A DNA stretch of 64,000 bases from Polyangiaceae bacterium (lineage in GTDB: Bacteria > Myxococcota_A > Polyangia > Polyangiales > Polyangiaceae): the NCBI GenBank assembly GCA_019637295.1, contig JAHBVX010000001.1:161501-225500 (forward strand). The letters are read 5' to 3'. How positions within the stretch are numbered: position 1 is the stretch's first letter; each line of letters opens with the position of its first letter. The position numbers and the translations under genes are program-made. The notes beneath the pieces are model-generated. The model made no database searches. It was not told the DNA's origin and saw only the letters and a program-made list of their open reading frames with translations. Below are positions 1 through 64,000 of this stretch, piece by piece.

Positions 1-187
1 CGCAGCCCGTCGCCGCGAGGCTCGCGGCGAGGGTGGCCCCGAAGGCGACCAGGGCCGCGCGGCTCATGCGCCGCCCGGGAGCAGGGACCTGCGGTGCAGT
101 GCTCAACGCACCACCACAAAAGGGACACGCGTCGTCCGCGCTCCAAACATGCCGACTGCACTGTGCACAAGGAATCAAGCTCATCAT
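1..187 (-). CDS. Zinc-ribbon/YGxPP-family small protein, fourth tandem copy (C-terminus off the window)
   Basis: The first 62 residues are readable from an ATG at 187 (a second in-frame ATG follows at 184) before the window ends. They show the same plan as the three genes upstream: a Cys4 ribbon (PCAQCSRHV, then CPFCGG), the segment GRRMSRAALVAFGATLAAS and a Cys (AATGC) where a lipobox would be. A GGAG-like ribosome site (ACGGAGATGG) precedes it, and the gap to the upstream paralog is 25 bp, so it belongs to the same operon. The Gly-rich linker and the expected C-terminal YGxPP motif lie beyond the window. Function is unknown. By analogy to its siblings it is a candidate substrate of the radical SAM enzyme at the head of the operon. 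Confidence 0.8.
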   Translation of the reverse strand, partial: MMSLIPCAQCSRHVWSADDACPFCGGALSTAPQVPAPGRRMSRAALVAFGATLAASLAATGC

Positions 188-212
188 CCATCTCCGTTCT
201 TCTGTCAGATCT

Positions 213-575
213 TCAGCCGCCGTCCGGCGGGATACCGTAGGGCGGCGCGATGCTGCCGCCTGAGCCACCCTCGCCGGCACTGCCCGCCGAGCCCCCGGAG
301 CCCGCGTCGGTTCCGCCGCTTCCCTGTCCGCCGGAAGACGAGCCGCCGGACGCGCCCGCGCCGCCGGTCCCGCCGCCGTCGTCATCCGAGCCGCACGCGG
401 TGGTGGCTACGCTGGCCGCCAAGGTCGCGCCAAACGCGACGAGCGCCGCGCGGCTCAAGCGCCGGGCTGGCTGGGCGGGCGCGGCAGCCGACGTGAGGGC
501 GCCGCCGCAGAACGGGCACGCCGGGTCTTCGCCACGCACATGGCGATTGCACTCCGAACAAGGCTTCAAGGTCAT
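213..575 (-). CDS. Zinc-ribbon/YGxPP-family small protein, third tandem copy
   Basis: This is a 120-residue protein starting at the ATG at 575, which has a strong GGAGG 6 nt upstream. It has a Cys4 ribbon (CSECNRHV and CPFCGG), then ARRLSRAALVAFGATLAAS, a Cys in TTACGSDDD, a Gly/Ser/Ala/Asp linker and the C-terminal end IAPPYGIPPDGG. The conserved parts are the two ends, and the middle is low complexity. The open frame continues upstream without a stop into the preceding paralog, so an automatic call could merge both into one 273-residue protein. The internal ATG, its ribosome site and the full N-terminal ribbon argue for a separate start. The twin Arg before the hydrophobic stretch resembles a Tat/lipoprotein signal preceded by a cytoplasmic ribbon. 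The function is not known. I infer it is a modified or exported peptide precursor. Confidence 0.75.
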   Translation of the reverse strand: MTLKPCSECNRHVRGEDPACPFCGGALTSAAAPAQPARRLSRAALVAFGATLAASVATTACGSDDDGGGTGGAGASGGSSSGGQGSGGTDAGSGGSAGSAGEGGSGGSIAPPYGIPPDGG

Positions 576-591
576 GCGGCCTCCTTCTCCC

Positions 592-1034
592 TCACGGGGG
601 CAGACCATACGGCGGGGCGAACCCACCCCCGCCCGACGCGCCCGCGCTGCCGCGCTCCCGCCCGCGCCCGCGCTCCGCTCGCGCCCGCAGCTCCCGCTCG
701 CGCCCGCGCTCCCGCTCGCGCCCGCGCTCCGCCCGCGCCCGCGCTCGCGCGCCACCGCTCCGCCGCCGCTTCCGCCCGCGCCGCCGCTTCCGCCCGCGCC
801 GCCGCTTCCGCCCGCGCCGCCGCCCCCGTCACTGCTCGAGCCGCCGCAACCCGCCGCAACGCTGGCAGCGAAGGTAGCGCCGAACGCCAAGATCGCGGCG
901 CGACTCAGGCGCCGCGTGGCGCTCGGGATCTGCGGCGTCGTCGACGGTAAGCCGCCGCAGAACGGACAGCGGGCCTCGCTCGCGCGCACGTGGCGCGAGC
1001 ACTCGGCGCACGGAACGAGCGTGAACTCACTCAT
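592..1034 (-). CDS. Zinc-ribbon/YGxPP-family small protein, second tandem copy, reading frame disrupted in the linker
   Basis: The ATG at 1034 overlaps the stop of the preceding gene (ATGA), suggesting coupled translation. Residues 1-60 are a clean family member: CAECSRHV, CPFCGG, TRRLSRAAILAFGATFAAS and AAGCGG. After about 25 residues of Gly/Ser/Ala linker the frame turns Arg-rich (residues about 90-145), which is unlike any sibling. The expected C-terminus GFAPPYGLPP followed by TGA (592-594) is present but in another frame. The start frame instead reads on into the next gene. At least one net indel in the GC-rich repeat is needed to restore a normal protein of about 145 residues. It could be a sequencing error in low-complexity DNA, a real inactivating mutation, or slippage-based variation. 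The sequence alone cannot decide. Confidence 0.6.
763..816. repeat. Three direct 18-bp repeats in a coding linker
   Basis: Three identical 18-bp units starting at 763, 781 and 799 encode a GGAGGS-type linker on the minus strand. They sit at the point after which the reading frame of the host gene becomes disturbed, so replication or sequencing slippage here is plausible. Confidence 0.85.
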
Positions 1035-1471
1035 GGCTGCGGTGGTCCGCCGTACAGCGAGGCGGCACCCGCGCTGCCCGAGTCCTCATCGCCGCCGTCC
1101 ACGGGCGGTCCGCCGTAGAGCGGCCCCGCCGCCCCGATCCCGCCGTTGCCCGCTTCCCCTGCCGCGCCCGCGTTGCCGCCGCTCGACGCGCCGCCGCTCG
1201 ACGCGCCGCCGCTCGACGCGCCGCCGCTCGACGCGCCGCCGCTCGACGCGCCGCCCGTGCCGCCTCCGCCGTCGTCGTCCGAGCCACACGCCGTGGTCGC
1301 CAGGCTGGCGGCCAGGGTCGCGCCGAACGCGACCAACGCGGCACGACCGAGCCGGCGGCCGGGTAGCGGTACTACCGGCGCCGTGGACAGCGCTCCGCCA
1401 CAAAACGGACAGGCGGGCTCGTGGCTGCGAACGTGACGACTGCACTCACCACACGGGACGAGACTCGGCAT
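1031..1471 (-). CDS. Zinc-ribbon/YGxPP-family small protein, first tandem copy
   Basis: This 146-residue protein begins 3 nt after the stop of the radical SAM gene, with AGGAG just before that stop. The ribbon uses C7, C10, C21 and C24, with H13 in CSRHV. Residues about 38-55 are GRRLGRAALVAFGATLAAS, followed by TTACGSDDD and a linker containing five GGASS repeats. The C-terminal 35 residues carry the core motif twice: GPLYGGPPVDGG and, at the very end, SLYGGPPQP. Being directly coupled to the enzyme gene, it is the best candidate substrate for it. Known ribbon-containing lipoproteins do not normally place a folded ribbon in front of the signal segment. I do not recognise a named family, and the RiPP-precursor role is inferred from context and from the conserved C-terminus. 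Confidence 0.8.
   Translation of the reverse strand: MPSLVPCGECSRHVRSHEPACPFCGGALSTAPVVPLPGRRLGRAALVAFGATLAASLATTACGSDDDGGGGTGGASSGGASSGGASSGGASSGGASSGGNAGAAGEAGNGGIGAAGPLYGGPPVDGGDEDSGSAGAASLYGGPPQP
1181..1255. repeat. Five direct 15-bp repeats (coding minisatellite)
   Basis: The unit gctcgacgcgccgcc occurs five times in a row (1181, 1196, 1211, 1226, 1241). On the minus strand it encodes the GGASS repeats of the first YGxPP-family protein. A 15-bp unit keeps the frame, so copy-number change would vary linker length only. Confidence 0.9.
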
Positions 1472-1474
1472 GAC

Positions 1475-2776
1475 TCACTGCTCCTGTTTCGCGTTGGGAT
1501 CGTCCTCGAGCACGAGCTCGAAGTTTCCATGGTCGAAGGGCTCCCCGGGCGCGGCCAGCTTCTGCACGATGCGCTCGCGCTTGCCCTCCCGCTGCATCTC
1601 GAGGGCGCGGTGATGGCAATACGGGTTGTTGCCCGCCTTGCCGAACAGCGTGAAGCCCGTCCAGGTGCACCCGGCGCGGCACACATCGGCGTAGTAGCAG
1701 GTCCGGCAGTACCCCCAGAGATCATCCACGGTGCGGTCCCGCGTGTAGCGCAGCGGCGTCGAGCGCTCCCAGATGTCCTTCAGCCTCGCGTCCCGGATGT
1801 TGCCCCCCGTCCAGGCGTTCGTCGGCAGCGACGGGCAGCCCTTGATGGAGCCATCGGCCTCGATGCCGAGCGTCGAGCGGCCCGCGCCGCAGCTGGCCAT
1901 GTGGCCTCGCGGCATCTTGCCGCGCAGCGCGGTCTCGTAGGGGCCGAAGTAGCCGATGTTGTTGCCCGGCCAGATGCGCACCTTCAGCTCGTCCGCGCGC
2001 TCCTTCAGCGCGCCGAGCATCGGGAACAGTTCGAGTAGATCGTACGGCTGCAAGAGCACGTCGGGCTCGTCCGCGGCGCGACCCATCGCGACCGTGAGCT
2101 GGATCTGCCAGCTGTGTACGCCGCGTGCGGCGATGGTCTCGAGCACCGACGGCATCTCCGGCTGGCTGAGTCGATTGATCTGCGTGTTCGCCGAGACGCG
2201 CACGCCGCACTCGGCGAGGTTCTCGAGCGCCGCGAGTGCGGACCGATACGACCCCTTCACGCCGCGCAGTCGGTCGTGAGTGTCTTCTTCGCCGTCCACC
2301 GAGACGCTGACGCTCTGCAGGCCTGCGTCCGCGGCCATGCGCGCCCGCTCCTTGCTGATGCCGCGCCCGCCGGTCGTCATGGTGGCCTGCATGCCGCGCT
2401 TGCGGATCTCGCGCACGATGTCGACCCAGTCATCGCGCAGGTACGCCTCACCGCCGATGATGGTCACCTCTTTGACGTCGAGGTCCGCCATCTGCCGCAC
2501 GAGGTCGAGACACTCCTCGGTCGACAGCTCCTCGGGCCGAGCGTGACCGGCGCGGGAGCCGCAGTGGCGGCAGGCCAGGTCACAGGCCAGCGTGATCTCC
2601 CACACCGCGTAGATGGGCCGCCAGCGGACGTCGATCTCGCGGGTCTGCTCGAGCAGCGGCAAGCGGCGCTGGGGCGGCGCCGCGATGGGGGCGACGGGCA
2701 GGTGACGCGGACGCTTCTCGAGCAAGAGCGCGGTGCGCTCTGCGGGATCGAGAGGATCCGGTCCGCGCAACGTCAC
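1475..2776 (-). CDS. Radical SAM/SPASM peptide-maturase-like enzyme
   Basis: This 433-residue enzyme starts at a GTG. The radical SAM cluster motif CxxxCxxC is at C65, C69 and C72, and GGE is at about 108-110. The C-terminal SPASM domain is canonical: C296, C314, C357, C360, C366, C370 and C387, with spacing CX2CX5CX3C in the middle, so it should hold two auxiliary 4Fe-4S clusters. SPASM enzymes of this size typically modify ribosomally made peptides (PqqE, sactipeptide and cyclophane maturases), others act on sulfatases. The four small paralogs that follow immediately on the same strand, sharing a C-terminal YGxPP motif, are the obvious candidate substrates. An FNR-like palindrome lies 50 bp upstream of the start. 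No peptidase, RRE-type protein or transporter is visible next to it. The reaction is unknown, while the fold assignment is secure. Confidence 0.9.
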   Translation of the reverse strand: MTLRGPDPLDPAERTALLLEKRPRHLPVAPIAAPPQRRLPLLEQTREIDVRWRPIYAVWEITLACDLACRHCGSRAGHARPEELSTEECLDLVRQMADLDVKEVTIIGGEAYLRDDWVDIVREIRKRGMQATMTTGGRGISKERARMAADAGLQSVSVSVDGEEDTHDRLRGVKGSYRSALAALENLAECGVRVSANTQINRLSQPEMPSVLETIAARGVHSWQIQLTVAMGRAADEPDVLLQPYDLLELFPMLGALKERADELKVRIWPGNNIGYFGPYETALRGKMPRGHMASCGAGRSTLGIEADGSIKGCPSLPTNAWTGGNIRDARLKDIWERSTPLRYTRDRTVDDLWGYCRTCYYADVCRAGCTWTGFTLFGKAGNNPYCHHRALEMQREGKRERIVQKLAAPGEPFDHGNFELVLEDDPNAKQEQ

Positions 2777-2819
2777 GAAGGGCTCACGCTAGCAAGGGCA
2801 ATACCAACAGCCAAGTGCA

Positions 2820-2833
2820 ATGATTTCCGTCAT
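2820..2833. promoter_or_regulatory. FNR-spaced palindrome upstream of the radical SAM operon
   Basis: The sequence reads ATGAT-TTCC-GTCAT, one mismatch from the exact ATGAC-N4-GTCAT seen at 31871 and 38902. Its centre is about 50 bp upstream of the radical SAM start codon, matching a class II activator position if transcription begins some 10 bp before the start codon. Binding by the Crp/Fnr protein at 38.1 kb is inferred. Confidence 0.5.
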
Positions 2834-2895
2834 GTCCAGCGGCGGACGTGTGCCCGAACGTGCCACACCCCTGGCGGCGGGGTCGCGGACGCCCC

Positions 2896-3897
2896 TCAGA
2901 GGTTCTCTCGGCAGCAGAGCACGCCGCCGGTGCTGCCTGTCCCGAAGCGAGTGACGTTGTTGGCTTCGCTCGAGCTCGAGCTGCCGCAGCTCCAGCCCGC
3001 TGGGCAATCCCCGAGGCCGTTGCCAATCGCTCGGTTGAGCGGGCTGCAGCCGTTCAGTCCGCCGCTGAACCCGTAGCCGGTGGTCCCGCAGCCCACCACG
3101 TTGTTCGTGCCCGTCGCGCTGCAGCTCGTGCCGTTGCTCGTGGACTGGCGGGTCGCCCAGAATCCAGTCGCCGTGGTGCAGCCCGCCGCGCGGGCGGTGA
3201 CGTCGGCGGAGCCGTTGCACACGCGCCAACCCTCCGCGCATAGATCCGCCACGCTGCAGCCGGTGCCGCTCGCGTTGCTGCTGTCGTCCCCGGCGTTGCG
3301 TCCACACTGCGGCGTCATCGACGCCGTCGTCTTGACGCCCGCTACCGAGAAGCCGCCGGCGCAGGCCGCGATGTTCGGGAAGCTCGTGAGGTTGGTGTAG
3401 CCCTCACGCTGTCCGTCGGAGCAACCCACCGCGGACACGGTGCCACCCGTGCCGCCCGTGCCGACGATGCCGCCGGTTCCGCCGGTGTTGCCGCCGCCGG
3501 TCCCGCCCGTCGCGCCAGCCATCCCGCCGCTGCCCCCCGACGGCGCGCCCGCCGAACCGCCGGTGTTCGCGCCACCGGTCCCGATGCCACCCGCACCGCC
3601 GGTTTCCGCACCGCCCGCTCCGGCGGCGCCGCCGCTGCCGCTCGCCGCCGCGCTGCCCGCGCTGCCGCCGGTGCTGCCCGCGCTGCCGCCGGTGCTGCCC
3701 GCGACTCCTCCGGCGCTCGCGTCTTGACCGCCGGCGCCGGCGCTGGTCCCTCCCGTCCCGCTGCCCGCAGCGGCTCCGCCCGAGCCGCCGCCTCCGCCGC
3801 TGCCGCCGGTGAGCCCAGAGTCATCCGAGCTGCCGCAGGCCAGCGCCAGGGTGAGCCCAACCAACGAGAACAGTGACGTGTGAGCGAGCCGAGCCAT
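2896..3897 (-). CDS. Lipoprotein with Gly-rich linker and C-terminal Cys-rich domain
   Basis: This is a 333-residue exported protein. Residues 1-21 form a signal peptide ending in LALAC, a tolerable lipobox. Residues about 22-150 are a Gly/Ala/Thr/Ser linker of GGTGG and GGSAG repeats. The last 180 residues form a Cys-rich globular domain starting VGCSDGQREGY, with more than ten Cys that probably pair as disulfides. The latter kind of domain recurs in large myxobacterial secretomes, and its role is unknown to me. The gene is transcribed toward the radical SAM operon, with a 119-bp gap that holds that operon's predicted operator. Likely anchored in the outer or inner membrane with the Cys-rich head displayed. 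Confidence 0.8.
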   Translation of the reverse strand: MARLAHTSLFSLVGLTLALACGSSDDSGLTGGSGGGGGSGGAAAGSGTGGTSAGAGGQDASAGGVAGSTGGSAGSTGGSAGSAAASGSGGAAGAGGAETGGAGGIGTGGANTGGSAGAPSGGSGGMAGATGGTGGGNTGGTGGIVGTGGTGGTVSAVGCSDGQREGYTNLTSFPNIAACAGGFSVAGVKTTASMTPQCGRNAGDDSSNASGTGCSVADLCAEGWRVCNGSADVTARAAGCTTATGFWATRQSTSNGTSCSATGTNNVVGCGTTGYGFSGGLNGCSPLNRAIGNGLGDCPAGWSCGSSSSSEANNVTRFGTGSTGGVLCCRENL

Positions 3898-3964
3898 GGC
3901 GGCAGTATAGCTCCATCACGGTCGCGGGGTCGGCCTCGGCGCGCTGTCGCGCTAGATTTCTCTC

Positions 3965-4474
3965 ATGAGCGATGGAGGCGCGCGGGTCCGGGGGCTGTAT
4001 CACGCCCTCGACGAGCAGGTCCGGCCGCTCTTGGCCCGCCACGCCGACCGCCTGGGCTGCCGGCGCGGCTGCGCGCACTGCTGCATCGACGGACTGACGG
4101 TGCTCCAGCTCGAAGCCGACCGTATCGTTGCGGCGCACGCTGAGTTGCTTCGGACCGAGGCGCCCGCGCCCGCGGGGCGCTGCGCGTTGCTGGACGCCGA
4201 GGGTGCATGTCGAGTCTACGAGGTTCGTCCGTACGTGTGCCGGACGCAGGGCTTGCCGCTGCGCTGGTTCGAGGAGGACGAGGCCAGCGGCGAGATCCAC
4301 GAGTATAGAGACATCTGTCCCATCAACCTCGAGGGACCCGCGCTCGCAACGCTCGGTGACGAGGAGCTCTGGACCCTGGGGCCCTTCGAGGAGCACCTGC
4401 TCGACGCGAACCTCGAGCTGTTTGGTCACGACCGGCGCGTCGCGCTGCGCGACCTGTTCGCCAAGCGCTGCTGA
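3965..4474 (+). CDS. YkgJ-family CxxCxxCC metal-cluster protein
   Basis: This is a 169-residue cytoplasmic protein starting at ATG. The N-terminal motif CRRGCAHCC (residues about 32-41) and later Cys residues (CALLDAEGACRVYEVRPYVCR, and an isolated DICP) match the UPF0153/YkgJ family, which is predicted to bind Zn or an Fe-S cluster through these conserved Cys. No enzymatic activity is established for most members. It ends 20 bp before the alpha-2-macroglobulin gene on the same strand, so the two may be co-transcribed. Nothing in the sequence shows a functional link. Confidence 0.85.
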   Translation: MSDGGARVRGLYHALDEQVRPLLARHADRLGCRRGCAHCCIDGLTVLQLEADRIVAAHAELLRTEAPAPAGRCALLDAEGACRVYEVRPYVCRTQGLPLRWFEEDEASGEIHEYRDICPINLEGPALATLGDEELWTLGPFEEHLLDANLELFGHDRRVALRDLFAKRC

Positions 4475-4494
4475 AGCGTGCATGATCGCGGCTC

Positions 4495-7400
4495 ATGGCG
4501 GAGCCGCCCCTCGAGTCCGACATCCCCTGGCTCGGCAGTCGTCGCTTCTGGGTTGCGTGCCTCGTCGTTCTCACCGTGGTGCTCGTGTGGTCGGGGCGCG
4601 TGTTGCGCGGGTACTTGCGGGGGGAGCCGGGCGTCGTCGCGTTCGTCTCGCTCGACGCGGATCTCAGCGTGGAGCCTGGTCGAGCCATGAAAGTTCGCGT
4701 GCAAGCGCGCGATCTGCGCGACGGCGCACCGCTCCCAGCGGAGGCCGCCGCCATCGGCATCCACACGGGCGAGGAGACGCAGCTACTGCTCGAGGGCCGC
4801 ACGGACCCGCACGGCGAGTGGCTCGCGGAGGTCACCCTGCCGGAACCGCTGCCGGACGGTCTCCGCGAGCTGGTCGCGTGGCTTCCGGGCCGCAGCGAGG
4901 CCACGCGGGTCGGTCTCGACTTACAGCGAGCTCCGCGATCGAGCACGCACCTCTCGACCGACAAGCCCTGGTATCAACCGGGCCAGACGATCCACGCGCG
5001 CGCGTTGACCCTCGGCAGCGATCAACGACCGCTCGCCGGTCAGGAGGTCGTGTTCGAGCTCCTCGATCCCGACGAGACCAAGATCTTCCGCGAGACCCGC
5101 AAGACGTCGGAGTTTGGCATCGCACACGTCGACCTGCCGCTCGCGGGTGAGGTGCGGCTCGGTACGTACCAAGTCTCGGTGCTCAGTCCGCGCGCTTACG
5201 CCGTGACGCACCTCGAGGTGAAGCGCTACCTGCTCCCCAAGGCCAAGGCAGAGCTCTTGCTCGAGCCGCAGCAGGGTGAGACCGCGACCGGCACGGTCCG
5301 CGCGAGCTTCGTGTTCGGGCGCCCGCTGGTCGGGGCGGCGGTGAAGCTCCACGCGGCGTCGTCCGAGGGGGCGCTCTTGGGCGAAGGCGTCACTGACGCC
5401 AACGGGGAGCACCGCTTCACCGTTCGCACGGCTGCTCACTTGTCCAAGCTCGTCGCCGTGGTTCAGGGTGAAGACGCGCCGCCCGTGCAGGCGACCGCGC
5501 CGCTCGCGCCGCGGGGCGACCTCCCTACGCTCGAGGCCTTCGTCGAGGGCGGCGTTCCGGTCAGCGGCGTCGACAATCTGGTGTACTTGGTGGCCGGCGG
5601 GCGCGGGGGGGCTGCCCTGGCGGGGGAGGTGCGCGTCGAGCCCGGTGGGCACACGGCGCGCGTCGGTGAGAAGGGCCTCGGGACCTTGTTGCTCCGCTTC
5701 GAGCCCAACGCGCCCTACACCCTCACCTTCACGGACGAGCGTGGTCGCCGAGCGAGCACCACGTTGAAGCTGCGGGTGAGCTCCTGGCAACGTCCCCACG
5801 AGCTCCTGCTGCGCACGGCTCGCCCTGTCCTTCCGGCGGGGCAGCGCGTGCCGGTGCGGCTCCTGACGCGTGTCGAGCGATCGTGTCACGGAGCGCTGTC
5901 GCTCTGGCGGGGCCCACTGCTGCTCGCCACCGGCCAAGGCCGCGTCACCGGCGGAGCCGGCGAGATCACGCTCACGGTCCCACGCGTCAGCGGTTTGGTG
6001 GAGCTGCGCGCCGAGTGCTTCGGAGCGAAGGGTGAACGCTGGACCGGCTCGCGGGTGGCGCTGGTCTCGGGGCACGAGCTGACCGTGTCTGCCTCGTTCG
6101 TCGAGCAGCCCTCGCCGCCGGGTGGCACTGCGTTGCTGGACGTCTCGGTGCTCAGCAGCGGACAGCCCACTCGGGCCGCGCTCGGCCTCTCGGCCGTGGA
6201 CGAGGCGTTCTTCCTGCTGGCGGACGAGCGACCGGATCAGCTCGCGCGCTTCTTCCGCGTCGAGCAGTGGCTCCGTCACGGCGCCCGGTCGGGCTACGAT
6301 GATCACTTCCAGTCACCTGCGGATCCCCGGTTCGACCCCGCGGCGCCTGGCGTCCTCGACGATCCAGCCGCACCCGAGGACCTCACCGCGATCGCGCTGG
6401 CGGTGGCGAGCCAGCGGTTGACCCGGCTTCCGAGTTACTACGACGCCCAGGATGCGGCGCGCATCCCCTGGGAGGCGAAGCGCCGTGCGCACCGGCTCGG
6501 GGGCGTCGCCGTGCTGGTGGCGCTCGGGCTCGCGGGGCTGGCGATGGGAGCGGTGCTCGCGTACGGCGTGCGGCGAGTGCGCCGCGCCGCGCCGATGCCG
6601 AGCGTACACCCCGCCGAGGAGCAGCACTTCAGCCGCGCGATGCTGCGCTTGGGCGGCCTCTGGGTGCTCGGTCCCTGGCTGCCGCTGGTCTCCGTGCGGG
6701 TGCTGGTCGGGGAGCGCGCGCTCTCACGCTGGCGGCCCGATCACGTCTCCGATCTCACCGTGGCTGCGGTTTGGCTGGTCACCGCGCTCGGGGTCGCGGC
6801 CGCGCAGCTCTGGGCCATAGGCTCGAGCCGTCGCACCGCCGTGGGCGCGCGTTACCCCGCGCTCGGTCGGCTGCTTCCACTTCTTCCCGTCGCGGGGCTA
6901 CTGGTCAGCGGCAGCTTGCTCGCGGTGCTCCTGACGGACGGTCGCGTGTATGAGCGCTTGCTCGAGCGCCCGATCCGCTTCGGTATGGTGCTGCTCGGCA
7001 TGGTGCTCTTGTGGCAGCTGACCTTCGGGGTCCTGGCGCTCGTCCGTCGCGCGGCGCTCGACGTCACCACCCGCGGGCGCCGGGTGTGGCTGCTCACGAG
7101 CCGAGCGGTGCTCCTCGGGCTGCCGCTCACGCTCGTCGGGCTTGGTCTGCTGGCTCACGAAGACTACCTGCGCGGCGTCGCGCCCCCCCACGAGTTCGAG
7201 GACGAGCGCAACGAGGAGGGCCTCATGGGGACGCGCGCCAAGGGCGAACAGGGCTCGATGGGTCGCCGCTACGCGGTGGCCGGCCCTGCGGGCGGACCGA
7301 GCCGCGACCCGCCTCGCGTTCGCAGCTACTTCCCCGAGACGCTGCTCTGGTTGCCAGAGGTCGTCACCCACGCGGATGGGCGGATGCGGCTCGAGATCCC

Positions 7401-9363
7401 CGCAGCGGACTCGATCACCGACTATCGCGTCGCGCTCTCCGCGGTGTCCGCCGATGGCGAGGTTGGCAGCACGGCCCTGTCACTGCGCGTATTTCAGGAG
7501 TTCTTCGTCGACTTCTCACCGCCCGCCGAGCTCACCGTGGGGGACGAAGTGACCGTGCCCGTCACCGTGTTCAACTACCTCGAGCAGCGCCAGCGCGTCA
7601 GCCTGAGCTACGAAGGCGACGGCCTCGCGGTGCTTCGGGGCGCGCCGGCTGTGTTCGAGCTCGGCCCCAGCGAGGTCCGGACGGCGGCGCTACGAGTTCG
7701 TGCGAACGACGTCGGCGAACGCGTGCTGCGCATCTCGGCGCTGGGCGCTACGCGCTCCGACGCGGTGGAGCGACGCGTGCGCGTCCTGCCGAACGGGAGA
7801 GTGGTGCGCGCCGTGCACGGCGGAGTGACGAGCTCCGCCGTGACTCACGCACTGTCGATCCCGGCGGCTGCGATCGAGGGTGGCAGCGCGGTGGTGCTCA
7901 CGGCCTATGGCGGGCTGCTCGGCCAGCTCGGCGAAGGCATCGAGGCCGCGCTGAAGCGACCCTACGGCTGCTTCGAGCAGACCTCCTCCACGACCTACCC
8001 GAACCTGCTCGTGCTCGAGTACCTCGATCGCACTCGGGGCAAGAGCCCCGAGCTCGCTCAGCGGGCACGTTCACTCGTGGACGAGGGGCATCAGCGGCTG
8101 CTCACGTTCGAGGCGCCCGGGGGTGGCTTCGGCTGGTTCGACGGCGGCAAAGCCGAGGTCACCCTCAGCGCTTACGCGCTGAGGCAGTTCACCGACCTGG
8201 CCCGCGTGCGCCCCGTCGACCCCCGCGTGCTGGAGCGAACCCGCGCCTTCGTCTACGGCCTGCAAGCCAGCGATGGCGCCTGGCAGGATTGGCGAGGGCA
8301 GCGGGAAGCGACCACGGCCTACGTGGCCTGGGCGGTTGCGGAGAGCACGGAGCGCGATCCGCGGCTCGACAAGGCGCTCGCCTTCCTCGAGGCCGCCCCG
8401 CGCCCCGAGCCGAGCTACGACCTGGCGCTGCGCGCGAGCGCGTTCGTCGCGGCCGGGCGGCGTGACGCAGCCGGGCCACTGCTGGACGCGCTGCTGCCTC
8501 GCGCGAGTCGGCAGGGAGCTCGAGTCTCCTGGTCGTCCGACGGCGAGTCCGTGCTGCAGGCGCGGGGCAGCTCCCTCGACGTCGAGCTCACCGCCATGAT
8601 TGCGGACCTGCTCTCCCGCCTACAGCGCGAGCCGGAGCTCCGGCGAGGCGCGCTCACCTGGCTCTTGGGTCAGCGCGGTGGCGACGGGTTGTGGTCGACC
8701 ACGGCCGCCACGGTCGCGGCGATGCGCGCGCTACTCCGAGACGCCACCCCGTCCAAGCTCGTGGATGGCGCGCTCGCCGTTCGCGTGAGCGATGCGCACG
8801 TCGGCTCACTCAGCGTGAAGCAAACCGGGCAGGGCGCCCGCCAGACGCTCGAGCTGACCCCGTTCATCGGCGCCGGGGACAGCGCGGTGCACCTCGATCC
8901 CGCGGGCGCGGAGATCGCCTACCAGCTGGTCTCGACGCACCACCTGCCTTGGAGTTCGGCGCCACCCCAGCCTGGCGACGGGCTCTACTTCAAGGTGGAC
9001 TACGCGCCGCGCAGCGCGACGGTCGGGCAGCTCGTGCAGTGCCGGGTCGATTTCGGGTGCGAACGCGAGCAGTCGTGCCCCATGCCGTTGCTCGAGATCG
9101 GAATACCGCCCGGCTTCGACGTGGTCGACGACGATCTCGAGCGCCTGCGTCGCGCGGGCACCATTCGTCGCTACGACGCCCATTCGTCCAAGGTCACGCT
9201 CTATCTCTGGAGCGTCGAGCGCGGCCAGCCGGCGCGCATCACGTTCCGCATCAGGCCACACCTGCCGCTGCGGGGCGTGGCGCCGAGCTCCGTCGCCTAC
9301 CTCTACTACCAGCCGGAGCTGCGCGTGGAGCTGCCGCCGTCGAGCGTGGTCGTGCGCCCCTGA
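4495..9363 (+). CDS. Bacterial alpha-2-macroglobulin with an internal multi-helix membrane insertion
   Basis: This 1622-residue protein has an N-terminal membrane anchor (residues about 17-36), not a lipobox. Macroglobulin-like beta domains fill residues about 50-640. The alpha-2-macroglobulin core begins near 945 (YFPETLLWLPE) and the thioester motif is PYGCFEQTSS with Cys1159, a variant of the usual CGEQ/CLEQ. A toroid-like helical domain and a receptor-binding-like end follow. Bacterial homologues are thought to trap invading proteases in the periplasm. What is odd is the stretch 665-890, where the bait region would be expected: it holds six hydrophobic segments (about 665-690, 715-735, 752-770, 793-813, 829-850, 863-887). 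The protein would then cross the membrane repeatedly. No penicillin-binding protein gene, the usual partner, is adjacent. Confidence 0.88.
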   Translation: MAEPPLESDIPWLGSRRFWVACLVVLTVVLVWSGRVLRGYLRGEPGVVAFVSLDADLSVEPGRAMKVRVQARDLRDGAPLPAEAAAIGIHTGEETQLLLEGRTDPHGEWLAEVTLPEPLPDGLRELVAWLPGRSEATRVGLDLQRAPRSSTHLSTDKPWYQPGQTIHARALTLGSDQRPLAGQEVVFELLDPDETKIFRETRKTSEFGIAHVDLPLAGEVRLGTYQVSVLSPRAYAVTHLEVKRYLLPKAKAELLLEPQQGETATGTVRASFVFGRPLVGAAVKLHAASSEGALLGEGVTDANGEHRFTVRTAAHLSKLVAVVQGEDAPPVQATAPLAPRGDLPTLEAFVEGGVPVSGVDNLVYLVAGGRGGAALAGEVRVEPGGHTARVGEKGLGTLLLRFEPNAPYTLTFTDERGRRASTTLKLRVSSWQRPHELLLRTARPVLPAGQRVPVRLLTRVERSCHGALSLWRGPLLLATGQGRVTGGAGEITLTVPRVSGLVELRAECFGAKGERWTGSRVALVSGHELTVSASFVEQPSPPGGTALLDVSVLSSGQPTRAALGLSAVDEAFFLLADERPDQLARFFRVEQWLRHGARSGYDDHFQSPADPRFDPAAPGVLDDPAAPEDLTAIALAVASQRLTRLPSYYDAQDAARIPWEAKRRAHRLGGVAVLVALGLAGLAMGAVLAYGVRRVRRAAPMPSVHPAEEQHFSRAMLRLGGLWVLGPWLPLVSVRVLVGERALSRWRPDHVSDLTVAAVWLVTALGVAAAQLWAIGSSRRTAVGARYPALGRLLPLLPVAGLLVSGSLLAVLLTDGRVYERLLERPIRFGMVLLGMVLLWQLTFGVLALVRRAALDVTTRGRRVWLLTSRAVLLGLPLTLVGLGLLAHEDYLRGVAPPHEFEDERNEEGLMGTRAKGEQGSMGRRYAVAGPAGGPSRDPPRVRSYFPETLLWLPEVVTHADGRMRLEIPAADSITDYRVALSAVSADGEVGSTALSLRVFQEFFVDFSPPAELTVGDEVTVPVTVFNYLEQRQRVSLSYEGDGLAVLRGAPAVFELGPSEVRTAALRVRANDVGERVLRISALGATRSDAVERRVRVLPNGRVVRAVHGGVTSSAVTHALSIPAAAIEGGSAVVLTAYGGLLGQLGEGIEAALKRPYGCFEQTSSTTYPNLLVLEYLDRTRGKSPELAQRARSLVDEGHQRLLTFEAPGGGFGWFDGGKAEVTLSAYALRQFTDLARVRPVDPRVLERTRAFVYGLQASDGAWQDWRGQREATTAYVAWAVAESTERDPRLDKALAFLEAAPRPEPSYDLALRASAFVAAGRRDAAGPLLDALLPRASRQGARVSWSSDGESVLQARGSSLDVELTAMIADLLSRLQREPELRRGALTWLLGQRGGDGLWSTTAATVAAMRALLRDATPSKLVDGALAVRVSDAHVGSLSVKQTGQGARQTLELTPFIGAGDSAVHLDPAGAEIAYQLVSTHHLPWSSAPPQPGDGLYFKVDYAPRSATVGQLVQCRVDFGCEREQSCPMPLLEIGIPPGFDVVDDDLERLRRAGTIRRYDAHSSKVTLYLWSVERGQPARITFRIRPHLPLRGVAPSSVAYLYYQPELRVELPPSSVVVRP

Positions 9364-9378
9364 CTCTGCGGCCCTCGC

Positions 9379-11565
9379 TCAGAGTTCGTACCGAAGCCCT
9401 GCGAGCACGAGCCGCGGGGTTCCCGGCAGCAACCCACGCGTGCGGTCGGCGACGTACAGCGTGTCGGCCAGGTTCTTCACGCTCAGGAACGCCGTGGTCG
9501 AGACCTGCTGCCAGGTGTAACCAGCGGTGGCGTTGAAGATGGCGTGGCCGTCGATCAGTCCGCGCTGCCCGTCCGGTGACGGGGCGCTGGTGTTCAGATC
9601 ATCGGCGAACTGCTTGCCAACGTAGACGGCCTCGACGCGCGCATCGAAGCCCACCTCGTGCGCGTAGCCCAGGCCAACCGTCAGCAGGTGCTCGGGCGCA
9701 TAGGGCACGCGATTGCCCGTCACGCTGACCGTCTCGAAACCAGGGATGCTGCTGGTCCGGCGACCGACGAACTCGGCGTCGAACAGGAAGGTGTACGCGA
9801 TGGTCGCGTACGGGTTGTGCGCACCGAGCTTCGCGAGCCGGTCGCCCTCCGCCGAGACCGACAACTCCACGCCCTGGTGCAGCGTCCGACCGGCGTTCGT
9901 GAGCGTCGCGCCGCTGCCCCCTGCCACGCTCGCGGGAACGATCTGGTTCCTGAAGTCCATGCGGAAGGCCGTCGCCTCCAGCGACAACCCCCGGAGGGAC
10001 TCGCTGCGCACGCCGAGCTCGCTGTTCCAAGACAGCTCGGGGTCGAGATCGACCGTCGCGCCCGTGCCGTTGCTGATCACGTCTTCCGTCCGCGGGGGCG
10101 CGAAGCCGCGGTGGATGCCGGCGAACACCGTGGTGCGCCGGGTAGGCTCCCAGGTAGCGCCCATGCCAGGGATGAGCACGGTCAGCTCGGCCTCGCCTCG
10201 CACGTCCGTCAGGCGGTTGCTGCGCTGGTAGCGGATGTGCTCGACGCGCACGCCCGGCGTGTAGCTGAACGCGCCGACGAGGAATCGGTTCTGAAGAAAG
10301 CCCGCTAGGGCCTGGTTCTTCCGCAGGTTGTGCTCGACCAGCCCCGCGTTTTCGGAAGTCCCGACGCTGCGGGACCAGGGCAAGTCTCCGTTCAGCTGCA
10401 GTCGGTCCTGCCGCTCCACGTGCAGCCGCAGCCCCGCCTCGAGCTCACCCCGCACGGGGTGAAGCTCGTAGCTCGCCTTGACCCGTGGCTCGATCCCCAT
10501 CGTGCGGTACTGACGAAGACGCCCCTGGTTGCCACAGGTCGTGTTCAAGTTGTCCATGCCGCCGCACAGCGGATCGCTCGCGTCGTTGGGCCGCTGGTTC
10601 GAGTTGCTGGACTGCCGCCACCAGCGCCGGTCGAACAGCGAGCCGTACACGTTCGTGGTCAGCGTCACGGCGCGGCTCAACTCCAAATCGTGCGTGACCG
10701 ACGCGCCCTGTCTACTGGCGTACATCCAGTCGTTCTCGAACGGGTTCTGCCGCGGGTCTGCGTCCCACTCCGCTTGCGTCAGCCCCGAGTAGGTGTTCTG
10801 CGAGACCTCGTCGTAGTGACTGAAGCGCAGGGTCAGCCCCTGTCGCTCGCCGAGCAGCATGAATGTCTTGAGGCTCGCGTCGTGCAGCACGGAGTGGGTG
10901 TTCCTGCGGGAGCCCGAGCCTTGCTTGCGCTGCAGATCGAGGTGCAGACCCTTGTCACCCCAGGAGCCGCCGTAGCGCAGGTGCCCCGCGAGCTGCTCGC
11001 GGGTTCCCGCGGTCACGCTCACGAAGCCCCCCGGCGCGCTGCGAAATGTGGGCGTGACGTAGTTCACCACCCCGCCCACCGTGTGTGGCCCGAACAGGAT
11101 CTGTCCGGACCCCTTCAACACCTCGATACGCTCGTAGCGCTCGACGGGTGGGTGGTAGTAGCTGGCGTTGTCGCCGTAGGGCGCGTACGCGAGCGGGATC
11201 CCGTCCTCCAGCAAGAGCACCTTGGTGGACCGCGTCGGGTTCAGCCCCCGGAGCCCGATGTTCGGTCTGAGGCCGAAGCCCTCCTCGTCTCGGGCGTGGA
11301 CGCCCGGGACCTTGCGCAAGGCCTCGTTGACGGTGAACGGCCGACTTCGCTTCAGCGCGCGGTCGTCCACCACTTGCCCCGCGCCGGGCGTCGCCTCGAG
11401 CCCGGAGCGACTGTCGATCACGTCCACCTGCGGTGCGAAGACCACGTCCTCCTCGGCATCTGGCTCGCTGGGCGTCGCGGTCGGCTCCTCTGCGCGGGCG
11501 CTCAGTGTCCAGGTCGTCAGCGCGACGGTCGCGAGGTTCACTAGGTGTCGTCGGGTGAAGTTCAA
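9379..11565 (-). CDS. TonB-dependent outer-membrane receptor (probable ferric-siderophore/iron uptake)
   Basis: This 728-residue protein starts at TTG 11565, supported by GGAGG 6 nt upstream (the next candidate is GTG at 11541). Residues 1-25 are a signal peptide ending ARAEE. The plug domain at about 50-170 contains GLRPNIGLRGLNPTRS and LLLEDGIPLAYAPYGDN, typical of FecA-like receptors, and a beta-barrel fills the rest to a terminal aromatic-type strand (LVLAGLRYEL). It would bind an iron chelate and import it using TonB energy. It lies 67 bp downstream of tonB on the same strand, and both should be expressed from the Fur-box promoter ahead of tonB. The substrate cannot be read from the sequence. 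Confidence 0.9.
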   Translation of the reverse strand: MNFTRRHLVNLATVALTTWTLSARAEEPTATPSEPDAEEDVVFAPQVDVIDSRSGLEATPGAGQVVDDRALKRSRPFTVNEALRKVPGVHARDEEGFGLRPNIGLRGLNPTRSTKVLLLEDGIPLAYAPYGDNASYYHPPVERYERIEVLKGSGQILFGPHTVGGVVNYVTPTFRSAPGGFVSVTAGTREQLAGHLRYGGSWGDKGLHLDLQRKQGSGSRRNTHSVLHDASLKTFMLLGERQGLTLRFSHYDEVSQNTYSGLTQAEWDADPRQNPFENDWMYASRQGASVTHDLELSRAVTLTTNVYGSLFDRRWWRQSSNSNQRPNDASDPLCGGMDNLNTTCGNQGRLRQYRTMGIEPRVKASYELHPVRGELEAGLRLHVERQDRLQLNGDLPWSRSVGTSENAGLVEHNLRKNQALAGFLQNRFLVGAFSYTPGVRVEHIRYQRSNRLTDVRGEAELTVLIPGMGATWEPTRRTTVFAGIHRGFAPPRTEDVISNGTGATVDLDPELSWNSELGVRSESLRGLSLEATAFRMDFRNQIVPASVAGGSGATLTNAGRTLHQGVELSVSAEGDRLAKLGAHNPYATIAYTFLFDAEFVGRRTSSIPGFETVSVTGNRVPYAPEHLLTVGLGYAHEVGFDARVEAVYVGKQFADDLNTSAPSPDGQRGLIDGHAIFNATAGYTWQQVSTTAFLSVKNLADTLYVADRTRGLLPGTPRLVLAGLRYEL

Positions 11566-11632
11566 GACAGACCTCCGGCAGTGTCGCGCCCTGCAGGGGC
11601 TGACACGCGATGCGTCGCGCAGAGCGGCGCGC

Positions 11633-12412
11633 TCAGTTGGACAAGACGTAAGAGACGGGGATGACGGCGGTGATCGGCGACGTCGGGCTCGAGTCGCCGA
11701 GGCGAAGCGGCGAGGCGCGATCGATCAGCGCGAGTGCGTCGCTGTCGAGCACGGGGACGCCCGAGCTCTTGCGGATGCGGCGTCCGAGCAGGCGGCCATC
11801 CGGCGCCACGGTGACCTCCAGGTGCACCACGCCCTGCCAGCCGGCGCGCCGCGCGATCGCGGGGTAGCGCTTGAGCGAGTCGACCCGACGATGCAACAGC
11901 CCAGCGATACGCTGACGCTCCCCGCCGCTCGGGGAGCGCGGCGTGGCCTTGGGCACGACCGCCGCCGGCGCGTCTCGCGGGCTCGATGCCCGCGGCGACG
12001 CGGGCACGGTGGCGTCGGGCCGAGGGCCATCCGGCACGCGGTCGCTCGAGCCTCCCGCCTCGACGCCGTCCGCGACCAGCGCTGGCTCGGCCGCCGGGGT
12101 CTGGTGCAGCGCGGGAACGGCGGGCCGCGCTGGCTCCGCCGGAGTCTCGGGCATCGCGGGCACGACTGGCGTCGTCACGGGCCGCGAAACCGGGGTCGGC
12201 GCGGCGGCCGGGTTGGCTACCACTGGCTCGGGCGCCGGCTCGGCGAGCGGAGCGGGCTGCTCCCACAGCTCGACCCCGTACTCCACGAGCGCTGCCGGGG
12301 GCATCGCCCGCGCGCTGGCCGTGGCCGCCAAGATCAGGACTCCGGCATGCAGAAACACCGCAATTCCCAGGGGTAACGAGAGGTGCGCCGGGGCCTGGGG
12401 AGACTTGAACAT
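11633..12412 (-). CDS. tonB: Energy transducer TonB
   Basis: This is a 259-residue protein from the ATG at 12412. An upstream in-frame TTG at 12427 is unlikely, since it would place the start inside a palindromic operator. Residues about 8-30 form the membrane anchor, followed by a long Pro/Ala/Glu-rich periplasmic spacer. The C-terminal TonB domain (residues about 170-259) includes VDSLKRYPAIARRAGWQGVV and ends SYVLSN. It passes proton-motive force from ExbBD to outer-membrane receptors. exbB and exbD are not in this window. It is the first gene of a two-gene unit with the receptor downstream. A 7-1-7 Fur-type palindrome touches the start codon, and an FNR-like palindrome lies about 51 bp upstream. 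Confidence 0.88.
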   Translation of the reverse strand: MFKSPQAPAHLSLPLGIAVFLHAGVLILAATASARAMPPAALVEYGVELWEQPAPLAEPAPEPVVANPAAAPTPVSRPVTTPVVPAMPETPAEPARPAVPALHQTPAAEPALVADGVEAGGSSDRVPDGPRPDATVPASPRASSPRDAPAAVVPKATPRSPSGGERQRIAGLLHRRVDSLKRYPAIARRAGWQGVVHLEVTVAPDGRLLGRRIRKSSGVPVLDSDALALIDRASPLRLGDSSPTSPITAVIPVSYVLSN

Positions 12413-12426
12413 GAAAACCGTTTTCA
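12412..12426. promoter_or_regulatory. Fur-box-like 7-1-7 palindrome at the tonB start
   Basis: TGAAAAC-C-GTTTTCA is a perfect 7-1-7 inverted repeat, the geometry of a Fur box, and is AT-rich in an otherwise GC-rich region. It abuts the tonB ATG, so Fur-Fe binding would block transcription or initiation of tonB and the receptor. The family match is by geometry and gene context. Confidence 0.65.
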
Positions 12427-12456
12427 ATTACTACCTGAGCTCGGCCCGCGGCGCCA

Positions 12457-12470
12457 ATGACTTCGGTCAC
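12457..12470. promoter_or_regulatory. FNR-spaced palindrome upstream of tonB
   Basis: ATGAC-TTCG-GTCAC differs by one base from the exact motif at 38902. Its centre is about 51 bp upstream of the tonB ATG and about 82 bp upstream of the divergent Smr gene. It could serve either side. Confidence 0.35.
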
Positions 12471-12545
12471 CCGGACACCGGAGCCACGAGCCTCCGACGC
12501 GCCCCGCCCGCCAGCGGGTCGATTCGGGCGAGCTATGTTGACGGC

Positions 12546-13079
12546 ATGGCTGCCAAGCGAGAGAGCCTCGGAGCCCTGCTCTCCGGCGTCAGGCCGCTGC
12601 GGGCGGCGCCTCGGCGCGTTCCACCCGCGACCCAGGAGGCGGCGGCGCCGCCGCCAGTGGTGGAGCTTCAACCCCTCGCCAGCCCGCTCGAGGTCACGCG
12701 GGATGGTGAGCACCACCGCGGGCGCGCTCCGGGCACCCGGTCGCGGATCTTGCAGCAGCTCGCGCGCGGCGACTTCCCGCCCGCTCGCACGCTGAATCTG
12801 CACGGGCTGACGAGCGCGGAGGCGTGCCGCGCGGTCCTGCGCTTCGTCCGCGACGCGCGGGTAGACGGAGTACGCACGCTCTGCATCGTTCACGGTCGCG
12901 GTACGCACTCCGGCGCGCGCGGCGCAGTGCTGCGAGAAGAGGTCGCGAGACTGCTGGCGGAGGAACTAGCGGCGAGCGTGCTCGCCTTCTCGACGGCGCC
13001 GCCCCGGTTCGGCGCAGCGGGCGCCACCTTGGTCCGCCTCAGGCGTCTACCCGTGAGCGGGCCGCGCGTCAGCGAGTGA
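12546..13079 (+). CDS. Smr-domain protein
   Basis: This is a 177-residue cytoplasmic protein whose C-terminal half is an Smr domain (MutS2/Smr nuclease fold). The motif LNLHGLTSAEACRAVLRFV at about residues 82-100 and the later IVHGRGTHS (HGRG core) are the diagnostic parts. Stand-alone Smr proteins act as nicking endonucleases or RNA/DNA-binding factors. The first 75 residues are Pro/Arg-rich and probably disordered. The ATG at 12546 was preferred because the upstream open frame overlaps tonB on the other strand. It is divergent from tonB with a 133-bp shared intergenic region. Confidence 0.8.
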   Translation: MAAKRESLGALLSGVRPLRAAPRRVPPATQEAAAPPPVVELQPLASPLEVTRDGEHHRGRAPGTRSRILQQLARGDFPPARTLNLHGLTSAEACRAVLRFVRDARVDGVRTLCIVHGRGTHSGARGAVLREEVARLLAEELAASVLAFSTAPPRFGAAGATLVRLRRLPVSGPRVSE

Positions 13080-13096
13080 CCATGGGGCGGTGTCAG

Positions 13097-13471
13097 ATGA
13101 GCAAGGTGCTTCACGAGCGAGCGTCTCGTGTCCGCGCGCAGGTCACCGTTCGCCGCTGGGAGCTTCGTCAGCAGTCCCACGCAAAGGGCGTCTGGTTCGG
13201 GTTGCGACGACTCTTGGCGGCAAGCGACAGGGTGTTCAGCATCTCGGACGCGGACATGGCGGCGCTCCTCGCCGACCACAGGCTCCCTCATCCCGTGGGT
13301 CTTCGGCTTCAGCCCCAGCGCATCATCGTCGCTGCCACGCCCGAAGAGGTCAGTTCCCTACCGAGCGCGCGAGAGCACCGCGTCGCGCTGGGAGCGGAGT
13401 TGTTGGCGGCTCGCAACTGGGTGGTCGTGCCCTTCGGTCCCCAAGACGCTACCTGGGTTCGTCCAGCGTAA
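13097..13471 (+). CDS. Hypothetical small protein
   Basis: This 124-residue protein has no domain I recognise. The ATG at 13097 was chosen because GGGCGG lies a suitable distance upstream, and an in-frame ATG at 13082 is the alternative. The sequence is basic in its first half (VRAQVTVRRWELRQQSHAKG) and contains a mixed alpha/beta-looking C-terminal part (VALGAELLAARNWVVVPFG). No signal peptide or membrane segment is seen. It begins 17 bp after the Smr gene and probably shares its transcript. Codon third positions are GC-rich as in neighbouring genes, which supports it being real. Confidence 0.55.
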   Translation: MSKVLHERASRVRAQVTVRRWELRQQSHAKGVWFGLRRLLAASDRVFSISDADMAALLADHRLPHPVGLRLQPQRIIVAATPEEVSSLPSAREHRVALGAELLAARNWVVVPFGPQDATWVRPA

Positions 13472-13526
13472 GTCAGTGGTCATCACCGCGGCTGACCGAC
13501 ACCCTCGGCCAACTGCCGTCGCCGGC

Positions 13527-14354
13527 TCACGCCGTTGCGGTCGCGATGTGGGTGTGCATGGGGAACTCGACTGCGTCGCCGACGCGGTAGCGCTCGACGA
13601 GCGCACCGGTCTCGCGCGCCACGGCTTCGACGAACGCGTCGAACTGCGGAGGGTCCTGCACGAACTGAGGCATGAACGCCGAGTACGGGTACTCGATGTC
13701 GCGGATGAAGCTGGCGGCGGACGGAAAGCGCGCGGTGATCCTGGCTGGCGCGATCTCGATGCCTTCGAACCCGCCTTGCTCGAGGGTGCTCTCGAGCGCG
13801 TCCCGGCTCCCGAGGGAGAACGGCGCGCCCGCATCCTCCGGCGTCACGCCGAGGGCACTCAGGTGACGCACTTCGACCTCGGCGAGCTCTGCGAAGATAG
13901 GGTGTGACTCGAGGGACTGCCAGACGGCCAGGGCGATGCGACCGCCACTGCGCAGAACGCGGCGCGCCTCGCGCAGGGCGCCGGGGCGGTCGGGGAAGAA
14001 CTGCAGACCCTGCTGGCACACGACCAAGTCGAAGCTGTCGTCGGTCAACTCGAGGGCCAGAGCGTCGCCCTGCTTCCACTCGATGGCGGCGCCGCTTGGA
14101 GCGGCTCGCGCGCGGCCCACCGCCAACATGCCGGGTCGCAGATCGAGCGCGACGATTCGCCCGCCGGGGCCCACCAGCGGCGCCAGACTACGCGCGACGA
14201 TCCCGGTGCCGCACGCGAGATCGAGCACCGTCTCGCCCGCCCTCGGCGCTGCGCGCTGCAGGAGCAGCGGCGCGACTCGGTCGAAGATCGCAGGAACGTA
14301 GACCGAATCGTACAGCTCTGCGGGGCTCGGGGCGGCGGGGGTTGGTGCGGACAC
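13527..14354 (-). CDS. Class I SAM-dependent methyltransferase
   Basis: This 275-residue protein starts at GTG 14354, preceded by AAGGAG 7 nt upstream. The open frame extends further back but without a ribosome site. Motif I VLDLACGTGIVARSL at about residues 43-57, GGRIVALDLRPGML (motif II) and DLVVCQQGLQFFPD (motif III/IV) identify a UbiE/MenG-like methyltransferase of the Methyltransf_11/25 type. The acceptor is not predictable. The C-terminal 130 residues resemble small-molecule methyltransferases that act on lipids or quinones. Neighbours give no pathway clue. It converges with the small gene at 13097. Confidence 0.85.
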   Translation of the reverse strand: MSAPTPAAPSPAELYDSVYVPAIFDRVAPLLLQRAAPRAGETVLDLACGTGIVARSLAPLVGPGGRIVALDLRPGMLAVGRARAAPSGAAIEWKQGDALALELTDDSFDLVVCQQGLQFFPDRPGALREARRVLRSGGRIALAVWQSLESHPIFAELAEVEVRHLSALGVTPEDAGAPFSLGSRDALESTLEQGGFEGIEIAPARITARFPSAASFIRDIEYPYSAFMPQFVQDPPQFDAFVEAVARETGALVERYRVGDAVEFPMHTHIATATA

Positions 14355-14400
14355 GACTCTCCTTCTCAGTGCGCAGACCGTACGGCAGTTGCGGCGCGGC

Positions 14401-15117
14401 TCAGAGCGCGCACTTCGTGAAGCCCGCTTTCGTGCAATCGGTGTCCGCGTAGCAGACGCACAGCTTCGCGACACACTTGCCGTAGCCATTGCACGAAGCG
14501 TCGTCGCTGCAGCCCGAGCCCTGAGCGAGGCAAAACTTCGCGTTGCTGTCGTCGAGTCCGGAGCAGGTGAGCGGCAGCGTGCAATCGGTGTCCGTGCTGC
14601 ACGTCAGCCCGCAGGACTTGAAGCCCGACAGGGAGAAGCAGTCGAGCTTCGGGTTCTGGCTCGAGCAGTCCGTCGTGGTGCTGCACTCCGGCGAGCGACA
14701 CCCACCCGCGACGCACTGGTAGTTGTTGGGGTACTGGTTGCTGGGGCAGTCGGTGGCACCCGCCGGGCAGCAGTCGCTCGCCGTCGTGCAGGGAGGCGTG
14801 CAGAAGCCGGTCGCCGCGGCGGCGTCGGCGTCGGTCCCCGCGTCGAGCCCGGCGCCGCCCTCGGTGGTGGCGGCGTCGCCCGCTGCGCCGGCGACGCCGC
14901 CGCTCGCCGAGGCGCCTCCGCTGCCTGAAGCGCCTGCGCCGGTGCCGCCGGTCGCCCCGCCGGCTCCGCCGCTACTCGCGTCGGCACCGCCGCTCGCCGA
15001 GGCGCCTCCGCTGCCGCCCGCGGAGGCGCCGCCCGCGCCGTCCGTCGAGTCGGTGCTGCACGCCAGCGCCGCGAGGGAAATCCAGAGGCAAAGTCCGGTC
15101 GAGCCGCGCACCGCCAT
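14401..15117 (-). CDS. Cys-rich lipoprotein with Gly/Ala/Ser linker
   Basis: This 238-residue exported protein has a signal peptide that ends ISLAALACST with a good lipobox (LAAC-like). Residues about 25-100 are a GGASA/GGSGG linker. The remaining 135 residues contain more than twenty Cys in short CxxxxDC repeats (CTTASDCC, CSTTTDCS, CSTDTDCT, CYADTDCT), a pattern common in myxobacterial surface proteins and likely disulfide-bonded. Function unknown. It is followed on the same strand after 46 bp by the methyltransferase and lies 57 bp downstream of hypB. I see no evidence that these work together. Confidence 0.8.
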   Translation of the reverse strand: MAVRGSTGLCLWISLAALACSTDSTDGAGGASAGGSGGASASGGADASSGGAGGATGGTGAGASGSGGASASGGVAGAAGDAATTEGGAGLDAGTDADAAAATGFCTPPCTTASDCCPAGATDCPSNQYPNNYQCVAGGCRSPECSTTTDCSSQNPKLDCFSLSGFKSCGLTCSTDTDCTLPLTCSGLDDSNAKFCLAQGSGCSDDASCNGYGKCVAKLCVCYADTDCTKAGFTKCAL

Positions 15118-15174
15118 GTCTCGAGCCTACACTACGTTGCCCGAGGCATCACCGCCGGTGCCGGCCTCGGCGGG

Positions 15175-15936
15175 CTATGGCGACCGCGCCTCGAGCCAGC
15201 GGGTGAGCGCGTCCACGCCGTCACCGCGGGTGGCCGACAGCTGCAAGCACTCCACCTGCGGATGCACGGCGGCGAGCGCGGCGCGAAACTCCGCCGGGTC
15301 GAAGTCGACGTACGGCAGCAGGTCGAGCTTGTTCAGCACGACCAGCGAGGCCGAACGAAACATGTACGGGTACTTGAGCGGCTTGTCCGCGCCCTCGGGT
15401 ACGCTCATCAGCGCCACCCGCGCGTGCTCTCCCAGGTCGAACAGCGCCGGGCACACCAGGTTACCGACGTTCTCGATGGCGACCAGCGAGCCCGCGGGTG
15501 GGTCGAGCTCGTCGAGCGCTCCCGCCACCATCTCGGCGTCCAGGTGGCAGCCGGTGCCGGTGTTGATCTGCACGGCCTTGGCGCCGGCCGCGCGCACCCG
15601 CTCGGCGTCTCGGTTCGTCGCCTGGTCGCCCTGCACCACGTACAGTTGCCGCCGGCGCGCGAGCTCCCGAGCGAGGCGCTCGAGCAGCGTGGTCTTGCCC
15701 GAGCCGGGCGAGCTGACGAAGTTGAAGGCTGTCAGGCCGCGCCGGTCGAGCCACTCGCGATTGCGCTGCGCGAGGGAGTCGTTCTTCGCCAGCACCGCAG
15801 CTTCGAGCTCGACCCACTGTCGTGGCCTCGCAGCCGCGCGGTTGGCCTCGGCGTGGTCGTGCTGGTGGTGATGATGATGGTCATGGCCCTGGCGGTCATG
15901 GCTCGTCGTCTTCCCGCAGCCGCACGTCCCGCACAT
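15175..15936 (-). CDS. hypB: HypB, nickel-insertion GTPase for hydrogenase maturation
   Basis: This is a 253-residue cytoplasmic protein. It starts with the HypB high-affinity Ni motif (CGTCGCG) followed by a His-rich stretch (GHDHHHHHQHDH) for nickel storage. The G1 Walker A is SSPGSGKTTLLERL (about residues 74-87), the metal/GTPase site contains NTGTGCHLDA, and NKLD gives guanine specificity. It inserts nickel into [NiFe]-hydrogenase together with HypA. Unusually, no hypA, other hyp genes or hydrogenase structural genes are in the surrounding 64 kb. It could serve hydrogenases encoded elsewhere. It is divergent from the aldehyde dehydrogenase gene. Confidence 0.93.
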   Translation of the reverse strand: MCGTCGCGKTTSHDRQGHDHHHHHQHDHAEANRAAARPRQWVELEAAVLAKNDSLAQRNREWLDRRGLTAFNFVSSPGSGKTTLLERLARELARRRQLYVVQGDQATNRDAERVRAAGAKAVQINTGTGCHLDAEMVAGALDELDPPAGSLVAIENVGNLVCPALFDLGEHARVALMSVPEGADKPLKYPYMFRSASLVVLNKLDLLPYVDFDPAEFRAALAAVHPQVECLQLSATRGDGVDALTRWLEARSP

Positions 15937-16057
15937 CAGTTGGGCCTCGAGCCACCTTCTAACACGCCGGGCTGGGTCCGCCAGGCGGGATCGCGGCTCG
16001 ATTCTGCGGCTGCGGGGCGCGACTTGCCCCGGCCGGGGTTGCCCCTATTATTCCCCA

Positions 16058-17491
16058 ATGACTCTCTCCAGCCACGTCGAGACCCACAAGCCGAGCGCGA
16101 CGACGTCGCGCTTCACCAGCGACGACGAGATCCTCGCGGCGGTGAGCCGCGTCCGCGAGACCTTCGACTCGGGCATCACGCGGCCGCTGGACTGGAGAGA
16201 GCGCGAGCTGCGCCAGCTGCAGCGCATGGTCGAAGACAACGAGGAGGAGTTCCTCGAGGCGCTGCACAAGGACCTGGGCAAGTGCCGAATGGAGGGCGTG
16301 ATCGCCGAGACTGGGTTCATCGTGAACGAGATCAAGCTCACGCTGAAGAACCTGCGCAAGTGGGCCAAGCCCGAGCGGGTCAAGGTGCCGGTCGCCGTGA
16401 TGCCCGGCAAGGCGTACATCGTGCGCGAGCCCCTCGGTCCGGTGCTCATCATCTCGCCCTGGAACTACCCGTTCCAGCTCCTGATCTCGCCGCTGACCGG
16501 CGCGATCGCCGCAGGCAATACCGCAGTGCTCAAGCCGAGCGAGGTGGCGCCCGCGACGTCCGCCGCGGTAGCCAAGCTGCTGCCGCGCTATCTCGACGCC
16601 AGCGCCTACGTCGTGGTCGAAGGTGGCGTCGCGGAGACGACCACGCTGCTCGCCCAGCGCTTCGAGCACATCTTCTACACCGGCAACGGCGCGGTGGCCC
16701 GGGTGGTGATGACCGCGGCGGCGCGGCACCTCACGCCCGTCACCCTAGAGCTCGGGGGCAAGAGCCCGTGCATCGTGGACGAGCACGCGGACCTCGACAT
16801 CACGGCCAAGCGCATCATGTGGGGGAAGTTCTTCAACACCGGTCAGACCTGCGTGGCGCCGGATTACCTCTTGGTGCACGAGTCCATTCACGACGCGCTG
16901 CTCGACAAGTTCGAGCGCACGCTGCAGCACTTCTACGGGGCGGATCCGCAGGCCAGCGCGGACTACGGCCGCATCGTCAACGAGCGGCACTTCGACCGAC
17001 TGCTCCCGCTGCTGGACAGCGGCACGCTGGTGGCGGGCGGCAAGTCCGAGCGCGCATCTCGCTACATCGCTCCGACGATCCTACGCGACGTCTCGCCCGA
17101 CTCGCCGGTGATGGAAGACGAGATCTTCGGTCCCATCCTGCCGGTGCTGCGCGTCTCGAACGTGGACGAAGCGATTCGCTTCGTGAACGCGCGGGCCAAG
17201 CCGCTGGCGCTGTACGTGTTCACGAACGACAAAGACACGGCCGAGCGCGTGCTATCGCGCACCAGCTCGGGCGGCGCGTGCGTGAACGACGTGGTGGCGC
17301 ACCTCGGAGTGCCCGAGCTGCCGTTTGGCGGTGTCGGCCCCAGCGGCATGGGCGCGTACCATGGCTGGCACAGCTTCGACACGTTCAGTCACAAGAAGAG
17401 CGTGCTCGACAAGTCGATCCATCTCGACGCCCCGCTGCGCTATCCGCCCTACGGCGACAACAAGCTCAAGTGGATCAAGCGCCTGCTGTGA
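16058..17491 (+). CDS. NAD(P)-dependent aldehyde dehydrogenase, ALDH3-like
   Basis: This 477-residue enzyme oxidises aldehydes to acids. The catalytic Cys is in GKFFNTGQTCVAPDY (about residue 266), the general base Glu in VTLELGGKSP, and the cofactor site includes ISPWNYPFQL. The C-terminal part (PFGGVGPSGMGAYHGWHSFDTFSH) is diagnostic of the ALDH3/fatty-aldehyde dehydrogenase branch, which tends to accept medium to long-chain aldehydes. The length is typical and the ATG is clear. It is preceded by a 121-bp divergent region shared with hypB that contains a CCCCGGCCGGGG palindrome. The substrate is not known. Confidence 0.9.
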   Translation: MTLSSHVETHKPSATTSRFTSDDEILAAVSRVRETFDSGITRPLDWRERELRQLQRMVEDNEEEFLEALHKDLGKCRMEGVIAETGFIVNEIKLTLKNLRKWAKPERVKVPVAVMPGKAYIVREPLGPVLIISPWNYPFQLLISPLTGAIAAGNTAVLKPSEVAPATSAAVAKLLPRYLDASAYVVVEGGVAETTTLLAQRFEHIFYTGNGAVARVVMTAAARHLTPVTLELGGKSPCIVDEHADLDITAKRIMWGKFFNTGQTCVAPDYLLVHESIHDALLDKFERTLQHFYGADPQASADYGRIVNERHFDRLLPLLDSGTLVAGGKSERASRYIAPTILRDVSPDSPVMEDEIFGPILPVLRVSNVDEAIRFVNARAKPLALYVFTNDKDTAERVLSRTSSGGACVNDVVAHLGVPELPFGGVGPSGMGAYHGWHSFDTFSHKKSVLDKSIHLDAPLRYPPYGDNKLKWIKRLL

Positions 17492-17562
17492 CGACGTCGC
17501 CGGGGAGGCACGCGCCACCCCGCCCCAGCGAAGTGAACTCGTTGGGGCCCCACCCCACGCGG

Positions 17563-17577
17563 GCCGGCTTCGCCGGC
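17563..17577 (+). terminator. Short GC hairpin after the aldehyde dehydrogenase gene
   Basis: GCCGGC-TTC-GCCGGC forms a 6-bp stem some 70 bp after the stop codon. There is no U-tract, so intrinsic termination is uncertain. Confidence 0.3.
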
Positions 17578-17594
17578 ATGAACTGGGACAATTC

Positions 17595-18248
17595 TTGACA
17601 GACCTTCAGACGCGGGATTACCCGCCCGCTCCCTGGCGCATGCACGGTCAGAGCGTGATGTGGCCGGTGCTGGTGCGCGCCAGCGAGGTGCAGGTGCCGG
17701 CGCCGCTGCAGGTCATCGCTCGGGGTGGCTTCGCGATGGGCGTGCTGGCGTACGTCCGCTACGAGCCGCCTTCGCCGCTCTGCTACGAGGAGCTCTGCTT
17801 CATGCCTTGTCTCGTCGAAGCACGGGCAGCAGGTCGCCGCCGGCGCGGGTACTTCGTGGCGCGCATGTACGTCGACAGCGAGGCGTCGCTGGCGGGCGGG
17901 CGGGAGATCTGGGGGCTACCCAAGAGCCTCGCGCGCTTCACCCGTCACGGCAGCCGCGTCGAGGTGAGCGCGGACGACGGCAGCGAACTCACCCTCGAGC
18001 TCGGTCGCGTCGGGCCCGGTCTTCGATCACGCACTCGAGCGACCACGCTGCAGAGCGTAGAGGGCTGCGTCGTGCGCTTCCGGGGTGACTTCCGCGCGCG
18101 CGTTGCCCCCACCAGCGTGCGGGTCGCGCGCTTCACCTCTGCACACCCCGCCTGGCGCGGCTTCCCGGGGGCCGTGCGCTTGCCGCGCCCCGGGCTCGCG
18201 CTGACGGATTTCGACGCCGTCATGCAGGAGCCCGAGCGGCTCGGGTAG
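17595..18248 (+). CDS. Acetoacetate decarboxylase family protein
   Basis: This is a protein of 217 residues if it starts at TTG 17595, or 202 from the ATG at 17640. TTGACA at this spot could also be a -35 box, so the start is open. The family motif YPPAPWRMHGQ at the N-terminus and GREIWGLPKSLARF (about residues 96-109 of the longer form), with the Lys that forms the Schiff base in true acetoacetate decarboxylase, support the fold. Members include decarboxylases and related aldolase-dehydratases, so the exact reaction is uncertain. It follows the aldehyde dehydrogenase on the same strand after 103 bp, which might indicate a shared ketone/aldehyde pathway. That link is weak. Confidence 0.75.
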   Translation: MTDLQTRDYPPAPWRMHGQSVMWPVLVRASEVQVPAPLQVIARGGFAMGVLAYVRYEPPSPLCYEELCFMPCLVEARAAGRRRRGYFVARMYVDSEASLAGGREIWGLPKSLARFTRHGSRVEVSADDGSELTLELGRVGPGLRSRTRATTLQSVEGCVVRFRGDFRARVAPTSVRVARFTSAHPAWRGFPGAVRLPRPGLALTDFDAVMQEPERLG

Positions 18249-18285
18249 CTCGGCACTGTCCACGCGCCATGCTAGAATCCGCCTA

Positions 18286-18918
18286 GTGACTGCCTCGCCC
18301 GCCGCCCCTGCCCTGGGCACCTCGCCCGCGGCGCCACGTTCGACGGAGCAGCACGACCACATCGTCGTCCTGCCCAACGCGACTTGGGCTGACTATCAGC
18401 GAGTCCTCGAGCTGCGCGGCGAGCGCGCGGTTCCGCGTGTCACCTACTTGGAAGGGCGTCTCGAGATCATGAGCCCGTCGAAGAGCCACGAGTCCATCAA
18501 GTCGATGATCGGACGCCTCGTCGAGGCGTGGTGCGCCGAATCGGGGTTCGAGATCACTCCCTATGGATCCTGGACCCTGGAGGCGAAGGACAACGAACGG
18601 GGTCTCGAGCCGGACGAGTGCTACGTCGTGGGCGACCGTCCCGAGGCTACGCGGCCTGACTTGGCAATCGAAGTCGTGTGGACCAGCGGCGGTATCGACA
18701 AGCTCGACGTCTATCGGCTGCTCGGGGTGCGGGAGGTGTGGTACTGGCGTGATGGCGCCATCGAGATGTTCGCGTTGCGCGGCTTGCGCTACGAACGCAC
18801 GACGAACAGCGAGGTACTGCCGGGCATCGATCTCGGGCTGCTCGAGCGGTTCATCGACGTACGCCCGATGACCCGCGCGGTGCGCGAGTATCGAGCCGCG
18901 ATCGTCGCCCTGCCGTGA
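18286..18918 (+). CDS. Uma2-family (DUF820) PD-(D/E)XK protein
   Basis: This 210-residue protein starts at GTG 18286. The Uma2 fold is shown by VTYLEGRLEIMSPSKSHE, GLEPDECYVVG and RPDLAIEVVWTSGGIDKLDVY, which carry the Asp/Glu residues of a restriction-endonuclease-like active site, and by REVWYWRDGAIEMF. The family is widespread and expanded in cyanobacteria and myxobacteria. It is presumed to be a nuclease but has no established cellular role. It sits 37 bp after the acetoacetate-decarboxylase-like gene and converges with the TerB-like gene. Confidence 0.85.
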   Translation: MTASPAAPALGTSPAAPRSTEQHDHIVVLPNATWADYQRVLELRGERAVPRVTYLEGRLEIMSPSKSHESIKSMIGRLVEAWCAESGFEITPYGSWTLEAKDNERGLEPDECYVVGDRPEATRPDLAIEVVWTSGGIDKLDVYRLLGVREVWYWRDGAIEMFALRGLRYERTTNSEVLPGIDLGLLERFIDVRPMTRAVREYRAAIVALP

Positions 18919-18930
18919 GTCCGCCAAGGC

Positions 18931-19422
18931 TCACGCGCCGCGGAGCGCGTTGCGAGTGCTGCACGGGCCCGCGGGGTCGGCGTGCTGCCGAATCTCCTCC
19001 ACGAGCTCGCTGACTCGTGCCGGCGAGACATCCGCCTCGTCGCCGATCAGCTCGATGACTCGACGCTCCGAGTCCGAGAGACCCTCGCTCGCGAACGCGA
19101 CGGCCAGCGCCACGCGGAGCCCCGCCTCCGCAGCGTCGCAGTCGCTCAGGATGGCCCCAACCAGCCGCGCCCGAGGCCCGACGCCGACCAGGTCGATCAC
19201 CTCCGCGCTCGCGGTGATGAGCGCGTCGATCACCTCCGCCGATAGCTTCGTCTCCAGCAGCGTCTGCAGCACCTGCACGAGCAGGTCACGCTCGGAGTCG
19301 TCGATGGTGCCGTCCGCCTTGGCGACCAGCACACCCAGGTCGATGACCGGCGACGGGCTGTAACCGCCGCGCTCGAACGCCGCGCAGAGATCCTCGATGG
19401 CGGGTGCTATGAGCTGCTGCAT
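18931..19422 (-). CDS. TerB-like helical protein
   Basis: This is a 163-residue protein, mostly alpha-helical, with two TerB-type elements: LVAKADGTIDDSERDLLVQ (residues about 31-49) and FASEGLSDSERRVIEL (about 110-125). Asp and Glu in these loops suggest metal binding, as in tellurite-resistance TerB. No other ter genes are near, so tellurite resistance is not implied. It starts 6 bp after the end of the HAMP-domain gene and is probably translated from the same transcript. A second, shorter TerB-like protein is encoded at 60.5 kb. Confidence 0.7.
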   Translation of the reverse strand: MQQLIAPAIEDLCAAFERGGYSPSPVIDLGVLVAKADGTIDDSERDLLVQVLQTLLETKLSAEVIDALITASAEVIDLVGVGPRARLVGAILSDCDAAEAGLRVALAVAFASEGLSDSERRVIELIGDEADVSPARVSELVEEIRQHADPAGPCSTRNALRGA

Positions 19423-19428
19423 GGCGCC

Positions 19429-20175
19429 TCAGAGTGGCGGGGGAGGAGGGAGCGACGCCCCGCGCCGCTTCTCGATGCCCAGCATCATCTGGGCACGCAG
19501 CGCCCGCAAGCCCTCCAGGACTTCCTCCGCCGCGCCGGTGGTCTCGGCTCGGCGAAGCGTCGCGTCGAGGGTCGCGACACGCGCGCTCTGCATCGCGCGC
19601 AGCGAGTAGGTCATCTGTAGGAACGTGTCGAACAACTCCTCGAGCTCATCGCCGCGGCGCAGGCGCTCATCGACCACCAGCTGCCCTGTGCTCACCCGTC
19701 TCAAGAGGCGCTTGAGCTTGTGTGCCGGACCGACGACCCGATGGGTCACCACCACGCCGACCACGCTCAGACACAAGACCAGCATCAGCCCGGCGCCACC
19801 GACCACGAGCCTCAGCCGCTGGCGATCGCTGGCGATCTCCTGCTCCAGCCGTCGTACGTCCGCGAGGTTCTTGTCGGACTGCGCGTCCAGCTCGGCCAAG
19901 GACTCGTTCATCGCCTCCGCCAGCGCCGCGCTCTCGGGGTGCGCGCGCTCCACGGCGCTGCGGGCCAAGATGTTGTTGGTCTGCGACTCCTTGAACGCCT
20001 TCTCGGCCTGAGTGACCGCGACCTGCGCCGTGTCCGACGCGCGCCCAGCGGTGTTCAGGATCACCAGGCCGAACCCCATCGTCACCGCGAGCACCACCAC
20101 GACGAGGTACCCGGTCCACTTGAGCTGGAAACGGGGATCGATCAGGTACCGTCGGGCGCTGCGGGAACCGGCCAT
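19429..20175 (-). CDS. HAMP-domain membrane protein with periplasmic helical sensor, no output domain
   Basis: This 248-residue inner-membrane protein has helices at about residues 20-41 and 122-144 that flank a periplasmic all-helical region of about 80 residues, the shape of a four-helix-bundle chemoreceptor sensor. A HAMP domain follows (THRVVGPAHKLKRLLRRVSTGQL, and a DELEELF segment) and then only a short coiled-coil tail ending SLPPPPPL. No kinase, cyclase or methyl-accepting hairpin is present, so it must signal through a partner or act structurally. It is the upstream member of a pair with the TerB-like gene. Confidence 0.75.
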   Translation of the reverse strand: MAGSRSARRYLIDPRFQLKWTGYLVVVVLAVTMGFGLVILNTAGRASDTAQVAVTQAEKAFKESQTNNILARSAVERAHPESAALAEAMNESLAELDAQSDKNLADVRRLEQEIASDRQRLRLVVGGAGLMLVLCLSVVGVVVTHRVVGPAHKLKRLLRRVSTGQLVVDERLRRGDELEELFDTFLQMTYSLRAMQSARVATLDATLRRAETTGAAEEVLEGLRALRAQMMLGIEKRRGASLPPPPPL

Positions 20176-20276
20176 ACCACCAGGCTACCGCGGCTTTCAT
20201 TGGGTCGTAACAGGTGTGTGCCCTGCGACTGACGCGACCGGAGAGCAGCCGGCGCCGGCCCCGCCGGAAGTTTCCG

Positions 20277-20294
20277 GTGGGGCTGCCGCCCCAC
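20277..20294 (-). terminator. Hairpin after the NO-reductase-like operon
   Basis: GTGGGGC-TGCC-GCCCCAC is a perfect 7-bp stem lying about 50 bp beyond the last gene of the operon. A second inverted repeat (CCGGAA/TTCCGG) follows directly on the minus strand. There is no U-tract, so this is a possible terminator or mRNA end-protecting element. Confidence 0.4.
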
Positions 20295-20345
20295 AAACCC
20301 GATCCGCGGGCCGGTCGTCGCCACGCCGAGCTGCCTCGGGTCCCC

Positions 20346-22505
20346 CTACGGATGCCACTCGAACTGGCCGTCGTCTCCGAGGAGCACGACGTGATCGCGC
20401 CCCGTCCGGGTCAGGATCACCCTCTCGCTGGACAAGCCGTAGGCGTCGTCCGGAGTGTCTCCGAGCTCGACACGAACGCGGTGCTCACCGGGCGGAAGCT
20501 CCACACGCTCGAGGGCGACGCTCGCGCTGTCGCGCCACAGTCCGCCCGGCGCGAACGCACGCTGTACGATCACCCGGTCATCGAGGGTCACCCTCAGGCG
20601 CACGTCGGTGCGACGTCGATCACACTGCTTCGCCTGTCGCATGTGTATGGGTCGCTTGGCGAGCTCCTCCGCCGGGGGCTCCACGCACTGCTCCGCGAGC
20701 ATGCCAGCGCGTTTGAACGAGATCGTCAGGTGGCTCCGCTCACCATCGGGTACGGAGATGGGCATGACGCTTCCCGCGTAAGTGAAGAGCGAGAACGCGA
20801 TGGCGAGGCCACCGCCCAACGCCCAGCGAGCGACAGCAGTGGGCCGCGTCGTGGGTGCAGCGCCGTCGCGCAGCGCGCGCAGCAGCGCGGGCGCTTCGTG
20901 GCGACCAAGCGCCAGCGTCGTCACCGACCCCGCGGGCGCCTTCTCCGGTCGCAGCTCGGGTCGCCGCTCGCCGGCCAGGCGTGCTGCGCTCCACTTGCCG
21001 CCCTCGCGATAGCGGCACTCGCCCGGCGCACAGGCCGCGATGACCACGCGCGCCGCGCCGCGCCGCAGGGCGCGCTCGACGAGCAAGCTGTGCACCCAGC
21101 CGGCGCACGGCACTCCCATCGCCAGCACGTCCGGTGCGTCGGGCAGCCGCCCCGTGGCGTCATCGACGGTGAGGGTCGCACCCGCGCCCTCGGCGCACAA
21201 GAAGGCGACGGTCGCGCCGGGGTGGGACTCGAGCAGGCGATCGAGGCGGTGGCGCTGTTCGATGGAGTCGTTCCACCCGAGGCCGATGCCGGCCGAGTCG
21301 CAGGAGCCGGCGCAGATGCCGCAGCCGACGCACAAGCTTGGATCCACGAACGCGCGCGCCGGGTGGGCGCTGTCGTCGGTGCGGGGTTGCATGGTGATGG
21401 CGTTGTAGGGGCAGTCGCCCACGCACACTTCGCACGCGTTGCAGCGAGCTTCCTCGACGTACGCGGGACGGGCGTGCCTGGCCGAGTGCGCCGGCGCCGC
21501 GTTCGGCTCGGGAGCGATGGCGCCCGCGCCCCGCGGACGCACGAGCCACCACGGCAGCGAGAACAGCACGAGCCCGAGCGCGAGTGCGACGGCCCACAGC
21601 GCCGTCGGGCCGACGCGATCGGTGAGCACGAGCGGGAGCAGGTAGTAACCATCGACGACCAGGCGCGAGCTCGACTCGGTCATGCGCGCCGGCTCGGCGA
21701 GGTCCGCCGGGAGCAGCCAGCTCATGAGGCACAAGCTGACGCCGACCCACACGGACAACACGGTGCGCGTGAGAAACTCGGGTCGCGCCAGCCGCTTGAT
21801 GTGGATGAACAGCACCACGCCCATCGCCAGCGGCAGCAGCATGTGCACGAAGAAGACGACGAAGAATGTCAACGAGCTGACGTGCGCGTCGACCAGCAGC
21901 GATCGGGACATGGGATCGGCAAACACCGGGAGCACGTCCAACATGCGTGCGCTCGCCCGCGCCACGCGCTCGCCTCGTTCGTCCCACACCAGCCAGTAGC
22001 CGATCCACCCGATGAACCACAAGAGGCCGAGCGACAGGAGGCCCGTCACCCATGCCAGCCAGCGGGCTCCGCCCACGCGCCGCGCGAGCAAGAGCCGTCC
22101 GGCGTGAATCGACGCGAACAGCATGCACGCATCCGAGCTGTAGCGGTGCAGCGTACGAACGAAGCCACTGGTCCAGCGCGCTCCGGTCATGGCGGCCACC
22201 GAGTCGTAGGCGCCGTGCACGCTGGTGCTGTACCAGAACAGCAGCACGATGCCGGAGACCACTGCGACCAGGAAGGTGACCGTGGTGATCGCGCCGGACT
22301 GCGTCAGAGGGTTCTCCTCCGCGCGCAGGGTGCGCGAGAGCGCGACGCTCAGCCGCAGCACCAAGCCGTCGCCGCCCTCCAGCGCCGCTTGCCCCCGGAC
22401 CGGCGGCTCCGCGCTGCCCCCCAGGACGGGCAGGCGGCGGAGCCGCGCGGGCTCGCTCACCCTCGCGCCCGGCTGCCGTGGCGACGCGGGGGCGGCGTCC
22501 GCCAC
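20346..22505 (-). CDS. Cytochrome b - 2x[4Fe-4S] ferredoxin - MvhD-like fusion protein
   Basis: This 719-residue membrane protein starts at GTG. Residues about 60-330 are a cytochrome-b-type bundle with two pairs of His about 14 apart (in LHRYSSDACMLFASIHA and DAHVSSLTFFVVFFVH), fitting two b hemes. Residues about 370-430 carry two 4Fe-4S motifs, CNACEVCVGDC and CVGCGICAGSC. Residues about 445-540 resemble the MvhD/FrhD hydrogenase Fe-S subunit (FLCAEGAG, VPCAGWVH, ACAPGECRYREGG). A further membrane helix and a soluble C-terminal domain with two Cys close the protein. As the last gene of the operon it could move electrons between quinol, a ferredoxin-like route and the heme-copper enzyme. I know no characterised protein with exactly this order. 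Confidence 0.8.
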   Translation of the reverse strand: MADAAPASPRQPGARVSEPARLRRLPVLGGSAEPPVRGQAALEGGDGLVLRLSVALSRTLRAEENPLTQSGAITTVTFLVAVVSGIVLLFWYSTSVHGAYDSVAAMTGARWTSGFVRTLHRYSSDACMLFASIHAGRLLLARRVGGARWLAWVTGLLSLGLLWFIGWIGYWLVWDERGERVARASARMLDVLPVFADPMSRSLLVDAHVSSLTFFVVFFVHMLLPLAMGVVLFIHIKRLARPEFLTRTVLSVWVGVSLCLMSWLLPADLAEPARMTESSSRLVVDGYYLLPLVLTDRVGPTALWAVALALGLVLFSLPWWLVRPRGAGAIAPEPNAAPAHSARHARPAYVEEARCNACEVCVGDCPYNAITMQPRTDDSAHPARAFVDPSLCVGCGICAGSCDSAGIGLGWNDSIEQRHRLDRLLESHPGATVAFLCAEGAGATLTVDDATGRLPDAPDVLAMGVPCAGWVHSLLVERALRRGAARVVIAACAPGECRYREGGKWSAARLAGERRPELRPEKAPAGSVTTLALGRHEAPALLRALRDGAAPTTRPTAVARWALGGGLAIAFSLFTYAGSVMPISVPDGERSHLTISFKRAGMLAEQCVEPPAEELAKRPIHMRQAKQCDRRRTDVRLRVTLDDRVIVQRAFAPGGLWRDSASVALERVELPPGEHRVRVELGDTPDDAYGLSSERVILTRTGRDHVVLLGDDGQFEWHP

Positions 22506-22508
22506 GGC

Positions 22509-23465
22509 TCAGGCTCCGGGCTCGGCGACCAGCAGTCGCAGCGCTTCGACCAGCCAGCGCTCTTGCTGCTCGCCCAGGGTGAGGCGGTAGGCCAGCTTGC
22601 CCTGTCGGTCGATCACGAAGAACAGGTTCGCGTGGTCGATCTGCCCGCTCATGGGATCACCGACGCGAGAGATCTCGTAGCGATCGAGCACCGCGTCGAC
22701 GTCGGCCGGAGCGCCGCCCAAGAACTGGAACGCGGGGGCTTGCACCTGATACCGCTCCGCGGCGCGCTGCAGCACGTCGATGGTGTCCCGGGCTGGGTCG
22801 AGCGTCACGGCCAGCACGCGGACCGCGCGCCGCTCGTCGTTCGTGAGACGAGAGAGCGCTCCTTTGAGCTGGCTCATGATCAAGGGACACGTGTGACCGC
22901 ACGTCGTGTACACGCCGGTCACCACCACGACGTTGCCCTTCAGGGAACCGAGGGAGGTCTCCTCGCCCGCGTGGTTGGTCAGCGTGAAGTCGTGAGCGGG
23001 GCGACCCAGCCGCAGTTGCTCCGCCGGGAGCCCCAGCTCCTTGGCCTCCGCCGGGCTGCCGACCAGGACCAGGGACACGCACACCGTTACGACGAGGACC
23101 GACGCGACGCCCAAGTACGGCAAGGTCGCTCGGGGTCTTCGCGCAACGACGTCGAGGATCGGTCGCTTCCAGACGAAGAACAGGACGGCTGTCATCACCG
23201 CTGGCTGAGCGAGGAACATCAGCACGTAGGCCGTCTCCATCTGACCGGACTGTTGGTCCAGTCCGTAGCACCACACGCGGAACTCCTCCGCGAAGGCGCC
23301 GAGCCCGGTCGCGCCCGCCGGGATGGCCAGCATCGAGAGTTGAAGCGCCTCGAAGCTGAGGAGCACTGCGATCATCAGCACGGGAAAGCGGTAGGAGGAG
23401 AAGAACTCGTACAGGCCGCGCATCGAGCGCGGCAGGTCGTTGGGGTCGGGGGCGCTGGGGTTCAT
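22509..23465 (-). CDS. Sco1/SenC-type copper chaperone with N-terminal membrane helices
   Basis: This is a 318-residue protein. Three to four hydrophobic segments fill the first 145 residues (about 27-45, 75-95, 112-132). The C-terminal 170 residues form the thioredoxin-like Sco domain with the copper ligands CGHTC at about 187-191 and a conserved His in DHANLFFVID. Sco proteins load the CuA site of subunit II, and a CuA subunit is encoded three genes upstream in the same operon. The multi-helix N-terminus is unusual, since most Sco proteins have a single anchor. The start is 9 bp after the preceding short gene, and the stop is 3 bp before the next start. Confidence 0.88.
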   Translation of the reverse strand: MNPSAPDPNDLPRSMRGLYEFFSSYRFPVLMIAVLLSFEALQLSMLAIPAGATGLGAFAEEFRVWCYGLDQQSGQMETAYVLMFLAQPAVMTAVLFFVWKRPILDVVARRPRATLPYLGVASVLVVTVCVSLVLVGSPAEAKELGLPAEQLRLGRPAHDFTLTNHAGEETSLGSLKGNVVVVTGVYTTCGHTCPLIMSQLKGALSRLTNDERRAVRVLAVTLDPARDTIDVLQRAAERYQVQAPAFQFLGGAPADVDAVLDRYEISRVGDPMSGQIDHANLFFVIDRQGKLAYRLTLGEQQERWLVEALRLLVAEPGA

Positions 23466-23474
23466 CGGGGCTCC

Positions 23475-23648
23475 TCAGCGCACGTGCCAGACGTCGGCCA
23501 GCGCCTTCCAGTTGGCGAAGTAGTACACCACGAAGGACACCAGCAGGATGAGCGTGAGTGTGAACGTGCCCGGCGCGTGGTGCAGTCCGTCGCCGCGGTG
23601 CTCCGACTCTTTCTCGATTAGGTCGCCTGACTTCTCTTCTTTCGTCAT
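23475..23648 (-). CDS. Short single-helix subunit of the heme-copper reductase
   Basis: This 57-residue protein starts at the ATG at 23648. The first 20 residues are charged (MTKEEKSGDLIEKESEHRGD), followed by HHAPGTF, one membrane helix (about residues 29-45, TLTLILLVSFVVYYF) and a short tail ending WHVR. It lies between the subunit I gene and the Sco gene, with 13-bp and 9-bp gaps. Position and shape resemble the one-helix subunit IIa of ba3-type oxidases, although that subunit normally sits near subunit II. Short genes of this size are easily missed. Its reality is supported by tight operon packing, ribosome site GGAGG upstream and the membrane pattern. Confidence 0.75.
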   Translation of the reverse strand: MTKEEKSGDLIEKESEHRGDGLHHAPGTFTLTLILLVSFVVYYFANWKALADVWHVR

Positions 23649-23661
23649 CGTGAGCCTCCAA

Positions 23662-25257
23662 TCACCACGCGGGCATCTTCGCTTCGACGCGCTTGCCGAA
23701 GAACACGGCCAGCACCGTGGGTACGACGAACATCAAGAGCCCGACGAACGCGAGCGAGCCGCCGATGCCCAGTACGCCCAGCCACACGTGAACGCTCGGG
23801 TCGTAGCTGACGGGGTGCAGCGCGCCCGAGGCCTCTACGTCCCAGCTCCGGCGGGACACGCCGTAGGAGCCGGCGAAGGACATGCCCAGGCTCATCAGCA
23901 CGATGCCGGCTGCGAACACGTAGGGCTGAGCGCGACACATCCAACGTAGCGGGAACTCGCGCCGGAAGATGAGTGGCACGACGTAGTACGCCAGCGCCAT
24001 GAACGCGAGGCTGGTTCCGCCCACGACCGTGGCGTGGAAGTGCCCCGGGATGCGCAGGGTGTTGTGCGCGATGATGTTGATCTGTTCGGTGCCCAGCGTC
24101 ACGCCCGTGATGCCGCCGATGAAGCCGAAGATCAAAAGCGACAGGAAGAAGCCCGAGAAGCCAGGGTTCTTCCAGGGGGCAGCGCCGAGCCAGCCGAACA
24201 GTCCTTTGGTGTGTCCTTGCTTGCGCAGCGCGACTTCGACCGCTGCCGGCACCGTGTAGCCGTGGATCATCGACGCGAGCACGGCCAGGTACATGGCGTA
24301 GGAGGTGTTCCAGATCTTCCAGCCCGCGCTCACGCCCGGGTCGACGAGCAGGTGATGCGCGGAGGCCAAGTTGATGAACAGGATGTAGAGCAAGAACGCC
24401 GTGCGGCTGACGCCTTGGTTGAGCACCTTTGCGCCCACGGTCAGGGTCCCGAGCAGGTACCAGACGCTGACCATGGCGGCCACGTTCACCTGCTGCGATT
24501 GATGGCCCAGGCCCCACCACACCAGGCGGTACGCTGCCGGATCCACGTGGTCGATGACGTCGATGGACCACAGGAACGTCGGGATCATGATGCCGGCGCC
24601 GTGCAAGAGTGTGCTCACCGCGATGATGGCCGCCGTGATCGCGCCGAACACGACCAACGGCACGGAACCCGAGTAGGTCTTGTCTCGCTTGGCGATGTAG
24701 ACCGTGGCCAGGAAGTTGATCACGCCGATCAACGTGCCCACGGCGACCAGGATGATCGCCAGGTAGAAGGTCGGGTGCGCGCGCAGGGGCACGTAGGACG
24801 TCATCATCACGTCCGCCTTGCCGGCGAGGATCACAGCGTCGAGCATGATGGCGCCCACCGCCATGCAGGCAAAGCCCGCCCAGCCCGCCTTGACCGAGGC
24901 CAGTCGCGACTTGAGCAGCGCGGTGGCGGCGAAGTAGAGGATCCCGATCTCCATGAACAGGATCCACAGGATCAGCATGTTCAGGCCGTGGAACGTGGTC
25001 ATGCGGTAGTACCACTCGGCGTTCAGCAGGTGCACCGCGCTCCAGCGCGTGAGCGCGAGGAGCAGCGCCGCGATGCCGCCGAGGAGCAGGAACACGACGG
25101 CGAACACGGCGTTGATCTTGATGAACTTCTCTGCGGCCAAATCGACGGTCAGTCCCGTCGTGGCGCACACGCGAAAGGTCCCGGGGGGATGATTGCCGCG
25201 CCCCGCGGCCTCGGTCTCGGGGAGCGCGCCTTCGACGGTGGGATCGAGTGTGGTCAT
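23662..25257 (-). CDS. Heme-copper reductase subunit I lacking the catalytic Tyr (predicted eNOR-type nitric oxide reductase)
   Basis: This is a 531-residue, 12 to 13-helix protein of the B-type heme-copper family. Metal ligands are all present: H90 (TTFHGLNML) for the low-spin heme, H252 (GLGHQSQQVN) and the H301-H302 pair (SAHHLL) for CuB, H398 (AHNTL) nearby, and H406/H408 (PGHFHAT) for the hemes. In oxygen reductases the helix VI motif is HPEVY, where the Tyr is cross-linked to the CuB His. Here the equivalent residue is Gln256. Loss of that Tyr is the hallmark of NO-reducing branches of the superfamily. Gln at this spot is, as I recall it, the eNOR pattern. It is co-encoded with a CuA subunit II, so electrons come from a cytochrome c or cupredoxin. 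An oxygen-reducing role cannot be excluded. Confidence 0.85.
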   Translation of the reverse strand: MTTLDPTVEGALPETEAAGRGNHPPGTFRVCATTGLTVDLAAEKFIKINAVFAVVFLLLGGIAALLLALTRWSAVHLLNAEWYYRMTTFHGLNMLILWILFMEIGILYFAATALLKSRLASVKAGWAGFACMAVGAIMLDAVILAGKADVMMTSYVPLRAHPTFYLAIILVAVGTLIGVINFLATVYIAKRDKTYSGSVPLVVFGAITAAIIAVSTLLHGAGIMIPTFLWSIDVIDHVDPAAYRLVWWGLGHQSQQVNVAAMVSVWYLLGTLTVGAKVLNQGVSRTAFLLYILFINLASAHHLLVDPGVSAGWKIWNTSYAMYLAVLASMIHGYTVPAAVEVALRKQGHTKGLFGWLGAAPWKNPGFSGFFLSLLIFGFIGGITGVTLGTEQINIIAHNTLRIPGHFHATVVGGTSLAFMALAYYVVPLIFRREFPLRWMCRAQPYVFAAGIVLMSLGMSFAGSYGVSRRSWDVEASGALHPVSYDPSVHVWLGVLGIGGSLAFVGLLMFVVPTVLAVFFGKRVEAKMPAW

Positions 25258-25261
25258 GGCT

Positions 25262-25789
25262 TCACTCCGTCACGATGATGCGGCCAGTCATCTGGTGGTG
25301 ACCGATGCCGCAGAACTCGTTGCACAGGATGGGGAACTCGCCGGCCATCGTGGGGGTGATGGTCAGCACGTGGTCGTAGCCAGGCAGAACTTGGAAGTTC
25401 ATGTTGATGGGGAGCACGGCGAAGCCGTGTTGGATGTCGAGGGAGGAGATGTGCAGCCGATAGGTCTGCCCCTTCTTGAACTGCAGCACCGGGTAGAAGC
25501 GCCACATCTGCGCTTGCAGGTAGGCGTCGCCGCCCGGCGGAGGCTCGGCGATGGGGGTGCCGTTCACCTCGCCGACTTTGTTGGAGTCGACGAACTGCTG
25601 CACGCGGTCGGCGAAGCGAGTCGGCTCGACGGTGTAAGCCTCGCCCGTGCTGTTCTGCTTGCCCTTGAAGTGCCAGTAGGGCATCGCGAGCGTGAGCACG
25701 ATGCACCAGAGCAGGGCGAGGCCGATCCACGCGCGCTCGGTGCCGGTGGGAGCGTGGAGCCAGTTCTTGGCGGGACTCTCGATGGACAT
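25262..25789 (-). CDS. Heme-copper reductase subunit II with CuA site
   Basis: This is a 175-residue protein from the ATG at 25789. An upstream extension without a ribosome site would lengthen it to 223 residues. One membrane helix at about residues 23-43 anchors it, and the rest is a cupredoxin domain outside the membrane. The complete CuA ligand set is visible: a His in DIQHGFAV (about 121), then C156, E158, C160, H164 and M167 in CNEFCGIGHHQM. It accepts electrons from a soluble donor and passes them to subunit I. The stop is 4 bp before the subunit I start, showing tight coupling. The short one-helix form is typical of B-type rather than A-type enzymes. Confidence 0.92.
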   Translation of the reverse strand: MSIESPAKNWLHAPTGTERAWIGLALLWCIVLTLAMPYWHFKGKQNSTGEAYTVEPTRFADRVQQFVDSNKVGEVNGTPIAEPPPGGDAYLQAQMWRFYPVLQFKKGQTYRLHISSLDIQHGFAVLPINMNFQVLPGYDHVLTITPTMAGEFPILCNEFCGIGHHQMTGRIIVTE

Positions 25790-25806
25790 CGGTGTGTCTC
25801 CCGGGG

Positions 25807-25962
25807 TCAGGGCAGCGTCGCCGCCTTCAGGTTTGCGAGCTCGAGCAGGCCCCAGAGCGTGTAGGAGATGGCCGGAATGAGCACGCCCAGAGCGAGCAAG
25901 AGCCAGGTGTTGTCGAGCATGCGCTCGAGCCAATGGACGGGGGGATCATTCGATTCAGACAT
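25807..25962 (-). CDS. Short single-helix membrane protein of the reductase operon
   Basis: This 51-residue protein starts at the ATG at 25962, overlapping the stop of the upstream subunit-I-like gene by 8 bp. The N-terminus (MSESNDPPVHWLERMLDN) is soluble, and one helix (TWLLLALGVLIPAISYTLW, about residues 19-37) precedes a short end. It sits 17 bp ahead of the CuA subunit. The size and place recall subunit IIa of ba3-type oxidases, and this may be the true equivalent, leaving the 57-residue protein at 23475 as an extra. Gene overlap and the helix pattern support it, although no homology can be proven by eye. Confidence 0.7.
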   Translation of the reverse strand: MSESNDPPVHWLERMLDNTWLLLALGVLIPAISYTLWGLLELANLKAATLP

Positions 25963-27358
25963 GGTTGCCTCCGAGCTCGATGGCGAGCGGTCTTGGGCGG
26001 ATGGCGAACGCGCGCCAGTACGCGCGCATCACCAAGGTCAGGAACAACAGGCCGCCGACGATGGCGATCAGGCCTCCGATGCTCATGACACCGAGCCCCA
26101 GCATGGCTCCGAGCCGGTCAGTGCTCTGCTCGGCGCCGTACAGTTTGCGGCCCATGCCGTGCGCGCCGCTCCACGCGAAGCCGAGCGCGAACACGGCCTG
26201 CCCCAGCGCGAAGATCGCCGGCTGCCAGAGCACCAGACGACGGGTGCGCACCGTGGGCCGCGGGCAGAGCCCCACGGCCTCGAGCAGCACGATGGTGCCC
26301 GCCATGAACGCCACCGTCACGCCGCCGATTGCGGCGTGATAGTGCGCCGGGACCAGCGTGGTGGAGCCGCGGATGCACGCGCCGAGCACGAAGCCCAGCG
26401 TCGTGAGCCCGATGCTCGACGCGAAGCCGACGGTGCGTACGTCGAGCTTCGCCGCGCCACGCCGCCAGAAGCGGATCAGGAGAGTGAGCCCCAGCGTGGT
26501 GACCGCGGGGAAGATGGCCCAGCGCATCAACGTGGTAAACCCTTCGCGGGCAGCGACGTCTTGCACGCCGCGCGCGGCGAGCAGGGGCGCCGCGAGCCAG
26601 GGCAACACCAGCACACCGAAGGCGACGGCGGCCAGCGCCCGCGGCAGCAGGGGCCGCTCCGGATCCTCGATCAGGATCAGCCAGGTGCTCACCATCGCCG
26701 CGCTGCTCGCGGCCTGCAGCACGTGGCCGCCGCCCCAGTTCGCCAGCTCGAAGCGGACGTCCGCCGGCAGGTGAGGGGGCGTGTGCACCCAGCTCGCTGC
26801 GAAGGTGAGCGCGGCGATGATCAGGAGCACCCCCGTGGCGCGCAGGCCGACCACGGCGCTGCCGGAGATCCGGAGCAGCCGTCCTGGCGCGGGCTCGGAC
26901 GGCCACAGGCGCTTGTCCACGATGGCGAGCAGCACACCCAGGGCGAACAGCACGAGGCCCGCCGCGAAGGACCAGTGGTCGATCATCGGCACGTAGTTGG
27001 CGAGCACGGGCTGGGCGCCGGGAGCGGCGGCGGCGAGTACGAGAAGTCCGACGCCGCCGGTGGCCACGCCCACGCCTGCCCGACTCGCCCAGGAGCTCTG
27101 TCCCGCGCGAGGCAAGAGGAAGAGGAGTGCAGCGGTGAAGGCGTAGAGCCACACCACCAGGGAGAGGTCGACGTGGACCACCAGGCAGCGTCGGAAGAAT
27201 GCTGGGTCCGTGATCAGACCGGAGAGCCCGGGTGCGCGACCCACGACCAGCGCCAGCGACAGCAGGCCAGCGAGCACCAGCGAGCCGACCGCGAGCAGCA
27301 GCCAGCGTCGGATGGCCAAGGCCTCTGCTGCGGAGCTCGTGCTGGCGTCGGTCGACAT
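25955..27358 (-). CDS. Second subunit-I-like heme-copper protein with degenerate CuB site
   Basis: This is a 467-residue, about 12-helix protein, the first gene of the reductase operon. It aligns by motif with subunit I: CLVVHVDLSLVVW in helix II, NWGGGHVLQAASSAAMVSTW in helix VI and VPAHYHAAIGGVTVAF in helix X. Heme ligands are therefore plausible. The His-His pair that would complete CuB is absent (the region reads VAAREGFTTLMRW), so it is unlikely to be catalytic. It may bind one or two hemes and act as an electron-transfer or NO-channelling partner of the real subunit I. The promoter region upstream carries an FNR-like palindrome about 61 bp before the start. The stop overlaps the next gene. 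Confidence 0.75.
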   Translation of the reverse strand: MSTDASTSSAAEALAIRRWLLLAVGSLVLAGLLSLALVVGRAPGLSGLITDPAFFRRCLVVHVDLSLVVWLYAFTAALLFLLPRAGQSSWASRAGVGVATGGVGLLVLAAAAPGAQPVLANYVPMIDHWSFAAGLVLFALGVLLAIVDKRLWPSEPAPGRLLRISGSAVVGLRATGVLLIIAALTFAASWVHTPPHLPADVRFELANWGGGHVLQAASSAAMVSTWLILIEDPERPLLPRALAAVAFGVLVLPWLAAPLLAARGVQDVAAREGFTTLMRWAIFPAVTTLGLTLLIRFWRRGAAKLDVRTVGFASSIGLTTLGFVLGACIRGSTTLVPAHYHAAIGGVTVAFMAGTIVLLEAVGLCPRPTVRTRRLVLWQPAIFALGQAVFALGFAWSGAHGMGRKLYGAEQSTDRLGAMLGLGVMSIGGLIAIVGGLLFLTLVMRAYWRAFAIRPRPLAIELGGNHV

Positions 27359-27412
27359 GGGCTATCTCTGGACTCGTAAGTCCATTGATAGCGCGTGCCG
27401 CGGACAGGCGTT

Positions 27413-27426
27413 ATGACGGGGGTCAG
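27413..27426. promoter_or_regulatory. FNR-spaced palindrome upstream of the NO-reductase-like operon
   Basis: ATGAC-GGGG-GTCAG differs by one base from the exact ATGAC-N4-GTCAT. Its centre is about 61 bp upstream of the first start codon, within the 93-bp gap after the preceding gene. That position suits an activator at -41.5 with a 20-bp leader. A TTGAT half site also lies closer in, at about 27394. Confidence 0.5.
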
Positions 27427-27451
27427 CTCCCCACCCGTCCCGCTCGGTACC

Positions 27452-28225
27452 TCACTTCTTGGGAGCGGCTTTCGCGGGCGCGGGCTCGTTCAGGACCCGC
27501 TCGAGCATCTGCAGCAGCTCCAGCCCGTCGACGCGCGCTTGTTCGCTCGCCTTGCGCAGCCTCGGGAACTCGGGTTTGGCGTCCATCAGGTTGCGGCGCA
27601 CGTCGCCGGTCTTCGCTGGCCCGAGCAGTCGAAACTCGGCCTCCACGCGTCGCTCGAGGAGCTCCGTGTGGGGTTGGAGGATGCGCGCGCGCCAGCCGAG
27701 CTCGCTGCTCTGGGCAACTACCCTCGCCGCGCCTTTCGCCGCCTTCTTCGCGGCGTCGAGCCACGCGCGATCTTCCGCAGCCGGGGCGTTGCCCTCGACG
27801 ACGAAGCGCACCTCGATCTCGCCTTTTGCGTCGCGGCGCGCCACGAACTCCCGCGGCGGCTCCTCGTCCTCGGGTGGCGGCTCGTGCTCGGCGAGCCCCT
27901 CCAAGCTCAGCGCCAGCTTCGTCCCTGCTTCCCGCAGTCGCGCGGCGCTCTCGGCCAGGGTCTTCTCGAGCACCTGGCGAGACGTCAGGCGGTCCCGCCC
28001 CGCCGCGAGGGCGAGCTCCGTCTCGAGCTGGCTCAGCTCGCCGCCGAGCGGCGCGACGCCCACCTGGATCCGATGCAGCTCGATGAAGTAGGCGTCGAAG
28101 TCGCTCACCCCGGTGGCGTGTACTTGCTGGCGGGCCACGTCGGTCGGTCCGGAGCTGCCCACGACTCGTGCGCAGCCCAGGCTCAACAGGGCCACCAAGG
28201 TCCACAGCTGCGCTCGGCCGGCCAT
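27452..28225 (-). CDS. Lipoprotein, helical, unknown function
   Basis: This 257-residue protein starts at ATG 28225, giving a signal peptide with lipobox LSLGCAR (Cys about 18). The upstream open extension lacks a signal. The mature part is rich in Glu, Arg and Leu and is predicted mainly helical, with coiled-coil-like stretches (ELALAAGRDRLTSRQVLEKTLAESAARLREAG is split by Pro later) and an acidic Pro segment (EHEPPPEDEEPP). It ends in a Lys/Ala/Pro tail (PAPAKAAPKK). No known domain recognised. It is the second gene after the 28228 lipoprotein, with 2 bp between stop and start. Confidence 0.7.
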   Translation of the reverse strand: MAGRAQLWTLVALLSLGCARVVGSSGPTDVARQQVHATGVSDFDAYFIELHRIQVGVAPLGGELSQLETELALAAGRDRLTSRQVLEKTLAESAARLREAGTKLALSLEGLAEHEPPPEDEEPPREFVARRDAKGEIEVRFVVEGNAPAAEDRAWLDAAKKAAKGAARVVAQSSELGWRARILQPHTELLERRVEAEFRLLGPAKTGDVRRNLMDAKPEFPRLRKASEQARVDGLELLQMLERVLNEPAPAKAAPKK

Positions 28226-28227
28226 GG

Positions 28228-28620
28228 TCACTCGCAGCTGCTCAGGCAGCGATCGGCGACGCAGGCGGCGTAGTCCGACTGCAGCTTCAGGCCGTCCTGA
28301 GACGACGTCGCGGTCGTGCAGCTGGCGCTCGTGCCGTTGGGCGCGCACAGCTGGGGCGGCGTCCACCCCACGCCGTAGCAGGCATCCGTCTCGGGGTTGC
28401 ACTCCGCTGCGATGCACCCGGCGCAGCTGGGTTGCTGAAACAGGCAGCCCGCGCCGCTGCCCCCACCGCCCCCGCTGCCTCCGCCGCCGTCAGCGCCGCC
28501 CGAGTCCCCGCAGGCCGCCAGGGCCAGGGCGCCGATCAGCGCCAGCGCCAGCGAGCCTGCCCCAAGACTGCCCAAGTCGAGCTCGGCGCCTCTGCGCGTT
28601 CCCTCTGCGCCATCAATCAT
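28228..28620 (-). CDS. Small Cys-rich lipoprotein
   Basis: This is a 130-residue protein with a hydrophobic signal (residues about 20-36) and lipobox LALAACGD, followed by a short Gly linker. The last 75 residues hold ten Cys in patterns such as CAGCIAAEC, CYGVGW and CVADRCLSSCE, resembling the paired-Cys modules common in myxobacterial lipoproteins (CxxCxxxxC and a terminal CxxxC). Function unknown. It is co-directional and nearly contiguous with the next lipoprotein gene, so the two are likely one transcript. The promoter must lie in the 265-bp divergent region shared with the Rrf2 gene. Confidence 0.75.
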   Translation of the reverse strand: MIDGAEGTRRGAELDLGSLGAGSLALALIGALALAACGDSGGADGGGGSGGGGGSGAGCLFQQPSCAGCIAAECNPETDACYGVGWTPPQLCAPNGTSASCTTATSSQDGLKLQSDYAACVADRCLSSCE

Positions 28621-28885
28621 GGCGCACAGGCTCGCACGTTCGCGCCTCGCGCTTCAAGAGAGTGCTTGCGCGCTTCGGGGCCCGGCAGAGATTAGCTGCT
28701 GCGACCGCCGATCCTCTCGCTGCGCCGGGCGGCCTCGTCGCTGCGCTCCTCACCCTACTTCAGTAGGCCTCCGGTGCTCGCTCCTCGGGCGCCCGTCTCG
28801 CTTCGGTCTCGCCGGTCTCGCGACGCACAAATTTCTGCCGGGCCCCTTCGGATCGATGGTTCTATTGCCGAGTCCAGAGGCATCG

Positions 28886-29374
28886 ATGTCGCAACCTCGT
28901 TCCAAGAAGCTCCGGCGCGCCGCCCCGGCTCCGCCCTCCCGCGCTCGCGTCTCTCCGGTCAGCCAGACCGCGGAGTATGCGTTGCGGGCGATGTCCTGTC
29001 TGGCCGCTCAGCCGAGCGGCACCGCCCTCACCGCGCTAGCCCTGTCCGACGCGGCGTGCGTGCCCGCGCATTACCTCTCGAAGATCCTACGCAAGCTGGT
29101 CGAAGCCGGGCTGCTCTCGTCCCAGAAGGGCCACGGCGGCGGCTTCGTGCTCGCGCGCGCGCCCACTCGCGTGCGCCTGGCGGACATACTGGCCGCCGTG
29201 GACGAGCTGCCCACCGGCGGCCGTTGCGCCTTCGGCTGGGGTAACTGCGACGCGAGGCACCCGTGCCCGCTGCACGACGCCTGGTCCAGGCTCAACATCG
29301 CGTTCTGCGAGTGGGCCGAGGGCACGACGCTGGCCGAAGTCGCCGGCACCCGGCGCGCTCGAGGAACAGGCTGA
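28886..29374 (+). CDS. Rrf2-family transcriptional regulator with Fe-S ligand Cys
   Basis: This is a 162-residue protein. The N-terminal 25 residues are basic. A winged helix follows (TAEYALRAMSCLAA, and ACVPAHYLSKILRKLVEAGLLSSQKGHGGGFVLAR). Three Cys at 114, 121 and 127 (C-x6-C-x5-C) match the [2Fe-2S]/[4Fe-4S] ligand region of IscR, NsrR and RsrR. NsrR senses nitric oxide and represses NO-detoxifying genes. The NO-reductase-like operon begins 1.5 kb away, which makes an NO-sensing role attractive but unproven. The ATG at 28886 was chosen over a longer open frame that lacks a ribosome site. The 265-bp upstream region contains a CCTACT/AGTAGG hairpin. Confidence 0.82.
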   Translation: MSQPRSKKLRRAAPAPPSRARVSPVSQTAEYALRAMSCLAAQPSGTALTALALSDAACVPAHYLSKILRKLVEAGLLSSQKGHGGGFVLARAPTRVRLADILAAVDELPTGGRCAFGWGNCDARHPCPLHDAWSRLNIAFCEWAEGTTLAEVAGTRRARGTG

Positions 29375-29415
29375 CTTCTCCGCGCAGAGTCAACCGGAGG
29401 CAACGGCACCCGGGG

Positions 29416-29853
29416 TCAGGGGCTCTCGCACGTTGGGGGGAAAGCAGGTCCCTCCGTACAGGTCACCCACCGCGGGTCCTCGAGCAGCGAGCGCGCATGG
29501 GCGCCGCTCGTTGGGATGTCGAATCTCTGACCGTCGGCGGCGCGCTTCACGCAGCCCATATCGGCGGTCAGGATCCGATCGAACGGTCGCGGAATACAGC
29601 CGATCACGACCGAAGTGTCCTCAACGCACGCGCCAGTGTCGCCTGTCGTCTCGTGCACCGGGTACCCGTCCACCGGATCGCACTCGTCGGGACAGCTGTT
29701 CGCCATCTTGGGGCACGCGGTTTTGACCGCAGCCGCGTCCACCGCGCCGACTTCTTCGTCAGTGGCGCAGGCGAGCGTAACCAACAAGGCGCAGACCAGA
29801 GCGGTTATCGTTGACGTAACTTGCGGTGCTGTCGATGCCGTGGTCATGGTCAT
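29416..29853 (-). CDS. Secreted/lipoprotein of unknown function
   Basis: This 145-residue exported protein has a signal peptide with hydrophobic core ITALVCALLVTLAC and a possible lipobox (TLAC). The mature part has six further Cys (TACPKMANSCPDECDPVDGYP, GACVED, IGCIPRP, MGCVKR, VTCTEG, PTCESP) and no repeats. It is 3 bp downstream of the decayed subtilase, which suggests that both once formed an operon in which this small protein accompanied the protease. Function is unknown. Confidence 0.6.
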   Translation of the reverse strand: MTMTTASTAPQVTSTITALVCALLVTLACATDEEVGAVDAAAVKTACPKMANSCPDECDPVDGYPVHETTGDTGACVEDTSVVIGCIPRPFDRILTADMGCVKRAADGQRFDIPTSGAHARSLLEDPRWVTCTEGPAFPPTCESP

Positions 29854-29856
29854 GGC

Positions 29857-30370
29857 TCAGTGGTTCGTGTGACCCGAAGGGTCGGAGTGGAAGAAGTCAC
29901 CGGAGCCCCCGCGCGAATCCACTCCGGACAACAAGTCCGTGCTTGGCCCCTGGGCTGCGTCTCCCATGAGCAACAGGTTGAGCCGCAGCGTACGCGCAGT
30001 CTGCCCCCATCCGATACTCTTGAACCCGTCCAGGACCCGTGCCGCGCTTCCGGCAACCATCGGCGATGCGGCGGACGTCCCGCCGAACGCCACTCCCGCG
30101 GAGTTCGAGTTCGCGTAGTAGGACGTGCCCGACCAGACTATGTGGTTCGTCCCGTCGAAGTTCACGAGCATGGGTGCCATCAAGTCCAGCCCGGCGTCGT
30201 GTCCGGACGAGCCATTCGCCAAAGAGATGAAGATACCGGCCTTGCTGCTGTCTACGTGACGGTCCAGTGAAGGGTGTTCAGGCCGCCGACGGTGAGAACC
30301 TCCGACCGCATCTGAGGATGGGCGAGCATGCAACCGTTGCCTTGGAACCACCTGCCATGGTTGCCCTGCG
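29857..30370 (-). pseudogene. Truncated, frameshifted subtilisin-like (S8) protease remnant
   Basis: The C-terminal part of an S8 peptidase is readable: IFISLANGSSGHDAGLDLMAP, then FGGTSAASPMVAGSAARVL with the catalytic Ser, and an end at GHTNH. About 30250 the frame changes. Upstream, another frame continues the protease (GNGCMLAHPQ and EVLTVGGLNTL, the usual VLTVGA region). The catalytic Asp and His portions are missing, since the divergent tryptophanase gene starts at 30486. So at least a deletion and a frameshift have removed activity. The left over part still reads to a stop 3 bp before the next gene. Confidence 0.7.
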
Positions 30371-30485
30371 CCGCGGGCTCGCCTTTCCGCTCGACTCGTA
30401 CGCGCCACGCTGTTCCCGCGCCGGACCGACAAGGAAAGCGTCCGCGCCCTGGCGGTCGCGCGTCGCCTCTGCAACCCTCGGCGGC

Positions 30486-31874
30486 ATGAAGACCATCATC
30501 GAGCCCTTTCGAATCAAGGCGGTCGAGCCCATCGCCATGACCAGCGCTGAGCAGCGACGGGAGCTGATCGCGAGGGCCCACTACAACCTGTTCGGACTGC
30601 ACTCCGACGACGTGATCATCGACTTGCTCACGGACTCGGGGACATCCGCCATGAGCGCGGCGCAGTGGGGCGCGCTCATGCGTGGGGACGAATCCTACGC
30701 CGGGTCCCCATCGTTCTACCGCTTCGAAGCAGCGGTGAAAGAGCTGATGCCCTTTCGGCACGTGATCCCAACGCACCAGGGTCGCGCGGCGGAGGCCATT
30801 CTGTTCTCCGTGCTCGGCGGGTCGGGCAAGATCATTCCGTCCAACACGCACTTCGACACGACTCGCGGCAACATCGAGGTGACGGGAGCCGAGGCGCTCG
30901 ACCTGGTCATCGCCGAGGGTCGGGACCCACGCAGCCTGCACCCCTTCAAAGGCAACATGGACGTCGAGCGCCTCGAGCAGTTGCTCGTCGAGCGCGGAGA
31001 GCACGTGCCGGTCGTCATGCTCACGGTGACGAACAACGCGGGTGGTGGGCAGCCGGTCAGTCTCGACAACGTACGGCGCACGGCGGAGGTGGCGCGCCGG
31101 CACGGCAAGAAGCTGTTCATCGACGGCTGCCGCTTCGCCGAAAACGCCTATTTCATCAAGCTTCGCGAGCCCGGGCAGGCAGCGCGGAGCGTGCCGGACA
31201 TCGTGCGCGAGATGTTTGGCTACGCCGACGGCATGACCATGAGCGCCAAGAAGGACGCCTTCGCCAACATCGGCGGCTGGCTCGCGCTGAACGACGACGA
31301 GCTCGCGGCGGCGGCTCGCCGCCGGTTGATCCTGACCGAAGGCTTTCCGACCTACGGGGGGCTCGCGGGTCGCGATCTGGAGGCCATCGCCCAGGGGCTC
31401 TCGGAGATCGTGGACGAGAACTACCTGCGCTATCGAGCGGCGAGCAACGAGTACATCGGCGAGCGGCTGGTGGCGCTCGGCGTGCCCATCGTGCTGCCCG
31501 TGGGCGGACACGCGGTGTTCGTGGATGCGCGCGAGTTCTTGCCTCACATCCCGCCTCTCGAGTATCCGGGGCAGTCGCTCGCGGTCGCGCTGTACGAGTG
31601 CGGTGGCATTCGCGCGTGTGAGATCGGCACCGTGATGTTCGGGCGCCAGCCCGACGGCAGCGAGCGGCCCGCAGCGATGGACCTGGTGCGACTGGCGATG
31701 CCGCGACGCGTCTACACCCAGTCCCACGCCGACTACATCGTGGAGGTGTTCGCGGAGATCGCCGCCACGAGAGAGTCACTCTCGGGCTATCGCATCGCGT
31801 CGCAGCCCGACGTGCTGCGCCACTTCACTGCCGAGTTCGAGCCGCTGCGCCGCCGCGCCGCCGCGGGCGTATGA
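30486..31874 (+). CDS. tnaA: Tryptophanase
   Basis: This 462-residue PLP enzyme starts at the ATG at 30486. A longer open frame overlaps the protease remnant and was rejected. The PLP Lys is in MSAKKDAFANIGGW (K255-K256). The family motifs FIDGCRFAENAYFIK and EGFPTYGGLAGRDLEAIA are present. Between tryptophanase and tyrosine phenol-lyase the discriminating residue is Arg in the lyase (MERG) but Ile in tryptophanase. Here the sequence is CEIG, which favours tryptophanase, cleaving Trp to indole, pyruvate and ammonia. No TnaC-like leader or tnaB permease is seen, so it seems monocistronic. The palindrome at 31871 overlaps its stop codon but probably serves the next gene. Confidence 0.88.
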   Translation: MKTIIEPFRIKAVEPIAMTSAEQRRELIARAHYNLFGLHSDDVIIDLLTDSGTSAMSAAQWGALMRGDESYAGSPSFYRFEAAVKELMPFRHVIPTHQGRAAEAILFSVLGGSGKIIPSNTHFDTTRGNIEVTGAEALDLVIAEGRDPRSLHPFKGNMDVERLEQLLVERGEHVPVVMLTVTNNAGGGQPVSLDNVRRTAEVARRHGKKLFIDGCRFAENAYFIKLREPGQAARSVPDIVREMFGYADGMTMSAKKDAFANIGGWLALNDDELAAAARRRLILTEGFPTYGGLAGRDLEAIAQGLSEIVDENYLRYRAASNEYIGERLVALGVPIVLPVGGHAVFVDAREFLPHIPPLEYPGQSLAVALYECGGIRACEIGTVMFGRQPDGSERPAAMDLVRLAMPRRVYTQSHADYIVEVFAEIAATRESLSGYRIASQPDVLRHFTAEFEPLRRRAAAGV

Positions 31875-31884
31875 CGGACGTCAT
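31871..31884. promoter_or_regulatory. Exact FNR-spaced palindrome ATGAC-N4-GTCAT
   Basis: ATGAC-GGAC-GTCAT is a perfect copy. It overlaps the tryptophanase stop codon and is centred about 55 bp upstream of the start of the heme-motif lipoprotein gene at 31933, the same distance as at the other targets. Confidence 0.55.
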
Positions 31885-31932
31885 CGGTGCTGGCGCCGGG
31901 AGCGGTCATCCTCTGCTGGGGAGGACTCGTCC

Positions 31933-34900
31933 ATGCGTCACGCCACCATCGCCGCCCTCGTCTCCGCCGTGCTCCTGGGCTGCGCCCAGAAGGAGGTGAA
32001 GCCCGGCGGAACCTACTACGAGCGCAAGATCGGCCCCATTCTCCAGAGCGCCTGCGTCGGCAGTCAGACCGGGTCGAGCTGTCACGTCACCGCCGACGAG
32101 TTCGGCAACGCCCTGGGCAATCTGGACGTGACCAGCTACGCGATGCTCGCCAAGCGCCGGGACTTGCTGACCGACTACGGGCCCTACGGCATGCCCGCGC
32201 TCTTGATGAAGATCGTCCCGTCATATCCGATCCGCGTGACCCACTGGGACGGCAGCCACGACGACATCGTAACCGACGTGCCTCACGCCGGCGGCTCGTT
32301 GCTCGAGGAAGGCACGCCGGCGTTCGTCCTGCTCTCGCGCTGGATCGAGCGCGGTGCGCTGGCGAACAACGCGGTCGCCAAGCAGCCCAAGCTGGTGCTC
32401 GAGCCGTGCAAAGAACAAGTGGGCCATGACGCTGGCTTCGATCCCTCCGTCGATCCGCCAACGCCGGACTATGCGCAGTTCATGGACAAGGTGCACGGCT
32501 TCTTGGTCAAGAACTGCGCGGCCGGCAACTGCCACGGCGCGCTAGCTGGGGCCATGCCGCTGGCGTGCGGCACCACCGACGAGCAGAAGCGCTGGAACTA
32601 CTTCTCCGCTAGTGACTACGTGGCGAACGACGCGCCGGACAGCGAGCTGCTCCGTCGCGTGCTCGACCCCGCGTACGGTGGCGTGTACCACGAGGGCGGT
32701 CACTTCTTCGCCTCGCCCAGCGATCCCAACTACCAGGCGGTGCTCGCCTGGGCGGAGCAGAAGGGCGGACCCACGAACGTCCCGAGCGGCGCGGGTTTCG
32801 AGCTGTTCGCCAAGCGCGTGCAGCCCATGCTGGCCAAGCGCGGCTGCTTGCAGCTCGGCTGCCACTCGGCGCCGTCCTTCCCGGACTACAAGCCGCGGGG
32901 CGGAACCGGCGGGAGCTTCAGCCTCGCCACCACGCGCCACAACTACAAGGAGACGCTGAAGCAGGTCGCGCTCGAGTCGGCGGATCCGAACGCCAGCCGC
33001 TTGATCCGCAAGAACCTGCCGCCCACCGCTTCCGGTCGCGGGATGCTACACCGCGGCGGACCGCTGCTCGCGGCGGGGGGGGATCCCACCCAGTGCGATC
33101 CGACACTCGCCGAGTCGGGGCCCCTCGACGAGCAGGATCCGTACTGCGTCATCGTGCGTTGGATCGAGGTCGAGCGCGCCGCGAGGCAGGTCGCGCCCCT
33201 CAGTGGCATCGTCTTCGTACGCCGCGCGCCCGCGCCATTGCCCAATCGCCTGCAGGACTTCGAGCGCTACGCGCCTGGCTCGGACCTGCGCATCGTGTCC
33301 GCCAACCTCGACGCTCAGGGACAGCTGTCCACCCAGGGCGACGACACGAGCTTGCTCGCTGGCTGCGGGCTCGACCCCGCGACCGCGGATGTGCGCCGAG
33401 CCCAGGTCTCCTGGGACGGCGCGCGGATCGCGTTCGCCGCGCGCACCAGCGCCAGCACACCGCTGCGGGTCTACACCGTCAGCCCGGATGGCTCCGACTG
33501 CGAAATCGAGCCCACCATCGACGCGCCGCCGCGCGACACCCACGGGCAGCTGGTGCCCGACAACGGCGAGCTCGTGCACAATTTCGATCCGACCTTCGCG
33601 CCCGATGGCTCCATCGTGTTCGCGTCCACGCGCGGCAACGTGCAGAACACCGGTGCCTTCGACTACCAAGGGCCCCAGCGCTCGACCGCCGATCCCTCGA
33701 AGCTCAACGCGAACCTGTACGTCGCCGAGAGCGGCGCGATCCGCCAGCTGACGTTCCTGCTCGGGCAGGAGCTGCAGCCCACCTTCAAGGCCAACGGCCA
33801 GGTGCTGCTGACGACCGAGAAGCGCGTGCCCGGCTTCTATCAGCTCGCGGCGCGCCGCATCAACCTGGACGGCGGGGACTATCACCCGCTCATCGGCCAG
33901 CGAGGCTCCATCGGGTTCGACCAGGTCACGGACATCGTCCAGCTCCCGGATTTGAACTTCGTGGTGGTGCTCAGCAGTCATGGTGCCGTGCACGGCGCGG
34001 GCACGATCGGGGTCGTCAACCGCTCGCTCGGCCCCGACCACACCAGCGACGACCCTGGCGACTACCTGCAGCACCCGGACGCGCCAGCGGTGACCACGAC
34101 GCCCTTCTTCCAGCGCTCCCTGCGCGTGCTCGACCCCGCCGCTACGGGGCGCGCAGCTACCCAAGGCGCGTATCGCGATCCATCCCCGCTCCAGAACGGC
34201 AACCTGCTCGCGAGCTACGCGGCCAACGTCGTCGACCTGACGCAGTTCTCCGGCAACTTCGACGTCGTCGTGCTCGACGTGGCAACTGGCGCGCGAAGCC
34301 CACTGCCGGCGCTGTCCGATCCGAGTCAGGACGAGCTGTGGCCGGTGGCCGTACAAGGTCGCTACTCCCGCGGTGTGTTCGTGTCCACGCCCGCGGACCC
34401 GACCGGCAGCGCCGTGGTGTACGCGAGCGACGACTCCAAGCCGCGCACGGATCGCGCCGAGCTGACGTTCCTCGACTTCCCGCTGATCACGAGCCTGATG
34501 TTCCAGAACACCCGGAGCGGTCGGGACATCCCCGCCATGAGCTCCTTCGAGCTGTGGGAGAGCTTGCCGCCGGTCAGCGAGACGAGCCTCGACGACGCGA
34601 GCCCCTACATCGTCAGCGACAAGTGGGGGAAGGTCTACTCGCGGCGGCGTCTGGTTGGCACCGTCCCGCTGAACTCGGATGGCTCGACGCGGGTCCAGAT
34701 CCCGGGCGGGCTGCCGGTGATCATCGGGACCCAGGCGCGCTTCGCGAACGAGCCCAAGGCCAAGCTGCGCCACCAGCTCGAAGAGGTGCAGTACTACCCC
34801 GGCGAGTGGGTGACGTTGTCGTTCCGGCGCGAGCTGTTCGACGGCTTCTGTGGCGGGTGCCACGGCTCTCGCTCCGGCAAGGAGACCGACGTCTCGGTCA

Positions 34901-35007
34901 TCCCCGACGTGCTGACCCAAGCCTCGGCCGCGACGGCCAAGAAGCAGCAGCCGATCGACGTCGTGCACGCGCCGCGTGGTCCGGCCGTCGGCCCGCCCTA
35001 TCCCTGA
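31933..35007 (+). CDS. Large lipoprotein with cytochrome-like CH motifs around a beta-propeller (HzsA-like architecture)
   Basis: This is a 1024-residue exported protein with lipobox VLLGCAQ (Cys about 17). N-terminal third: heme-type CH motifs with unusual spacing, SACVGSQTGSSCH (about 40-50), NCAAGNCHG (about 195-203) and KRGCLQLGCHS (about 298-308). Centre: TolB/PD40-like propeller repeats (FAPDGSIVFASTRG, QLTFLLGQELQPTFKANGQ). C-terminus: a middle-domain-like segment (FPLITSLMFQNTRSG) and a standard CXXCH in FCGGCHGS (about 976-983). The order recalls the hydrazine-synthase alpha subunit and its many non-anammox relatives. I infer a periplasmic c-type cytochrome-like protein of unknown reaction. 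CX4CH motifs may not all bind heme. A perfect FNR-like palindrome precedes it. Confidence 0.7.
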   Translation: MRHATIAALVSAVLLGCAQKEVKPGGTYYERKIGPILQSACVGSQTGSSCHVTADEFGNALGNLDVTSYAMLAKRRDLLTDYGPYGMPALLMKIVPSYPIRVTHWDGSHDDIVTDVPHAGGSLLEEGTPAFVLLSRWIERGALANNAVAKQPKLVLEPCKEQVGHDAGFDPSVDPPTPDYAQFMDKVHGFLVKNCAAGNCHGALAGAMPLACGTTDEQKRWNYFSASDYVANDAPDSELLRRVLDPAYGGVYHEGGHFFASPSDPNYQAVLAWAEQKGGPTNVPSGAGFELFAKRVQPMLAKRGCLQLGCHSAPSFPDYKPRGGTGGSFSLATTRHNYKETLKQVALESADPNASRLIRKNLPPTASGRGMLHRGGPLLAAGGDPTQCDPTLAESGPLDEQDPYCVIVRWIEVERAARQVAPLSGIVFVRRAPAPLPNRLQDFERYAPGSDLRIVSANLDAQGQLSTQGDDTSLLAGCGLDPATADVRRAQVSWDGARIAFAARTSASTPLRVYTVSPDGSDCEIEPTIDAPPRDTHGQLVPDNGELVHNFDPTFAPDGSIVFASTRGNVQNTGAFDYQGPQRSTADPSKLNANLYVAESGAIRQLTFLLGQELQPTFKANGQVLLTTEKRVPGFYQLAARRINLDGGDYHPLIGQRGSIGFDQVTDIVQLPDLNFVVVLSSHGAVHGAGTIGVVNRSLGPDHTSDDPGDYLQHPDAPAVTTTPFFQRSLRVLDPAATGRAATQGAYRDPSPLQNGNLLASYAANVVDLTQFSGNFDVVVLDVATGARSPLPALSDPSQDELWPVAVQGRYSRGVFVSTPADPTGSAVVYASDDSKPRTDRAELTFLDFPLITSLMFQNTRSGRDIPAMSSFELWESLPPVSETSLDDASPYIVSDKWGKVYSRRRLVGTVPLNSDGSTRVQIPGGLPVIIGTQARFANEPKAKLRHQLEEVQYYPGEWVTLSFRRELFDGFCGGCHGSRSGKETDVSVIPDVLTQASAATAKKQQPIDVVHAPRGPAVGPPYP

Positions 35008-35026
35008 GCCTTACCGCGACGGCTCA
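35005..35026. terminator. Hairpin joining two convergent stop codons
   Basis: TGAGCC, a 10-nt loop and GGCTCA form a 6-bp stem whose ends are the stop codon of the gene at 31933 (plus) and that of the gene at 35024 (minus). It could end transcription in both directions, although no U-tract is present. Confidence 0.35.
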
Positions 35027-36187
35027 GCGACACTGTTGTATGGCGCTCGTGTTCACCGAGCGAGTGCAACCGGAGAGGAGGGAACAGCTGCTGTAGGTGC
35101 CCGTGGCACCGCAAGCGGGGGAAGCGCCGGACCAACCGGCCGCGCCGCTGCAGTACCCGAGGCCGCCGCCGGTGAACTGAAACGTACACGCCGCCGACGT
35201 GGAGACGAAGCCGGTGGGCCAGCGCTTCTCTTCGAGCCCGTCGCAGTTGTAGTCATAGTCCACGCTCACTGGCGCGCCGCTGATGGGGCTGGGGCTCCAG
35301 GCGGTGTTGCTCTCGGTCGCCGTCATCGGCCGCACGTTGGGGTCTAGGTCCCAGCAGTCCGTGGTGCCGGCCGCCGGCACCTTGGCCGTCCACTTGCCGG
35401 TGCTGGTGCAGCTCGCGTGCGGAGTCGTCGGCTCGCTGCACTGCTGCACGCTCGCCGCGCCCGCCGGCGCGAAGCCGTCACCGTCGCAGTCCACGTACCA
35501 GGTGGGCGCCAGCTCGTCGGTCTGGCCGTTGCAGTTGTTGTCCTTGTTGTCGCAGAGCTCGGGCGCGCCCTGGTAGACGTCCGGGTCGTTGTCGTCGCAG
35601 TCGGTTCCGCAGGAGCCGAGCGCTTGGTCCGCGTGGCCGTCGCCGTCCTTGTCCATCAACTCGAAGTAGCAGCCCTGCTCCGGGTCGCACTTGTCTTCGG
35701 TGCAGGCGTCGTTGTCGTCGCAGGTGAGCGGCGCGCCGCTCACGCAGCTGTTCGTCGCGGCGCTGCACACCTCGGTGCCCGTGCACAAGTCGTTGTCGTT
35801 GCAGTCCTCGTCGCTCTCGCACTTGCCGACGCAAGCGCCATTGGCGCAGATGTACTCGGCGCCCGCGTCGCCGGAGCCACCCGACGGGGTACAGGTCGTG
35901 CCGTTGCCCAGCGCCGTCCCGGCGGCGCAGAACCCGCCGCTGCACGTCTCCACGCCGTTGCAGGGGTTCTCGTCGTCGCACTCGGCGTTGCCGCTGCAGG
36001 GGGTGCCGCCGTCCAAGCCGCCGCCCGAGCCTGAACTCCCGCCGATGCCCCCGCCCGCTCCTGCGGTTCCGCCCGCGCCACCGGTGTCGCTGAACTGTCG
36101 GTCGTCGTCGCCACCGCAGGCGACGTGAGCGAAGGGTGCTGCCAGCAATGAGAGCGCGAGAGCGCGGGCAAACGAGCGTGAAGCCAT
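35024..36187 (-). CDS. Lipoprotein with MopE-type metal-binding motif and Cys-rich repeats
   Basis: This 387-residue exported protein has signal peptide LLAAPFAHVACGG, with the Cys at about 24, then a short Gly linker. Residues about 55-185 contain a dozen CxxNxxC-like repeats (CSGNAECDDENPCNG, CESDEDCNDNDLCTG, CDDNDACTEDKCD). Residues about 188-235 (DKDGDGHADQALGS, then DCDDNDPDVYQGAPELCDNK and NCNGQTDEL) are the putative metal-binding motif found in MopE, thought to bind Ca or Cu. The C-terminal domain of about 60 residues has paired Cys and ends IQQCR. It is probably a surface protein held by disulfides and metal, typical of myxobacteria. The role is unknown. Confidence 0.82.
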   Translation of the reverse strand: MASRSFARALALSLLAAPFAHVACGGDDDRQFSDTGGAGGTAGAGGGIGGSSGSGGGLDGGTPCSGNAECDDENPCNGVETCSGGFCAAGTALGNGTTCTPSGGSGDAGAEYICANGACVGKCESDEDCNDNDLCTGTEVCSAATNSCVSGAPLTCDDNDACTEDKCDPEQGCYFELMDKDGDGHADQALGSCGTDCDDNDPDVYQGAPELCDNKDNNCNGQTDELAPTWYVDCDGDGFAPAGAASVQQCSEPTTPHASCTSTGKWTAKVPAAGTTDCWDLDPNVRPMTATESNTAWSPSPISGAPVSVDYDYNCDGLEEKRWPTGFVSTSAACTFQFTGGGLGYCSGAAGWSGASPACGATGTYSSCSLLSGCTRSVNTSAIQQCR

Positions 36188-36291
36188 GCGCCGAGGTTAG
36201 CTGCGAATGCTCGCGGCGTCGAACGCGGCGCGCGATCCGCGCCGTCGTTGGGTGATCTCCCGCGCACCAGCCATGCGATCGGCTTGCGGGC

Positions 36292-36848
36292 TCAGGCGCG
36301 CGACGCGATCAACGAGAGCAACGAGCTCGTGGCGTCGATTCGGGACGTGCCGTGGTCGCCGCAGTGCAACTGCACCGTCGCCTCACCGAACTGAACCGAG
36401 AAGCCGTGTCGGTCGGCCTCGGCGCAGAGCCGCGTCCGCTCCGCGAGGTGCTGCACGCCCGCGACGTAGACGTCCATGCGGGTTTGGGGCGGGTGGAGTG
36501 TGCCGATGCGCGGGCGGTGATGGCGGTGGAGCCGAGCTGGCGCCCGAGAGGGAGCAGGGCGCGCGCGATCCGCTGCTTCTTCTGCCATCGCCACACCGCG
36601 ATGGCGCTCAGCAGCGCGGTCAAGGTCAGCAGGATGAGCCCCTGAACAACGCCGCCCGCGTCGCCCCGCGCGGGTCCGCGTGCCACCAGCGCGAGCCCGA
36701 CGAACAGAGACAGTGCCCAGCCGAGGGTGATGATGCCAGTGAAGAGCAGGCTGTAGTGGACGTGACTGGCGTCCGCGCGCGCTGCGATGGCACGCGACGC
36801 CTGAGCGGCGTTGGACGGACCGTGTGCATCGGCTGACCGAAGGATCAC
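36292..36848 (-). CDS. Two-helix membrane protein interrupted by a frameshift
   Basis: From GTG 36848, with AGAGG upstream, the protein reads residues 1-100 in one frame: helices at about 32-53 and 66-87, then WRWQKKQRIARALLPLGRQLGS. Near 36515-36520 that frame degenerates into Ser/Arg/Thr. The natural continuation (RMDVYVAGVQHLAERTRLCA, and FSVQFGEATVQLHCGDH, ending LIASRA) lies in a second frame that stops at 36292. Restoring 1 nt in ACCGCCCGCGCATC would give one protein of about 180 residues. Either a sequence error or a recent mutation. No domain recognised. Confidence 0.5.
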
Positions 36849-36889
36849 GTTGCCTCTCGAGGCTGGAGTTCAGAGCACGAGTTGCTCCG

Positions 36890-37275
36890 CCAACCCCTCG
36901 CCCTCCGCACTCGCGCGCCCATCGCCGACGCCCACTGTAGGACTGCCGTCCACTCGCGTCCACCTGTGTGGCGTCACACGCACCGTTGATCGGTAGTCCC
37001 TGGGGCGAGTTCGCGTGGTCGGTCGTTGGAGCCGAATCGGGCCGGTGGATCCCCAACTGCTTACGCATGGCGGGTGAGAGTTGACCCGAGAGCCGCTCGA
37101 CGTCGGCCAGACTGGTAGCGCCGGAGGCCATGCAGCACAGCACGCCGGACAGCAGCGTAGAAAGTGACCAGCGTCGCCCCCGTGGGTCGCGCGGGTCATC
37201 GAGTAGGTCGAGCCGAGCGTCTGGCAAGCGGGAGCTGAGCAGACCTGCCAGTCGTCGAGTTTGCCGTCTGTCCAT
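36890..37275 (-). pseudogene. Transposase N-terminal fragment (ISAs1/H-repeat-associated type)
   Basis: From the ATG at 37275 about 85 residues resemble the DDE_Tnp_1-associated N-terminal domain: LLDDPRDPRGRRWSLSTLL, then GVLCCMASGATSLADVERL and SPAMRKQLGIHRPDSAPTTD. The DDE catalytic domain is absent, and the downstream sequence does not continue the family and soon runs into the membrane-protein gene. No terminal inverted repeats or target duplication could be found by eye. It is a relic of an insertion sequence. Confidence 0.55.
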
Positions 37276-37389
37276 CGCGGGTCCTCCGTGGTCTTCGCGG
37301 CAGCGCCGCGTGTTGTTCGCTACAAACGCTCGATTCAGCAGACAAAGTCGAGCGGGACGGGAGATCCCGCCGCGCCCGACTCGCCGGAG

Positions 37390-37716
37390 CTAGCCTGAGC
37401 GCTCCACTAGGCGGACCAGGGAGCCAATGATGCGATCGAAGTTTTCCCGCATCTCGGAAGAGACGGGCGGTATGTAGCCGAAGGCCTCGGCCACCTCGAG
37501 GCAGGAGAGCATCTCGCGCGCGGAGCCGAGAGCGATGTGATACTTGGCGGCTCTGTTCTTGCCCCGAGAGTACTGACCCTCCCCCAGGTTGAGCGCGCAG
37601 CTAGCACTGCAGCGCCTCAGCTGACGAGATAGGTCGCGGTCCTTGTGGTCGAGGATGCCGAGGGTGCGACGTAGCCCCTCGATGGTGCGAAGCACGACGG
37701 GATAGATGCGGAGCAT
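37390..37716 (-). CDS. Four-helix bundle protein (23S rRNA intervening-sequence-protein family)
   Basis: This is a 108-residue all-helical protein from ATG 37716, with AAAGGAA about 8 nt upstream. The open frame extends further but contains no better start. The features of the family are LRRCSASCALNLGEGQYSRG and KYHIALGSAREMLSCLEVA. Members were first seen in intervening sequences of 23S rRNA genes, but many, as here, are encoded elsewhere. The structure is a pentameric helical bundle, and the function is unknown. It lies next to the IS remnant in an accessory-looking stretch between 36.3 and 38.1 kb. Confidence 0.85.
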   Translation of the reverse strand: MLRIYPVVLRTIEGLRRTLGILDHKDRDLSRQLRRCSASCALNLGEGQYSRGKNRAAKYHIALGSAREMLSCLEVAEAFGYIPPVSSEMRENFDRIIGSLVRLVERSG

Positions 37717-38109
37717 GGTGTGTTCCTTTCTGGCGAAAGCCTGCTGGTCACCGGCCCGGGAGTCGCAGCCCGAGTCGAGGGCGCCGAAGGCGCCGCGAAG
37801 CGGGCCGAGCTCGCGAAGCGAGCGAAGGACCCTCGACGCGGGCGAGCACCCGGGCAGACTCAAGGCAGCCGAGCCAGCTCACCCCTCTCCCCTCGCCCGC
37901 CATCCCCGACCCGGCCCCACTCCCCCTACCTCTGCCCCCTGCACTCGACCACGCCTTGCGAATTTGCGCGCACGACGGCCGAGCCCGCGTCGAACCCACA
38001 ACCGATCGAACCCTTTCAGGATTCTCAACCCCACCGGCGGGCGTCACCAATCAGTGGTGGTGTCACACGACCTACCGACTCGACGTTGCCGCGTCGGACC
38101 GGCAGGAGC
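37717..38109. other. 393-bp stretch without a convincing gene
   Basis: No open frame here has a start with a ribosome site or a recognisable product. The first 150 bp are Arg/Ala-coding-like GC repeats (gagctcgcgaagcgagc palindrome at about 37808). The middle is unusually C-rich on the plus strand. Near 38045 a CACCA/TGGTG inverted repeat lies downstream of the Crp/Fnr stop codon. It is bounded by the start region of the four-helix-bundle gene and the end of the regulator gene. Confidence 0.5.
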
Positions 38110-38811
38110 TCAGCTCGCCGCTGCGCGCCCTGCCAGACGCTCGAGCTCGCTCACGTCCTTGATCACGAAGCCTTCGGGTCGTGTCGAGACGACGCCGTGG
38201 CGTTCCCAGCGACTCATGGTGCGGATCGCGGTCTCGAGCGCCGTGCTCACGAGGTCGGCCAGCTCCCGGCGTGACAGCGCCACGGGGATGCGGCTCTCAC
38301 CCGTGTCGAAGTCGTCTCCGAGCTTGTCGTTGAGCTCGAGCAGCAACGTGGCGAGGCGTGCCTCGACGCTCCCGGCGCTGAGGACGTCGATCTTGCTGTG
38401 CAGCGTGCAGAGCTTGTCCGCCAAGCCCTTGGCCAAGGACAGCCCCATCTCGGGGTGTCGCTCGAAGCAGCGGCTCACGACCTCACCCGGCACCTCGATC
38501 ACGGTCGCGATGTCGGTCGCGGCGATCGCGTCGCCCGGGTAGGGAATGTTGCGGACGAACGCCACGTCGCCGACGCTCTCGGTGGGGCCGAACAGGCCAC
38601 AAATGGTCGAACGGCCCTTGGGCGCGGGGCGCACCACCTTCACCAGCCCCTGGGCGACCACCGCGAGGCCATGCGGCTGGTCGCCGGCACGCCAGAGCAT
38701 CTCGCCGCGGGTGTAGCGGCGGGTGGTGCTGGCGGCAGCGAGCTGAACCAGGGTGGGGGAGTCGAGGCCGGCGAGGACCTTGGTGCGCGCCAGGATGTGT
38801 TCGGGGAGCAT
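38110..38811 (-). CDS. Crp/Fnr-family transcriptional regulator
   Basis: This is a 233-residue protein from ATG 38811 (MLPEHILARTKVLAG). The cyclic-nucleotide-type beta-barrel fills residues about 10-125 (RYTRGEMLWRAGDQPHGLAV, and ESVGDVAFVRNIPYP), a dimer helix follows, and the winged helix is at 165-215. Its recognition helix STALETAIRTMSRW keeps the Glu and Arg that contact the TGA part of FNR/CRP half sites. It has no N-terminal Cys cluster like FNR, with only isolated Cys (ICGLF, RCFER, KLCTL), so oxygen sensing by Fe-S is unlikely. A heme or small-ligand NO/redox sensor of the Dnr/NnrR sort is possible. A perfect palindrome at 38902 suggests autoregulation. Confidence 0.88.
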   Translation of the reverse strand: MLPEHILARTKVLAGLDSPTLVQLAAASTTRRYTRGEMLWRAGDQPHGLAVVAQGLVKVVRPAPKGRSTICGLFGPTESVGDVAFVRNIPYPGDAIAATDIATVIEVPGEVVSRCFERHPEMGLSLAKGLADKLCTLHSKIDVLSAGSVEARLATLLLELNDKLGDDFDTGESRIPVALSRRELADLVSTALETAIRTMSRWERHGVVSTRPEGFVIKDVSELERLAGRAAAS

Positions 38812-38901
38812 GTGACGGAACTCAAGCAAGGGTCGTTCCTGCCCGTTGCAATGACGGAAGTCCGCGGGCGCGTAGACGAAAGTCACGAGGGACGGGACGC
38901 A

Positions 38902-38915
38902 ATGACCCCCGTCAT
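38902..38915. promoter_or_regulatory. Exact FNR-spaced palindrome in the Crp/Fnr promoter region
   Basis: ATGAC-CCCC-GTCAT is a perfect 5-4-5 palindrome with the spacing of FNR-type sites. It lies about 97 bp upstream of the regulator start and 135 bp upstream of the divergent outer-membrane protein gene, so it could control both. Confidence 0.6.
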
Positions 38916-39043
38916 CTCGCAAGGATGGGCGAGTCTCACCCGGGTTCGCGCAACCACTGCGCACAATGCGAGGCCGAACCGCACAAATTTTCGCGAGAAC
39001 TTCTGGCGGCATGGGCGTTGCTTTGGAGCGGCGCCCAGGAGCC

Positions 39044-40066
39044 ATGACCCCCAAAACCCCCCTCCTCCGCCTCCTCAACCTCCTGACCGGTGCCGGGATC
39101 CTGCTCGCGTCCCCGGCCCTGGCCACCCAGCCCGGCGAGCCTTCGCCCGAGGTCGAGCCGGCGAGCCCGGTCAAGAAGAAGTCCCCCTACTCGCTGCCCT
39201 GGCAGCTGCGCCCGGCCATGCCCGGCAGCGTGGTCCGTTCGGACACATCCGTCGCCATGTTCGACGTGAAGACGCCCGCCGGGGACGCGAGCGGCAGCAC
39301 CATCGCTTCGATGCTGCTGTTCTCCTACAAGGTCAGCGACGCCCTCGCCCCGCTCGTCCGGCTCGGTTACGTGACGACCAAGCTCGACGATGCCGACCGA
39401 GTCTCCGCGTTCGTCAACCCGGTGGTGGGCGCAACCTACGGCATGCCCATCGGGGATGACCTCAAGCTCGGACTGTTCTTGGGCGTCGCGCTGCCTCTCG
39501 GTCAAGGCGGCGGCGACCGCGGCGACCCGACCTCCGACACCTCCAAGCGGTACGCTGCCGCGAGCTCCGGCATCTATGCGCGCGCGGCGATGGACAACGC
39601 GATGTTCGCCGTCAACTACCTCACAGTGTTCCCTGGCGTTGGGCTCGCGTACGTGTCCGACGGCCTGACGATCCAGGGTGAAGTCACCGTGCTCTCCCTG
39701 AATCGCGCGCGCGGTGACGACGCCGTGGAGGCGGACAAGAGTCGCTGGAACCTGACGAGCGGACTGCACGTCGGCTACTTCGTGCTCGACATGCTCTCCC
39801 TCGGCGCGGAGCTTCGCTATCAGCGCTGGCTGTCCACACCCAAGTTCGTGGAGACTGACGAGGACGCGCCCGCGGACGCCCAGCGCGGGCTGCGGGATCA
39901 GGCGACCTTCGCCGTCGGGCCCCGGTTGCACGTCGAGCTAGGCCCCGGGCTCTGGCTCAGACCGGGGATCGCCTACTCGCGAGGCATCGACAAGCCGATG
40001 GCGGGCGCGAACGTCGGACCGACTAACTACAACATCGTGCAGCTCGACGTGCCTCTGGCTTTCTGA
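39044..40066 (+). CDS. Outer-membrane beta-barrel protein
   Basis: This 340-residue protein starts at ATG 39044, which has AGGAG 5 nt upstream. In-frame starts further up lack a ribosome site. Residues 1-25 are a Sec signal ending SPALATQ. The mature part alternates polar and hydrophobic residues as in a barrel of about 12 strands (SMLLFSYKVSDALAPLVRLGY, LKLGLFLGVALPL, NLTSGLHVGYFVLDM) and ends in LDVPLAF with a terminal Phe, the usual assembly signal. No specific porin family is recognised. It is divergent from the Crp/Fnr gene and may be controlled by it through the palindrome at 38902. Confidence 0.75.
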   Translation: MTPKTPLLRLLNLLTGAGILLASPALATQPGEPSPEVEPASPVKKKSPYSLPWQLRPAMPGSVVRSDTSVAMFDVKTPAGDASGSTIASMLLFSYKVSDALAPLVRLGYVTTKLDDADRVSAFVNPVVGATYGMPIGDDLKLGLFLGVALPLGQGGGDRGDPTSDTSKRYAAASSGIYARAAMDNAMFAVNYLTVFPGVGLAYVSDGLTIQGEVTVLSLNRARGDDAVEADKSRWNLTSGLHVGYFVLDMLSLGAELRYQRWLSTPKFVETDEDAPADAQRGLRDQATFAVGPRLHVELGPGLWLRPGIAYSRGIDKPMAGANVGPTNYNIVQLDVPLAF

Positions 40067-40080
40067 GCCCTGCCCCGCCG

Positions 40081-40101
40081 CCGATGGTGTAAAACCATCG
40101 G
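40081..40101 (+). promoter_or_regulatory. Hairpin overlapping the ribosome site of the P-type ATPase gene
   Basis: CCGATGGT-GTAAA-ACCATCGG gives a perfect 8-bp stem. Its 3' arm runs into GGAGG, which then lies only 1 nt before the ATG at 40106. The hairpin could mask the ribosome site, or it may be the terminator of the upstream gene, whose stop is 15 bp before it. Confidence 0.4.
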
Positions 40102-40105
40102 AGGC

Positions 40106-43100
40106 ATGAAGAGCTTCGACCGCTTCGCGCTCCGGGATGTGTTCAGGGCGGCCGGCAGCGCGTTCTCCAAGCGTCAGCGCCGCGTGTGGCTCGGGCAGAA
40201 GCGCGCATTCGTCGAGTACCGGAAGGTCGCTCGCGACGAGGAGATCGCCTTCGCCAAGCGGCTGGAGGCGCAGCTCGGGCGCGCGGCGTGGGCTCGTTCG
40301 ATTCGTCTCGAGCTGCACTCGCGCCGGGTCGTCATCGAGCTGGGCGAGGGCTCGCCCACGGAGCTCGACGTCGTTCGCTTCGTCGAGATGGCCGAGCGAG
40401 GGGTCGGAATCGACAATGCATCCTTCGACGAGACGCACGAGCATCCGGCGGACCACGAGCCCGCCGAACGGCTCTTGGTGGAGCTGGCCGCCGACCTGGC
40501 CAGCTTCGTGGTCGGCGCGTCTCTCAGCGCGACGCCCCTGCCGCCCTCCGCGGTAGCCGGAACCCTGGGCGCGGTCACCGCGGTCGTACGCGGCTCCGCC
40601 AAGCTGCGCGAGGGCCTCGAGCGCCGCTTCGGAGTGGACCGCGCCGACCTGGGCTCGAGCCTGGTCATGTCCGCGGCCAACGCCTTCGCCCAGCGCCCGG
40701 TCAGCTCGCTGGTCGACGTGGCGCACAAGGCGATCTTGCTGCGCGAGGTGCAAGCGCAGCGACGCACGTGGCAAGCCCGCGAGCGCGAGCTCCCCGTGGC
40801 AGACCGCGAGAGCTCGCGGCCCGAGGAGCGCCCCGTGCCGCTGCCGCGAGGACCCATCGAGCAGTATGCGGACCGAGCGTGGTTGGTCTCGCTGACCGGG
40901 TTCGGCGTCAGCTTCCTGACCACCCGTAACGTTCAGCGCGCCGTCTCCGCGCTGTTCGGCGGTCTGCCCAAGCCCGCGCGCCTCGGACGCGATGCCTTCG
41001 CCTCGGCGCTCGCCTACGACCTGGCGGAGCGGCGGGTCTTGGTCGTCGATCGGGACGTGCTCCGACGTCTCGATCGCGTCGACTGCATCGTGTTGCAAGG
41101 CGATCTCGTGTCTCGGGATCGCTTCGAGGTCGGCGAGATCATCACCCAGGCGCCGCTCGATACGAGTCGCGCGCGCGAGCACGTTCTTGCGTTGCTCGAT
41201 CCGGACCAGCCGCTGGAGGTACGTCGCTCAGGGAGCCTCGCCCTCGGACCCGTCAAGCTGCTGGACGCCAAGCTCGAGCCCAGCCTCGCGGGGCCAGCGG
41301 AGGAGCTCGCACGCCGCGGCGCGCTGACCCTGGCGCTGGCCCAAGACGACAACATAACGGCGCTCATCGAGCTGCGGATCGTGCCGCAAACCGGCGTGGA
41401 GGAGCTGATCACCGCGGCGCACGAGGCATCCATGCGCGTGGTGGTCGCGTCCGACGACGACGGCGTGCTGCAGCGTCTCCACGCGGATGACTCGATCCCG
41501 AGCGGACCGGGCATGGAGAGCGGGATTCGCCGGCTTCAACGCGAAGGTCGCGCCGTCATGCTCGTGGGCACCGGGGCGAGTGCGCGCTCGCTGGCTGCGG
41601 CGGACTGTGGGGTCGGGCTCCTGCGCTCCGGGGACCCGGCTCCATGGGGAGCGCACGTGATCTGTGGCGGGGATCTGTCGGACGTTCGTTATCTGTTGCA
41701 GGCCTGTGTCAGCGCTCGGCGCGTCGCCAAGCAGAGCGTCAACGTCGCGCTCGGAGCCGCGTCGGTCGGTACGTTGATCTCGGCCGGCGGTGTGATCCCG
41801 ATGACCACTCGACGGATCATGGCCGTGGTCAACACCGCCACCCTCGTCGCCATGGCCGGAGGCGCGCGCGCGTCCTACTCGCTCAGTCGTCAAGCGCTGC
41901 CGCCGCCGCGCGACCGGACGCCGTGGCACGCCATCGACGCCCGTGGCGCGCTCGAGCGCCTCGGGACGTCATCCCGCGGTCTGACCCGGGGCGAGGCCGT
42001 TCATCGCAAGCGCCGCACCCTGACGAAGGAGCGCCTGCCCGTGTTCGAGCTACTCGATCACGTCAGCGACGAGCTGTTCAACCCGCTCGCGCCGCTCTTG
42101 GCCGCCGGCGCCGGCCTCTCGGCGGTCGTCGGCTCATTGAGCGACGCCGCGATGGTCGGCTCGGTCGTGCTGCTGAACGCCGGCATCGGCGGTGTCCAGC
42201 GGTTCCGCGCCGAGCGAGCCATCAAAGACCTGGGGCAACATGCCGCACGCAATGCGCTCGTGCGACGTGGGGGCGAGCTCCTGCAGATCCCCGGCAGTGA
42301 TGTGGTGCGTGGGGACATCGTGCTGCTGTCGGCCGGCGAGGTCGTGCCCGCGGATTGCCGCATCATCGAGGCGGAGTCACTGGAGGTGGACGCATCGAGT
42401 CTGACCGGAGAGTCGCTGCCGGTGAAGAAGAGCGCGCTCGTGAGCTTCGAACGTGAAGTCGCCGACCGCTCGTGCATCCTGTACGAGGGGACGGCGATCG
42501 CCTCGGGGCGGGCGGTCGCCGTGGCGGTGGCCACCGGGGATCAGACCGAAGCGCGTCGCGGTGGCCCGGCGGCCGCTGGGGACGGTGTCGAGCGCGGCGT
42601 CGAGAAGCGGCTGTCCGAGCTGGTGGATCTCACGCTCCCGGTCGCGGTCGCGGCCGCGGCGGGGGTCGTGGGCGTGGGGGTGCTGCGCGGACGCAAGCTC
42701 AGCGACGTGATCGCGTCGGGCGTGAGCCTCGCGGTCGCGTCCGTGCCCGAGGGTCTGCCGCTGATCGCGACCGCCGCGCAGCTCGCGGCTGCCGAGCGGC
42801 TCGGGACCCGCGGCGCGCTGGTACGGAATCACCGCAGCGTAGAGGCGCTCGGCCGGGTCGATCTGCTGTGCGTCGACAAGACCGGGACCGTGACCCAGGG
42901 TCGCATCGAGCTCAGCATCGTGAGCGACGGCGTGGACGAGGAGTCCGTGAGCGCGCTCGCCGGCCCCCGAGTTCGCGCGCTGGCCGCCGCGCTGCGCGCC
43001 AGCCCCGACCCGCGCACGACGACCGGCGTACACGACCCCACCGACGCAGCGCTGTGGAGAGCTGCGGACAGGGCCGCGGTGACGCCGGCGTATGGGGCGG

Positions 43101-44530
43101 AGGGTTGGCGCCGGGTCTCCGAGCTCGCCTTCGAGGCTGGGCGTAGCTATCACGCCGTGCTCGGTCAGGTGGGCGTCGCGTCTTCGCTCAGCGTCAAAGG
43201 CGCGCCCGAGGTCGTGCTCCCCCAGTGCTCCGCTTGGCTTCGAGGTAATCTCCGAAAGCCGCTCGCCGACGGGGACGCGGAGCGGCTCGCGCGCGTTGCT
43301 GCGGACCTCGCGCGCCGCGGTCTGCGGGTGCTCGCGGTGGCGGAGCGCAGCGTCGGCGCCGAGGACCGCCTCGACCCGAGCCGCCCGGTCGGGCTCGGGT
43401 TCCTCGGGTTCTTGGCGTTCAGCGATCCGGTGCGGCCCACCGCCGCGAAGGCCCTGGCGGATCTGGCCGAAATCGGCGTGCAGACGGTGATGATCACCGG
43501 GGATCACCCGAGCACCGCCGAGGCCATCGCGAGCGAACTCGGCTTGCTCGGCGGGCGCAAGATCCTGACCGGCGCCGAGCTGTCTCGGCTGAGCGAGGAG
43601 GAGCTCGACGCGACGGTCATCGACGTTGGCGTGTTCGCTCGACTGACGCCGTCCCAGAAGGTGCGCATCGTTCGCGCTCTTCAGCGCGCGGGTCGCTGTG
43701 TGGCCATGGTGGGTGACGGCGCGAACGACGCGCCTGCCATTCGCCTCGCGAACGTGGGCATCGCGATCGGCGAGCACAGCACGGCGGCCGCTCGCGGCGC
43801 CGCGGACATCGTGCTGACGGACGAGCGGATCGAGACGCTGGTTCATGCGATCATCGAGGGACGCGCGGTCTGGAAGTCCGTGCGCGACGCGGTGAGCATC
43901 CTCGTCGGCGGGAACTTGGGCGAGATCGGGTTCACGCTCGCGGGCAGCGTGATCGACGGGCGGCCGCCGCTCAACGCGCGGCAGTTGCTGCTGGTCAACC
44001 TGCTCACGGACGTGGGACCCGCGATGGCGGTCGCGCTCAAGCCGCCGGATCCCGAGACCCTGGCGTCCCTCGGCCGGGAGGGGCCCGACGCGAGCTTGGC
44101 CGAGCCGCTCAAGCGGGACGTGGCCGCGCGAGCGCTCGTGACCGCTGGCGGGGCGGGCGCTGCGTGGCTCACCGCGCGGGCTCTCGGCGGACGTGAGCGC
44201 GCTTCCACCGTCGGTCTGCTGGCGTTGGTCGGCACCCAGTTGGGCCAAACCCTGGTGTCGGGCGGCTTCAGCCGCCCGGTGGTGCTGACCAGCGTGGCCA
44301 GCGCCGCCGTGCTCGGCGCGGTCGTTCAGACGCCCGTCGTGAGCCACTTCTTTGGCTGCCGCCCGCTCGGTCCCGTGGGGGTGAGCACGGCCATTGGCGC
44401 ATCCGCGCTCGCGACCTTCGTCTCCGCCAAGTACCCGGACGTGGTCAGCCGCATCGCCCACCGGCTCCGGCTGTTCGACGTCGTACCTTCTCGGGACCCA
44501 GAGCAACTAACCGACGGTGCCCGCCGTTAA
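40106..44530 (+). CDS. Giant P-type ATPase, CtpI-like, with degenerate N-terminal ATPase half
   Basis: This is a 1474-residue membrane protein. Residues about 630-1340 are a complete P2-like cation ATPase: VDASSLTGES actuator-type loop, SVASVPEGLP in helix M4, CVDKTGTVTQ with phosphorylated D924, KGAPEV nucleotide site and VGDGANDAP hinge. There is no CPC metal motif in M4, so the ion is not a soft metal such as Cu. The N-terminal 600 residues include a second, decayed ATPase-like half (RVVVASDDDGVLQRL, GTGASARSLAAADCGVGLL) without a DKTGT. This organisation matches mycobacterial CtpI-type proteins of about 1600 residues, whose substrate is unsettled. Confidence 0.85.
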   Translation: MKSFDRFALRDVFRAAGSAFSKRQRRVWLGQKRAFVEYRKVARDEEIAFAKRLEAQLGRAAWARSIRLELHSRRVVIELGEGSPTELDVVRFVEMAERGVGIDNASFDETHEHPADHEPAERLLVELAADLASFVVGASLSATPLPPSAVAGTLGAVTAVVRGSAKLREGLERRFGVDRADLGSSLVMSAANAFAQRPVSSLVDVAHKAILLREVQAQRRTWQARERELPVADRESSRPEERPVPLPRGPIEQYADRAWLVSLTGFGVSFLTTRNVQRAVSALFGGLPKPARLGRDAFASALAYDLAERRVLVVDRDVLRRLDRVDCIVLQGDLVSRDRFEVGEIITQAPLDTSRAREHVLALLDPDQPLEVRRSGSLALGPVKLLDAKLEPSLAGPAEELARRGALTLALAQDDNITALIELRIVPQTGVEELITAAHEASMRVVVASDDDGVLQRLHADDSIPSGPGMESGIRRLQREGRAVMLVGTGASARSLAAADCGVGLLRSGDPAPWGAHVICGGDLSDVRYLLQACVSARRVAKQSVNVALGAASVGTLISAGGVIPMTTRRIMAVVNTATLVAMAGGARASYSLSRQALPPPRDRTPWHAIDARGALERLGTSSRGLTRGEAVHRKRRTLTKERLPVFELLDHVSDELFNPLAPLLAAGAGLSAVVGSLSDAAMVGSVVLLNAGIGGVQRFRAERAIKDLGQHAARNALVRRGGELLQIPGSDVVRGDIVLLSAGEVVPADCRIIEAESLEVDASSLTGESLPVKKSALVSFEREVADRSCILYEGTAIASGRAVAVAVATGDQTEARRGGPAAAGDGVERGVEKRLSELVDLTLPVAVAAAAGVVGVGVLRGRKLSDVIASGVSLAVASVPEGLPLIATAAQLAAAERLGTRGALVRNHRSVEALGRVDLLCVDKTGTVTQGRIELSIVSDGVDEESVSALAGPRVRALAAALRASPDPRTTTGVHDPTDAALWRAADRAAVTPAYGAEGWRRVSELAFEAGRSYHAVLGQVGVASSLSVKGAPEVVLPQCSAWLRGNLRKPLADGDAERLARVAADLARRGLRVLAVAERSVGAEDRLDPSRPVGLGFLGFLAFSDPVRPTAAKALADLAEIGVQTVMITGDHPSTAEAIASELGLLGGRKILTGAELSRLSEEELDATVIDVGVFARLTPSQKVRIVRALQRAGRCVAMVGDGANDAPAIRLANVGIAIGEHSTAAARGAADIVLTDERIETLVHAIIEGRAVWKSVRDAVSILVGGNLGEIGFTLAGSVIDGRPPLNARQLLLVNLLTDVGPAMAVALKPPDPETLASLGREGPDASLAEPLKRDVAARALVTAGGAGAAWLTARALGGRERASTVGLLALVGTQLGQTLVSGGFSRPVVLTSVASAAVLGAVVQTPVVSHFFGCRPLGPVGVSTAIGASALATFVSAKYPDVVSRIAHRLRLFDVVPSRDPEQLTDGARR

Positions 44531-44568
44531 TTTGGCCCGCGTCCGCTGGCTGTGGCCAAACCGGACGC
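44531..44568 (+). promoter_or_regulatory. Interleaved inverted repeats occupying the whole leader of the next gene
   Basis: Two 7-bp inverted repeats are interleaved: TTTGGCC (44531-44537) with GGCCAAA (44554-44560), and GCGTCCG (44539-44545) with CGGACGC (44562-44568). The last arm ends directly at the ATG at 44569. The order A-B-A'-B' allows either two mutually exclusive hairpins or a pseudoknot. It could also act as terminator of the ATPase gene, whose stop is at 44530. Confidence 0.5.
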
Positions 44569-45297
44569 ATGAAGGCCCAGCTGTCCACTCTGTGTTCCCT
44601 CGCCGCTCTCGCCATGGGTTGCGGCGCCACCGGCGTTCCGACGCCGCAGATCGCCGACCTCGACTCGCCAACTGCCAAGCAGAGCGCGCGCGGGGCGGAC
44701 TCCTTCGTCCCCAGCGACGCCATCTACTCCGAGGACGAACCCGTCGCCAAAGGCCCCACACCGTTCGCGCAGCGCGAGGTCGGTGACTACGTCGTCCACC
44801 GCTTCTCGGGGAGCTTCAACAAGAGCCCAATGGTGCTCACCGAGTCCGTGATCGCCAAGCGAGGTGCGCTGATCATCATCGACTACACCCTCGAAGAGGG
44901 TAGCCGGGCGACCCGCCTGCGGGTGACCCACGACATCGACACCGACAAGGTGCTGCGCGTGCGAGAAATGCAGGGAAATCGCGAGCTCGCAGCCACCGAG
45001 GCCCAGTACGAAGCCCTGATCGCCAAGACCGTGTTCGCGCCCGACTCGAACGACGCCCTCGTCGCGAGCGAAGCGGGCACCTGCCTGATCGGGCAAGAAG
45101 AGGTGGACTGCGAGAAGGTGCGTTACAGCGTGACCGTGAACGAGCAAGCCGCCGAACTCACGGTAGCCCGCAGCGCTTCACTCGAGGGTCGCGACCTGTC
45201 CGGCGAGATCACGACGAAGGACGGCAAGATCGTGTACAAGGCCGAGCTCGTCGAGCGCGGCAAGGGCATGCCCAGTCAGGGTTTCGCGCGGCGCTAG
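44569..45297 (+). CDS. Lipoprotein of unknown function
   Basis: This is a 242-residue protein with signal peptide and lipobox ALAMGCGA (Cys 18). The mature part is mostly beta-like (VGDYVVHRFSGSF, ALIIIDYTLEEGSRATRLRV, YKAELVERGKG) with two Cys (GTCLIGQEEVDCEKVRY) likely forming a disulfide. No repeat or linker region is present, unlike many lipoproteins in this window. Its leader is filled by interleaved inverted repeats that leave no free ribosome site. Only GGA within the last repeat arm, 4-6 nt before the ATG, could serve. Function unknown. Confidence 0.75.
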   Translation: MKAQLSTLCSLAALAMGCGATGVPTPQIADLDSPTAKQSARGADSFVPSDAIYSEDEPVAKGPTPFAQREVGDYVVHRFSGSFNKSPMVLTESVIAKRGALIIIDYTLEEGSRATRLRVTHDIDTDKVLRVREMQGNRELAATEAQYEALIAKTVFAPDSNDALVASEAGTCLIGQEEVDCEKVRYSVTVNEQAAELTVARSASLEGRDLSGEITTKDGKIVYKAELVERGKGMPSQGFARR

Positions 45298-45310
45298 CGA
45301 GCTCGCGTCC

Positions 45311-46192
45311 ATGACCGATCAGCGCACAGTGCGCGTGGCCGTCATCGGTGACGTGCATGGGGCGTGGGACGAAGAGGACGTCGAGTACTTCGACGACTCG
45401 GACTACGACGTGGTGCTGTTCGTCGGGGACATCGGCAGCTATCGCCACAAGCAGACCCTCGCGGTGGCGCGTCGGATCGCGCGACTGCGCAAGCGCGCGA
45501 TCCTCATCCCCGGCAACCACGACGCCGTGCTCGCGGCCCAGCTCGTGGCCGAGGTCGTGCAGAGCAAGCTCGCCACCTCGGCGCTCGGCTTCTTCGGCAC
45601 GCGGCTCCAGGGGGAGCTGGCCCGCGCGCTCGGCAGCGTCGAGATCGCGGGCTACAGCGTGCACGAGCTGGCGAGCCACGAGCTGAGCGTGATCGCCGCG
45701 CGCCCACACTCGATGGGCGGGCCGGGAGTCGCCTTCGGCCCGTTGCTGAAGCGCCGCTTCGGCATCACCGATCTGGACTCCTCCCGTCGCCGGCTGGAAG
45801 AGCTGGTGGAGGGCTGCCGCTACGAGCGCGTGCTGTTCCTCGCCCACAACGGCCCCACGGGGTTCGGAGGCGCGCCCACGGACATCTGGGGGTGCGACTT
45901 CAAAGAGGGTGGCGGCGACTTCGGTGACGCCGATCTCGAGCACGCGATTGCCCACGCGCGCCGGCGTGGCAAGCGTGTGCTGGCGGTGGTTGCGGGGCAC
46001 ATGCACCATCGGGTCAAGGGCGGCGGAACCCGCACCTGGCAGGTCACGGACGCCGGAACGCTGTACCTGAACGCAGCCCGGGTGCCGCGGGTGCTCAGGC
46101 AATCCGGCAAGCGGGTGCGCCATCACGTCCGACTGCTCGTGTTCGGCGACGACGCCCAGGCGGAAGAAGTGTTGGTGCCCGAGCGCGAGTGA
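45311..46192 (+). CDS. Calcineurin-like metallophosphoesterase (TIGR04168-like)
   Basis: This is a 293-residue cytoplasmic protein. All the dinuclear metal motifs are in order: GDVHGAWDEED (residues about 13-23), FVGDIGSY (about 38-45), PGNHD (about 63-67), LAHNGPTGFGG (about 177-187) and GHMHH (about 236-240). The overall look matches the subfamily found in cyanobacteria and plants, whose substrate is unknown. It starts 13 bp after the lipoprotein gene and likely shares its transcript. A strong palindrome follows 20 bp after its stop. Confidence 0.85.
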   Translation: MTDQRTVRVAVIGDVHGAWDEEDVEYFDDSDYDVVLFVGDIGSYRHKQTLAVARRIARLRKRAILIPGNHDAVLAAQLVAEVVQSKLATSALGFFGTRLQGELARALGSVEIAGYSVHELASHELSVIAARPHSMGGPGVAFGPLLKRRFGITDLDSSRRRLEELVEGCRYERVLFLAHNGPTGFGGAPTDIWGCDFKEGGGDFGDADLEHAIAHARRRGKRVLAVVAGHMHHRVKGGGTRTWQVTDAGTLYLNAARVPRVLRQSGKRVRHHVRLLVFGDDAQAEEVLVPERE

Positions 46193-46212
46193 GGGCGCTT
46201 CGGAACGAACGA

Positions 46213-46230
46213 CACGCTGCCGGCAGCGTG
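46213..46230. terminator. Palindromic hairpin between convergent genes
   Basis: CACGCTG-CCGG-CAGCGTG is an 18-bp perfect palindrome in the 118-bp gap between convergent genes ending at 46192 and 46311. The symmetrical position suggests a bidirectional terminator, although no U-tracts flank it. Confidence 0.45.
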
Positions 46231-46310
46231 GCCGGTCAACGTGCGTAACTCGGGGCGGAACGATGAGGAAACGGTGACGACGGCGCTTGGCAGCCTTCGC
46301 TTGCGCAGGC

Positions 46311-47273
46311 TCAATCCAAGGTCAGGATCACGTTGCCGATCTTCTGACCGCTCTCCACGTAGCGAAAGGCCTCCTGGATCTGCTCGAGCGGGAAGCGTCG
46401 ATCGATGACGGGTCGGAACTCCTTCTGCTCCACGAGGCACTTGATGAGGGTCAGGCTCCCCTTGGGATCGAGCGGGATGGGGAACCTGACTCGCTTCCCG
46501 CCCAACAGCGGCGTGACGGCCGCCAGTAGCAGGTTCTGTCCTCCGGGACCGAGCTCCGAGGAGATGTAGACCCCGCGCTCCGCGAGCAGAGGCTTGCACT
46601 GGCCAAAGGTGCTCTTCCCCACGGCATCGAAGACCAAGTCGTAGCTCGCTGGATGACGGGTGAAGTCGTCCGTTTGGTAGTCGATCACTCGGGATGCACC
46701 CAGGGACTCGACGAGCCCGAAGTGCTCGGCGGCGCACACTGCCGTCACCGCGACGCCGTGGTGCTTCAACAGTTGAATGGCCGCCGAGCCAATCGCCCCG
46801 GTTCCGCCGTTGACCAAGGCAGTCTGTCCCGCACGGAGGCTCACCTTGTTGATGAAGTTGATCGCGTAGTGCGCGCCCTCGGTACACGCGACCGCCTCCT
46901 CGTAGGTGAGCCCCTCCGGCAGAGTCAGGATGGCGTTGTCCTCGTGAAAGGTCATGTACTCGGCGTGGGACCCGAGGCTGTTGTCGTCGAAGCCCCAGAC
47001 GCGATCCCCGGGCGAGAAGCGCGTTACCCCTGCACCCACGGCTTCGACGTCCCCTGCGAAATCGGAGCCCGTCGCGACGAACTTTGGTCGCCACAGACCG
47101 CAGAAGAAGCGAAACACCCACGGCTTGCCGCGAAGGATGCCGCTGTCGGTGCGATTGACGGAAGCCGCCCGAACCCGGATCAGGACTTCTCCGGGCGCGA
47201 CGGTGGGCTTGGGCAGCTCGCGTACGCTCAGGACCTCGGGAGGCCCGTACTCGGTCCGATAGGCAGTCCTCAT
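46311..47273 (-). CDS. NAD(P)-dependent medium-chain dehydrogenase, quinone-oxidoreductase-like
   Basis: This 320-residue enzyme has a GroES-like N-terminal domain (GEVLIRVRAASVNRTDSGIL, VGAGVTRFSPGDRVWGF) and a Rossmann domain with ALVNGGTGAIGSAAIQLLK at about 150-168. The structural and catalytic zinc Cys of alcohol dehydrogenases are missing, which points to the zeta-crystallin/quinone reductase branch using NADPH. It is preceded by a 17-bp inverted repeat at 47303 and is transcribed alone, convergent with the phosphoesterase. The substrate is unknown. Confidence 0.87.
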   Translation of the reverse strand: MRTAYRTEYGPPEVLSVRELPKPTVAPGEVLIRVRAASVNRTDSGILRGKPWVFRFFCGLWRPKFVATGSDFAGDVEAVGAGVTRFSPGDRVWGFDDNSLGSHAEYMTFHEDNAILTLPEGLTYEEAVACTEGAHYAINFINKVSLRAGQTALVNGGTGAIGSAAIQLLKHHGVAVTAVCAAEHFGLVESLGASRVIDYQTDDFTRHPASYDLVFDAVGKSTFGQCKPLLAERGVYISSELGPGGQNLLLAAVTPLLGGKRVRFPIPLDPKGSLTLIKCLVEQKEFRPVIDRRFPLEQIQEAFRYVESGQKIGNVILTLD

Positions 47274-47302
47274 GGGCGTCTACCCTGCGTCCGTCGCCCA
47301 TT

Positions 47303-47319
47303 AGTGTCAACAGTACACT
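47303..47319. promoter_or_regulatory. Inverted repeat upstream of the dehydrogenase gene
   Basis: AGTGT-N7-ACACT lies about 30-46 bp upstream of the dehydrogenase start. On the minus strand it contains TTGACA, a -35-like hexamer, so a repressor bound here would cover the promoter. No regulator gene is adjacent. Confidence 0.35.
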
Positions 47320-47473
47320 CAGACGAGCGCCCTCGTGCTCACGCTTCGCGATGCCGCTCTACCATCAGCGGCACCTGACGCGCTTGCGCGCTTCGCGTCG
47401 TAGCCGGGGGTGTCAACGGTCGGCGGACGGGTGCGGATTGCGCCGTAGCCGGGCGCAAGTTAGAGGCGTCGTC

Positions 47474-48208
47474 GTGGACGACGAGCCCTGCACCATGCGG
47501 TGCGCCGAGCACGGAGAGCGTCAGGCGACCTTCGTTTGTCGACACATCGTGGAGGGCGCCGGTCGCGGCTTCAACTTCGCCGTCTCGGACGACGACGACC
47601 AGGTGGCGTGGCCCGACGCGTGGTGCGACGAGTGTAATGAGGTGTACGAGGCCGAGGACGGCTGGAGTGAGGAGAACGAAGCGGTCTTGGCTGTGACCGC
47701 GATCTGCGACTTCTGCTACATGCGCGCGCGGGAGCGCAACTTCCACCACGACCGCGAGGCGTACCTGGAGTTGGTCGAGCACTCGGTCGAGTACTTGAAG
47801 AAGCGGCAAGCGGCGCTGCGAGAGACCTACTCCATGGGGGACCTCGATCACTTCAGCTGGGATCAAACCTCGGGGCAGCTCGTGCTCTCGCTGGCCGGCG
47901 AGCGCGCCGTGGTGGCGGAGATCGTGTTCGTCGGGAGCATCTCCTCCCGTTCGGGCACGTGGCTGTGGTCTTGGGCGAACCCGAGCTATCTGGAAGCGGT
48001 CAAAGCCCCCATGCGAGAGCTGAGGGAGCGAGGCCTCGAGCTCGACCTGCTGCCCCTCGCCGGCGCGTGTTGGCAGGGGGATGAGACGGATGGCTGGGAG
48101 ATGACGAGCATCGCGGCGTTCGTGCTCGGGGCAGTCGGCGCCTATCGCTCACCCGGCGATGATGGATTCTCGTTCATGATCATGACGAGCGTTGGCTGGG
48201 CGCAATGA
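47474..48208 (+). CDS. DUF6882-type protein with N-terminal Cys-rich segment
   Basis: This is a protein of 244 residues from GTG 47474 (AGAGG upstream), or 237 from ATG 47495. The first 80 residues hold four Cys pairs or singles (CAEHGERQATFVCRH, WCDECNEVY, CDFCYMR) that look like a zinc-binding module. The C-terminal 130 residues (FSWDQTSGQLVLSL, then VGSISSRSGTWLWSWANPS) match DUF6882, a family of unknown function with a YwqG-like feel. The stop overlaps the start of the next gene (ATGA), so the two are translationally coupled. Confidence 0.72.
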   Translation: MDDEPCTMRCAEHGERQATFVCRHIVEGAGRGFNFAVSDDDDQVAWPDAWCDECNEVYEAEDGWSEENEAVLAVTAICDFCYMRARERNFHHDREAYLELVEHSVEYLKKRQAALRETYSMGDLDHFSWDQTSGQLVLSLAGERAVVAEIVFVGSISSRSGTWLWSWANPSYLEAVKAPMRELRERGLELDLLPLAGACWQGDETDGWEMTSIAAFVLGAVGAYRSPGDDGFSFMIMTSVGWAQ

Positions 48209-48783
48209 AGCGCGGTCTGGGCATCCTCAGCGGTGTGCTGGCCATCCTCGGCGGCGTCATCGCCCTGGTCGCGTCGGCGAAGGCGCTCTTCCTCGGTATC
48301 ATCGTCGGTGTCGGCGGAGTGGGAGTCGCGCTGCTCGCGGTGCTCGCGGGGCTGCTCCTCCTGTGCGCCCCCGCTGTGCTCGGCGTCGTCGCCATCGGTG
48401 CCTCGCTGCGCCGGTCCGGAGGCTCGACGCTGGGTGTCGCTGCCGGGGTTGCGGGCATGGTCGCAGGTCCAGCGCTCGCCACGGGCGGATGGGCCGTCGG
48501 GGAGCGACTCAAACCGAGCAGGGCGAAGGAGCTGCCGGCGCCGCCCGGCTGTGTGGTCCAGGCGTCCGACCTCGGTTCAGTGAACGCGCCATGCACGCCA
48601 ACCCCAGGGGACGACTACGGGCAAGGCTCGTGCCCCCCTAGCTACACCTGTACGCCGGCCTTCTCATCCGCCAATCAGGGCAAGTCATACTGTCAGATCA
48701 GCTGTGCGCATGACTGCTACTGTCCGAGACCCGCTCGGTGTGTGAACGCGACTTGTCAGTTGGGGCGCGAGTTGCCCCGCTGA
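48205..48783 (+). CDS. Membrane protein with C-terminal Cys-rich domain
   Basis: This is a 192-residue protein. Three hydrophobic segments occupy residues about 5-24, 28-66 (long, possibly two helices) and 75-97. The last 80 residues have ten Cys (PGCVVQASD, SCPPSYTCTPA, YCQISCAHDCYCPRPARCVN, ATCQL) resembling the disulfide modules of the lipoproteins in this window, which puts this part outside the cytoplasm. It overlaps the DUF6882 gene by 4 bp. Function unknown. Confidence 0.7.
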   Translation: MKRGLGILSGVLAILGGVIALVASAKALFLGIIVGVGGVGVALLAVLAGLLLLCAPAVLGVVAIGASLRRSGGSTLGVAAGVAGMVAGPALATGGWAVGERLKPSRAKELPAPPGCVVQASDLGSVNAPCTPTPGDDYGQGSCPPSYTCTPAFSSANQGKSYCQISCAHDCYCPRPARCVNATCQLGRELPR

Positions 48784-48823
48784 GTGCGGCGCCGTTTGCC
48801 TCGGCGCGGGGTGTCGTTGCAAG

Positions 48824-49099
48824 ATGGACCACGTGCCCGAGCCCGATCGACTGGAGCAGCTCATGCTTCAGCAAGCGTCTGCGGTGGGAGCCCTCGCGCC
48901 GGGCGGCTATCGCGTGGTCGTACTCGAGGGGGATGGTCGCCTGAGCACACGCGACTTCGAGGCGCTGACCCGCGCCGCCGAGTACGCCGACGACGCCGCA
49001 TCCGAGGCCGAGGGCAACGCGCCCCTGGCGCGTGTGTTCGACCACGCGCTTCGGATCGTCCACGAGGGCCGGGCCTTTTGGGCCAGAGCCCCGCGTTGA
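48824..49099 (+). CDS. Small acidic hypothetical protein
   Basis: This 91-residue protein has no signal or membrane segment. It is acidic and probably helical in the C-terminal half (DFEALTRAAEYADDAASEAE, then RVFDHALRIVHEGRAFW). The N-terminal half may form short strands (GGYRVVVLEGDGRL). No family recognised. It follows the membrane protein by 40 bp and precedes the metal-efflux operon by 138 bp. Codon use is like that of neighbours. Confidence 0.55.
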   Translation: MDHVPEPDRLEQLMLQQASAVGALAPGGYRVVVLEGDGRLSTRDFEALTRAAEYADDAASEAEGNAPLARVFDHALRIVHEGRAFWARAPR

Positions 49100-49237
49100 G
49101 CCGTCAGCGGTCCCGGCACCTGCTGACAATAGTCTGAGGTCGCCTGTGACTTCTCTCACTCGGGCGCGAGCGGGCGAAGGCAATGCACCTCTACCCAATA
49201 GTTTAGCCGCGGGCACACACTTTGCTACTGGTGCCTC

Positions 49238-50566
49238 GTGTCGATCTGCGCGCGAGCCCTCACCCTGGTGAGCCTGCTGCCGCTTGGCTGCGCGACGTCG
49301 CTGGAGACGTCCGCGCGACGGGACCTCGACCGGCCCCCGCCGTCCGCTGCGCCCGCTGGCCGGCCGCCGCCGCCACCCGCCTCCCCGACGGACGGCAGTC
49401 TGGCCGGCTACTTGAGCTACGCGCTCGCGACCAACCCCGAGCTCGAGGCCGCGAGGCAAGAGTGGCGGGCCGCGGGCTACCGCATCTCCGGCGCCCGCCG
49501 GCTGCCGGACCCGACGTTCTCGTACATGTACTACATCCAGACGATGGAGGGGCAGCACCGCAGGCACAAGCTGACGGTCACCCAGGAGTTCCCCTGGCCG
49601 GGCCGACTGAGCTCCCGCGCGGACGCGGCCAGCCTGACGGCGGAGAGCAAGGCCCGCCAGTCGGACGCCGCCGCGCTCCGCGTCGTACGGGAGGTGTCCG
49701 AGGCGTACTGGCGCGTTTGGCTCCTGAAGCGAACACGCGCGGTCAAGCGCGACCAGCGCGAGCTCGTGCAGCAGTTCACGCGCGTGGTGCGCGTGCGCCT
49801 CGAGATCGGGCAGGCGACGCTCGCGGAGCTGGGTCAGATGGACTTGGCCGTCTCGCGTCTGACCGACGAGCTGAGCGGGCTGGACGAGCAGGAGCACGCG
49901 CTCACCGCGGAGCTGCAGAGAGCCCTGGGCGCGCCGCGCACGATGACGCTGCCGATTGCGGACGAGCCCCCTCCGCACGTACTGCCGGCGGAGCCGCTCT
50001 CGGCTCTGGAGGCCGCGGCACTGTCGCATCCGCGCGTCGAAGCGCTGGCCGCGATGTCAGAGTCGCAGTTGCACCTGTCGCGTAGCGCGACGGCGGAGGG
50101 CTATCCTGGCTTCATGGTGGGGGCGGAGTACATGCCAGGCGACCCCCTCAGCGGCGACGACCCGCTAGCCGTGATGCTGTCCATCAAGCTGCCGCTGTGG
50201 CGCTCCACCTACTCCGACGCTGCCTCGTCGGCGCGCGCTCAGAGCGCTGCGTATCGCGCGCAGCGTGACGCCGCCAAGAGCGTCGCCCGAGCCGCCCTCG
50301 ACAAGGCCCTGTCCGACGTGCGCGACGCAGCTCGCAAGAGCAAGCTGTATCGAGATACGCTCTTGCCTCAGGCCGAGACGGTGTACGAGTCGACGCTCGG
50401 AGCGTATCAGGCCGACCGTGCGGGGCTCCAAGCCGTGATCCTGGTCCAACGCGAGCTGCTCGAACTGCAGCTCGAGCTGTGCCGTTCGCAGGCCGAGCTG
50501 GGCGTCGCTTGGGCGCGCCTGGAGGAGATCGTCGGTCGGCCGGTGGGCGCAAAGGCGGCGCCATGA
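49238..50566 (+). CDS. TolC-family outer-membrane lipoprotein of a heavy-metal efflux system (CusC/CzcC-like)
   Basis: This is a 442-residue protein from GTG 49238, with lipobox LLPLGCAT (Cys about 16). Two outer-membrane efflux (OEP) repeats are visible as long helices (SLTAESKARQSDAAALRVVR, and ARAQSAAYRAQRDAAKSVAR), the coiled-coil tunnel of TolC proteins, with YMYYIQTMEGQHRRHK as a strand-type segment. It forms the exit duct across the outer membrane. The stop overlaps the adaptor start (ATGA). The 138 bp upstream contain a GTCAGC/GCTGAC inverted repeat but no recognisable CueR/MerR site. Confidence 0.87.
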   Translation: MSICARALTLVSLLPLGCATSLETSARRDLDRPPPSAAPAGRPPPPPASPTDGSLAGYLSYALATNPELEAARQEWRAAGYRISGARRLPDPTFSYMYYIQTMEGQHRRHKLTVTQEFPWPGRLSSRADAASLTAESKARQSDAAALRVVREVSEAYWRVWLLKRTRAVKRDQRELVQQFTRVVRVRLEIGQATLAELGQMDLAVSRLTDELSGLDEQEHALTAELQRALGAPRTMTLPIADEPPPHVLPAEPLSALEAAALSHPRVEALAAMSESQLHLSRSATAEGYPGFMVGAEYMPGDPLSGDDPLAVMLSIKLPLWRSTYSDAASSARAQSAAYRAQRDAAKSVARAALDKALSDVRDAARKSKLYRDTLLPQAETVYESTLGAYQADRAGLQAVILVQRELLELQLELCRSQAELGVAWARLEEIVGRPVGAKAAP

Positions 50567-52392
50567 GTCGGGCCGTCTTCCGCTCGGTGTCACGTCAAGT
50601 CGGGGTCCTGATAGCGGTCCTGAGCGCGTTCGGGCTCGGGCTGTGGTTGGCGGCGCCGAGCGCGCCCGCGGGAGGCTCGGCGCAGGCCGCCGACGGCAGG
50701 GCCAGCACGTGGACCTGCTCGATGCACCCCCAGATCAAGCTGCCGGAGCCCGGCGCCTGCCCCATTTGCGGCATGGACCTGATCCCGCTCGAGGCCGGTG
50801 GTGAGGAGGGCCCGCCGACGAAGGTCACGCTCTCCGCGCGCGCCAAGACGCTGGCGCGGATTCGCACGGTGGAGGTGACGCGCGGCGACACGACCGTCGA
50901 GCTCAAGCTGCTAGGTCGCGTCGAGATCGACGAGACCAAGATGCGCACCATCACGTCGTGGGTCGGTGGTCGCATCGACCGCCTCAATGTTCGCGCCACG
51001 GGCGCGCGCATCGGTCGCGGTCAAGTCATCGCCACGCTGTACAGCCCGGAGGTCTATGCGGCTCACCAGGACCTGATCAGCGCCAAGAAGCAGATCGAGA
51101 AGCTCGGCCGTGCGCTGCCCACCACGCAGAGCGCTGCTGGCGCCGCGCTCGAGTCTGCTCGCGAGCGTCTGAGGTTGCTCGGGCTGCCCGAGCCGGAGAT
51201 CGCCGAGATGGAGCGCGAGACGTCCCCCCGCAAGCAGCTGCGCATCCGCAGCCCGTATGGCGGGACGATCGTCGAACGCATGGTCGACGAAGGCCAGTTC
51301 GTCGCGCCGGGTACACCGCTGTACCGAACGGCCGGCCTCGGTGAGCTGTGGGTGCAGCTCGAAGCGTACGAGGGTGATCTGGCGCGCATCACCAAGGGCC
51401 AGAAGGTGACGCTGCTCATGGCGTCACTGCCGGGCGAGTCATTCGACGGAAACGTCGACTTCGTCGATCCGGTGCTGAACCCCGCGACGCGCACCGTCCG
51501 CGTGCGCGTCGTGGTCAAGAACGACAAGGGACGCCTCAGCCCTGGCACCTTCGCCGAGGCCATCATTCACGCGCCGGAGGGCAAGCGCGTTGCGGCGCCG
51601 CTCGTGATTCCGCGCACGGCGCCGCTGTTCACCGGCGTGCGCTCGGTGGTGTACGTGGAGGTCGCGGGCTCCGACGGGTTGACCTACGAGCCGCGCGAGG
51701 TCCAGCTCGGTCCGCGCGCGGGCGAGGTGTACCCCGTGGTCTCGGGCCTGAAGGAGCGCGAACGCGTGGTAGTGAACGGCGCCTTCACGCTGGACAGCGA
51801 GCTGCAGATCCGCGGCGGACGCAGCGTGATGACGATGGAAGACGACGGCAGCCGGCACGCGCCCTCGCTGCTCGAGGTTCCCAGCTCCTTCCTGAAGGGG
51901 CTCGAGCCCGTGCTGCGCGAGTACCTCGCGCTGCAGAAGGCGTTGGCGGCGGACGACGTGGAAGCTGCGAGAAAGGCGTTCGACGCGCTGGGTCAGGCCG
52001 CGACGCGCTTTCACCCGAGAGCGCCCAAGGCGGCCAGCAACGCCTGGCACGGGCTGCGGGAGCGTGCCATCGAGTCGGCAAAGCGTGGCGGGGGAGCCAA
52101 GGACATCTTGGCGGTGCGCGCAGAGTTCCTCGTGCTGAGTCAGCTCACGATCGAGGTGATGCGTCGCTTCGGAAACCCCAGCCCGGCCGAGGTGCGCTTG
52201 GCCTACTGCCCGATGGCAGCGGACGGCAAAGGTGCTCACTGGCTCCAACAGAGCGAGTCAATCGAGAACCCCTACTTCGGCAAGTCGATGTTCAAGTGCG
52301 GGGACATCCAGCACACCGTGGTGCACGCCGACCGTCTCGCCAGTAGCGTGGGCCCACCGCCGCCGGCCGCGCCGGCAGGACACGCCCATTGA
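50563..52392 (+). CDS. RND periplasmic adaptor with heavy-metal-binding domain (CusB-like)
   Basis: This 609-residue protein has an N-terminal membrane anchor at residues about 13-30. A heavy-metal-binding domain of the YHS-like kind follows (WTCSMHPQIKLPEPGACPIC, then GMDL) at about 47-70, which is the mark of Cu/Ag adaptors. Then come the barrel-sandwich hybrid, hairpin and beta-barrel domains (RTITSWVGGRIDRLNVRATG, VQLEAYEGDLARITKGQ). The C-terminal 150 residues contain a DUF3347-like helical part and a second Cys/His region (AYCPMAADGKGAHWLQQ, KSMFKCGDIQ). It collects the metal and links the pump to the duct. Coupled by overlaps to both neighbours. Confidence 0.9.
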   Translation: MSRAVFRSVSRQVGVLIAVLSAFGLGLWLAAPSAPAGGSAQAADGRASTWTCSMHPQIKLPEPGACPICGMDLIPLEAGGEEGPPTKVTLSARAKTLARIRTVEVTRGDTTVELKLLGRVEIDETKMRTITSWVGGRIDRLNVRATGARIGRGQVIATLYSPEVYAAHQDLISAKKQIEKLGRALPTTQSAAGAALESARERLRLLGLPEPEIAEMERETSPRKQLRIRSPYGGTIVERMVDEGQFVAPGTPLYRTAGLGELWVQLEAYEGDLARITKGQKVTLLMASLPGESFDGNVDFVDPVLNPATRTVRVRVVVKNDKGRLSPGTFAEAIIHAPEGKRVAAPLVIPRTAPLFTGVRSVVYVEVAGSDGLTYEPREVQLGPRAGEVYPVVSGLKERERVVVNGAFTLDSELQIRGGRSVMTMEDDGSRHAPSLLEVPSSFLKGLEPVLREYLALQKALAADDVEAARKAFDALGQAATRFHPRAPKAASNAWHGLRERAIESAKRGGGAKDILAVRAEFLVLSQLTIEVMRRFGNPSPAEVRLAYCPMAADGKGAHWLQQSESIENPYFGKSMFKCGDIQHTVVHADRLASSVGPPPPAAPAGHAH

Positions 52393-55300
52393 GCGCCGAC
52401 CCCACCGACGCTGGTGGTCCGCGGCGCAGCGCGTGGTTTCGCGCGCTGGCCTTCTGGATCGACAACAAGCTGGTGCTCGGGATCTTGATCGGCCTGCTGG
52501 TCCTGGCCGGCCTTGCCGCTGCACCGTTCCGCCTTCAGCTCGGCTCGCTGCCCCGAAGTCCGGTGCCCGTCGATGCCATCCCCGACATTGGCGAGAACCA
52601 GCAGATCGTCTTCACCGAGTGGCCAGGCCGTTCGCCGCGGGACGTCGAAGCTCAGGTCACCTATCCGCTGACGACGCTGCTGCTCGGCATCCCTGGCGTG
52701 CGCACCGTGCGCAGCTTCAGCATGTTCGGGTTCTCGAGCGTGTACGTGATCTTCGAAGATGGCGTGGAGTTCTACTGGTCACGCTCCCGCATCCTGGAGA
52801 AGCTCTCGTCGCTGCCGCGGGACGCGCTGCCGGAAGGCGCGACACCGACCCTGGGCCCCGACGCTACGGCCCTCGGCCAGGTGTTCTGGTACTCGCTGCA
52901 AGGGCAGGACGCCAAGGGGCAAGTCGTCGGTGGCTTCGAGCAGCACGAGCTGCGCAGCATCCAAGATTGGACGGTCCGCTTCGCGCTGCAGTCGGTGCCT
53001 GGGGTCTCGGAGGTGGCGTCCGTAGGCGGCTACGTGCGCGAGTACCAGGTGGACGTCGACCCCGAGGCGCTCTTGGCGCACTCGGTGAGCATCGACCAGG
53101 TGGCTCGGGCGGTGGGCAGCGCGAACCTGGACGTCGGCGCCCGCACCCTCGAGATCAATCAGACCGAGTACGTGGTGCGCGGTGTCGGTTTCATCCAGAG
53201 CGTGGACGACGTCGAGGCCGTGGTCGTGCGCAACACCGAGCACACCCCCATTCGCGTGCGAGACGTGGCCAAGGTGGTGCTCGGTCCCGAGCAGCGCGGC
53301 GGCGCACTCGACGACGCGGGGGCACCCGCAGTGGGTGGTGTGGTGGTCGTCCGCTTCGGCGCGAACCCGCTGGAGGTGATCGACGCCATCAAGCTCAAGA
53401 TAGCAGAGATCTCCCCCGGGCTGCCGCGCAAGCGGCTCGAAGACGGCAGCGAAAGTCGCGTCACCCTGGTGCCCTTCTACGACCGCACCACGCTCATTCA
53501 CGAGACGCTTGGCACGCTCTCCACCGCGCTGTGGCAGCAGCTCTTGATCACCGTGCTGGTGGTCTTGGTCATGATGCGCCACCTGCGGAGCGCGCTCGTG
53601 GTCTCGGCGGTGCTGCCCCTGGGCGTGCTCGCCGCCTTCATTGCGATGCGGGCGCTGGGCGTGGACGCCAACATCATGGCGCTCAGCGGCATCGCCATCG
53701 CCATCGGCACCATGGTGGACCTGGGCATCGTGGTCACGGAGAACATCGTCGGCCGCCTCGAGAGAGCGCCTCCCGAGGAATCCCGGCGCGAGATCATCAA
53801 GCAGGCGACGGCGGAGGTCGCTCCTGCCGTGATGACCTCCACGCTCACGACCGTGGTCGGATTCTTGCCGATCCTTGGCCTCACCGCTGCAGAGGGGAAG
53901 CTCTTCACTCCGCTGGCCTACACCAAGACCTTCGCCATGCTCGCCGCGCTGGTGCTGGCGCTGGTGCTCGTGCCCGCGGTCGCGCACGTGGTGCTCTACG
54001 CCAGAGGTCGAGAGCGAATGGCGCTCCCCACCGGCAAGCAGTGGCTTGCCTGGCTCACGCGGCCTGCGGCCTGGCTCGACCTCGGTCTGCTGCTGGGCGC
54101 GCTCACGCTGACCCTCGTCGTCGGCCCGCTCTTGGGGCTGCTGCTGGGCGTGATGGTGCTGGCGCGGGTCGGCGAGCGCTGGCTCGGCGAGCGCTGGGGT
54201 CGGCTCGGACCTTGGCTCGCGAACGGCGCCGCCGTGGTCACGGTCGTGGTGCTCCTCGCCGATCACTGGTTGCCGCTCGGCACGCAGCGTGGGCTGTGGG
54301 CCAATCGACTGTTCGTGATCGTGGTGGCCGGCGGGTTGCTCGGCGGCTTTCAGCTGTTTGCGCTGCTCTACCCCAGGCTGCTCGGGTTTCTCCTGCGCAA
54401 CAAGGTCATCGCGCTCAGCGTGCCCGTCTTGGCGATCGCGCTCGGCGCGACGGCTTGGCTCGGGTTTCAGCGCACGTTCGGCTGGCTGCCCGACTCGGTC
54501 CGCCTCGCCTCGCCCGTCGTTCGCTTGGCCCACGCTCTTCCCGGGTTCGGCCGCGAGTTCATGCCGCCCTTCGACGAAGGGTCGTACCTGTACATGCCCA
54601 CGACGATGCCGCATGCGTCGATGGGACAGGCACTCGAGCAGCTCAGCGCCATCGACGCCGCCATCGCCGCGATCCCCGAGGTCGAGACGGCGGTGGGCAA
54701 GCTCGGACGCGCGGAGAGCGCGCTGGATCCGGCACCGATCTCGATGTTCGAGACGGTCATCAACTACAAGTCGGAGTACCGGCAAGACGCGCACGGCGGC
54801 CGAGCCTTGTTCCGCTTCGACCCGAGCCGAGGGGAGTTCGCGCGGGACGAGGCCGGCGAGCTCATCCCGGATCGAGACGGGCGACCCTTTCGCCAGTGGC
54901 GAGAGCACATCCGGAGTCCGCGCGACATCTGGAGCGAGATTCAGAGGGTGGCGGCCGTGCCGGGCGTCACGAGCGCGCCCGAGCTCATGCCCATCGCGGC
55001 TCGCATCGTGATGCTGCAGAGCGGCATGCGCGCGCCCATGGGCATGAAGATCCGCGCTCCGGATCTGGACACGCTCGAGCAGGTCGCCCTCGAAATGGAG
55101 GGGATCCTGTCTCAGGTACCCTCGATCCGTCCCGAGACGGTGGTTGCCGACCGCGTCGTGGGCAAGCCCTACCTCGAGGTGGTCATCGATCGCGAGGCCA
55201 TCGCCCGTCATGGCATCGCCATGGAGGAGGTGCAGCGCGTCATTCAGACCGCTGTTGGCGGCATGACGGTCACGCGCACCGTCGAGGGACGCGAGCGCTA

Positions 55301-56255
55301 TCCGGTGCGGGTGCGCCTGATGCGCGAAGATCGCGGCGACGTCGAGGCGGTGCGTCGAGTGCTGGTGCCCAGCCCCCTTGGACACCAGATCCCCCTGGAG
55401 CAGCTGTCCTCGGTGCGCTACGTGCGCGGGCCGCAGATGATCAAGAGCGAGGACACGTTCTTGACTGGCTACGTCGTGTTCGACAAGGTCGCCAACGTCG
55501 CGGAGGTCGATGTCGTCCAGAGCGCGCGCGCAGCGCTCGACCAGAAGCTCCAGTCGGGAGAGCTCGTGCTGCCCGCGGGTGTGAGCTACGTCTTCGCGGG
55601 CAGCTACGAGAATCAAGTGCGCAGCGAGGCGCGCCTGAGCGTGTTGTTCCCGCTGGCCATCGCGATCATCTTCCTCTTGATCTACCTGCAGTTTCGTCGC
55701 GTCTCGACCACGCTGATGATCTTCTCCAGCGTCGCCGTCGCGATGGCCGGTGGGTTCATTTCCTTGTGGCTGTACGGGCAGCCCTGGTTTCTCGACGCCG
55801 CCCCGCTCGGTGTCGATCTGCGCACGCTGTTTCAGGTCCGAACTGTGAACATGAGCGTGGCGGTGTGGGTGGGCTTCATCGCCTTGGTGGGGATCGCCAC
55901 CGACGATGGCGTGCTCCTGGCCACCTACTTGAAGCAACGCTTCACGGAGGAGACTCCCACGAGCGTCGAGGGTGTCCATCAACTCACCCTCGAGGCCGGA
56001 GAGCGTCGCTTGCGCCCGTGCCTGATGACGACCGCGACCACGTTGCTCGCGCTGCTTCCCGTGATCACTTCTACGGGCCGCGGCGCCGACATGATGGTGC
56101 CCATGGCCCTGCCCTTGGTGGGCGGCATGGTGATCGAGCTGATGACGCTGTTCGTCGTGCCCGTGCTCTACGCCCTGGGCGAAGAGATCCGCCTCGGTAG
56201 GCGCGTTCGGGACGCGGACTCCATCGCGCGACAGCTGCCGACTGAAGCGGCGTGA
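52389..56255 (+). CDS. CusA/CzcA-type heavy-metal RND efflux pump with extra helices
   Basis: This 1288-residue inner-membrane pump starts at TTG 52389, overlapping the adaptor stop. Standard elements: PDIGENQQIVFTEWPGRSPR near the N-terminus, the porter domains, and GTMVDLGIVVTENI in helix 4 with the proton-relay acids. Usual CusA proteins have about 1040 residues. The extra length is largely a block at about 535-667 between helices 6 and 7 with four or five additional hydrophobic segments, and an added loop near 815-845. Substrate is probably Cu(I)/Ag(I), since the adaptor carries the Cu/Ag-type binding domain. Energy is the proton gradient. Confidence 0.92.
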   Translation: MSADPTDAGGPRRSAWFRALAFWIDNKLVLGILIGLLVLAGLAAAPFRLQLGSLPRSPVPVDAIPDIGENQQIVFTEWPGRSPRDVEAQVTYPLTTLLLGIPGVRTVRSFSMFGFSSVYVIFEDGVEFYWSRSRILEKLSSLPRDALPEGATPTLGPDATALGQVFWYSLQGQDAKGQVVGGFEQHELRSIQDWTVRFALQSVPGVSEVASVGGYVREYQVDVDPEALLAHSVSIDQVARAVGSANLDVGARTLEINQTEYVVRGVGFIQSVDDVEAVVVRNTEHTPIRVRDVAKVVLGPEQRGGALDDAGAPAVGGVVVVRFGANPLEVIDAIKLKIAEISPGLPRKRLEDGSESRVTLVPFYDRTTLIHETLGTLSTALWQQLLITVLVVLVMMRHLRSALVVSAVLPLGVLAAFIAMRALGVDANIMALSGIAIAIGTMVDLGIVVTENIVGRLERAPPEESRREIIKQATAEVAPAVMTSTLTTVVGFLPILGLTAAEGKLFTPLAYTKTFAMLAALVLALVLVPAVAHVVLYARGRERMALPTGKQWLAWLTRPAAWLDLGLLLGALTLTLVVGPLLGLLLGVMVLARVGERWLGERWGRLGPWLANGAAVVTVVVLLADHWLPLGTQRGLWANRLFVIVVAGGLLGGFQLFALLYPRLLGFLLRNKVIALSVPVLAIALGATAWLGFQRTFGWLPDSVRLASPVVRLAHALPGFGREFMPPFDEGSYLYMPTTMPHASMGQALEQLSAIDAAIAAIPEVETAVGKLGRAESALDPAPISMFETVINYKSEYRQDAHGGRALFRFDPSRGEFARDEAGELIPDRDGRPFRQWREHIRSPRDIWSEIQRVAAVPGVTSAPELMPIAARIVMLQSGMRAPMGMKIRAPDLDTLEQVALEMEGILSQVPSIRPETVVADRVVGKPYLEVVIDREAIARHGIAMEEVQRVIQTAVGGMTVTRTVEGRERYPVRVRLMREDRGDVEAVRRVLVPSPLGHQIPLEQLSSVRYVRGPQMIKSEDTFLTGYVVFDKVANVAEVDVVQSARAALDQKLQSGELVLPAGVSYVFAGSYENQVRSEARLSVLFPLAIAIIFLLIYLQFRRVSTTLMIFSSVAVAMAGGFISLWLYGQPWFLDAAPLGVDLRTLFQVRTVNMSVAVWVGFIALVGIATDDGVLLATYLKQRFTEETPTSVEGVHQLTLEAGERRLRPCLMTTATTLLALLPVITSTGRGADMMVPMALPLVGGMVIELMTLFVVPVLYALGEEIRLGRRVRDADSIARQLPTEAA

Positions 56256-56310
56256 GGGCTTGGTTTCGCGCGCCCTGCGGCGTAACATGCGAGGGCTTCC
56301 CTCGTTGGCC

Positions 56311-57804
56311 ATGACCGAACCGTCGGCTCCCCGTCTCCTTGGCCGCTACGCCATTCACGAGGAGCTCGCGTCTGGGGGTATGGCCACGGTGCACCTGGGC
56401 CGGTTGCTGGGTCCCGCAGGCTTCTCCCGCACGGTCGCCATCAAGCGCCTGCACCCGCAGTTCGCCAAAGACCCAGAGTTCGTCGCCATGTTCCTGGACG
56501 AAGCGCGCCTCGCGGTGCGCATCCAACACCCCAACGTCGTCCAGACGCTCGATGTCGTGGCTCAAGAGGGCGAGCTCTTCATCGTGATGGAGTATCTCCA
56601 CGGCGCCACGGTGGGGCAGCTCCTGCGCGCTCATCAGAAGCCCGTGGACCCGGCGATCGCTGTCTCGATCGCGTCGGCTGCGCTGCACGGGCTGCACGCC
56701 GCCCACGAAGCCAAGAGCGATCGAGGTGAACCCCTCGGCATCATCCATCGCGACATCTCACCGCAGAACCTGTTCGTGGGGCGCGATGGTGTGACCCACG
56801 TGCTCGACTTCGGCGTCGCCAAGGCGGCGGGACGCTTTCACACGACGGAAGAGGGCCAGGTCAAAGGCAAGCTGCCGTACATGGCGCCAGAGCAGATCCG
56901 GAGTGAGCCTCTCAGTTCGCGCACCGACGTCTACTCGGCGTCGGTGGTGCTCTGGGAGCTGCTCGTCGCCCGTCGCTTCATCACCGGGCAGAACCCGGGG
57001 GCGGTGATCGAGCGCGTGCTGTTCGGCAACGCCGACGCGCCGAGCAAGCGCGCTCAGTCGGTTCCGCGCGTGCTCGATGGCATCGTACTCAAGGGCCTGT
57101 CCAAGGATCCCGCGGAGCGCTTCGGCTCGGCGCGGGAGATGGCGCTGGAGCTCGAGCGGGCCGTGCGCCCGGCGCTCGCGTCGGAGGTCGGCGCCTGGGT
57201 CGAGACCGTGCTCGGCGCGGAGCTCGACCGCCGCGCCGAGCGCGTCGCACGTATCGAGAGCGGCTCCGACAGCTCGGGCATGAGCTCGCTGCTCGCGGAG
57301 ATCGTCACACCGAGCGGCAGCGCTGCTGCAGAAGCGCCAGCGGCGGCCAGCACCGCGCAGCCAGCCGGCGATCTTCGCAGCTCGTCCGTGTCCGCACAGC
57401 TGTCGGCCCCCATCCTCGTGGCAGCTCCTGCCAGACCCACGCGCACCTGGCTGCTCGCGGCCTCGGCGCTCGCGCTGTTGGGCGTGGGTTTCGGGCTCAG
57501 CCGGTTGCTGACGTCGAGTGAGAGTCCCTCGCCCGCCGCGAGCGAGGCGAGCGTGGCAGCTCCCGCAGCGTCGTCGAGCGCGCCGGCCGAGCCCGCACGC
57601 ATCGCGAGCGCCGTCGCGCGGGACGATGCGCCACCTCCCGGCCCAGTCACCGTCCCGGATGCCGGGAGCGAGGGGGGACCGCCGCCCAGCGACAAGAAGC
57701 CCCCGGCTACTTCACGCCCGCCCGCCAAGCCGCGGGCGAACTGCGACCCGCCGTGGACCTTGGATCAGGACGGGCGCAAGCGATACAAGATGGATTGTCT
57801 TTGA
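56311..57804 (+). CDS. Hanks-type Ser/Thr protein kinase with C-terminal membrane helix
   Basis: This is a 497-residue protein from ATG 56311 (ATG 56287 is an alternative). The kinase domain covers residues about 10-270: GGMATVHLGR Gly loop, VAIKRLHPQ with K45, HRDISPQN with H146-R147-D148, DFGVAK and MAPEQ. A linker rich in Ala/Ser leads to one helix (LLAASALALLGVGFGLSRLL, about 373-392) and an outside tail of Pro/Ala/Ser with two Cys (NCDPPW, KMDCL). Myxobacteria hold large sets of such receptor-like kinases. The target is unknown. The gene for a PEGA-like membrane protein follows after the tRNA. Confidence 0.9.
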   Translation: MTEPSAPRLLGRYAIHEELASGGMATVHLGRLLGPAGFSRTVAIKRLHPQFAKDPEFVAMFLDEARLAVRIQHPNVVQTLDVVAQEGELFIVMEYLHGATVGQLLRAHQKPVDPAIAVSIASAALHGLHAAHEAKSDRGEPLGIIHRDISPQNLFVGRDGVTHVLDFGVAKAAGRFHTTEEGQVKGKLPYMAPEQIRSEPLSSRTDVYSASVVLWELLVARRFITGQNPGAVIERVLFGNADAPSKRAQSVPRVLDGIVLKGLSKDPAERFGSAREMALELERAVRPALASEVGAWVETVLGAELDRRAERVARIESGSDSSGMSSLLAEIVTPSGSAAAEAPAAASTAQPAGDLRSSSVSAQLSAPILVAAPARPTRTWLLAASALALLGVGFGLSRLLTSSESPSPAASEASVAAPAASSSAPAEPARIASAVARDDAPPPGPVTVPDAGSEGGPPPSDKKPPATSRPPAKPRANCDPPWTLDQDGRKRYKMDCL

Positions 57805-57853
57805 GCGACTCTGGCTTGGCAATCGATGGGCGCTGGACCAAGCTCAGCGGGCG

Positions 57854-57936
57854 GGCCCCTTGGCGGAATGGCAGACGCAGGGGACTTAAAATCCTCGGCT
57901 CGAGAGAGCGTCCCGGTTCGAGCCCGGGAGGGGCCA
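57854..57936 (+). tRNA. tRNA-Leu (anticodon TAA)
   Basis: The acceptor arms GGCCCCT and AGGGGCC pair perfectly. U8 and a Leu-type D arm (GGCGGAATGGCAGACGC) follow. The anticodon loop is ACTTAAAAT with TAA, the variable arm is long (class II, tcggctcgagagagcgt) and the T arm is CCCGG-TTCGAGC-CCGGG. A73 is the Leu discriminator. The next three bases are CCC, so the CCA end is not fully encoded. Confidence 0.93.
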
Positions 57937-57986
57937 CCCTGACGCAGTCGAGCGACGCATTGCGTGCGCGCCAGTGCCGGCGCTAA

Positions 57987-58859
57987 ATGGAGGCTGTGAT
58001 CACCAAGCCTCTGGCTGCAGCGACGCTGGTCGCCGGGCTCTCGTGGAGCAGCGTGACGCTCGGCACGTCGAAGCAGGAGTGCGTCGCGGCCGCGCAGGAC
58101 GCACAGTCGCTGCGCGCCGATGCCAAGCTCGTGTCGGCGCGCGAGAAGCTCCTCATCTGCGCGCGCGAAGCGTGTCCGCGGGTCGTGCGCGCGGACTGCG
58201 CGTCTTGGCTCACGGAGGTCGACCAGGCGCTGCCCTCCCTCGTCGTTCGGGTTCGGGACGCGGGTGGCGCCGACCTCGCGGGTGCTTTGTTCCTGGACGG
58301 CGCGAAGCTGAGAGACTCCCTCGACGGTGCTCCTGTGGTGCTCGACCCTGGACCTCGTCGCGTGCGCATCGAGCTGGCCGACGGTCGTTCGGTCGAGCGC
58401 GAGGTGCTGGTGGCCGCGGGAGAGAAGAATAGACTCGTCGTCCTCGAAGCGCCGAGCGCCGGCTCCCCCGCGCCAGGTCGGGGCCCGCCCGCGGCTGCCC
58501 AGCGGGGGCAGGTCAGTGAGCCCCCCGCAAAGGAGTCCTCTGTCGCCCCCTGGGTCATCGGCGGGATCGGCGCCGTCGGCCTCGTCACCTTTGGTGTTCT
58601 GCAGGTGCTGGCGCGGAGCGAGTACGGCGAGCTGGAAGATGGCTGCGGGCGCGCCCGGACGTGCACGGACGACGAGCTCTCGCCCGTGCGCACCAAGTTC
58701 GTCGTGTCTGCAGTCGGGCTCGGCGTAGGCGTCGTGGGCCTCGGCGTGGCCGGCACGTGGCTGCTCGTGCAGTCCGATGGTGAGTCGGGGCCGCGGGCCC
58801 GGCTCGCGGTCGAGCCGTCGCCATCCGGCGCGATGCTGCGCGGCGGGCTCAGCTTCTGA
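57987..58859 (+). CDS. Exported PEGA-like membrane protein
   Basis: This is a 290-residue protein. A signal peptide (residues 1-28) is followed by a short domain with four Cys (KQECVAAAQDAQ, LLICAREACPRVVRADCASW) typical of proteins that follow myxobacterial kinases, then a PEGA-like beta domain (LVVRVRDAGGADLAGALFLD, RRVRIELADGRSVEREVLV). Two membrane helices (about 190-210 and 240-262) lie near the C-terminus. The partner is probably the kinase upstream, as such pairs are common in these genomes, but this is inferred from position only. Confidence 0.72.
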   Translation: MEAVITKPLAAATLVAGLSWSSVTLGTSKQECVAAAQDAQSLRADAKLVSAREKLLICAREACPRVVRADCASWLTEVDQALPSLVVRVRDAGGADLAGALFLDGAKLRDSLDGAPVVLDPGPRRVRIELADGRSVEREVLVAAGEKNRLVVLEAPSAGSPAPGRGPPAAAQRGQVSEPPAKESSVAPWVIGGIGAVGLVTFGVLQVLARSEYGELEDGCGRARTCTDDELSPVRTKFVVSAVGLGVGVVGLGVAGTWLLVQSDGESGPRARLAVEPSPSGAMLRGGLSF

Positions 58860-58896
58860 CGGCGGAGCTCTCCGTTCGGGTGTAGGCTAGGTCCGT

Positions 58897-59841
58897 ATGC
58901 GCGCGATTGCGTCATCGGTGCTCGGCGCGAGCTTGCTCGTCTCGTGCTTGTTCCCGGATGTGTCTCAGTTCGGCGAGTGTGCTGACGGCGCGTGTGCGGG
59001 CAGCGGAGCGGCGGACGCCTCCGCCTCGGGCGGACAGTCAGGTGGCGGAGGGGACGCCGGCACGGTCGGCGGGAGCGGCGGCAGTGGTGGCGCTGCTGGC
59101 GGTGGTGGCGTCGCGGGTGGCGGCGGTCAAGACGCTGGCGGCAGCGGCGGAGTGGGTCCGTGCGGCACGCACCTGGGCGGCCCCATGGTGCTGATCGCGA
59201 AACATGACTACTGCATCGACGCCACCGAGGTGACCAAGGCTCAGTACACACTGTTCCTCGAGGACGCCGGCGCGACCGCGAACGACACCTCGGCGGAGTG
59301 CAGCTGGAACACGTCGCACAAGCCGCCCGCGTACCTGTACGACACCGCCAGCACGCTGGCGGAGGATCCGATCCAAGGCGTCAACTGGTGCAACGCACGC
59401 GCATACTGCGCGTGGGCGGGCAAGCGGCTGTGCGGCAAGGTCGGAGGCGGGACGCTCGCCCTTGGCGAGACCGGGACCGGCGCGAGCGAATGGTACGTCG
59501 CGTGTTCGCGGGACGGAGCGCGTACGTATCCATACGGCGGAACGCACCTGTCCGGTGCCTGCAACGACGAGAAGGGCGGCGTCACACCGTTCGGGCAAGA
59601 GCCTGTGCAGTCGAACGCGGGTTGCGAAGGCGGCTACGATGGGATCTACGACATGAGCGGCAACGTGTTGGAGTGGGTGAACGCGTGCGGCACCGGCAGC
59701 GATCCTGCCAAGGTGCAGTGTCAGACCTCCGGTGGAACCTGGAACTTCGATGGCAACGCGACGTTCTGTGCGTTCGGACAGGCGCATCCGCGCGACAATG
59801 TCGCTCCCCAAGCCGGCTTTCGCTGCTGCAAGACCCCGTAG
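58897..59841 (+). CDS. SUMF1/FGE-like domain lipoprotein with Gly linker
   Basis: This is a 314-residue protein. Signal peptide with lipobox LLVSCLFP (Cys about 13), Gly/Ala/Ser linker to residue about 87, then a formylglycine-generating-enzyme-like C-type-lectin fold: PMVLIAKHDYCIDATEVTKA, then QGVNWCNARAYCAWAGKRLC, SGNVLEWVNAC and AGFRCCKTP. The catalytic Cys pair of true FGE is not clearly conserved, so it is more likely a non-catalytic surface or binding module. The downstream gene is convergent, 6 bp away. Confidence 0.83.
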   Translation: MRAIASSVLGASLLVSCLFPDVSQFGECADGACAGSGAADASASGGQSGGGGDAGTVGGSGGSGGAAGGGGVAGGGGQDAGGSGGVGPCGTHLGGPMVLIAKHDYCIDATEVTKAQYTLFLEDAGATANDTSAECSWNTSHKPPAYLYDTASTLAEDPIQGVNWCNARAYCAWAGKRLCGKVGGGTLALGETGTGASEWYVACSRDGARTYPYGGTHLSGACNDEKGGVTPFGQEPVQSNAGCEGGYDGIYDMSGNVLEWVNACGTGSDPAKVQCQTSGGTWNFDGNATFCAFGQAHPRDNVAPQAGFRCCKTP

Positions 59842-59847
59842 CGCCGG

Positions 59848-60285
59848 TCAGTTCTCCGGCGGCGCGCCGTAGTCCGCCGAGAACCCGGCGCCACCATCGA
59901 AGGGCGGTGCGCCGTACTCCGGCGCGGCTCCGGCGAAGCCGCCATCGCCTGCGGAGCCGCTCGCGCCGCTGGCGCCCCCGGTGCCCCCCGAGCTTCCGCC
60001 GGCGCCCCCGCTGCCGCCCCCGGTGCCCCCCGCGCTGTTGCCGCCGGTCGCGCCGGTGCCCGAGGAGCCCCCTTGTCCTCCGCCATCGTCGCTCCCGCAC
60101 GCGGCGGTCGACAGACCTGCGGCCAGCGTTGCGCCGAAGGCGAACAACGCGGCGCGACCGAGGCGCGGCGGGGGCGCGGGCTGCGCGCCGCTCGGAAGGT
60201 CGAGGGTGCCGCCACAAAACGGGCACTCGGACTCGACGACCATGACGTGCCTCTGGCACTCGGGGCAGGGAAGAAGCGGAGCCAT
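59848..60285 (-). CDS. Zinc-ribbon/YGxPP-family small protein, orphan paralog
   Basis: This is a 145-residue protein with the same plan as the tandem family at 1-1.5 kb: C7/C10 and a second pair in CPECQRHV and CPFCGG, PPRLGRAALFAFGATLAAG, a Cys in STAACGSDDG, a Gly linker, and a C-terminus with the motif twice, APEYGAPPFDGG and DYGAPPEN. One Arg of the twin pair is replaced by Pro. No radical SAM gene is adjacent, so if it is a substrate, modification would need the distant enzyme (58 kb away in this window). A 44-residue open frame lies 22 bp upstream. Confidence 0.78.
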   Translation of the reverse strand: MAPLLPCPECQRHVMVVESECPFCGGTLDLPSGAQPAPPPRLGRAALFAFGATLAAGLSTAACGSDDGGGQGGSSGTGATGGNSAGGTGGGSGGAGGSSGGTGGASGASGSAGDGGFAGAAPEYGAPPFDGGAGFSADYGAPPEN

Positions 60286-60307
60286 CGTGAAACCTCCGAG
60301 CCTGAGC

Positions 60308-60442
60308 CTAGCATGTGACTCGACGATCGCGGAAGGACGCGCCGTAGAGCGCGCCCCTGACGCTGCTGCCGGCTCCGGTAGCGCGGGTCGTCGAGGGCTT
60401 GCCGCCGGTCAGCACCTGGGTTCCGAAGGCCCACGCGCTCAC
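60308..60442 (-). CDS. Possible 44-residue small protein
   Basis: A GTG-initiated frame encodes VSAWAFGTQVLTGG, a Ser/Thr/Arg middle and a coding-like end (RGALYGASFRDRRVTC), with GC-rich third positions. It sits between a TerB-like gene (stop 60501) and the orphan YGxPP gene (start 60285) on the same strand. The upstream frame stays open across the TerB stop codon, so it may be the relic C-terminus of a larger gene. No family recognised, and no clear ribosome site was found. Confidence 0.25.
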   Translation of the reverse strand: MSAWAFGTQVLTGGKPSTTRATGAGSSVRGALYGASFRDRRVTC

Positions 60443-60500
60443 CGCGCTAGCCGCTCCCCGATGCGAGCGCGCGGCATCGCGCGCTGGTCCAGGAAGTGAC

Positions 60501-60830
60501 TCACAGACCCAGCGCCTGCTTGAGGTGATCGAGCTGCTCGCGCTCCTCGTCGTCGACGCTGCCGTCGGCGTAGGTCACGGCGCGCGCGGCCTCGAGGAAC
60601 GTCCTGCGGTGCGCCTCGGGTATCTTGCTGGGATCGAGGTCCCCCGGCGCTGGCGCGATCGCGAGCCAGTGCTCGACCTCGGCGCGGTCGTCGGCAGACA
60701 GCTGCAAGCGGTCCATCAGCCGCTCGATGAAGCGTCGCTCGGCGTCCTCGAGCTGCATGTCGGACCACGCGAAGGCGCACACGAACTTCAGTAGCAGCAG
60801 TCGTTCGTCACGGCTCAGTCGCTCGAACAT
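60501..60830 (-). CDS. Small TerB-like protein
   Basis: This is a 109-residue, all-helical protein. The TerB features are two acidic loops, AFAWSDMQLEDAERRFIERL (residues about 19-38) and YADGSVDDEEREQLDHLK (about 87-104), which suggest metal binding. There is no signal peptide. It is a stand-alone gene without other ter genes and is a distant relative of the 163-residue TerB-like protein at 18.9 kb. Cellular role unknown. Confidence 0.72.
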   Translation of the reverse strand: MFERLSRDERLLLLKFVCAFAWSDMQLEDAERRFIERLMDRLQLSADDRAEVEHWLAIAPAPGDLDPSKIPEAHRRTFLEAARAVTYADGSVDDEEREQLDHLKQALGL

Positions 60831-60867
60831 GCCGCCAGTCTAGCGACTCCCGAGCCAAAGAGACAGG

Positions 60868-61260
60868 CTACTTCTTCTTGCCCAGCACCCAGCGGCCGAC
60901 CACGAACGCTCCGCCTCCGACGAACACGAGGGTGACCGCGAGGCCTCCGCTCACGAGCATGTTGCGCTGCCACTTCTTCGCCACGGCGGCGCCGAGCTGG
61001 CGTCCAAAGCTGCCGTAGCTGCCGCCCCAACTCGAGGCCAGGCTCGAAGCGCGTGCGTACCGCGTGTACGAGTAGATCGACCCGCTGCAGGCGAGCAGCG
61101 CCAGCAGCACGAGGCCGAGGCCCGCGACCTGCGCGCAGCCGCTGGCCATGCTCTTGCCGCCAGCGGCGGGCGTCGCGGGCACCGGATAGCCAGGCGCGGC
61201 AAGTCCGTGCGCGGGATGTCCCTGGGGCGGGCCTGGTGGCGACATCGGCGGCTGTTGCAT
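60868..61260 (-). CDS. Two-helix membrane protein with Pro-rich N-terminus
   Basis: This 130-residue protein starts at ATG 61260 (MQQPPMSPPGPPQG). A much longer open frame upstream has no sensible start and overlaps the divergent ABC gene. Residues 1-35 are Pro/Gly-rich and cytoplasmic-looking. Helices span about 45-64 (VAGLGLVLLALLACSGSIYS) and 103-124 (GGLAVTLVFVGGGAFVVG). The end is KKK. Function unknown. It is divergent from the sugar ABC operon, sharing a 97-bp region with an inverted repeat. Confidence 0.65.
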   Translation of the reverse strand: MQQPPMSPPGPPQGHPAHGLAAPGYPVPATPAAGGKSMASGCAQVAGLGLVLLALLACSGSIYSYTRYARASSLASSWGGSYGSFGRQLGAAVAKKWQRNMLVSGGLAVTLVFVGGGAFVVGRWVLGKKK

Positions 61261-61272
61261 GTCCTTGGCGTG

Positions 61273-61289
61273 GGACTCTACACGAGTCC
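61273..61289. promoter_or_regulatory. Inverted repeat in the divergent promoter region
   Basis: GGACTC-TACAC-GAGTCC is a 6-5-6 inverted repeat about 70-85 bp upstream of the sugar-binding gene and 13 bp upstream of the membrane-protein start. It could be an operator for either gene. Confidence 0.3.
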
Positions 61290-61357
61290 GCTGCCGTTTT
61301 CTGCCTGCGAAAGGGGGCGCGCGGCCCGGGCTTCGATTACCCTCGCTGCCAGGCGTC

Positions 61358-62368
61358 ATGGAGACACGAAGGACGTTCTGTGCCGCGCTGACCGCCTTGG
61401 CGGCCGGCGCATGGCTCCCGGGCTGCCGGGACAAGGCAGCGCCGGGTCCGGGTGGCGGTGCGGGTCGACTGCGCATCGCCGTGATCCCGAAGGGCACCAC
61501 GCACGAGTTCTGGAAGAGCGTCCACGCCGGCGCCGTCAAGGCGTCTCGCGAGCTGGACGTGGACATCGTATGGAAGGGGCCGCTCAAGGAGGACGATCTC
61601 AAGAGCCAGATTGATCTGGTGCAGTCGTTCACTGCGCAGCGCGTCTCGGGCATCGTGCTCGCGCCGCTCAATGACAAGGCGCTCGTAGCGTCGGTCAACG
61701 GCGCCACGCGCGCGCAGATCCCCGTCGTCGTGTTCGACTCGGGGTTGTCGGGTGGCGAGGTGGTGAGCTTCGTCGCCACCGACAACCGCGCCGCGGGCCG
61801 CTTGGCAGGTGGTCGCATGGTGAAGCTGCTCGAAGGCAAGGGGCGGATCGTCGTGCTGCGCTACCAAGAAGGCTCCGCCAGCACGCGTGAGCGCGAGGAC
61901 GGCTTCCTGGAGGCGGTCAAGAAGGGCGGGCTCCAAGTCGTGAGCGACAACCAGTACGGCGGCGCGACGACGCAGACGGCGTTCGCCGCCAGCGAGAGCG
62001 TGCTGCTCGCCCGCGGCGCGGACAAAGGCGAGATCGATGGTGTGTTCTGTCCCAACGAGTCGACCACCTTCGGCATGCTGCTAGCGCTCGAGAAGGCGAA
62101 GCTCGCTGGCAAGCTGCGCTTCATCGGCTTCGATGCGTCGGACAAACTCGTGGCGGCGGTGCGTAGCGGCGACATCGACTCGCTGGTGCTGCAAGATCCG
62201 TTCAAGATGGGTCATCTCGCGGTCAAGACGCTGGTCGACAAGCTGCGTGGGCAGGCCGTGGAGGCGCGCATCGACACCGGCGCGAGCCTGGCCGACAAGG
62301 GCAACCTGGACGCTCCGGAGATCGCCGCGCTGCTGAAGCCGGACCTGGCCCCGTGGCTCGGCAAGTGA
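61358..62368 (+). CDS. Sugar ABC transporter substrate-binding lipoprotein (RbsB-like)
   Basis: This is a 336-residue protein. The signal peptide METRRTFCAALTALAAGAWL with lipobox LPGC puts the lipid anchor at about Cys22. The starting Arg pair also suggests possible Tat export. The mature part is a periplasmic-binding fold of the ribose/xylose type: IAVIPKGTTHEFWKSVHAGA, GIVLAPLNDKALV, VVFDSGL, VATDNRAAGRLAG and FIGFDASDKLV. It delivers the sugar to the permease encoded downstream. The stop overlaps the GTG of the ATPase gene. The exact sugar is unknown. Confidence 0.88.
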   Translation: METRRTFCAALTALAAGAWLPGCRDKAAPGPGGGAGRLRIAVIPKGTTHEFWKSVHAGAVKASRELDVDIVWKGPLKEDDLKSQIDLVQSFTAQRVSGIVLAPLNDKALVASVNGATRAQIPVVVFDSGLSGGEVVSFVATDNRAAGRLAGGRMVKLLEGKGRIVVLRYQEGSASTREREDGFLEAVKKGGLQVVSDNQYGGATTQTAFAASESVLLARGADKGEIDGVFCPNESTTFGMLLALEKAKLAGKLRFIGFDASDKLVAAVRSGDIDSLVLQDPFKMGHLAVKTLVDKLRGQAVEARIDTGASLADKGNLDAPEIAALLKPDLAPWLGK

Positions 62369-63852
62369 GTCGGCTCGAGCTCGCGGCCATCGCGAAGGCA
62401 TTCGGCTCCACGCGAGCCCTCGAGGACGTGAGCCTCAGCGTCGCGCCCGGGCGCATCCACGCGCTGCTCGGCGAGAACGGCGCGGGCAAGAGCACGCTGA
62501 TGCAGGTGATCGCCGGCGCCGAGCGGCCAGACCGGGGCAGCATGCGCCTCGAGGGACTGCCCTACGACCCCGTCTCGCCAGGGCAAGCGCGCGAGCGCGG
62601 CGTTGCCATCGTCCATCAAGAGCTGTCCATCTGCCCGCAGCTGAACGTGCGTGAGAATGTCTTGCTCGGCGCGGAACCGACGCGTCTCGGCTTGGTCGAT
62701 GCGCGGCGCGCGCGCCAGCGCACGGAGCGAGCGCTGCGGCTGCTTCGCGGAGCGGATCGCCCGCTCGACCCCGACACGCTGGTGTCCGAACTCTCACCGG
62801 CGGAGCAGCAACTCGTCGAGATCGCGCGAGCGCTGGCCCACGAAGCGCCCAAGCTGCTCATCCTGGACGAGCCCACCAGCAGCCTCGGCGGCGACGACGT
62901 CGAGCGGTTGTTCGCGTCGCTTCGCGCCCTGCGGGACGAGGGACTCGCCATCATCTACATCTCGCACTTCCTGGAGGAGGTGCGCCGACTGGCCGACGAC
63001 TTCACCGTGCTCCGGGACGGTCGCGCGGTGCTCTCCGGCGAGGTGCAGGCCAGCGAAGACGATGACTGGATCGCCGCCATGGTCGGGGAGAACGTCACGC
63101 AAGGCGCTGCGTCGGCGGTGCGCACGCCGGGTCGAGAGGCGCTCGGGTGTACCGGCCTCGTCTCTGCCAGCGGCCTGGCCGGCGTGGACCTGTCCCTCGC
63201 ACAAGGAGAGGTCCTGGGCATCGCGGGGCTCGTCGGCTCGGGTCGGACCGAGCTGCTCCGCGCCCTGTTCGGCCTCGAGCCCTTCAGCGCGGGGCAGGTG
63301 CGCGTACGCGGGCAGCGCGTCGTTCCCTCGCCGGCAGCTCAGCTCGCACGCGGGGTTGGCCTGCTCAGCGAAGACCGCAAGAGCGAAGGGCTCGCGCTCG
63401 CGCTCTCGGTCGCGGACAACCTCACGCTCTCGAAGCTCACTCCTTTCGGGCGCTGGGGGGTGGTGTCGCCGCGGCGGCAGCGCGGGGTCGCCGCGGCGTG
63501 GGTGGACCGTCTGCGCATTCGCTGTCGTGACGTGAGCCAACCCGCCCGCGAGCTCTCCGGCGGCAATCAGCAGAAGGTGGCGATCGCTCGCCTGCTTCAC
63601 CACGACGTGGAGGTGCTCTTGCTCGACGAGCCTACGCGCGGCGTGGACGTCTCCAGCCGCGCCGAGGTGCACGCGCTGATCGCAGACCTGGCGGCGCGCG
63701 GCAAGGCGGTGCTGATGGTCTCGAGCTCGATCTCGGAGCTGCTCGAGACCTGTGACCGCATCGCCGTCATGCGTCGGGGCGTGCTCGGGGCGCCCCGACC
63801 AGCGGGCGAGCTGAGTGAGCACGGGCTCCTGGCGGAGGCGAGCGGCGCGTGA
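62365..63852 (+). CDS. Sugar ABC transporter ATP-binding protein, duplicated (RbsA-like)
   Basis: This 495-residue protein starts at GTG 62365, overlapping the previous stop (an upstream GTG at 62353 is possible). The first ABC domain has LLGENGAGKSTLMQVI, the signature LSPAEQQLVEIARAL and LLILDEPTSSL. The second has a degenerate Walker A (GLVGSGRTELLRALFG), as is typical of RbsA, then ELSGGNQQKVAIARLL and LLLDEPTRGVDVSSRAEV. It powers carbohydrate import of the CUT2 class. Overlaps on both sides show a tight operon with substrate-binding and permease genes. Confidence 0.93.
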   Translation: MSRLELAAIAKAFGSTRALEDVSLSVAPGRIHALLGENGAGKSTLMQVIAGAERPDRGSMRLEGLPYDPVSPGQARERGVAIVHQELSICPQLNVRENVLLGAEPTRLGLVDARRARQRTERALRLLRGADRPLDPDTLVSELSPAEQQLVEIARALAHEAPKLLILDEPTSSLGGDDVERLFASLRALRDEGLAIIYISHFLEEVRRLADDFTVLRDGRAVLSGEVQASEDDDWIAAMVGENVTQGAASAVRTPGREALGCTGLVSASGLAGVDLSLAQGEVLGIAGLVGSGRTELLRALFGLEPFSAGQVRVRGQRVVPSPAAQLARGVGLLSEDRKSEGLALALSVADNLTLSKLTPFGRWGVVSPRRQRGVAAAWVDRLRIRCRDVSQPARELSGGNQQKVAIARLLHHDVEVLLLDEPTRGVDVSSRAEVHALIADLAARGKAVLMVSSSISELLETCDRIAVMRRGVLGAPRPAGELSEHGLLAEASGA

Positions 63853-64000
63853 AAGCCTGGCTCGCGCGCCCCTGGTTCGGCCCCCTGGTCGCGCTCGTCG
63901 TGGTCTACCTGCTGTTCGTCTGGCTCAGCCCCGACACCTTCGCTCGCAGCGTGAACCTGTCCACCATGGCGCGGCAGACGGTGGTGGTGGCCATCGCCGC
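63849..64000 (+). CDS. Sugar ABC transporter permease (RbsC-like), N-terminal part only
   Basis: From GTG 63849, overlapping the ATPase stop, about 50 residues are readable: a first membrane helix (WFGPLVALVVVYLLFVWLSP) and the typical MARQTVVVAIAA segment of ribose-type permeases. The gene runs past the right edge. It would form the membrane channel for the substrate-binding and ATPase proteins encoded just upstream. Confidence 0.82.
   Translation, partial: MKAWLARPWFGPLVALVVVYLLFVWLSPDTFARSVNLSTMARQTVVVAIA

Follow-up and report, generated by a model that had tools for sequence, protein, structure and literature searches.

An ATGAC-N4-GTCAT palindrome linked to a Crp/Fnr-family regulator and nitrogen-oxide respiration genes in a Polyangiaceae bacterium

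Introduction

What is known about the control of denitrification and nitrosative stress comes chiefly from Proteobacteria. The DNA analysed here, a 64,000-nucleotide stretch of a Polyangiaceae genome (the window), carries a Crp/Fnr-family gene near genes for a putative NO reductase and a heme-motif lipoprotein, and an earlier note had tied these together through copies of a palindrome, ATGAC-N4-GTCAT, described as FNR-spaced. This raises the question of which protein reads the palindrome, and whether FNR is the right model for it.

Results

Palindrome copies in the window and the genome

The palindrome is real, with two exact copies in the window and six in the whole 7.65 Mb genome; six further window copies carry one mismatch, so that the window holds eight of the 139 genomic copies within one mismatch. 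A pattern count of the window recovered all five sites that had been picked out by eye, at the same positions and with the same mismatch numbers, but also three one-mismatch copies that had been missed, at 11661 (within the tonB reading frame), 15871 (a His-rich stretch of a HypB/CobW gene) and 23182 (a gene interior). Since these three lie within genes, some copies are coding coincidences. With up to two mismatches, the window has 29 copies against 12.9 +/- 3.8 in shuffled sequence, a number reached by none of 100 shuffles. At the density of the rest of the genome, 1.1 copies within one mismatch would be expected in the window, which has eight (Poisson p 2e-5); its two exact copies compare with four in the remaining 7.59 Mb (p 6e-4). 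A reversed control pattern occurs twice exactly and 44 times within one mismatch in the whole genome.

Upstream regions were scored with a matrix trained on the loci of other organisms only. A score of at least 15 was found upstream of 5 of 39 window genes; in 800 kb of the same contig, with genes called crudely, 3 of 591 reached it (Fisher p 3e-5). When the site at 38902, shared by two genes, is counted once, the window figure is 4 of 38 (p 3.5e-4). A score of 7 is attained by 6% of background promoters. For the radical SAM, NO-reductase, lipoprotein and outer-membrane protein (OMP) genes, the site lies 43-54 bp from the predicted start when measured from its edge and 50-61 bp when measured from its centre. 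Three of the six exact genomic copies have no clear promoter position, and high-scoring places beyond the window adjoin genes for B12-binding and cation-efflux proteins, with no evident nitrogen-oxide role.

Half-site census around relatives of the regulator

For 80 loci surrounding relatives of the window Crp/Fnr gene, all 1,024 perfect 5-N4-5 palindromes were counted. ATGAC ranked first by enrichment (29 observed, 0.61 expected), and did so again when myxobacterial (narrowly), armatimonad and other loci were counted separately. Published half-sites gave no such excess in the same 80 loci: TTGAC 0 versus 0.45 expected, TTGAT (as TTGAT-N4-ATCAA) 2 versus 0.65 (rank 83), TTGCG 2 versus 1.21 and GTAAC 0 versus 0.07. 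The zeros for TTGAC and GTAAC weigh little because so few were expected, and the weight rests on the ATGAC excess. In 9 of the 79 loci that come from other organisms, the regulator gene itself has the exact palindrome upstream; the palindrome is absent from 60 of the 80 regulator loci, and eleven Aquificae loci have no exact copy. Regulator-free control loci had none (0.05 expected in 132 kb, too few to be informative), and 800 kb of the window genome had 2 versus 0.32 expected (rank 29).

A TAnnnT box was found exactly 22 nt past the sites (36 of 78 letters match; p 2.5e-9 before correction for 35 offsets), the second-best offset reaching only p 5e-3. This spacing would centre the sites at -41.5 from predicted start sites, the classic activator position of class II Crp/Fnr promoters.

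The Crp/Fnr regulator and its intergenic region

The regulator (233 aa, 38110-38811, minus strand) matches Pfam cNMP_binding and HTH_Crp_2, both above cut-off, and its predicted model, with a cNMP-binding fold and a Crp-type HTH, best matches GlxR/CRP. Matches to it occur in 38 of 97 genomes, its own included. The reading frame stays open further 5' of 38811 and that upstream frame contains Cys, but 38811 is the likely start, since relatives L009, L010, L012, L013 and L023 have their sole start 4-5 codons before the match. Counted from there, the first Cys is C71. In FNR, an N-terminal Cys cluster holds the 4Fe-4S; among 16 aligned regulator sequences no conserved cluster of this kind was seen, and L008, L014 and L021 each have a single, non-aligned N-terminal Cys. 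The recognition helix contains LETAIRTMSRW, which bears out the earlier observation that the FNR-type Glu and Arg are kept, and 53 of 80 relatives have Val-Glu...Arg, the combination by which FNR reads TTGAT. CRP, which responds to cAMP, has an Arg in its phosphate-binding cassette; the corresponding stretch here, judged by inspection of the regulator alignment alone, is YPGDAI or YPADAI, without Arg in most rows.

The exact site ATGACCCCCGTCAT (38902-38915) had been labelled the Crp/Fnr promoter. The site is exact, but it sits between divergent genes, 50 bp before the start of an outer-membrane beta-barrel protein (Pfam OMP_b-brl, 38966-40066, plus strand) and, on the other side, 90 bp from where crp probably starts (38811, minus strand). 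A weaker site with two mismatches (38851-38864), 39 bp 5' of crp, is a possible autoregulatory operator. No -10 element was found for the OMP gene at the expected spacing from the exact site, and the -10 match at that spacing is poor for the crp and radical SAM genes. No site was seen in the regulator's own upstream region in G001, G014, G055, G033 and G089.

An eNOR-type NO-reductase operon

The site CTGACCCCCGTCAT (27413-27426, minus strand, one mismatch) precedes the putative NO-reductase operon, with a -10 element TATCAAT (27384-27390, minus) 22 nt past it that is identical in the same-genus genome G001. The operon, all on the minus strand, opens with a COX1-like gene (467 aa, 25955-27358; Pfam COX1 E 1.8e-9), whose product by inspection keeps the His of helices VI and X and apparently not the HH pair. 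There follow a cupredoxin (COX2-like) subunit with CuA-type CxxxCxxxHxxM ligands by inspection (25262-25933, true start uncertain), an eNOR-type subunit I (531 aa, 23662-25257), the copper assembly factor SCO1/SenC (22509-23465) and a cytochrome b/4Fe-4S/FlpD-like electron-transfer protein (20346-22505). A Gln replacing the oxidase Tyr is given as the mark of eNOR subunit I in Table A4 of PMC8756737. Aligned to oxidase chains, subunit I has Gln at this position, in an H-x-S-Q-Q motif found in 8 of 8 sequences, and the cupredoxin gene lies directly upstream.

The eNOR genes are present in 8 of the 97 genomes, own included, and all eight have the regulator (hypergeometric p 3e-4). The palindrome lies 5' of the operon in all eight, scoring at least 11.6 in six; the weak scores of G033 (7.2) and G031 (7.6) lie in the range that background promoters reach. 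Only G000 and G001 show a clear -10 box at 22 nt. In G014 and G055 the regulator, eNOR and lipoprotein genes lie together within about 16 kb.

A hydrazine-synthase-alpha-like lipoprotein

The second exact site, ATGACGGACGTCAT (31871-31884, plus strand), lies 48 bp 5' of a 1024-aa lipoprotein gene (31933-35007, plus) and has a -10-like CATCCT (31907-31912, plus) 22 nt past it. The predicted lipoprotein model (mean pLDDT 76.6) resembles the hydrazine synthase alpha fold, with Z 32.5 over 476 residues to 5c2v_A, the best match among 979 aligned chains; the alignment pairs lipoprotein residues 342-1024 with 43-739 of the chain. Identity is only 18%, the Pfam HZS_alpha match (14.3 bits) falls below the 26.6 cut-off, and the lipoprotein carries additional N-terminal sequence that contains C-x8-CH and C-x4-CH motifs. 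Its four invariant heme-type motifs are C-x8-CH, two C-x4-CH and one CXXCH, the last invariant in 22 sequences. The catalytic heme alpha-I site of hydrazine synthase alpha has a Tyr ligand; in the window protein, the residue four positions past the last heme-motif His is Ser instead. Upstream scores of at least 10 also occur in G001, G014, G055 and G031. Of the relatives that have the regulator, 4 of 13 reach this score, versus 0 of 15 that lack it (p 0.035).

Further targets and weaker candidates

Beyond the window, an exact palindrome lies 5' of nosZ in the same genome, and high-scoring sites precede nosZ in G065 and G095; none was found upstream of nosZ in G001, nor of nirK and nirS in the window genome. 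The hcp gene occurs in 7 of 97 genomes, and the window genome has no Prismane match. In the regulator-bearing G017, hcp has the site ATGATGCCCGTCAT (score 21.9), which makes one strong site among four relatives with both regulator and hcp, versus 0 of 4 hcp loci without the regulator; an exact site also precedes the Prismane gene of L041. Targets in distant loci include Hcp, cytochrome c552, multicopper-cytochrome c, molybdopterin oxidoreductase and NnrS-like proteins, together with MFS, MoaA, MobA and hemerythrin/ScdA/DUF2249 proteins.

Two members of the regulon proposed earlier fared less well. The site ATGACGGAAATCAT (2820-2833, minus strand, one mismatch), 43 bp 5' of a radical SAM/SPASM peptide maturase (1475-2776, minus; TIGR04103/TIGR03913-like, below cut-offs), has a strong counterpart in 1 of 19 relatives scored (G055), so this gene is a weakly supported, possible member. 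For tonB (11633-12427, minus; Pfam TonB_C), the candidate GTGACCGAAGTCAT (12457-12470, minus, one mismatch), with TAGTAAT 23 nt on, scores only 9.0 and no ortholog was found for site comparison; tonB is a weak candidate member.

Discussion

The tie of the palindrome to the linked Crp/Fnr regulator, the NO-reductase operon and the lipoprotein, as first proposed in the earlier note, has stood, and is well supported at the sequence level by the unbiased census, the phylogenetic footprints, the -10 spacing and the functions of the targets. The sequences themselves show the palindrome, its association with this family of regulators, its spacing in the promoters and the families to which the targets belong; from them we infer physical binding, activation and a nitrogen-oxide signal. 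We consider it probable that the regulator coded at 38110-38811 and its relatives bind at this palindrome and act as activators of nitrogen-oxide and nitrosative-stress genes. A regulator dimer would bind ATGAC-N4-GTCAT (ATGAY half-sites) centred at -41.5 beside a TAnnnT -10 box and switch on genes for nitrogen-oxide reduction and nitrosative-stress repair, and relatives in Myxococcota, Acidobacteriota, Armatimonadota and others would read the same site. In its own genome the putative regulon would comprise the eNOR-type operon, nosZ, the lipoprotein and the DNA between the regulator and OMP genes, with the radical SAM gene as a possible further member. The signal may be NO or another nitrogen oxide, perhaps sensed via heme as reported for HcpR.

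The sites could instead serve another nearby regulator, such as the Rrf2/NsrR-like protein (28619-29374, plus strand, conserved core from 28961), which keeps C-x6-C-x5-C and whose gene, in G001 and G055, adjoins the eNOR operon. We regard this as unlikely, since the enrichment centres on Crp/Fnr relatives across several phyla, the 5-N4-5 layout of the palindrome is that of Crp/Fnr sites, and the Rrf2 core pattern, in the one spelling used, matched 3 of 10 loci, own window included. The NsrR motif as given in PMC1274295 is gATGyAT-N5-ATrCATc. Chance matches in a GC-rich genome are less probable still: the copies at 15871 and 23182 do look like coincidences, but the enrichment of the window and of its upstream regions, even with the shared site counted once, and the conservation of sites in relatives speak against chance. 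Just as little probability attaches to an ordinary FNR-, HcpR- or DNR-type TTGAY site on which a reader fixed two copies; geometry and targets do resemble those of HcpR and DNR as described in PMC1274295, yet ATGAC is in large excess in the 80 loci and TTGAC, TTGAT, TTGCG and GTAAC are not.

With the Crp/Fnr regulator as the preferred reader, these proteins are likely Crp/Fnr nitrogen-oxide regulators of a variant type whose DNA word differs from the published ones. More tentatively, at a little under even confidence, a widespread and undescribed family may read ATGAY despite Val-Glu...Arg, with a regulon that includes the hydrazine-synthase-alpha-like multiheme lipoprotein. If true, the published position-180/base-3 correlation would be incomplete, and the lipoprotein would point to a chemistry of NO or hydroxylamine that has gone unrecognised in myxobacteria. 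The regulator, site, promoter geometry and target list offer a sequence-level handle on the control of denitrification and nitrosative stress in Myxococcota, Acidobacteriota and Armatimonadota, and eNOR and nosZ among the targets bear on the production versus consumption of N2O.

Among known systems, FNR shares the Glu and Arg of the recognition helix and the -41.5 position. The FNR-site reading was rejected, since the 80 loci show no enrichment of TTGAY, the half-site reads ATGAY where FNR has TTGAT, and the family has no conserved N-terminal Cys cluster. HcpR belongs to the same family, shares the N4 spacing in two published motifs and the link to nitrosative stress, and has Hcp, a target in some loci of the window regulator's relatives. 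The HcpR motifs given in PMC1274295 are TTGAC, GTAAC or TGTGA; the word here is ATGAY, and neither the TTGAC nor the GTAAC form was in excess. DNR/NnrR differ in their published half-sites, TTGAT and TTGCG, which are not enriched in the 80 loci, and in that nirK and nirS of the window genome have no site. The operon differs from eNOR, a B-family NO reductase, in opening with a second, degraded COX1-like subunit; it resembles eNOR, to judge from the published criterion and an alignment with oxidase chains, in the active-site Gln and the cupredoxin subunit directly upstream, and the best-matching solved chains include ba3-type oxidases. Like the targets that PMC1274295 lists for DNR/NnrR, the genes preceded by the palindrome include those for NO reductase, nosZ and NnrS-type proteins.

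Results

An earlier note had proposed that an FNR-spaced palindrome, ATGAC-N4-GTCAT, ties a Crp/Fnr gene (crp, 38110..38811, - strand, 233 aa) to radical SAM, NO-reductase, heme-motif lipoprotein and tonB genes. All five of its sites were confirmed in position, two of them exact. The window holds eight copies with at most one mismatch, against about 1.1 expected from the remainder of the genome (Poisson p 2e-5). Genome-wide (7.65 Mb in 25 contigs, the window being C1 161501-225500) there are 6 exact copies, or 139 when one mismatch is allowed, and a reversed control pattern gave 2 and 44. Taking all eight window copies as sites was rejected, as three fall within genes: at 11661 in the tonB ORF, at 23182, and at 15871, where the His-rich stretch of a HypB/CobW-type GTPase (15175-15936) mimics the motif. 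These coding and intergenic labels, like the background promoter set, are approximate because genes were called by a crude script based on GC by codon position. The exact site at 38902-38915 is common to crp (likely start 38811) and a divergent outer-membrane-protein gene (start 38966); another, weaker copy sits near crp at 38851-38864. An ORF near the regulator (36292-37275) matches DDE_Tnp_1-associated.

Perfect 5-N4-5 palindromes were counted for all 1,024 half-sites in 80 loci (1.16 Mb) around relatives of the regulator, with the expectation taken from half-site frequencies. ATGAC was the top half-site (29 seen, 0.61 expected) and ATGAT the second (8 seen, 0.53 expected). An ordinary FNR, HcpR or DNR site was rejected on the same counts, with TTGAC seen 0 times (0.45 expected), TTGAT twice (0.65) and TTGCG twice (1.21); the description of the site as FNR-type in the earlier note was wrong. 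The loci are the best 80 of 126 relatives and were retrieved with one recognition-helix pattern, so the census is valid for that helix type; some near-duplicate loci (L076/L078) and same-genus genomes (G014/G055) mean that the counts are not fully independent. ATGAC ranked first in armatimonad loci (9 seen, 0.07 expected), in loci classed as other (15, 0.28) and, narrowly, in myxobacterial loci (5, 0.21). No ATGAC palindrome was present in 11 Aquificae loci, two of which carry ATGAT-N4-GTCAT with TACAAT 22 nt on, 5' of a gene (a redoxin in the one scanned).

Exact sites were found in 20 of the 80 loci, and 17 of the 29 were intergenic, though intergenic DNA makes up 9% of the sequence according to a crude gene caller. 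Upstream of the regulator the commonest palindrome was exact ATGAC (9/79 loci); a separate count gave 3/30, the window's own genome included. In an 800 kb control taken from the window's contig, the window itself excluded, ATGAC ranked 29th (2 seen, 0.32 expected). A control of 25 regulator-free loci had no ATGAC palindromes and was uninformative, since only 0.05 were expected.

The sites also share a promoter geometry. TAnnnT letters were counted at 35 offsets for 26 site-gene pairs from 16 loci (exact sites, duplicate downstream sequences removed, a palindrome facing two genes counted twice). The best offset was 22 nt past the site, where 36 of 78 letters agreed with the box (p 2.5e-9, uncorrected for the 35 offsets) and 12 of 26 pairs had the A together with the last T; the runner-up offset reached p 5e-3. 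Counting 7 nt plus these 22 nt up to the start of the -10 box, and setting that base at -12, puts the palindrome centre of the predicted promoters at -41.5, where CRP and FNR sit as class II activators. The -10 candidates are TATCAAT for the NO-reductase (eNOR) operon and CATCCT for the lipoprotein, both at exactly 22 nt, TACTCG for nosZ at 22 nt and TAGTAAT for tonB at 23 nt, while the outer-membrane-protein, crp and radical SAM genes fit a -10 poorly at the expected spacing.

The regulator comprises a cNMP-binding domain and a Crp-type HTH. Its recognition helix, LETAIRTMSRW, retains both residues attributed to it earlier, Glu and Arg, and no conserved N-terminal Cys cluster was found across 16 aligned regulator sequences. 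At E<=1e-20, 38 of 97 genomes have a match, its own included; relatives come from Sorangium sp., Polyangiaceae and other Myxococcales MAGs, and also from Acidobacteria, Armatimonadetes, Eisenbacteria, Rokubacteria, Aquificales and others.

The eNOR operon runs from 27358 downwards, with its site at 27413..27426 (-). It opens with a COX1-like gene, followed by genes for a cupredoxin subunit that has CuA-type ligands, for another COX1, for SCO1 and for a cytochrome b/4Fe-4S protein. Where ba3 oxidases have their active-site Tyr, this second COX1 carries Gln, conserved in 8/8 sequences. The heading COX1-like protein (25955-27358) is degraded and by inspection apparently lacks the HH copper ligands. 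Eight of 97 genomes have the eNOR gene, the own genome among them, and each of the eight has the regulator (p 3e-4); in G014 and G055 a stretch of ~16 kb holds the regulator, eNOR and lipoprotein genes. A palindrome of this type stands upstream of the operon in 8/8 genomes. With a matrix trained on loci of other organisms, and with start positions uncertain in some relatives, it scored 17.5 in the window and 18.4, 12.0, 11.6, 16.7 and 13.9 elsewhere, and weakly in G033 (7.2) and G031 (7.6), 6% of background promoters reaching 7. Of the eight, only the own genome and G001 show a clear -10 box at the 22 nt spacing. An Rrf2-family gene (28619-29374, C-x6-C-x5-C), which adjoins the operon in G001 and G055, could possibly encode an NsrR-like second switch.

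The lipoprotein (31933..35007, +; site 31871..31884) is 1,024 residues long. Four heme-type motifs did not vary among 22 sequences: C41-x8-C50-H, C195-x4-C200-H, C305-x4-C310-H and C973-x2-C976-H, the C-x4-CH form being unusual. A predicted structure (mean pLDDT 76.6) has as its best solved-structure match the Kuenenia hydrazine synthase alpha subunit (Foldseek E 1.2e-23; Z 32.5 over 476 residues); TolB propellers rank lower (Z 27, propeller part only). Pfam gave nothing at the normal threshold and HZS_alpha below cut-off, and the sequence had one match, a chance one, among solved structures. The predicted fold is hydrazine-synthase-alpha-like; we do not claim hydrazine synthesis. Matches occur in 40/97 genomes, with a second own copy on contig C20. 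Among the 30 of 54 matches with loci, L131 being omitted with only 9 bp of upstream DNA, sites were found in G001, G014, G055 and G031, that is, in 4/13 relatives with the regulator and 0/15 without (p 0.035). A tryptophanase-like gene (30267-31874) lies just 5' of the lipoprotein in the window. The G031 region has a site with one mismatch and a TACGTC box (L049 12078-12107) that faces a 457 aa gene; a beta-eliminating lyase, likewise of 457 aa, was identified in this region.

Outside the window, at 435.7 kb of the same contig, an exact site (L189 10686-10699) lies 75 bp 5' of the nosZ ATG (10775), which is preceded by AAGGAGGAG. nosZ of G065 and G095 has high-scoring sites (20.6, 14.8) that are more distant, roughly 130-150 bp; no site was found in G001, nor in G077 and G067, which lack the regulator, the partial match of G003 (L263) being left out. 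The window's genome also carries candidate NirK and cytochrome cd1-type nitrite reductase genes (C1:255864-256745 and C19:437917-439035), with no palindrome at either scanned promoter. No hcp was found in the own genome. hcp of G017, where the regulator is present, has a strong site (21.9), that of G023 scores 8.7, G010 and G043 (a partial match) have none, and four hcp loci that lack the regulator reach at most 4.1.

Genes facing sites in regulator loci code for Hcp (Prismane), cytochrome c552, HiPIP and cytochrome c, a multicopper-cytochrome c protein of NirK-like architecture, molybdopterin oxidoreductases (three armatimonad loci) and NnrS-like proteins, one just over the Pfam cut-off and one below. 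Others are MFS transporters, MoaA, MobA, an alginate-export-type porin, and several hemerythrin/ScdA/DUF2249 proteins. Genes of other kinds also face sites, coding for a glycosyl hydrolase, an AraC-type and a BTAD regulator and proteins without family.

For radical SAM, 20 matches with loci were scored (own included, the G001 upstream window shifted by 24 nt), and a strong site appeared in 1/19 relatives (G055, 15.8). Directly 3' of this gene, two related ORFs with Cys motifs (CGECSRHVR...ACPFCGG type) and Gly/Ser repeats (213-1474) are possible radical SAM substrates. The tonB site scores 9.0, and a search of 59 genomes at E<=1e-15 found no tonB ortholog in the 58 besides its own. Directly 5' of tonB, beside the weak palindrome, GAAAACGGTTTTC (12412-12440) is a Fur-like sequence.

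Discussion

The regulon first suggested from the window stands in outline. Our results make the eNOR operon, the lipoprotein and nosZ well-supported predicted members, whereas the case for radical SAM and tonB is weak. We propose, from sequence analysis, that the regulator binds the palindrome and would activate eNOR, nosZ and lipoprotein genes on a signal. Since the NirK and cd1-type genes lack a site, it would act downstream of nitrite reduction and not as a master switch.

The Gln described as the mark of eNOR, along with a cupredoxin subunit immediately upstream (PMC8756737, including Table A4), is shared by the second COX1 of the window. Distant HZS-alpha homologs without key residues are reported in Planctomycetota and Desulfobacterota by PMC12758564, in the main text of which a word search for 'Myxococc' found nothing.

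Literature searches covering 5.39 million open-access papers found no description of an ATGAC-palindrome regulon; as text, and among spellings other than ATGAT, the palindrome or its core matched only PMC1274295 and PMC4974557. The word matched in PMC1274295 is TTGACnnnnGTCAA (TTGAC). That work gives TTGAC, GTAAC and TGTGA as HcpR motifs, TTGAT for DNR and TTGCG for NnrR, and reports a correlation between helix positions 180 and 181 and bases 3 and 6 of the site. In the regulator family studied here, position 181 is Glu and position 180 is a residue other than Arg (Val in 53/80). This agrees with A6 and non-G3, but base 3 of the palindrome is A and not T.
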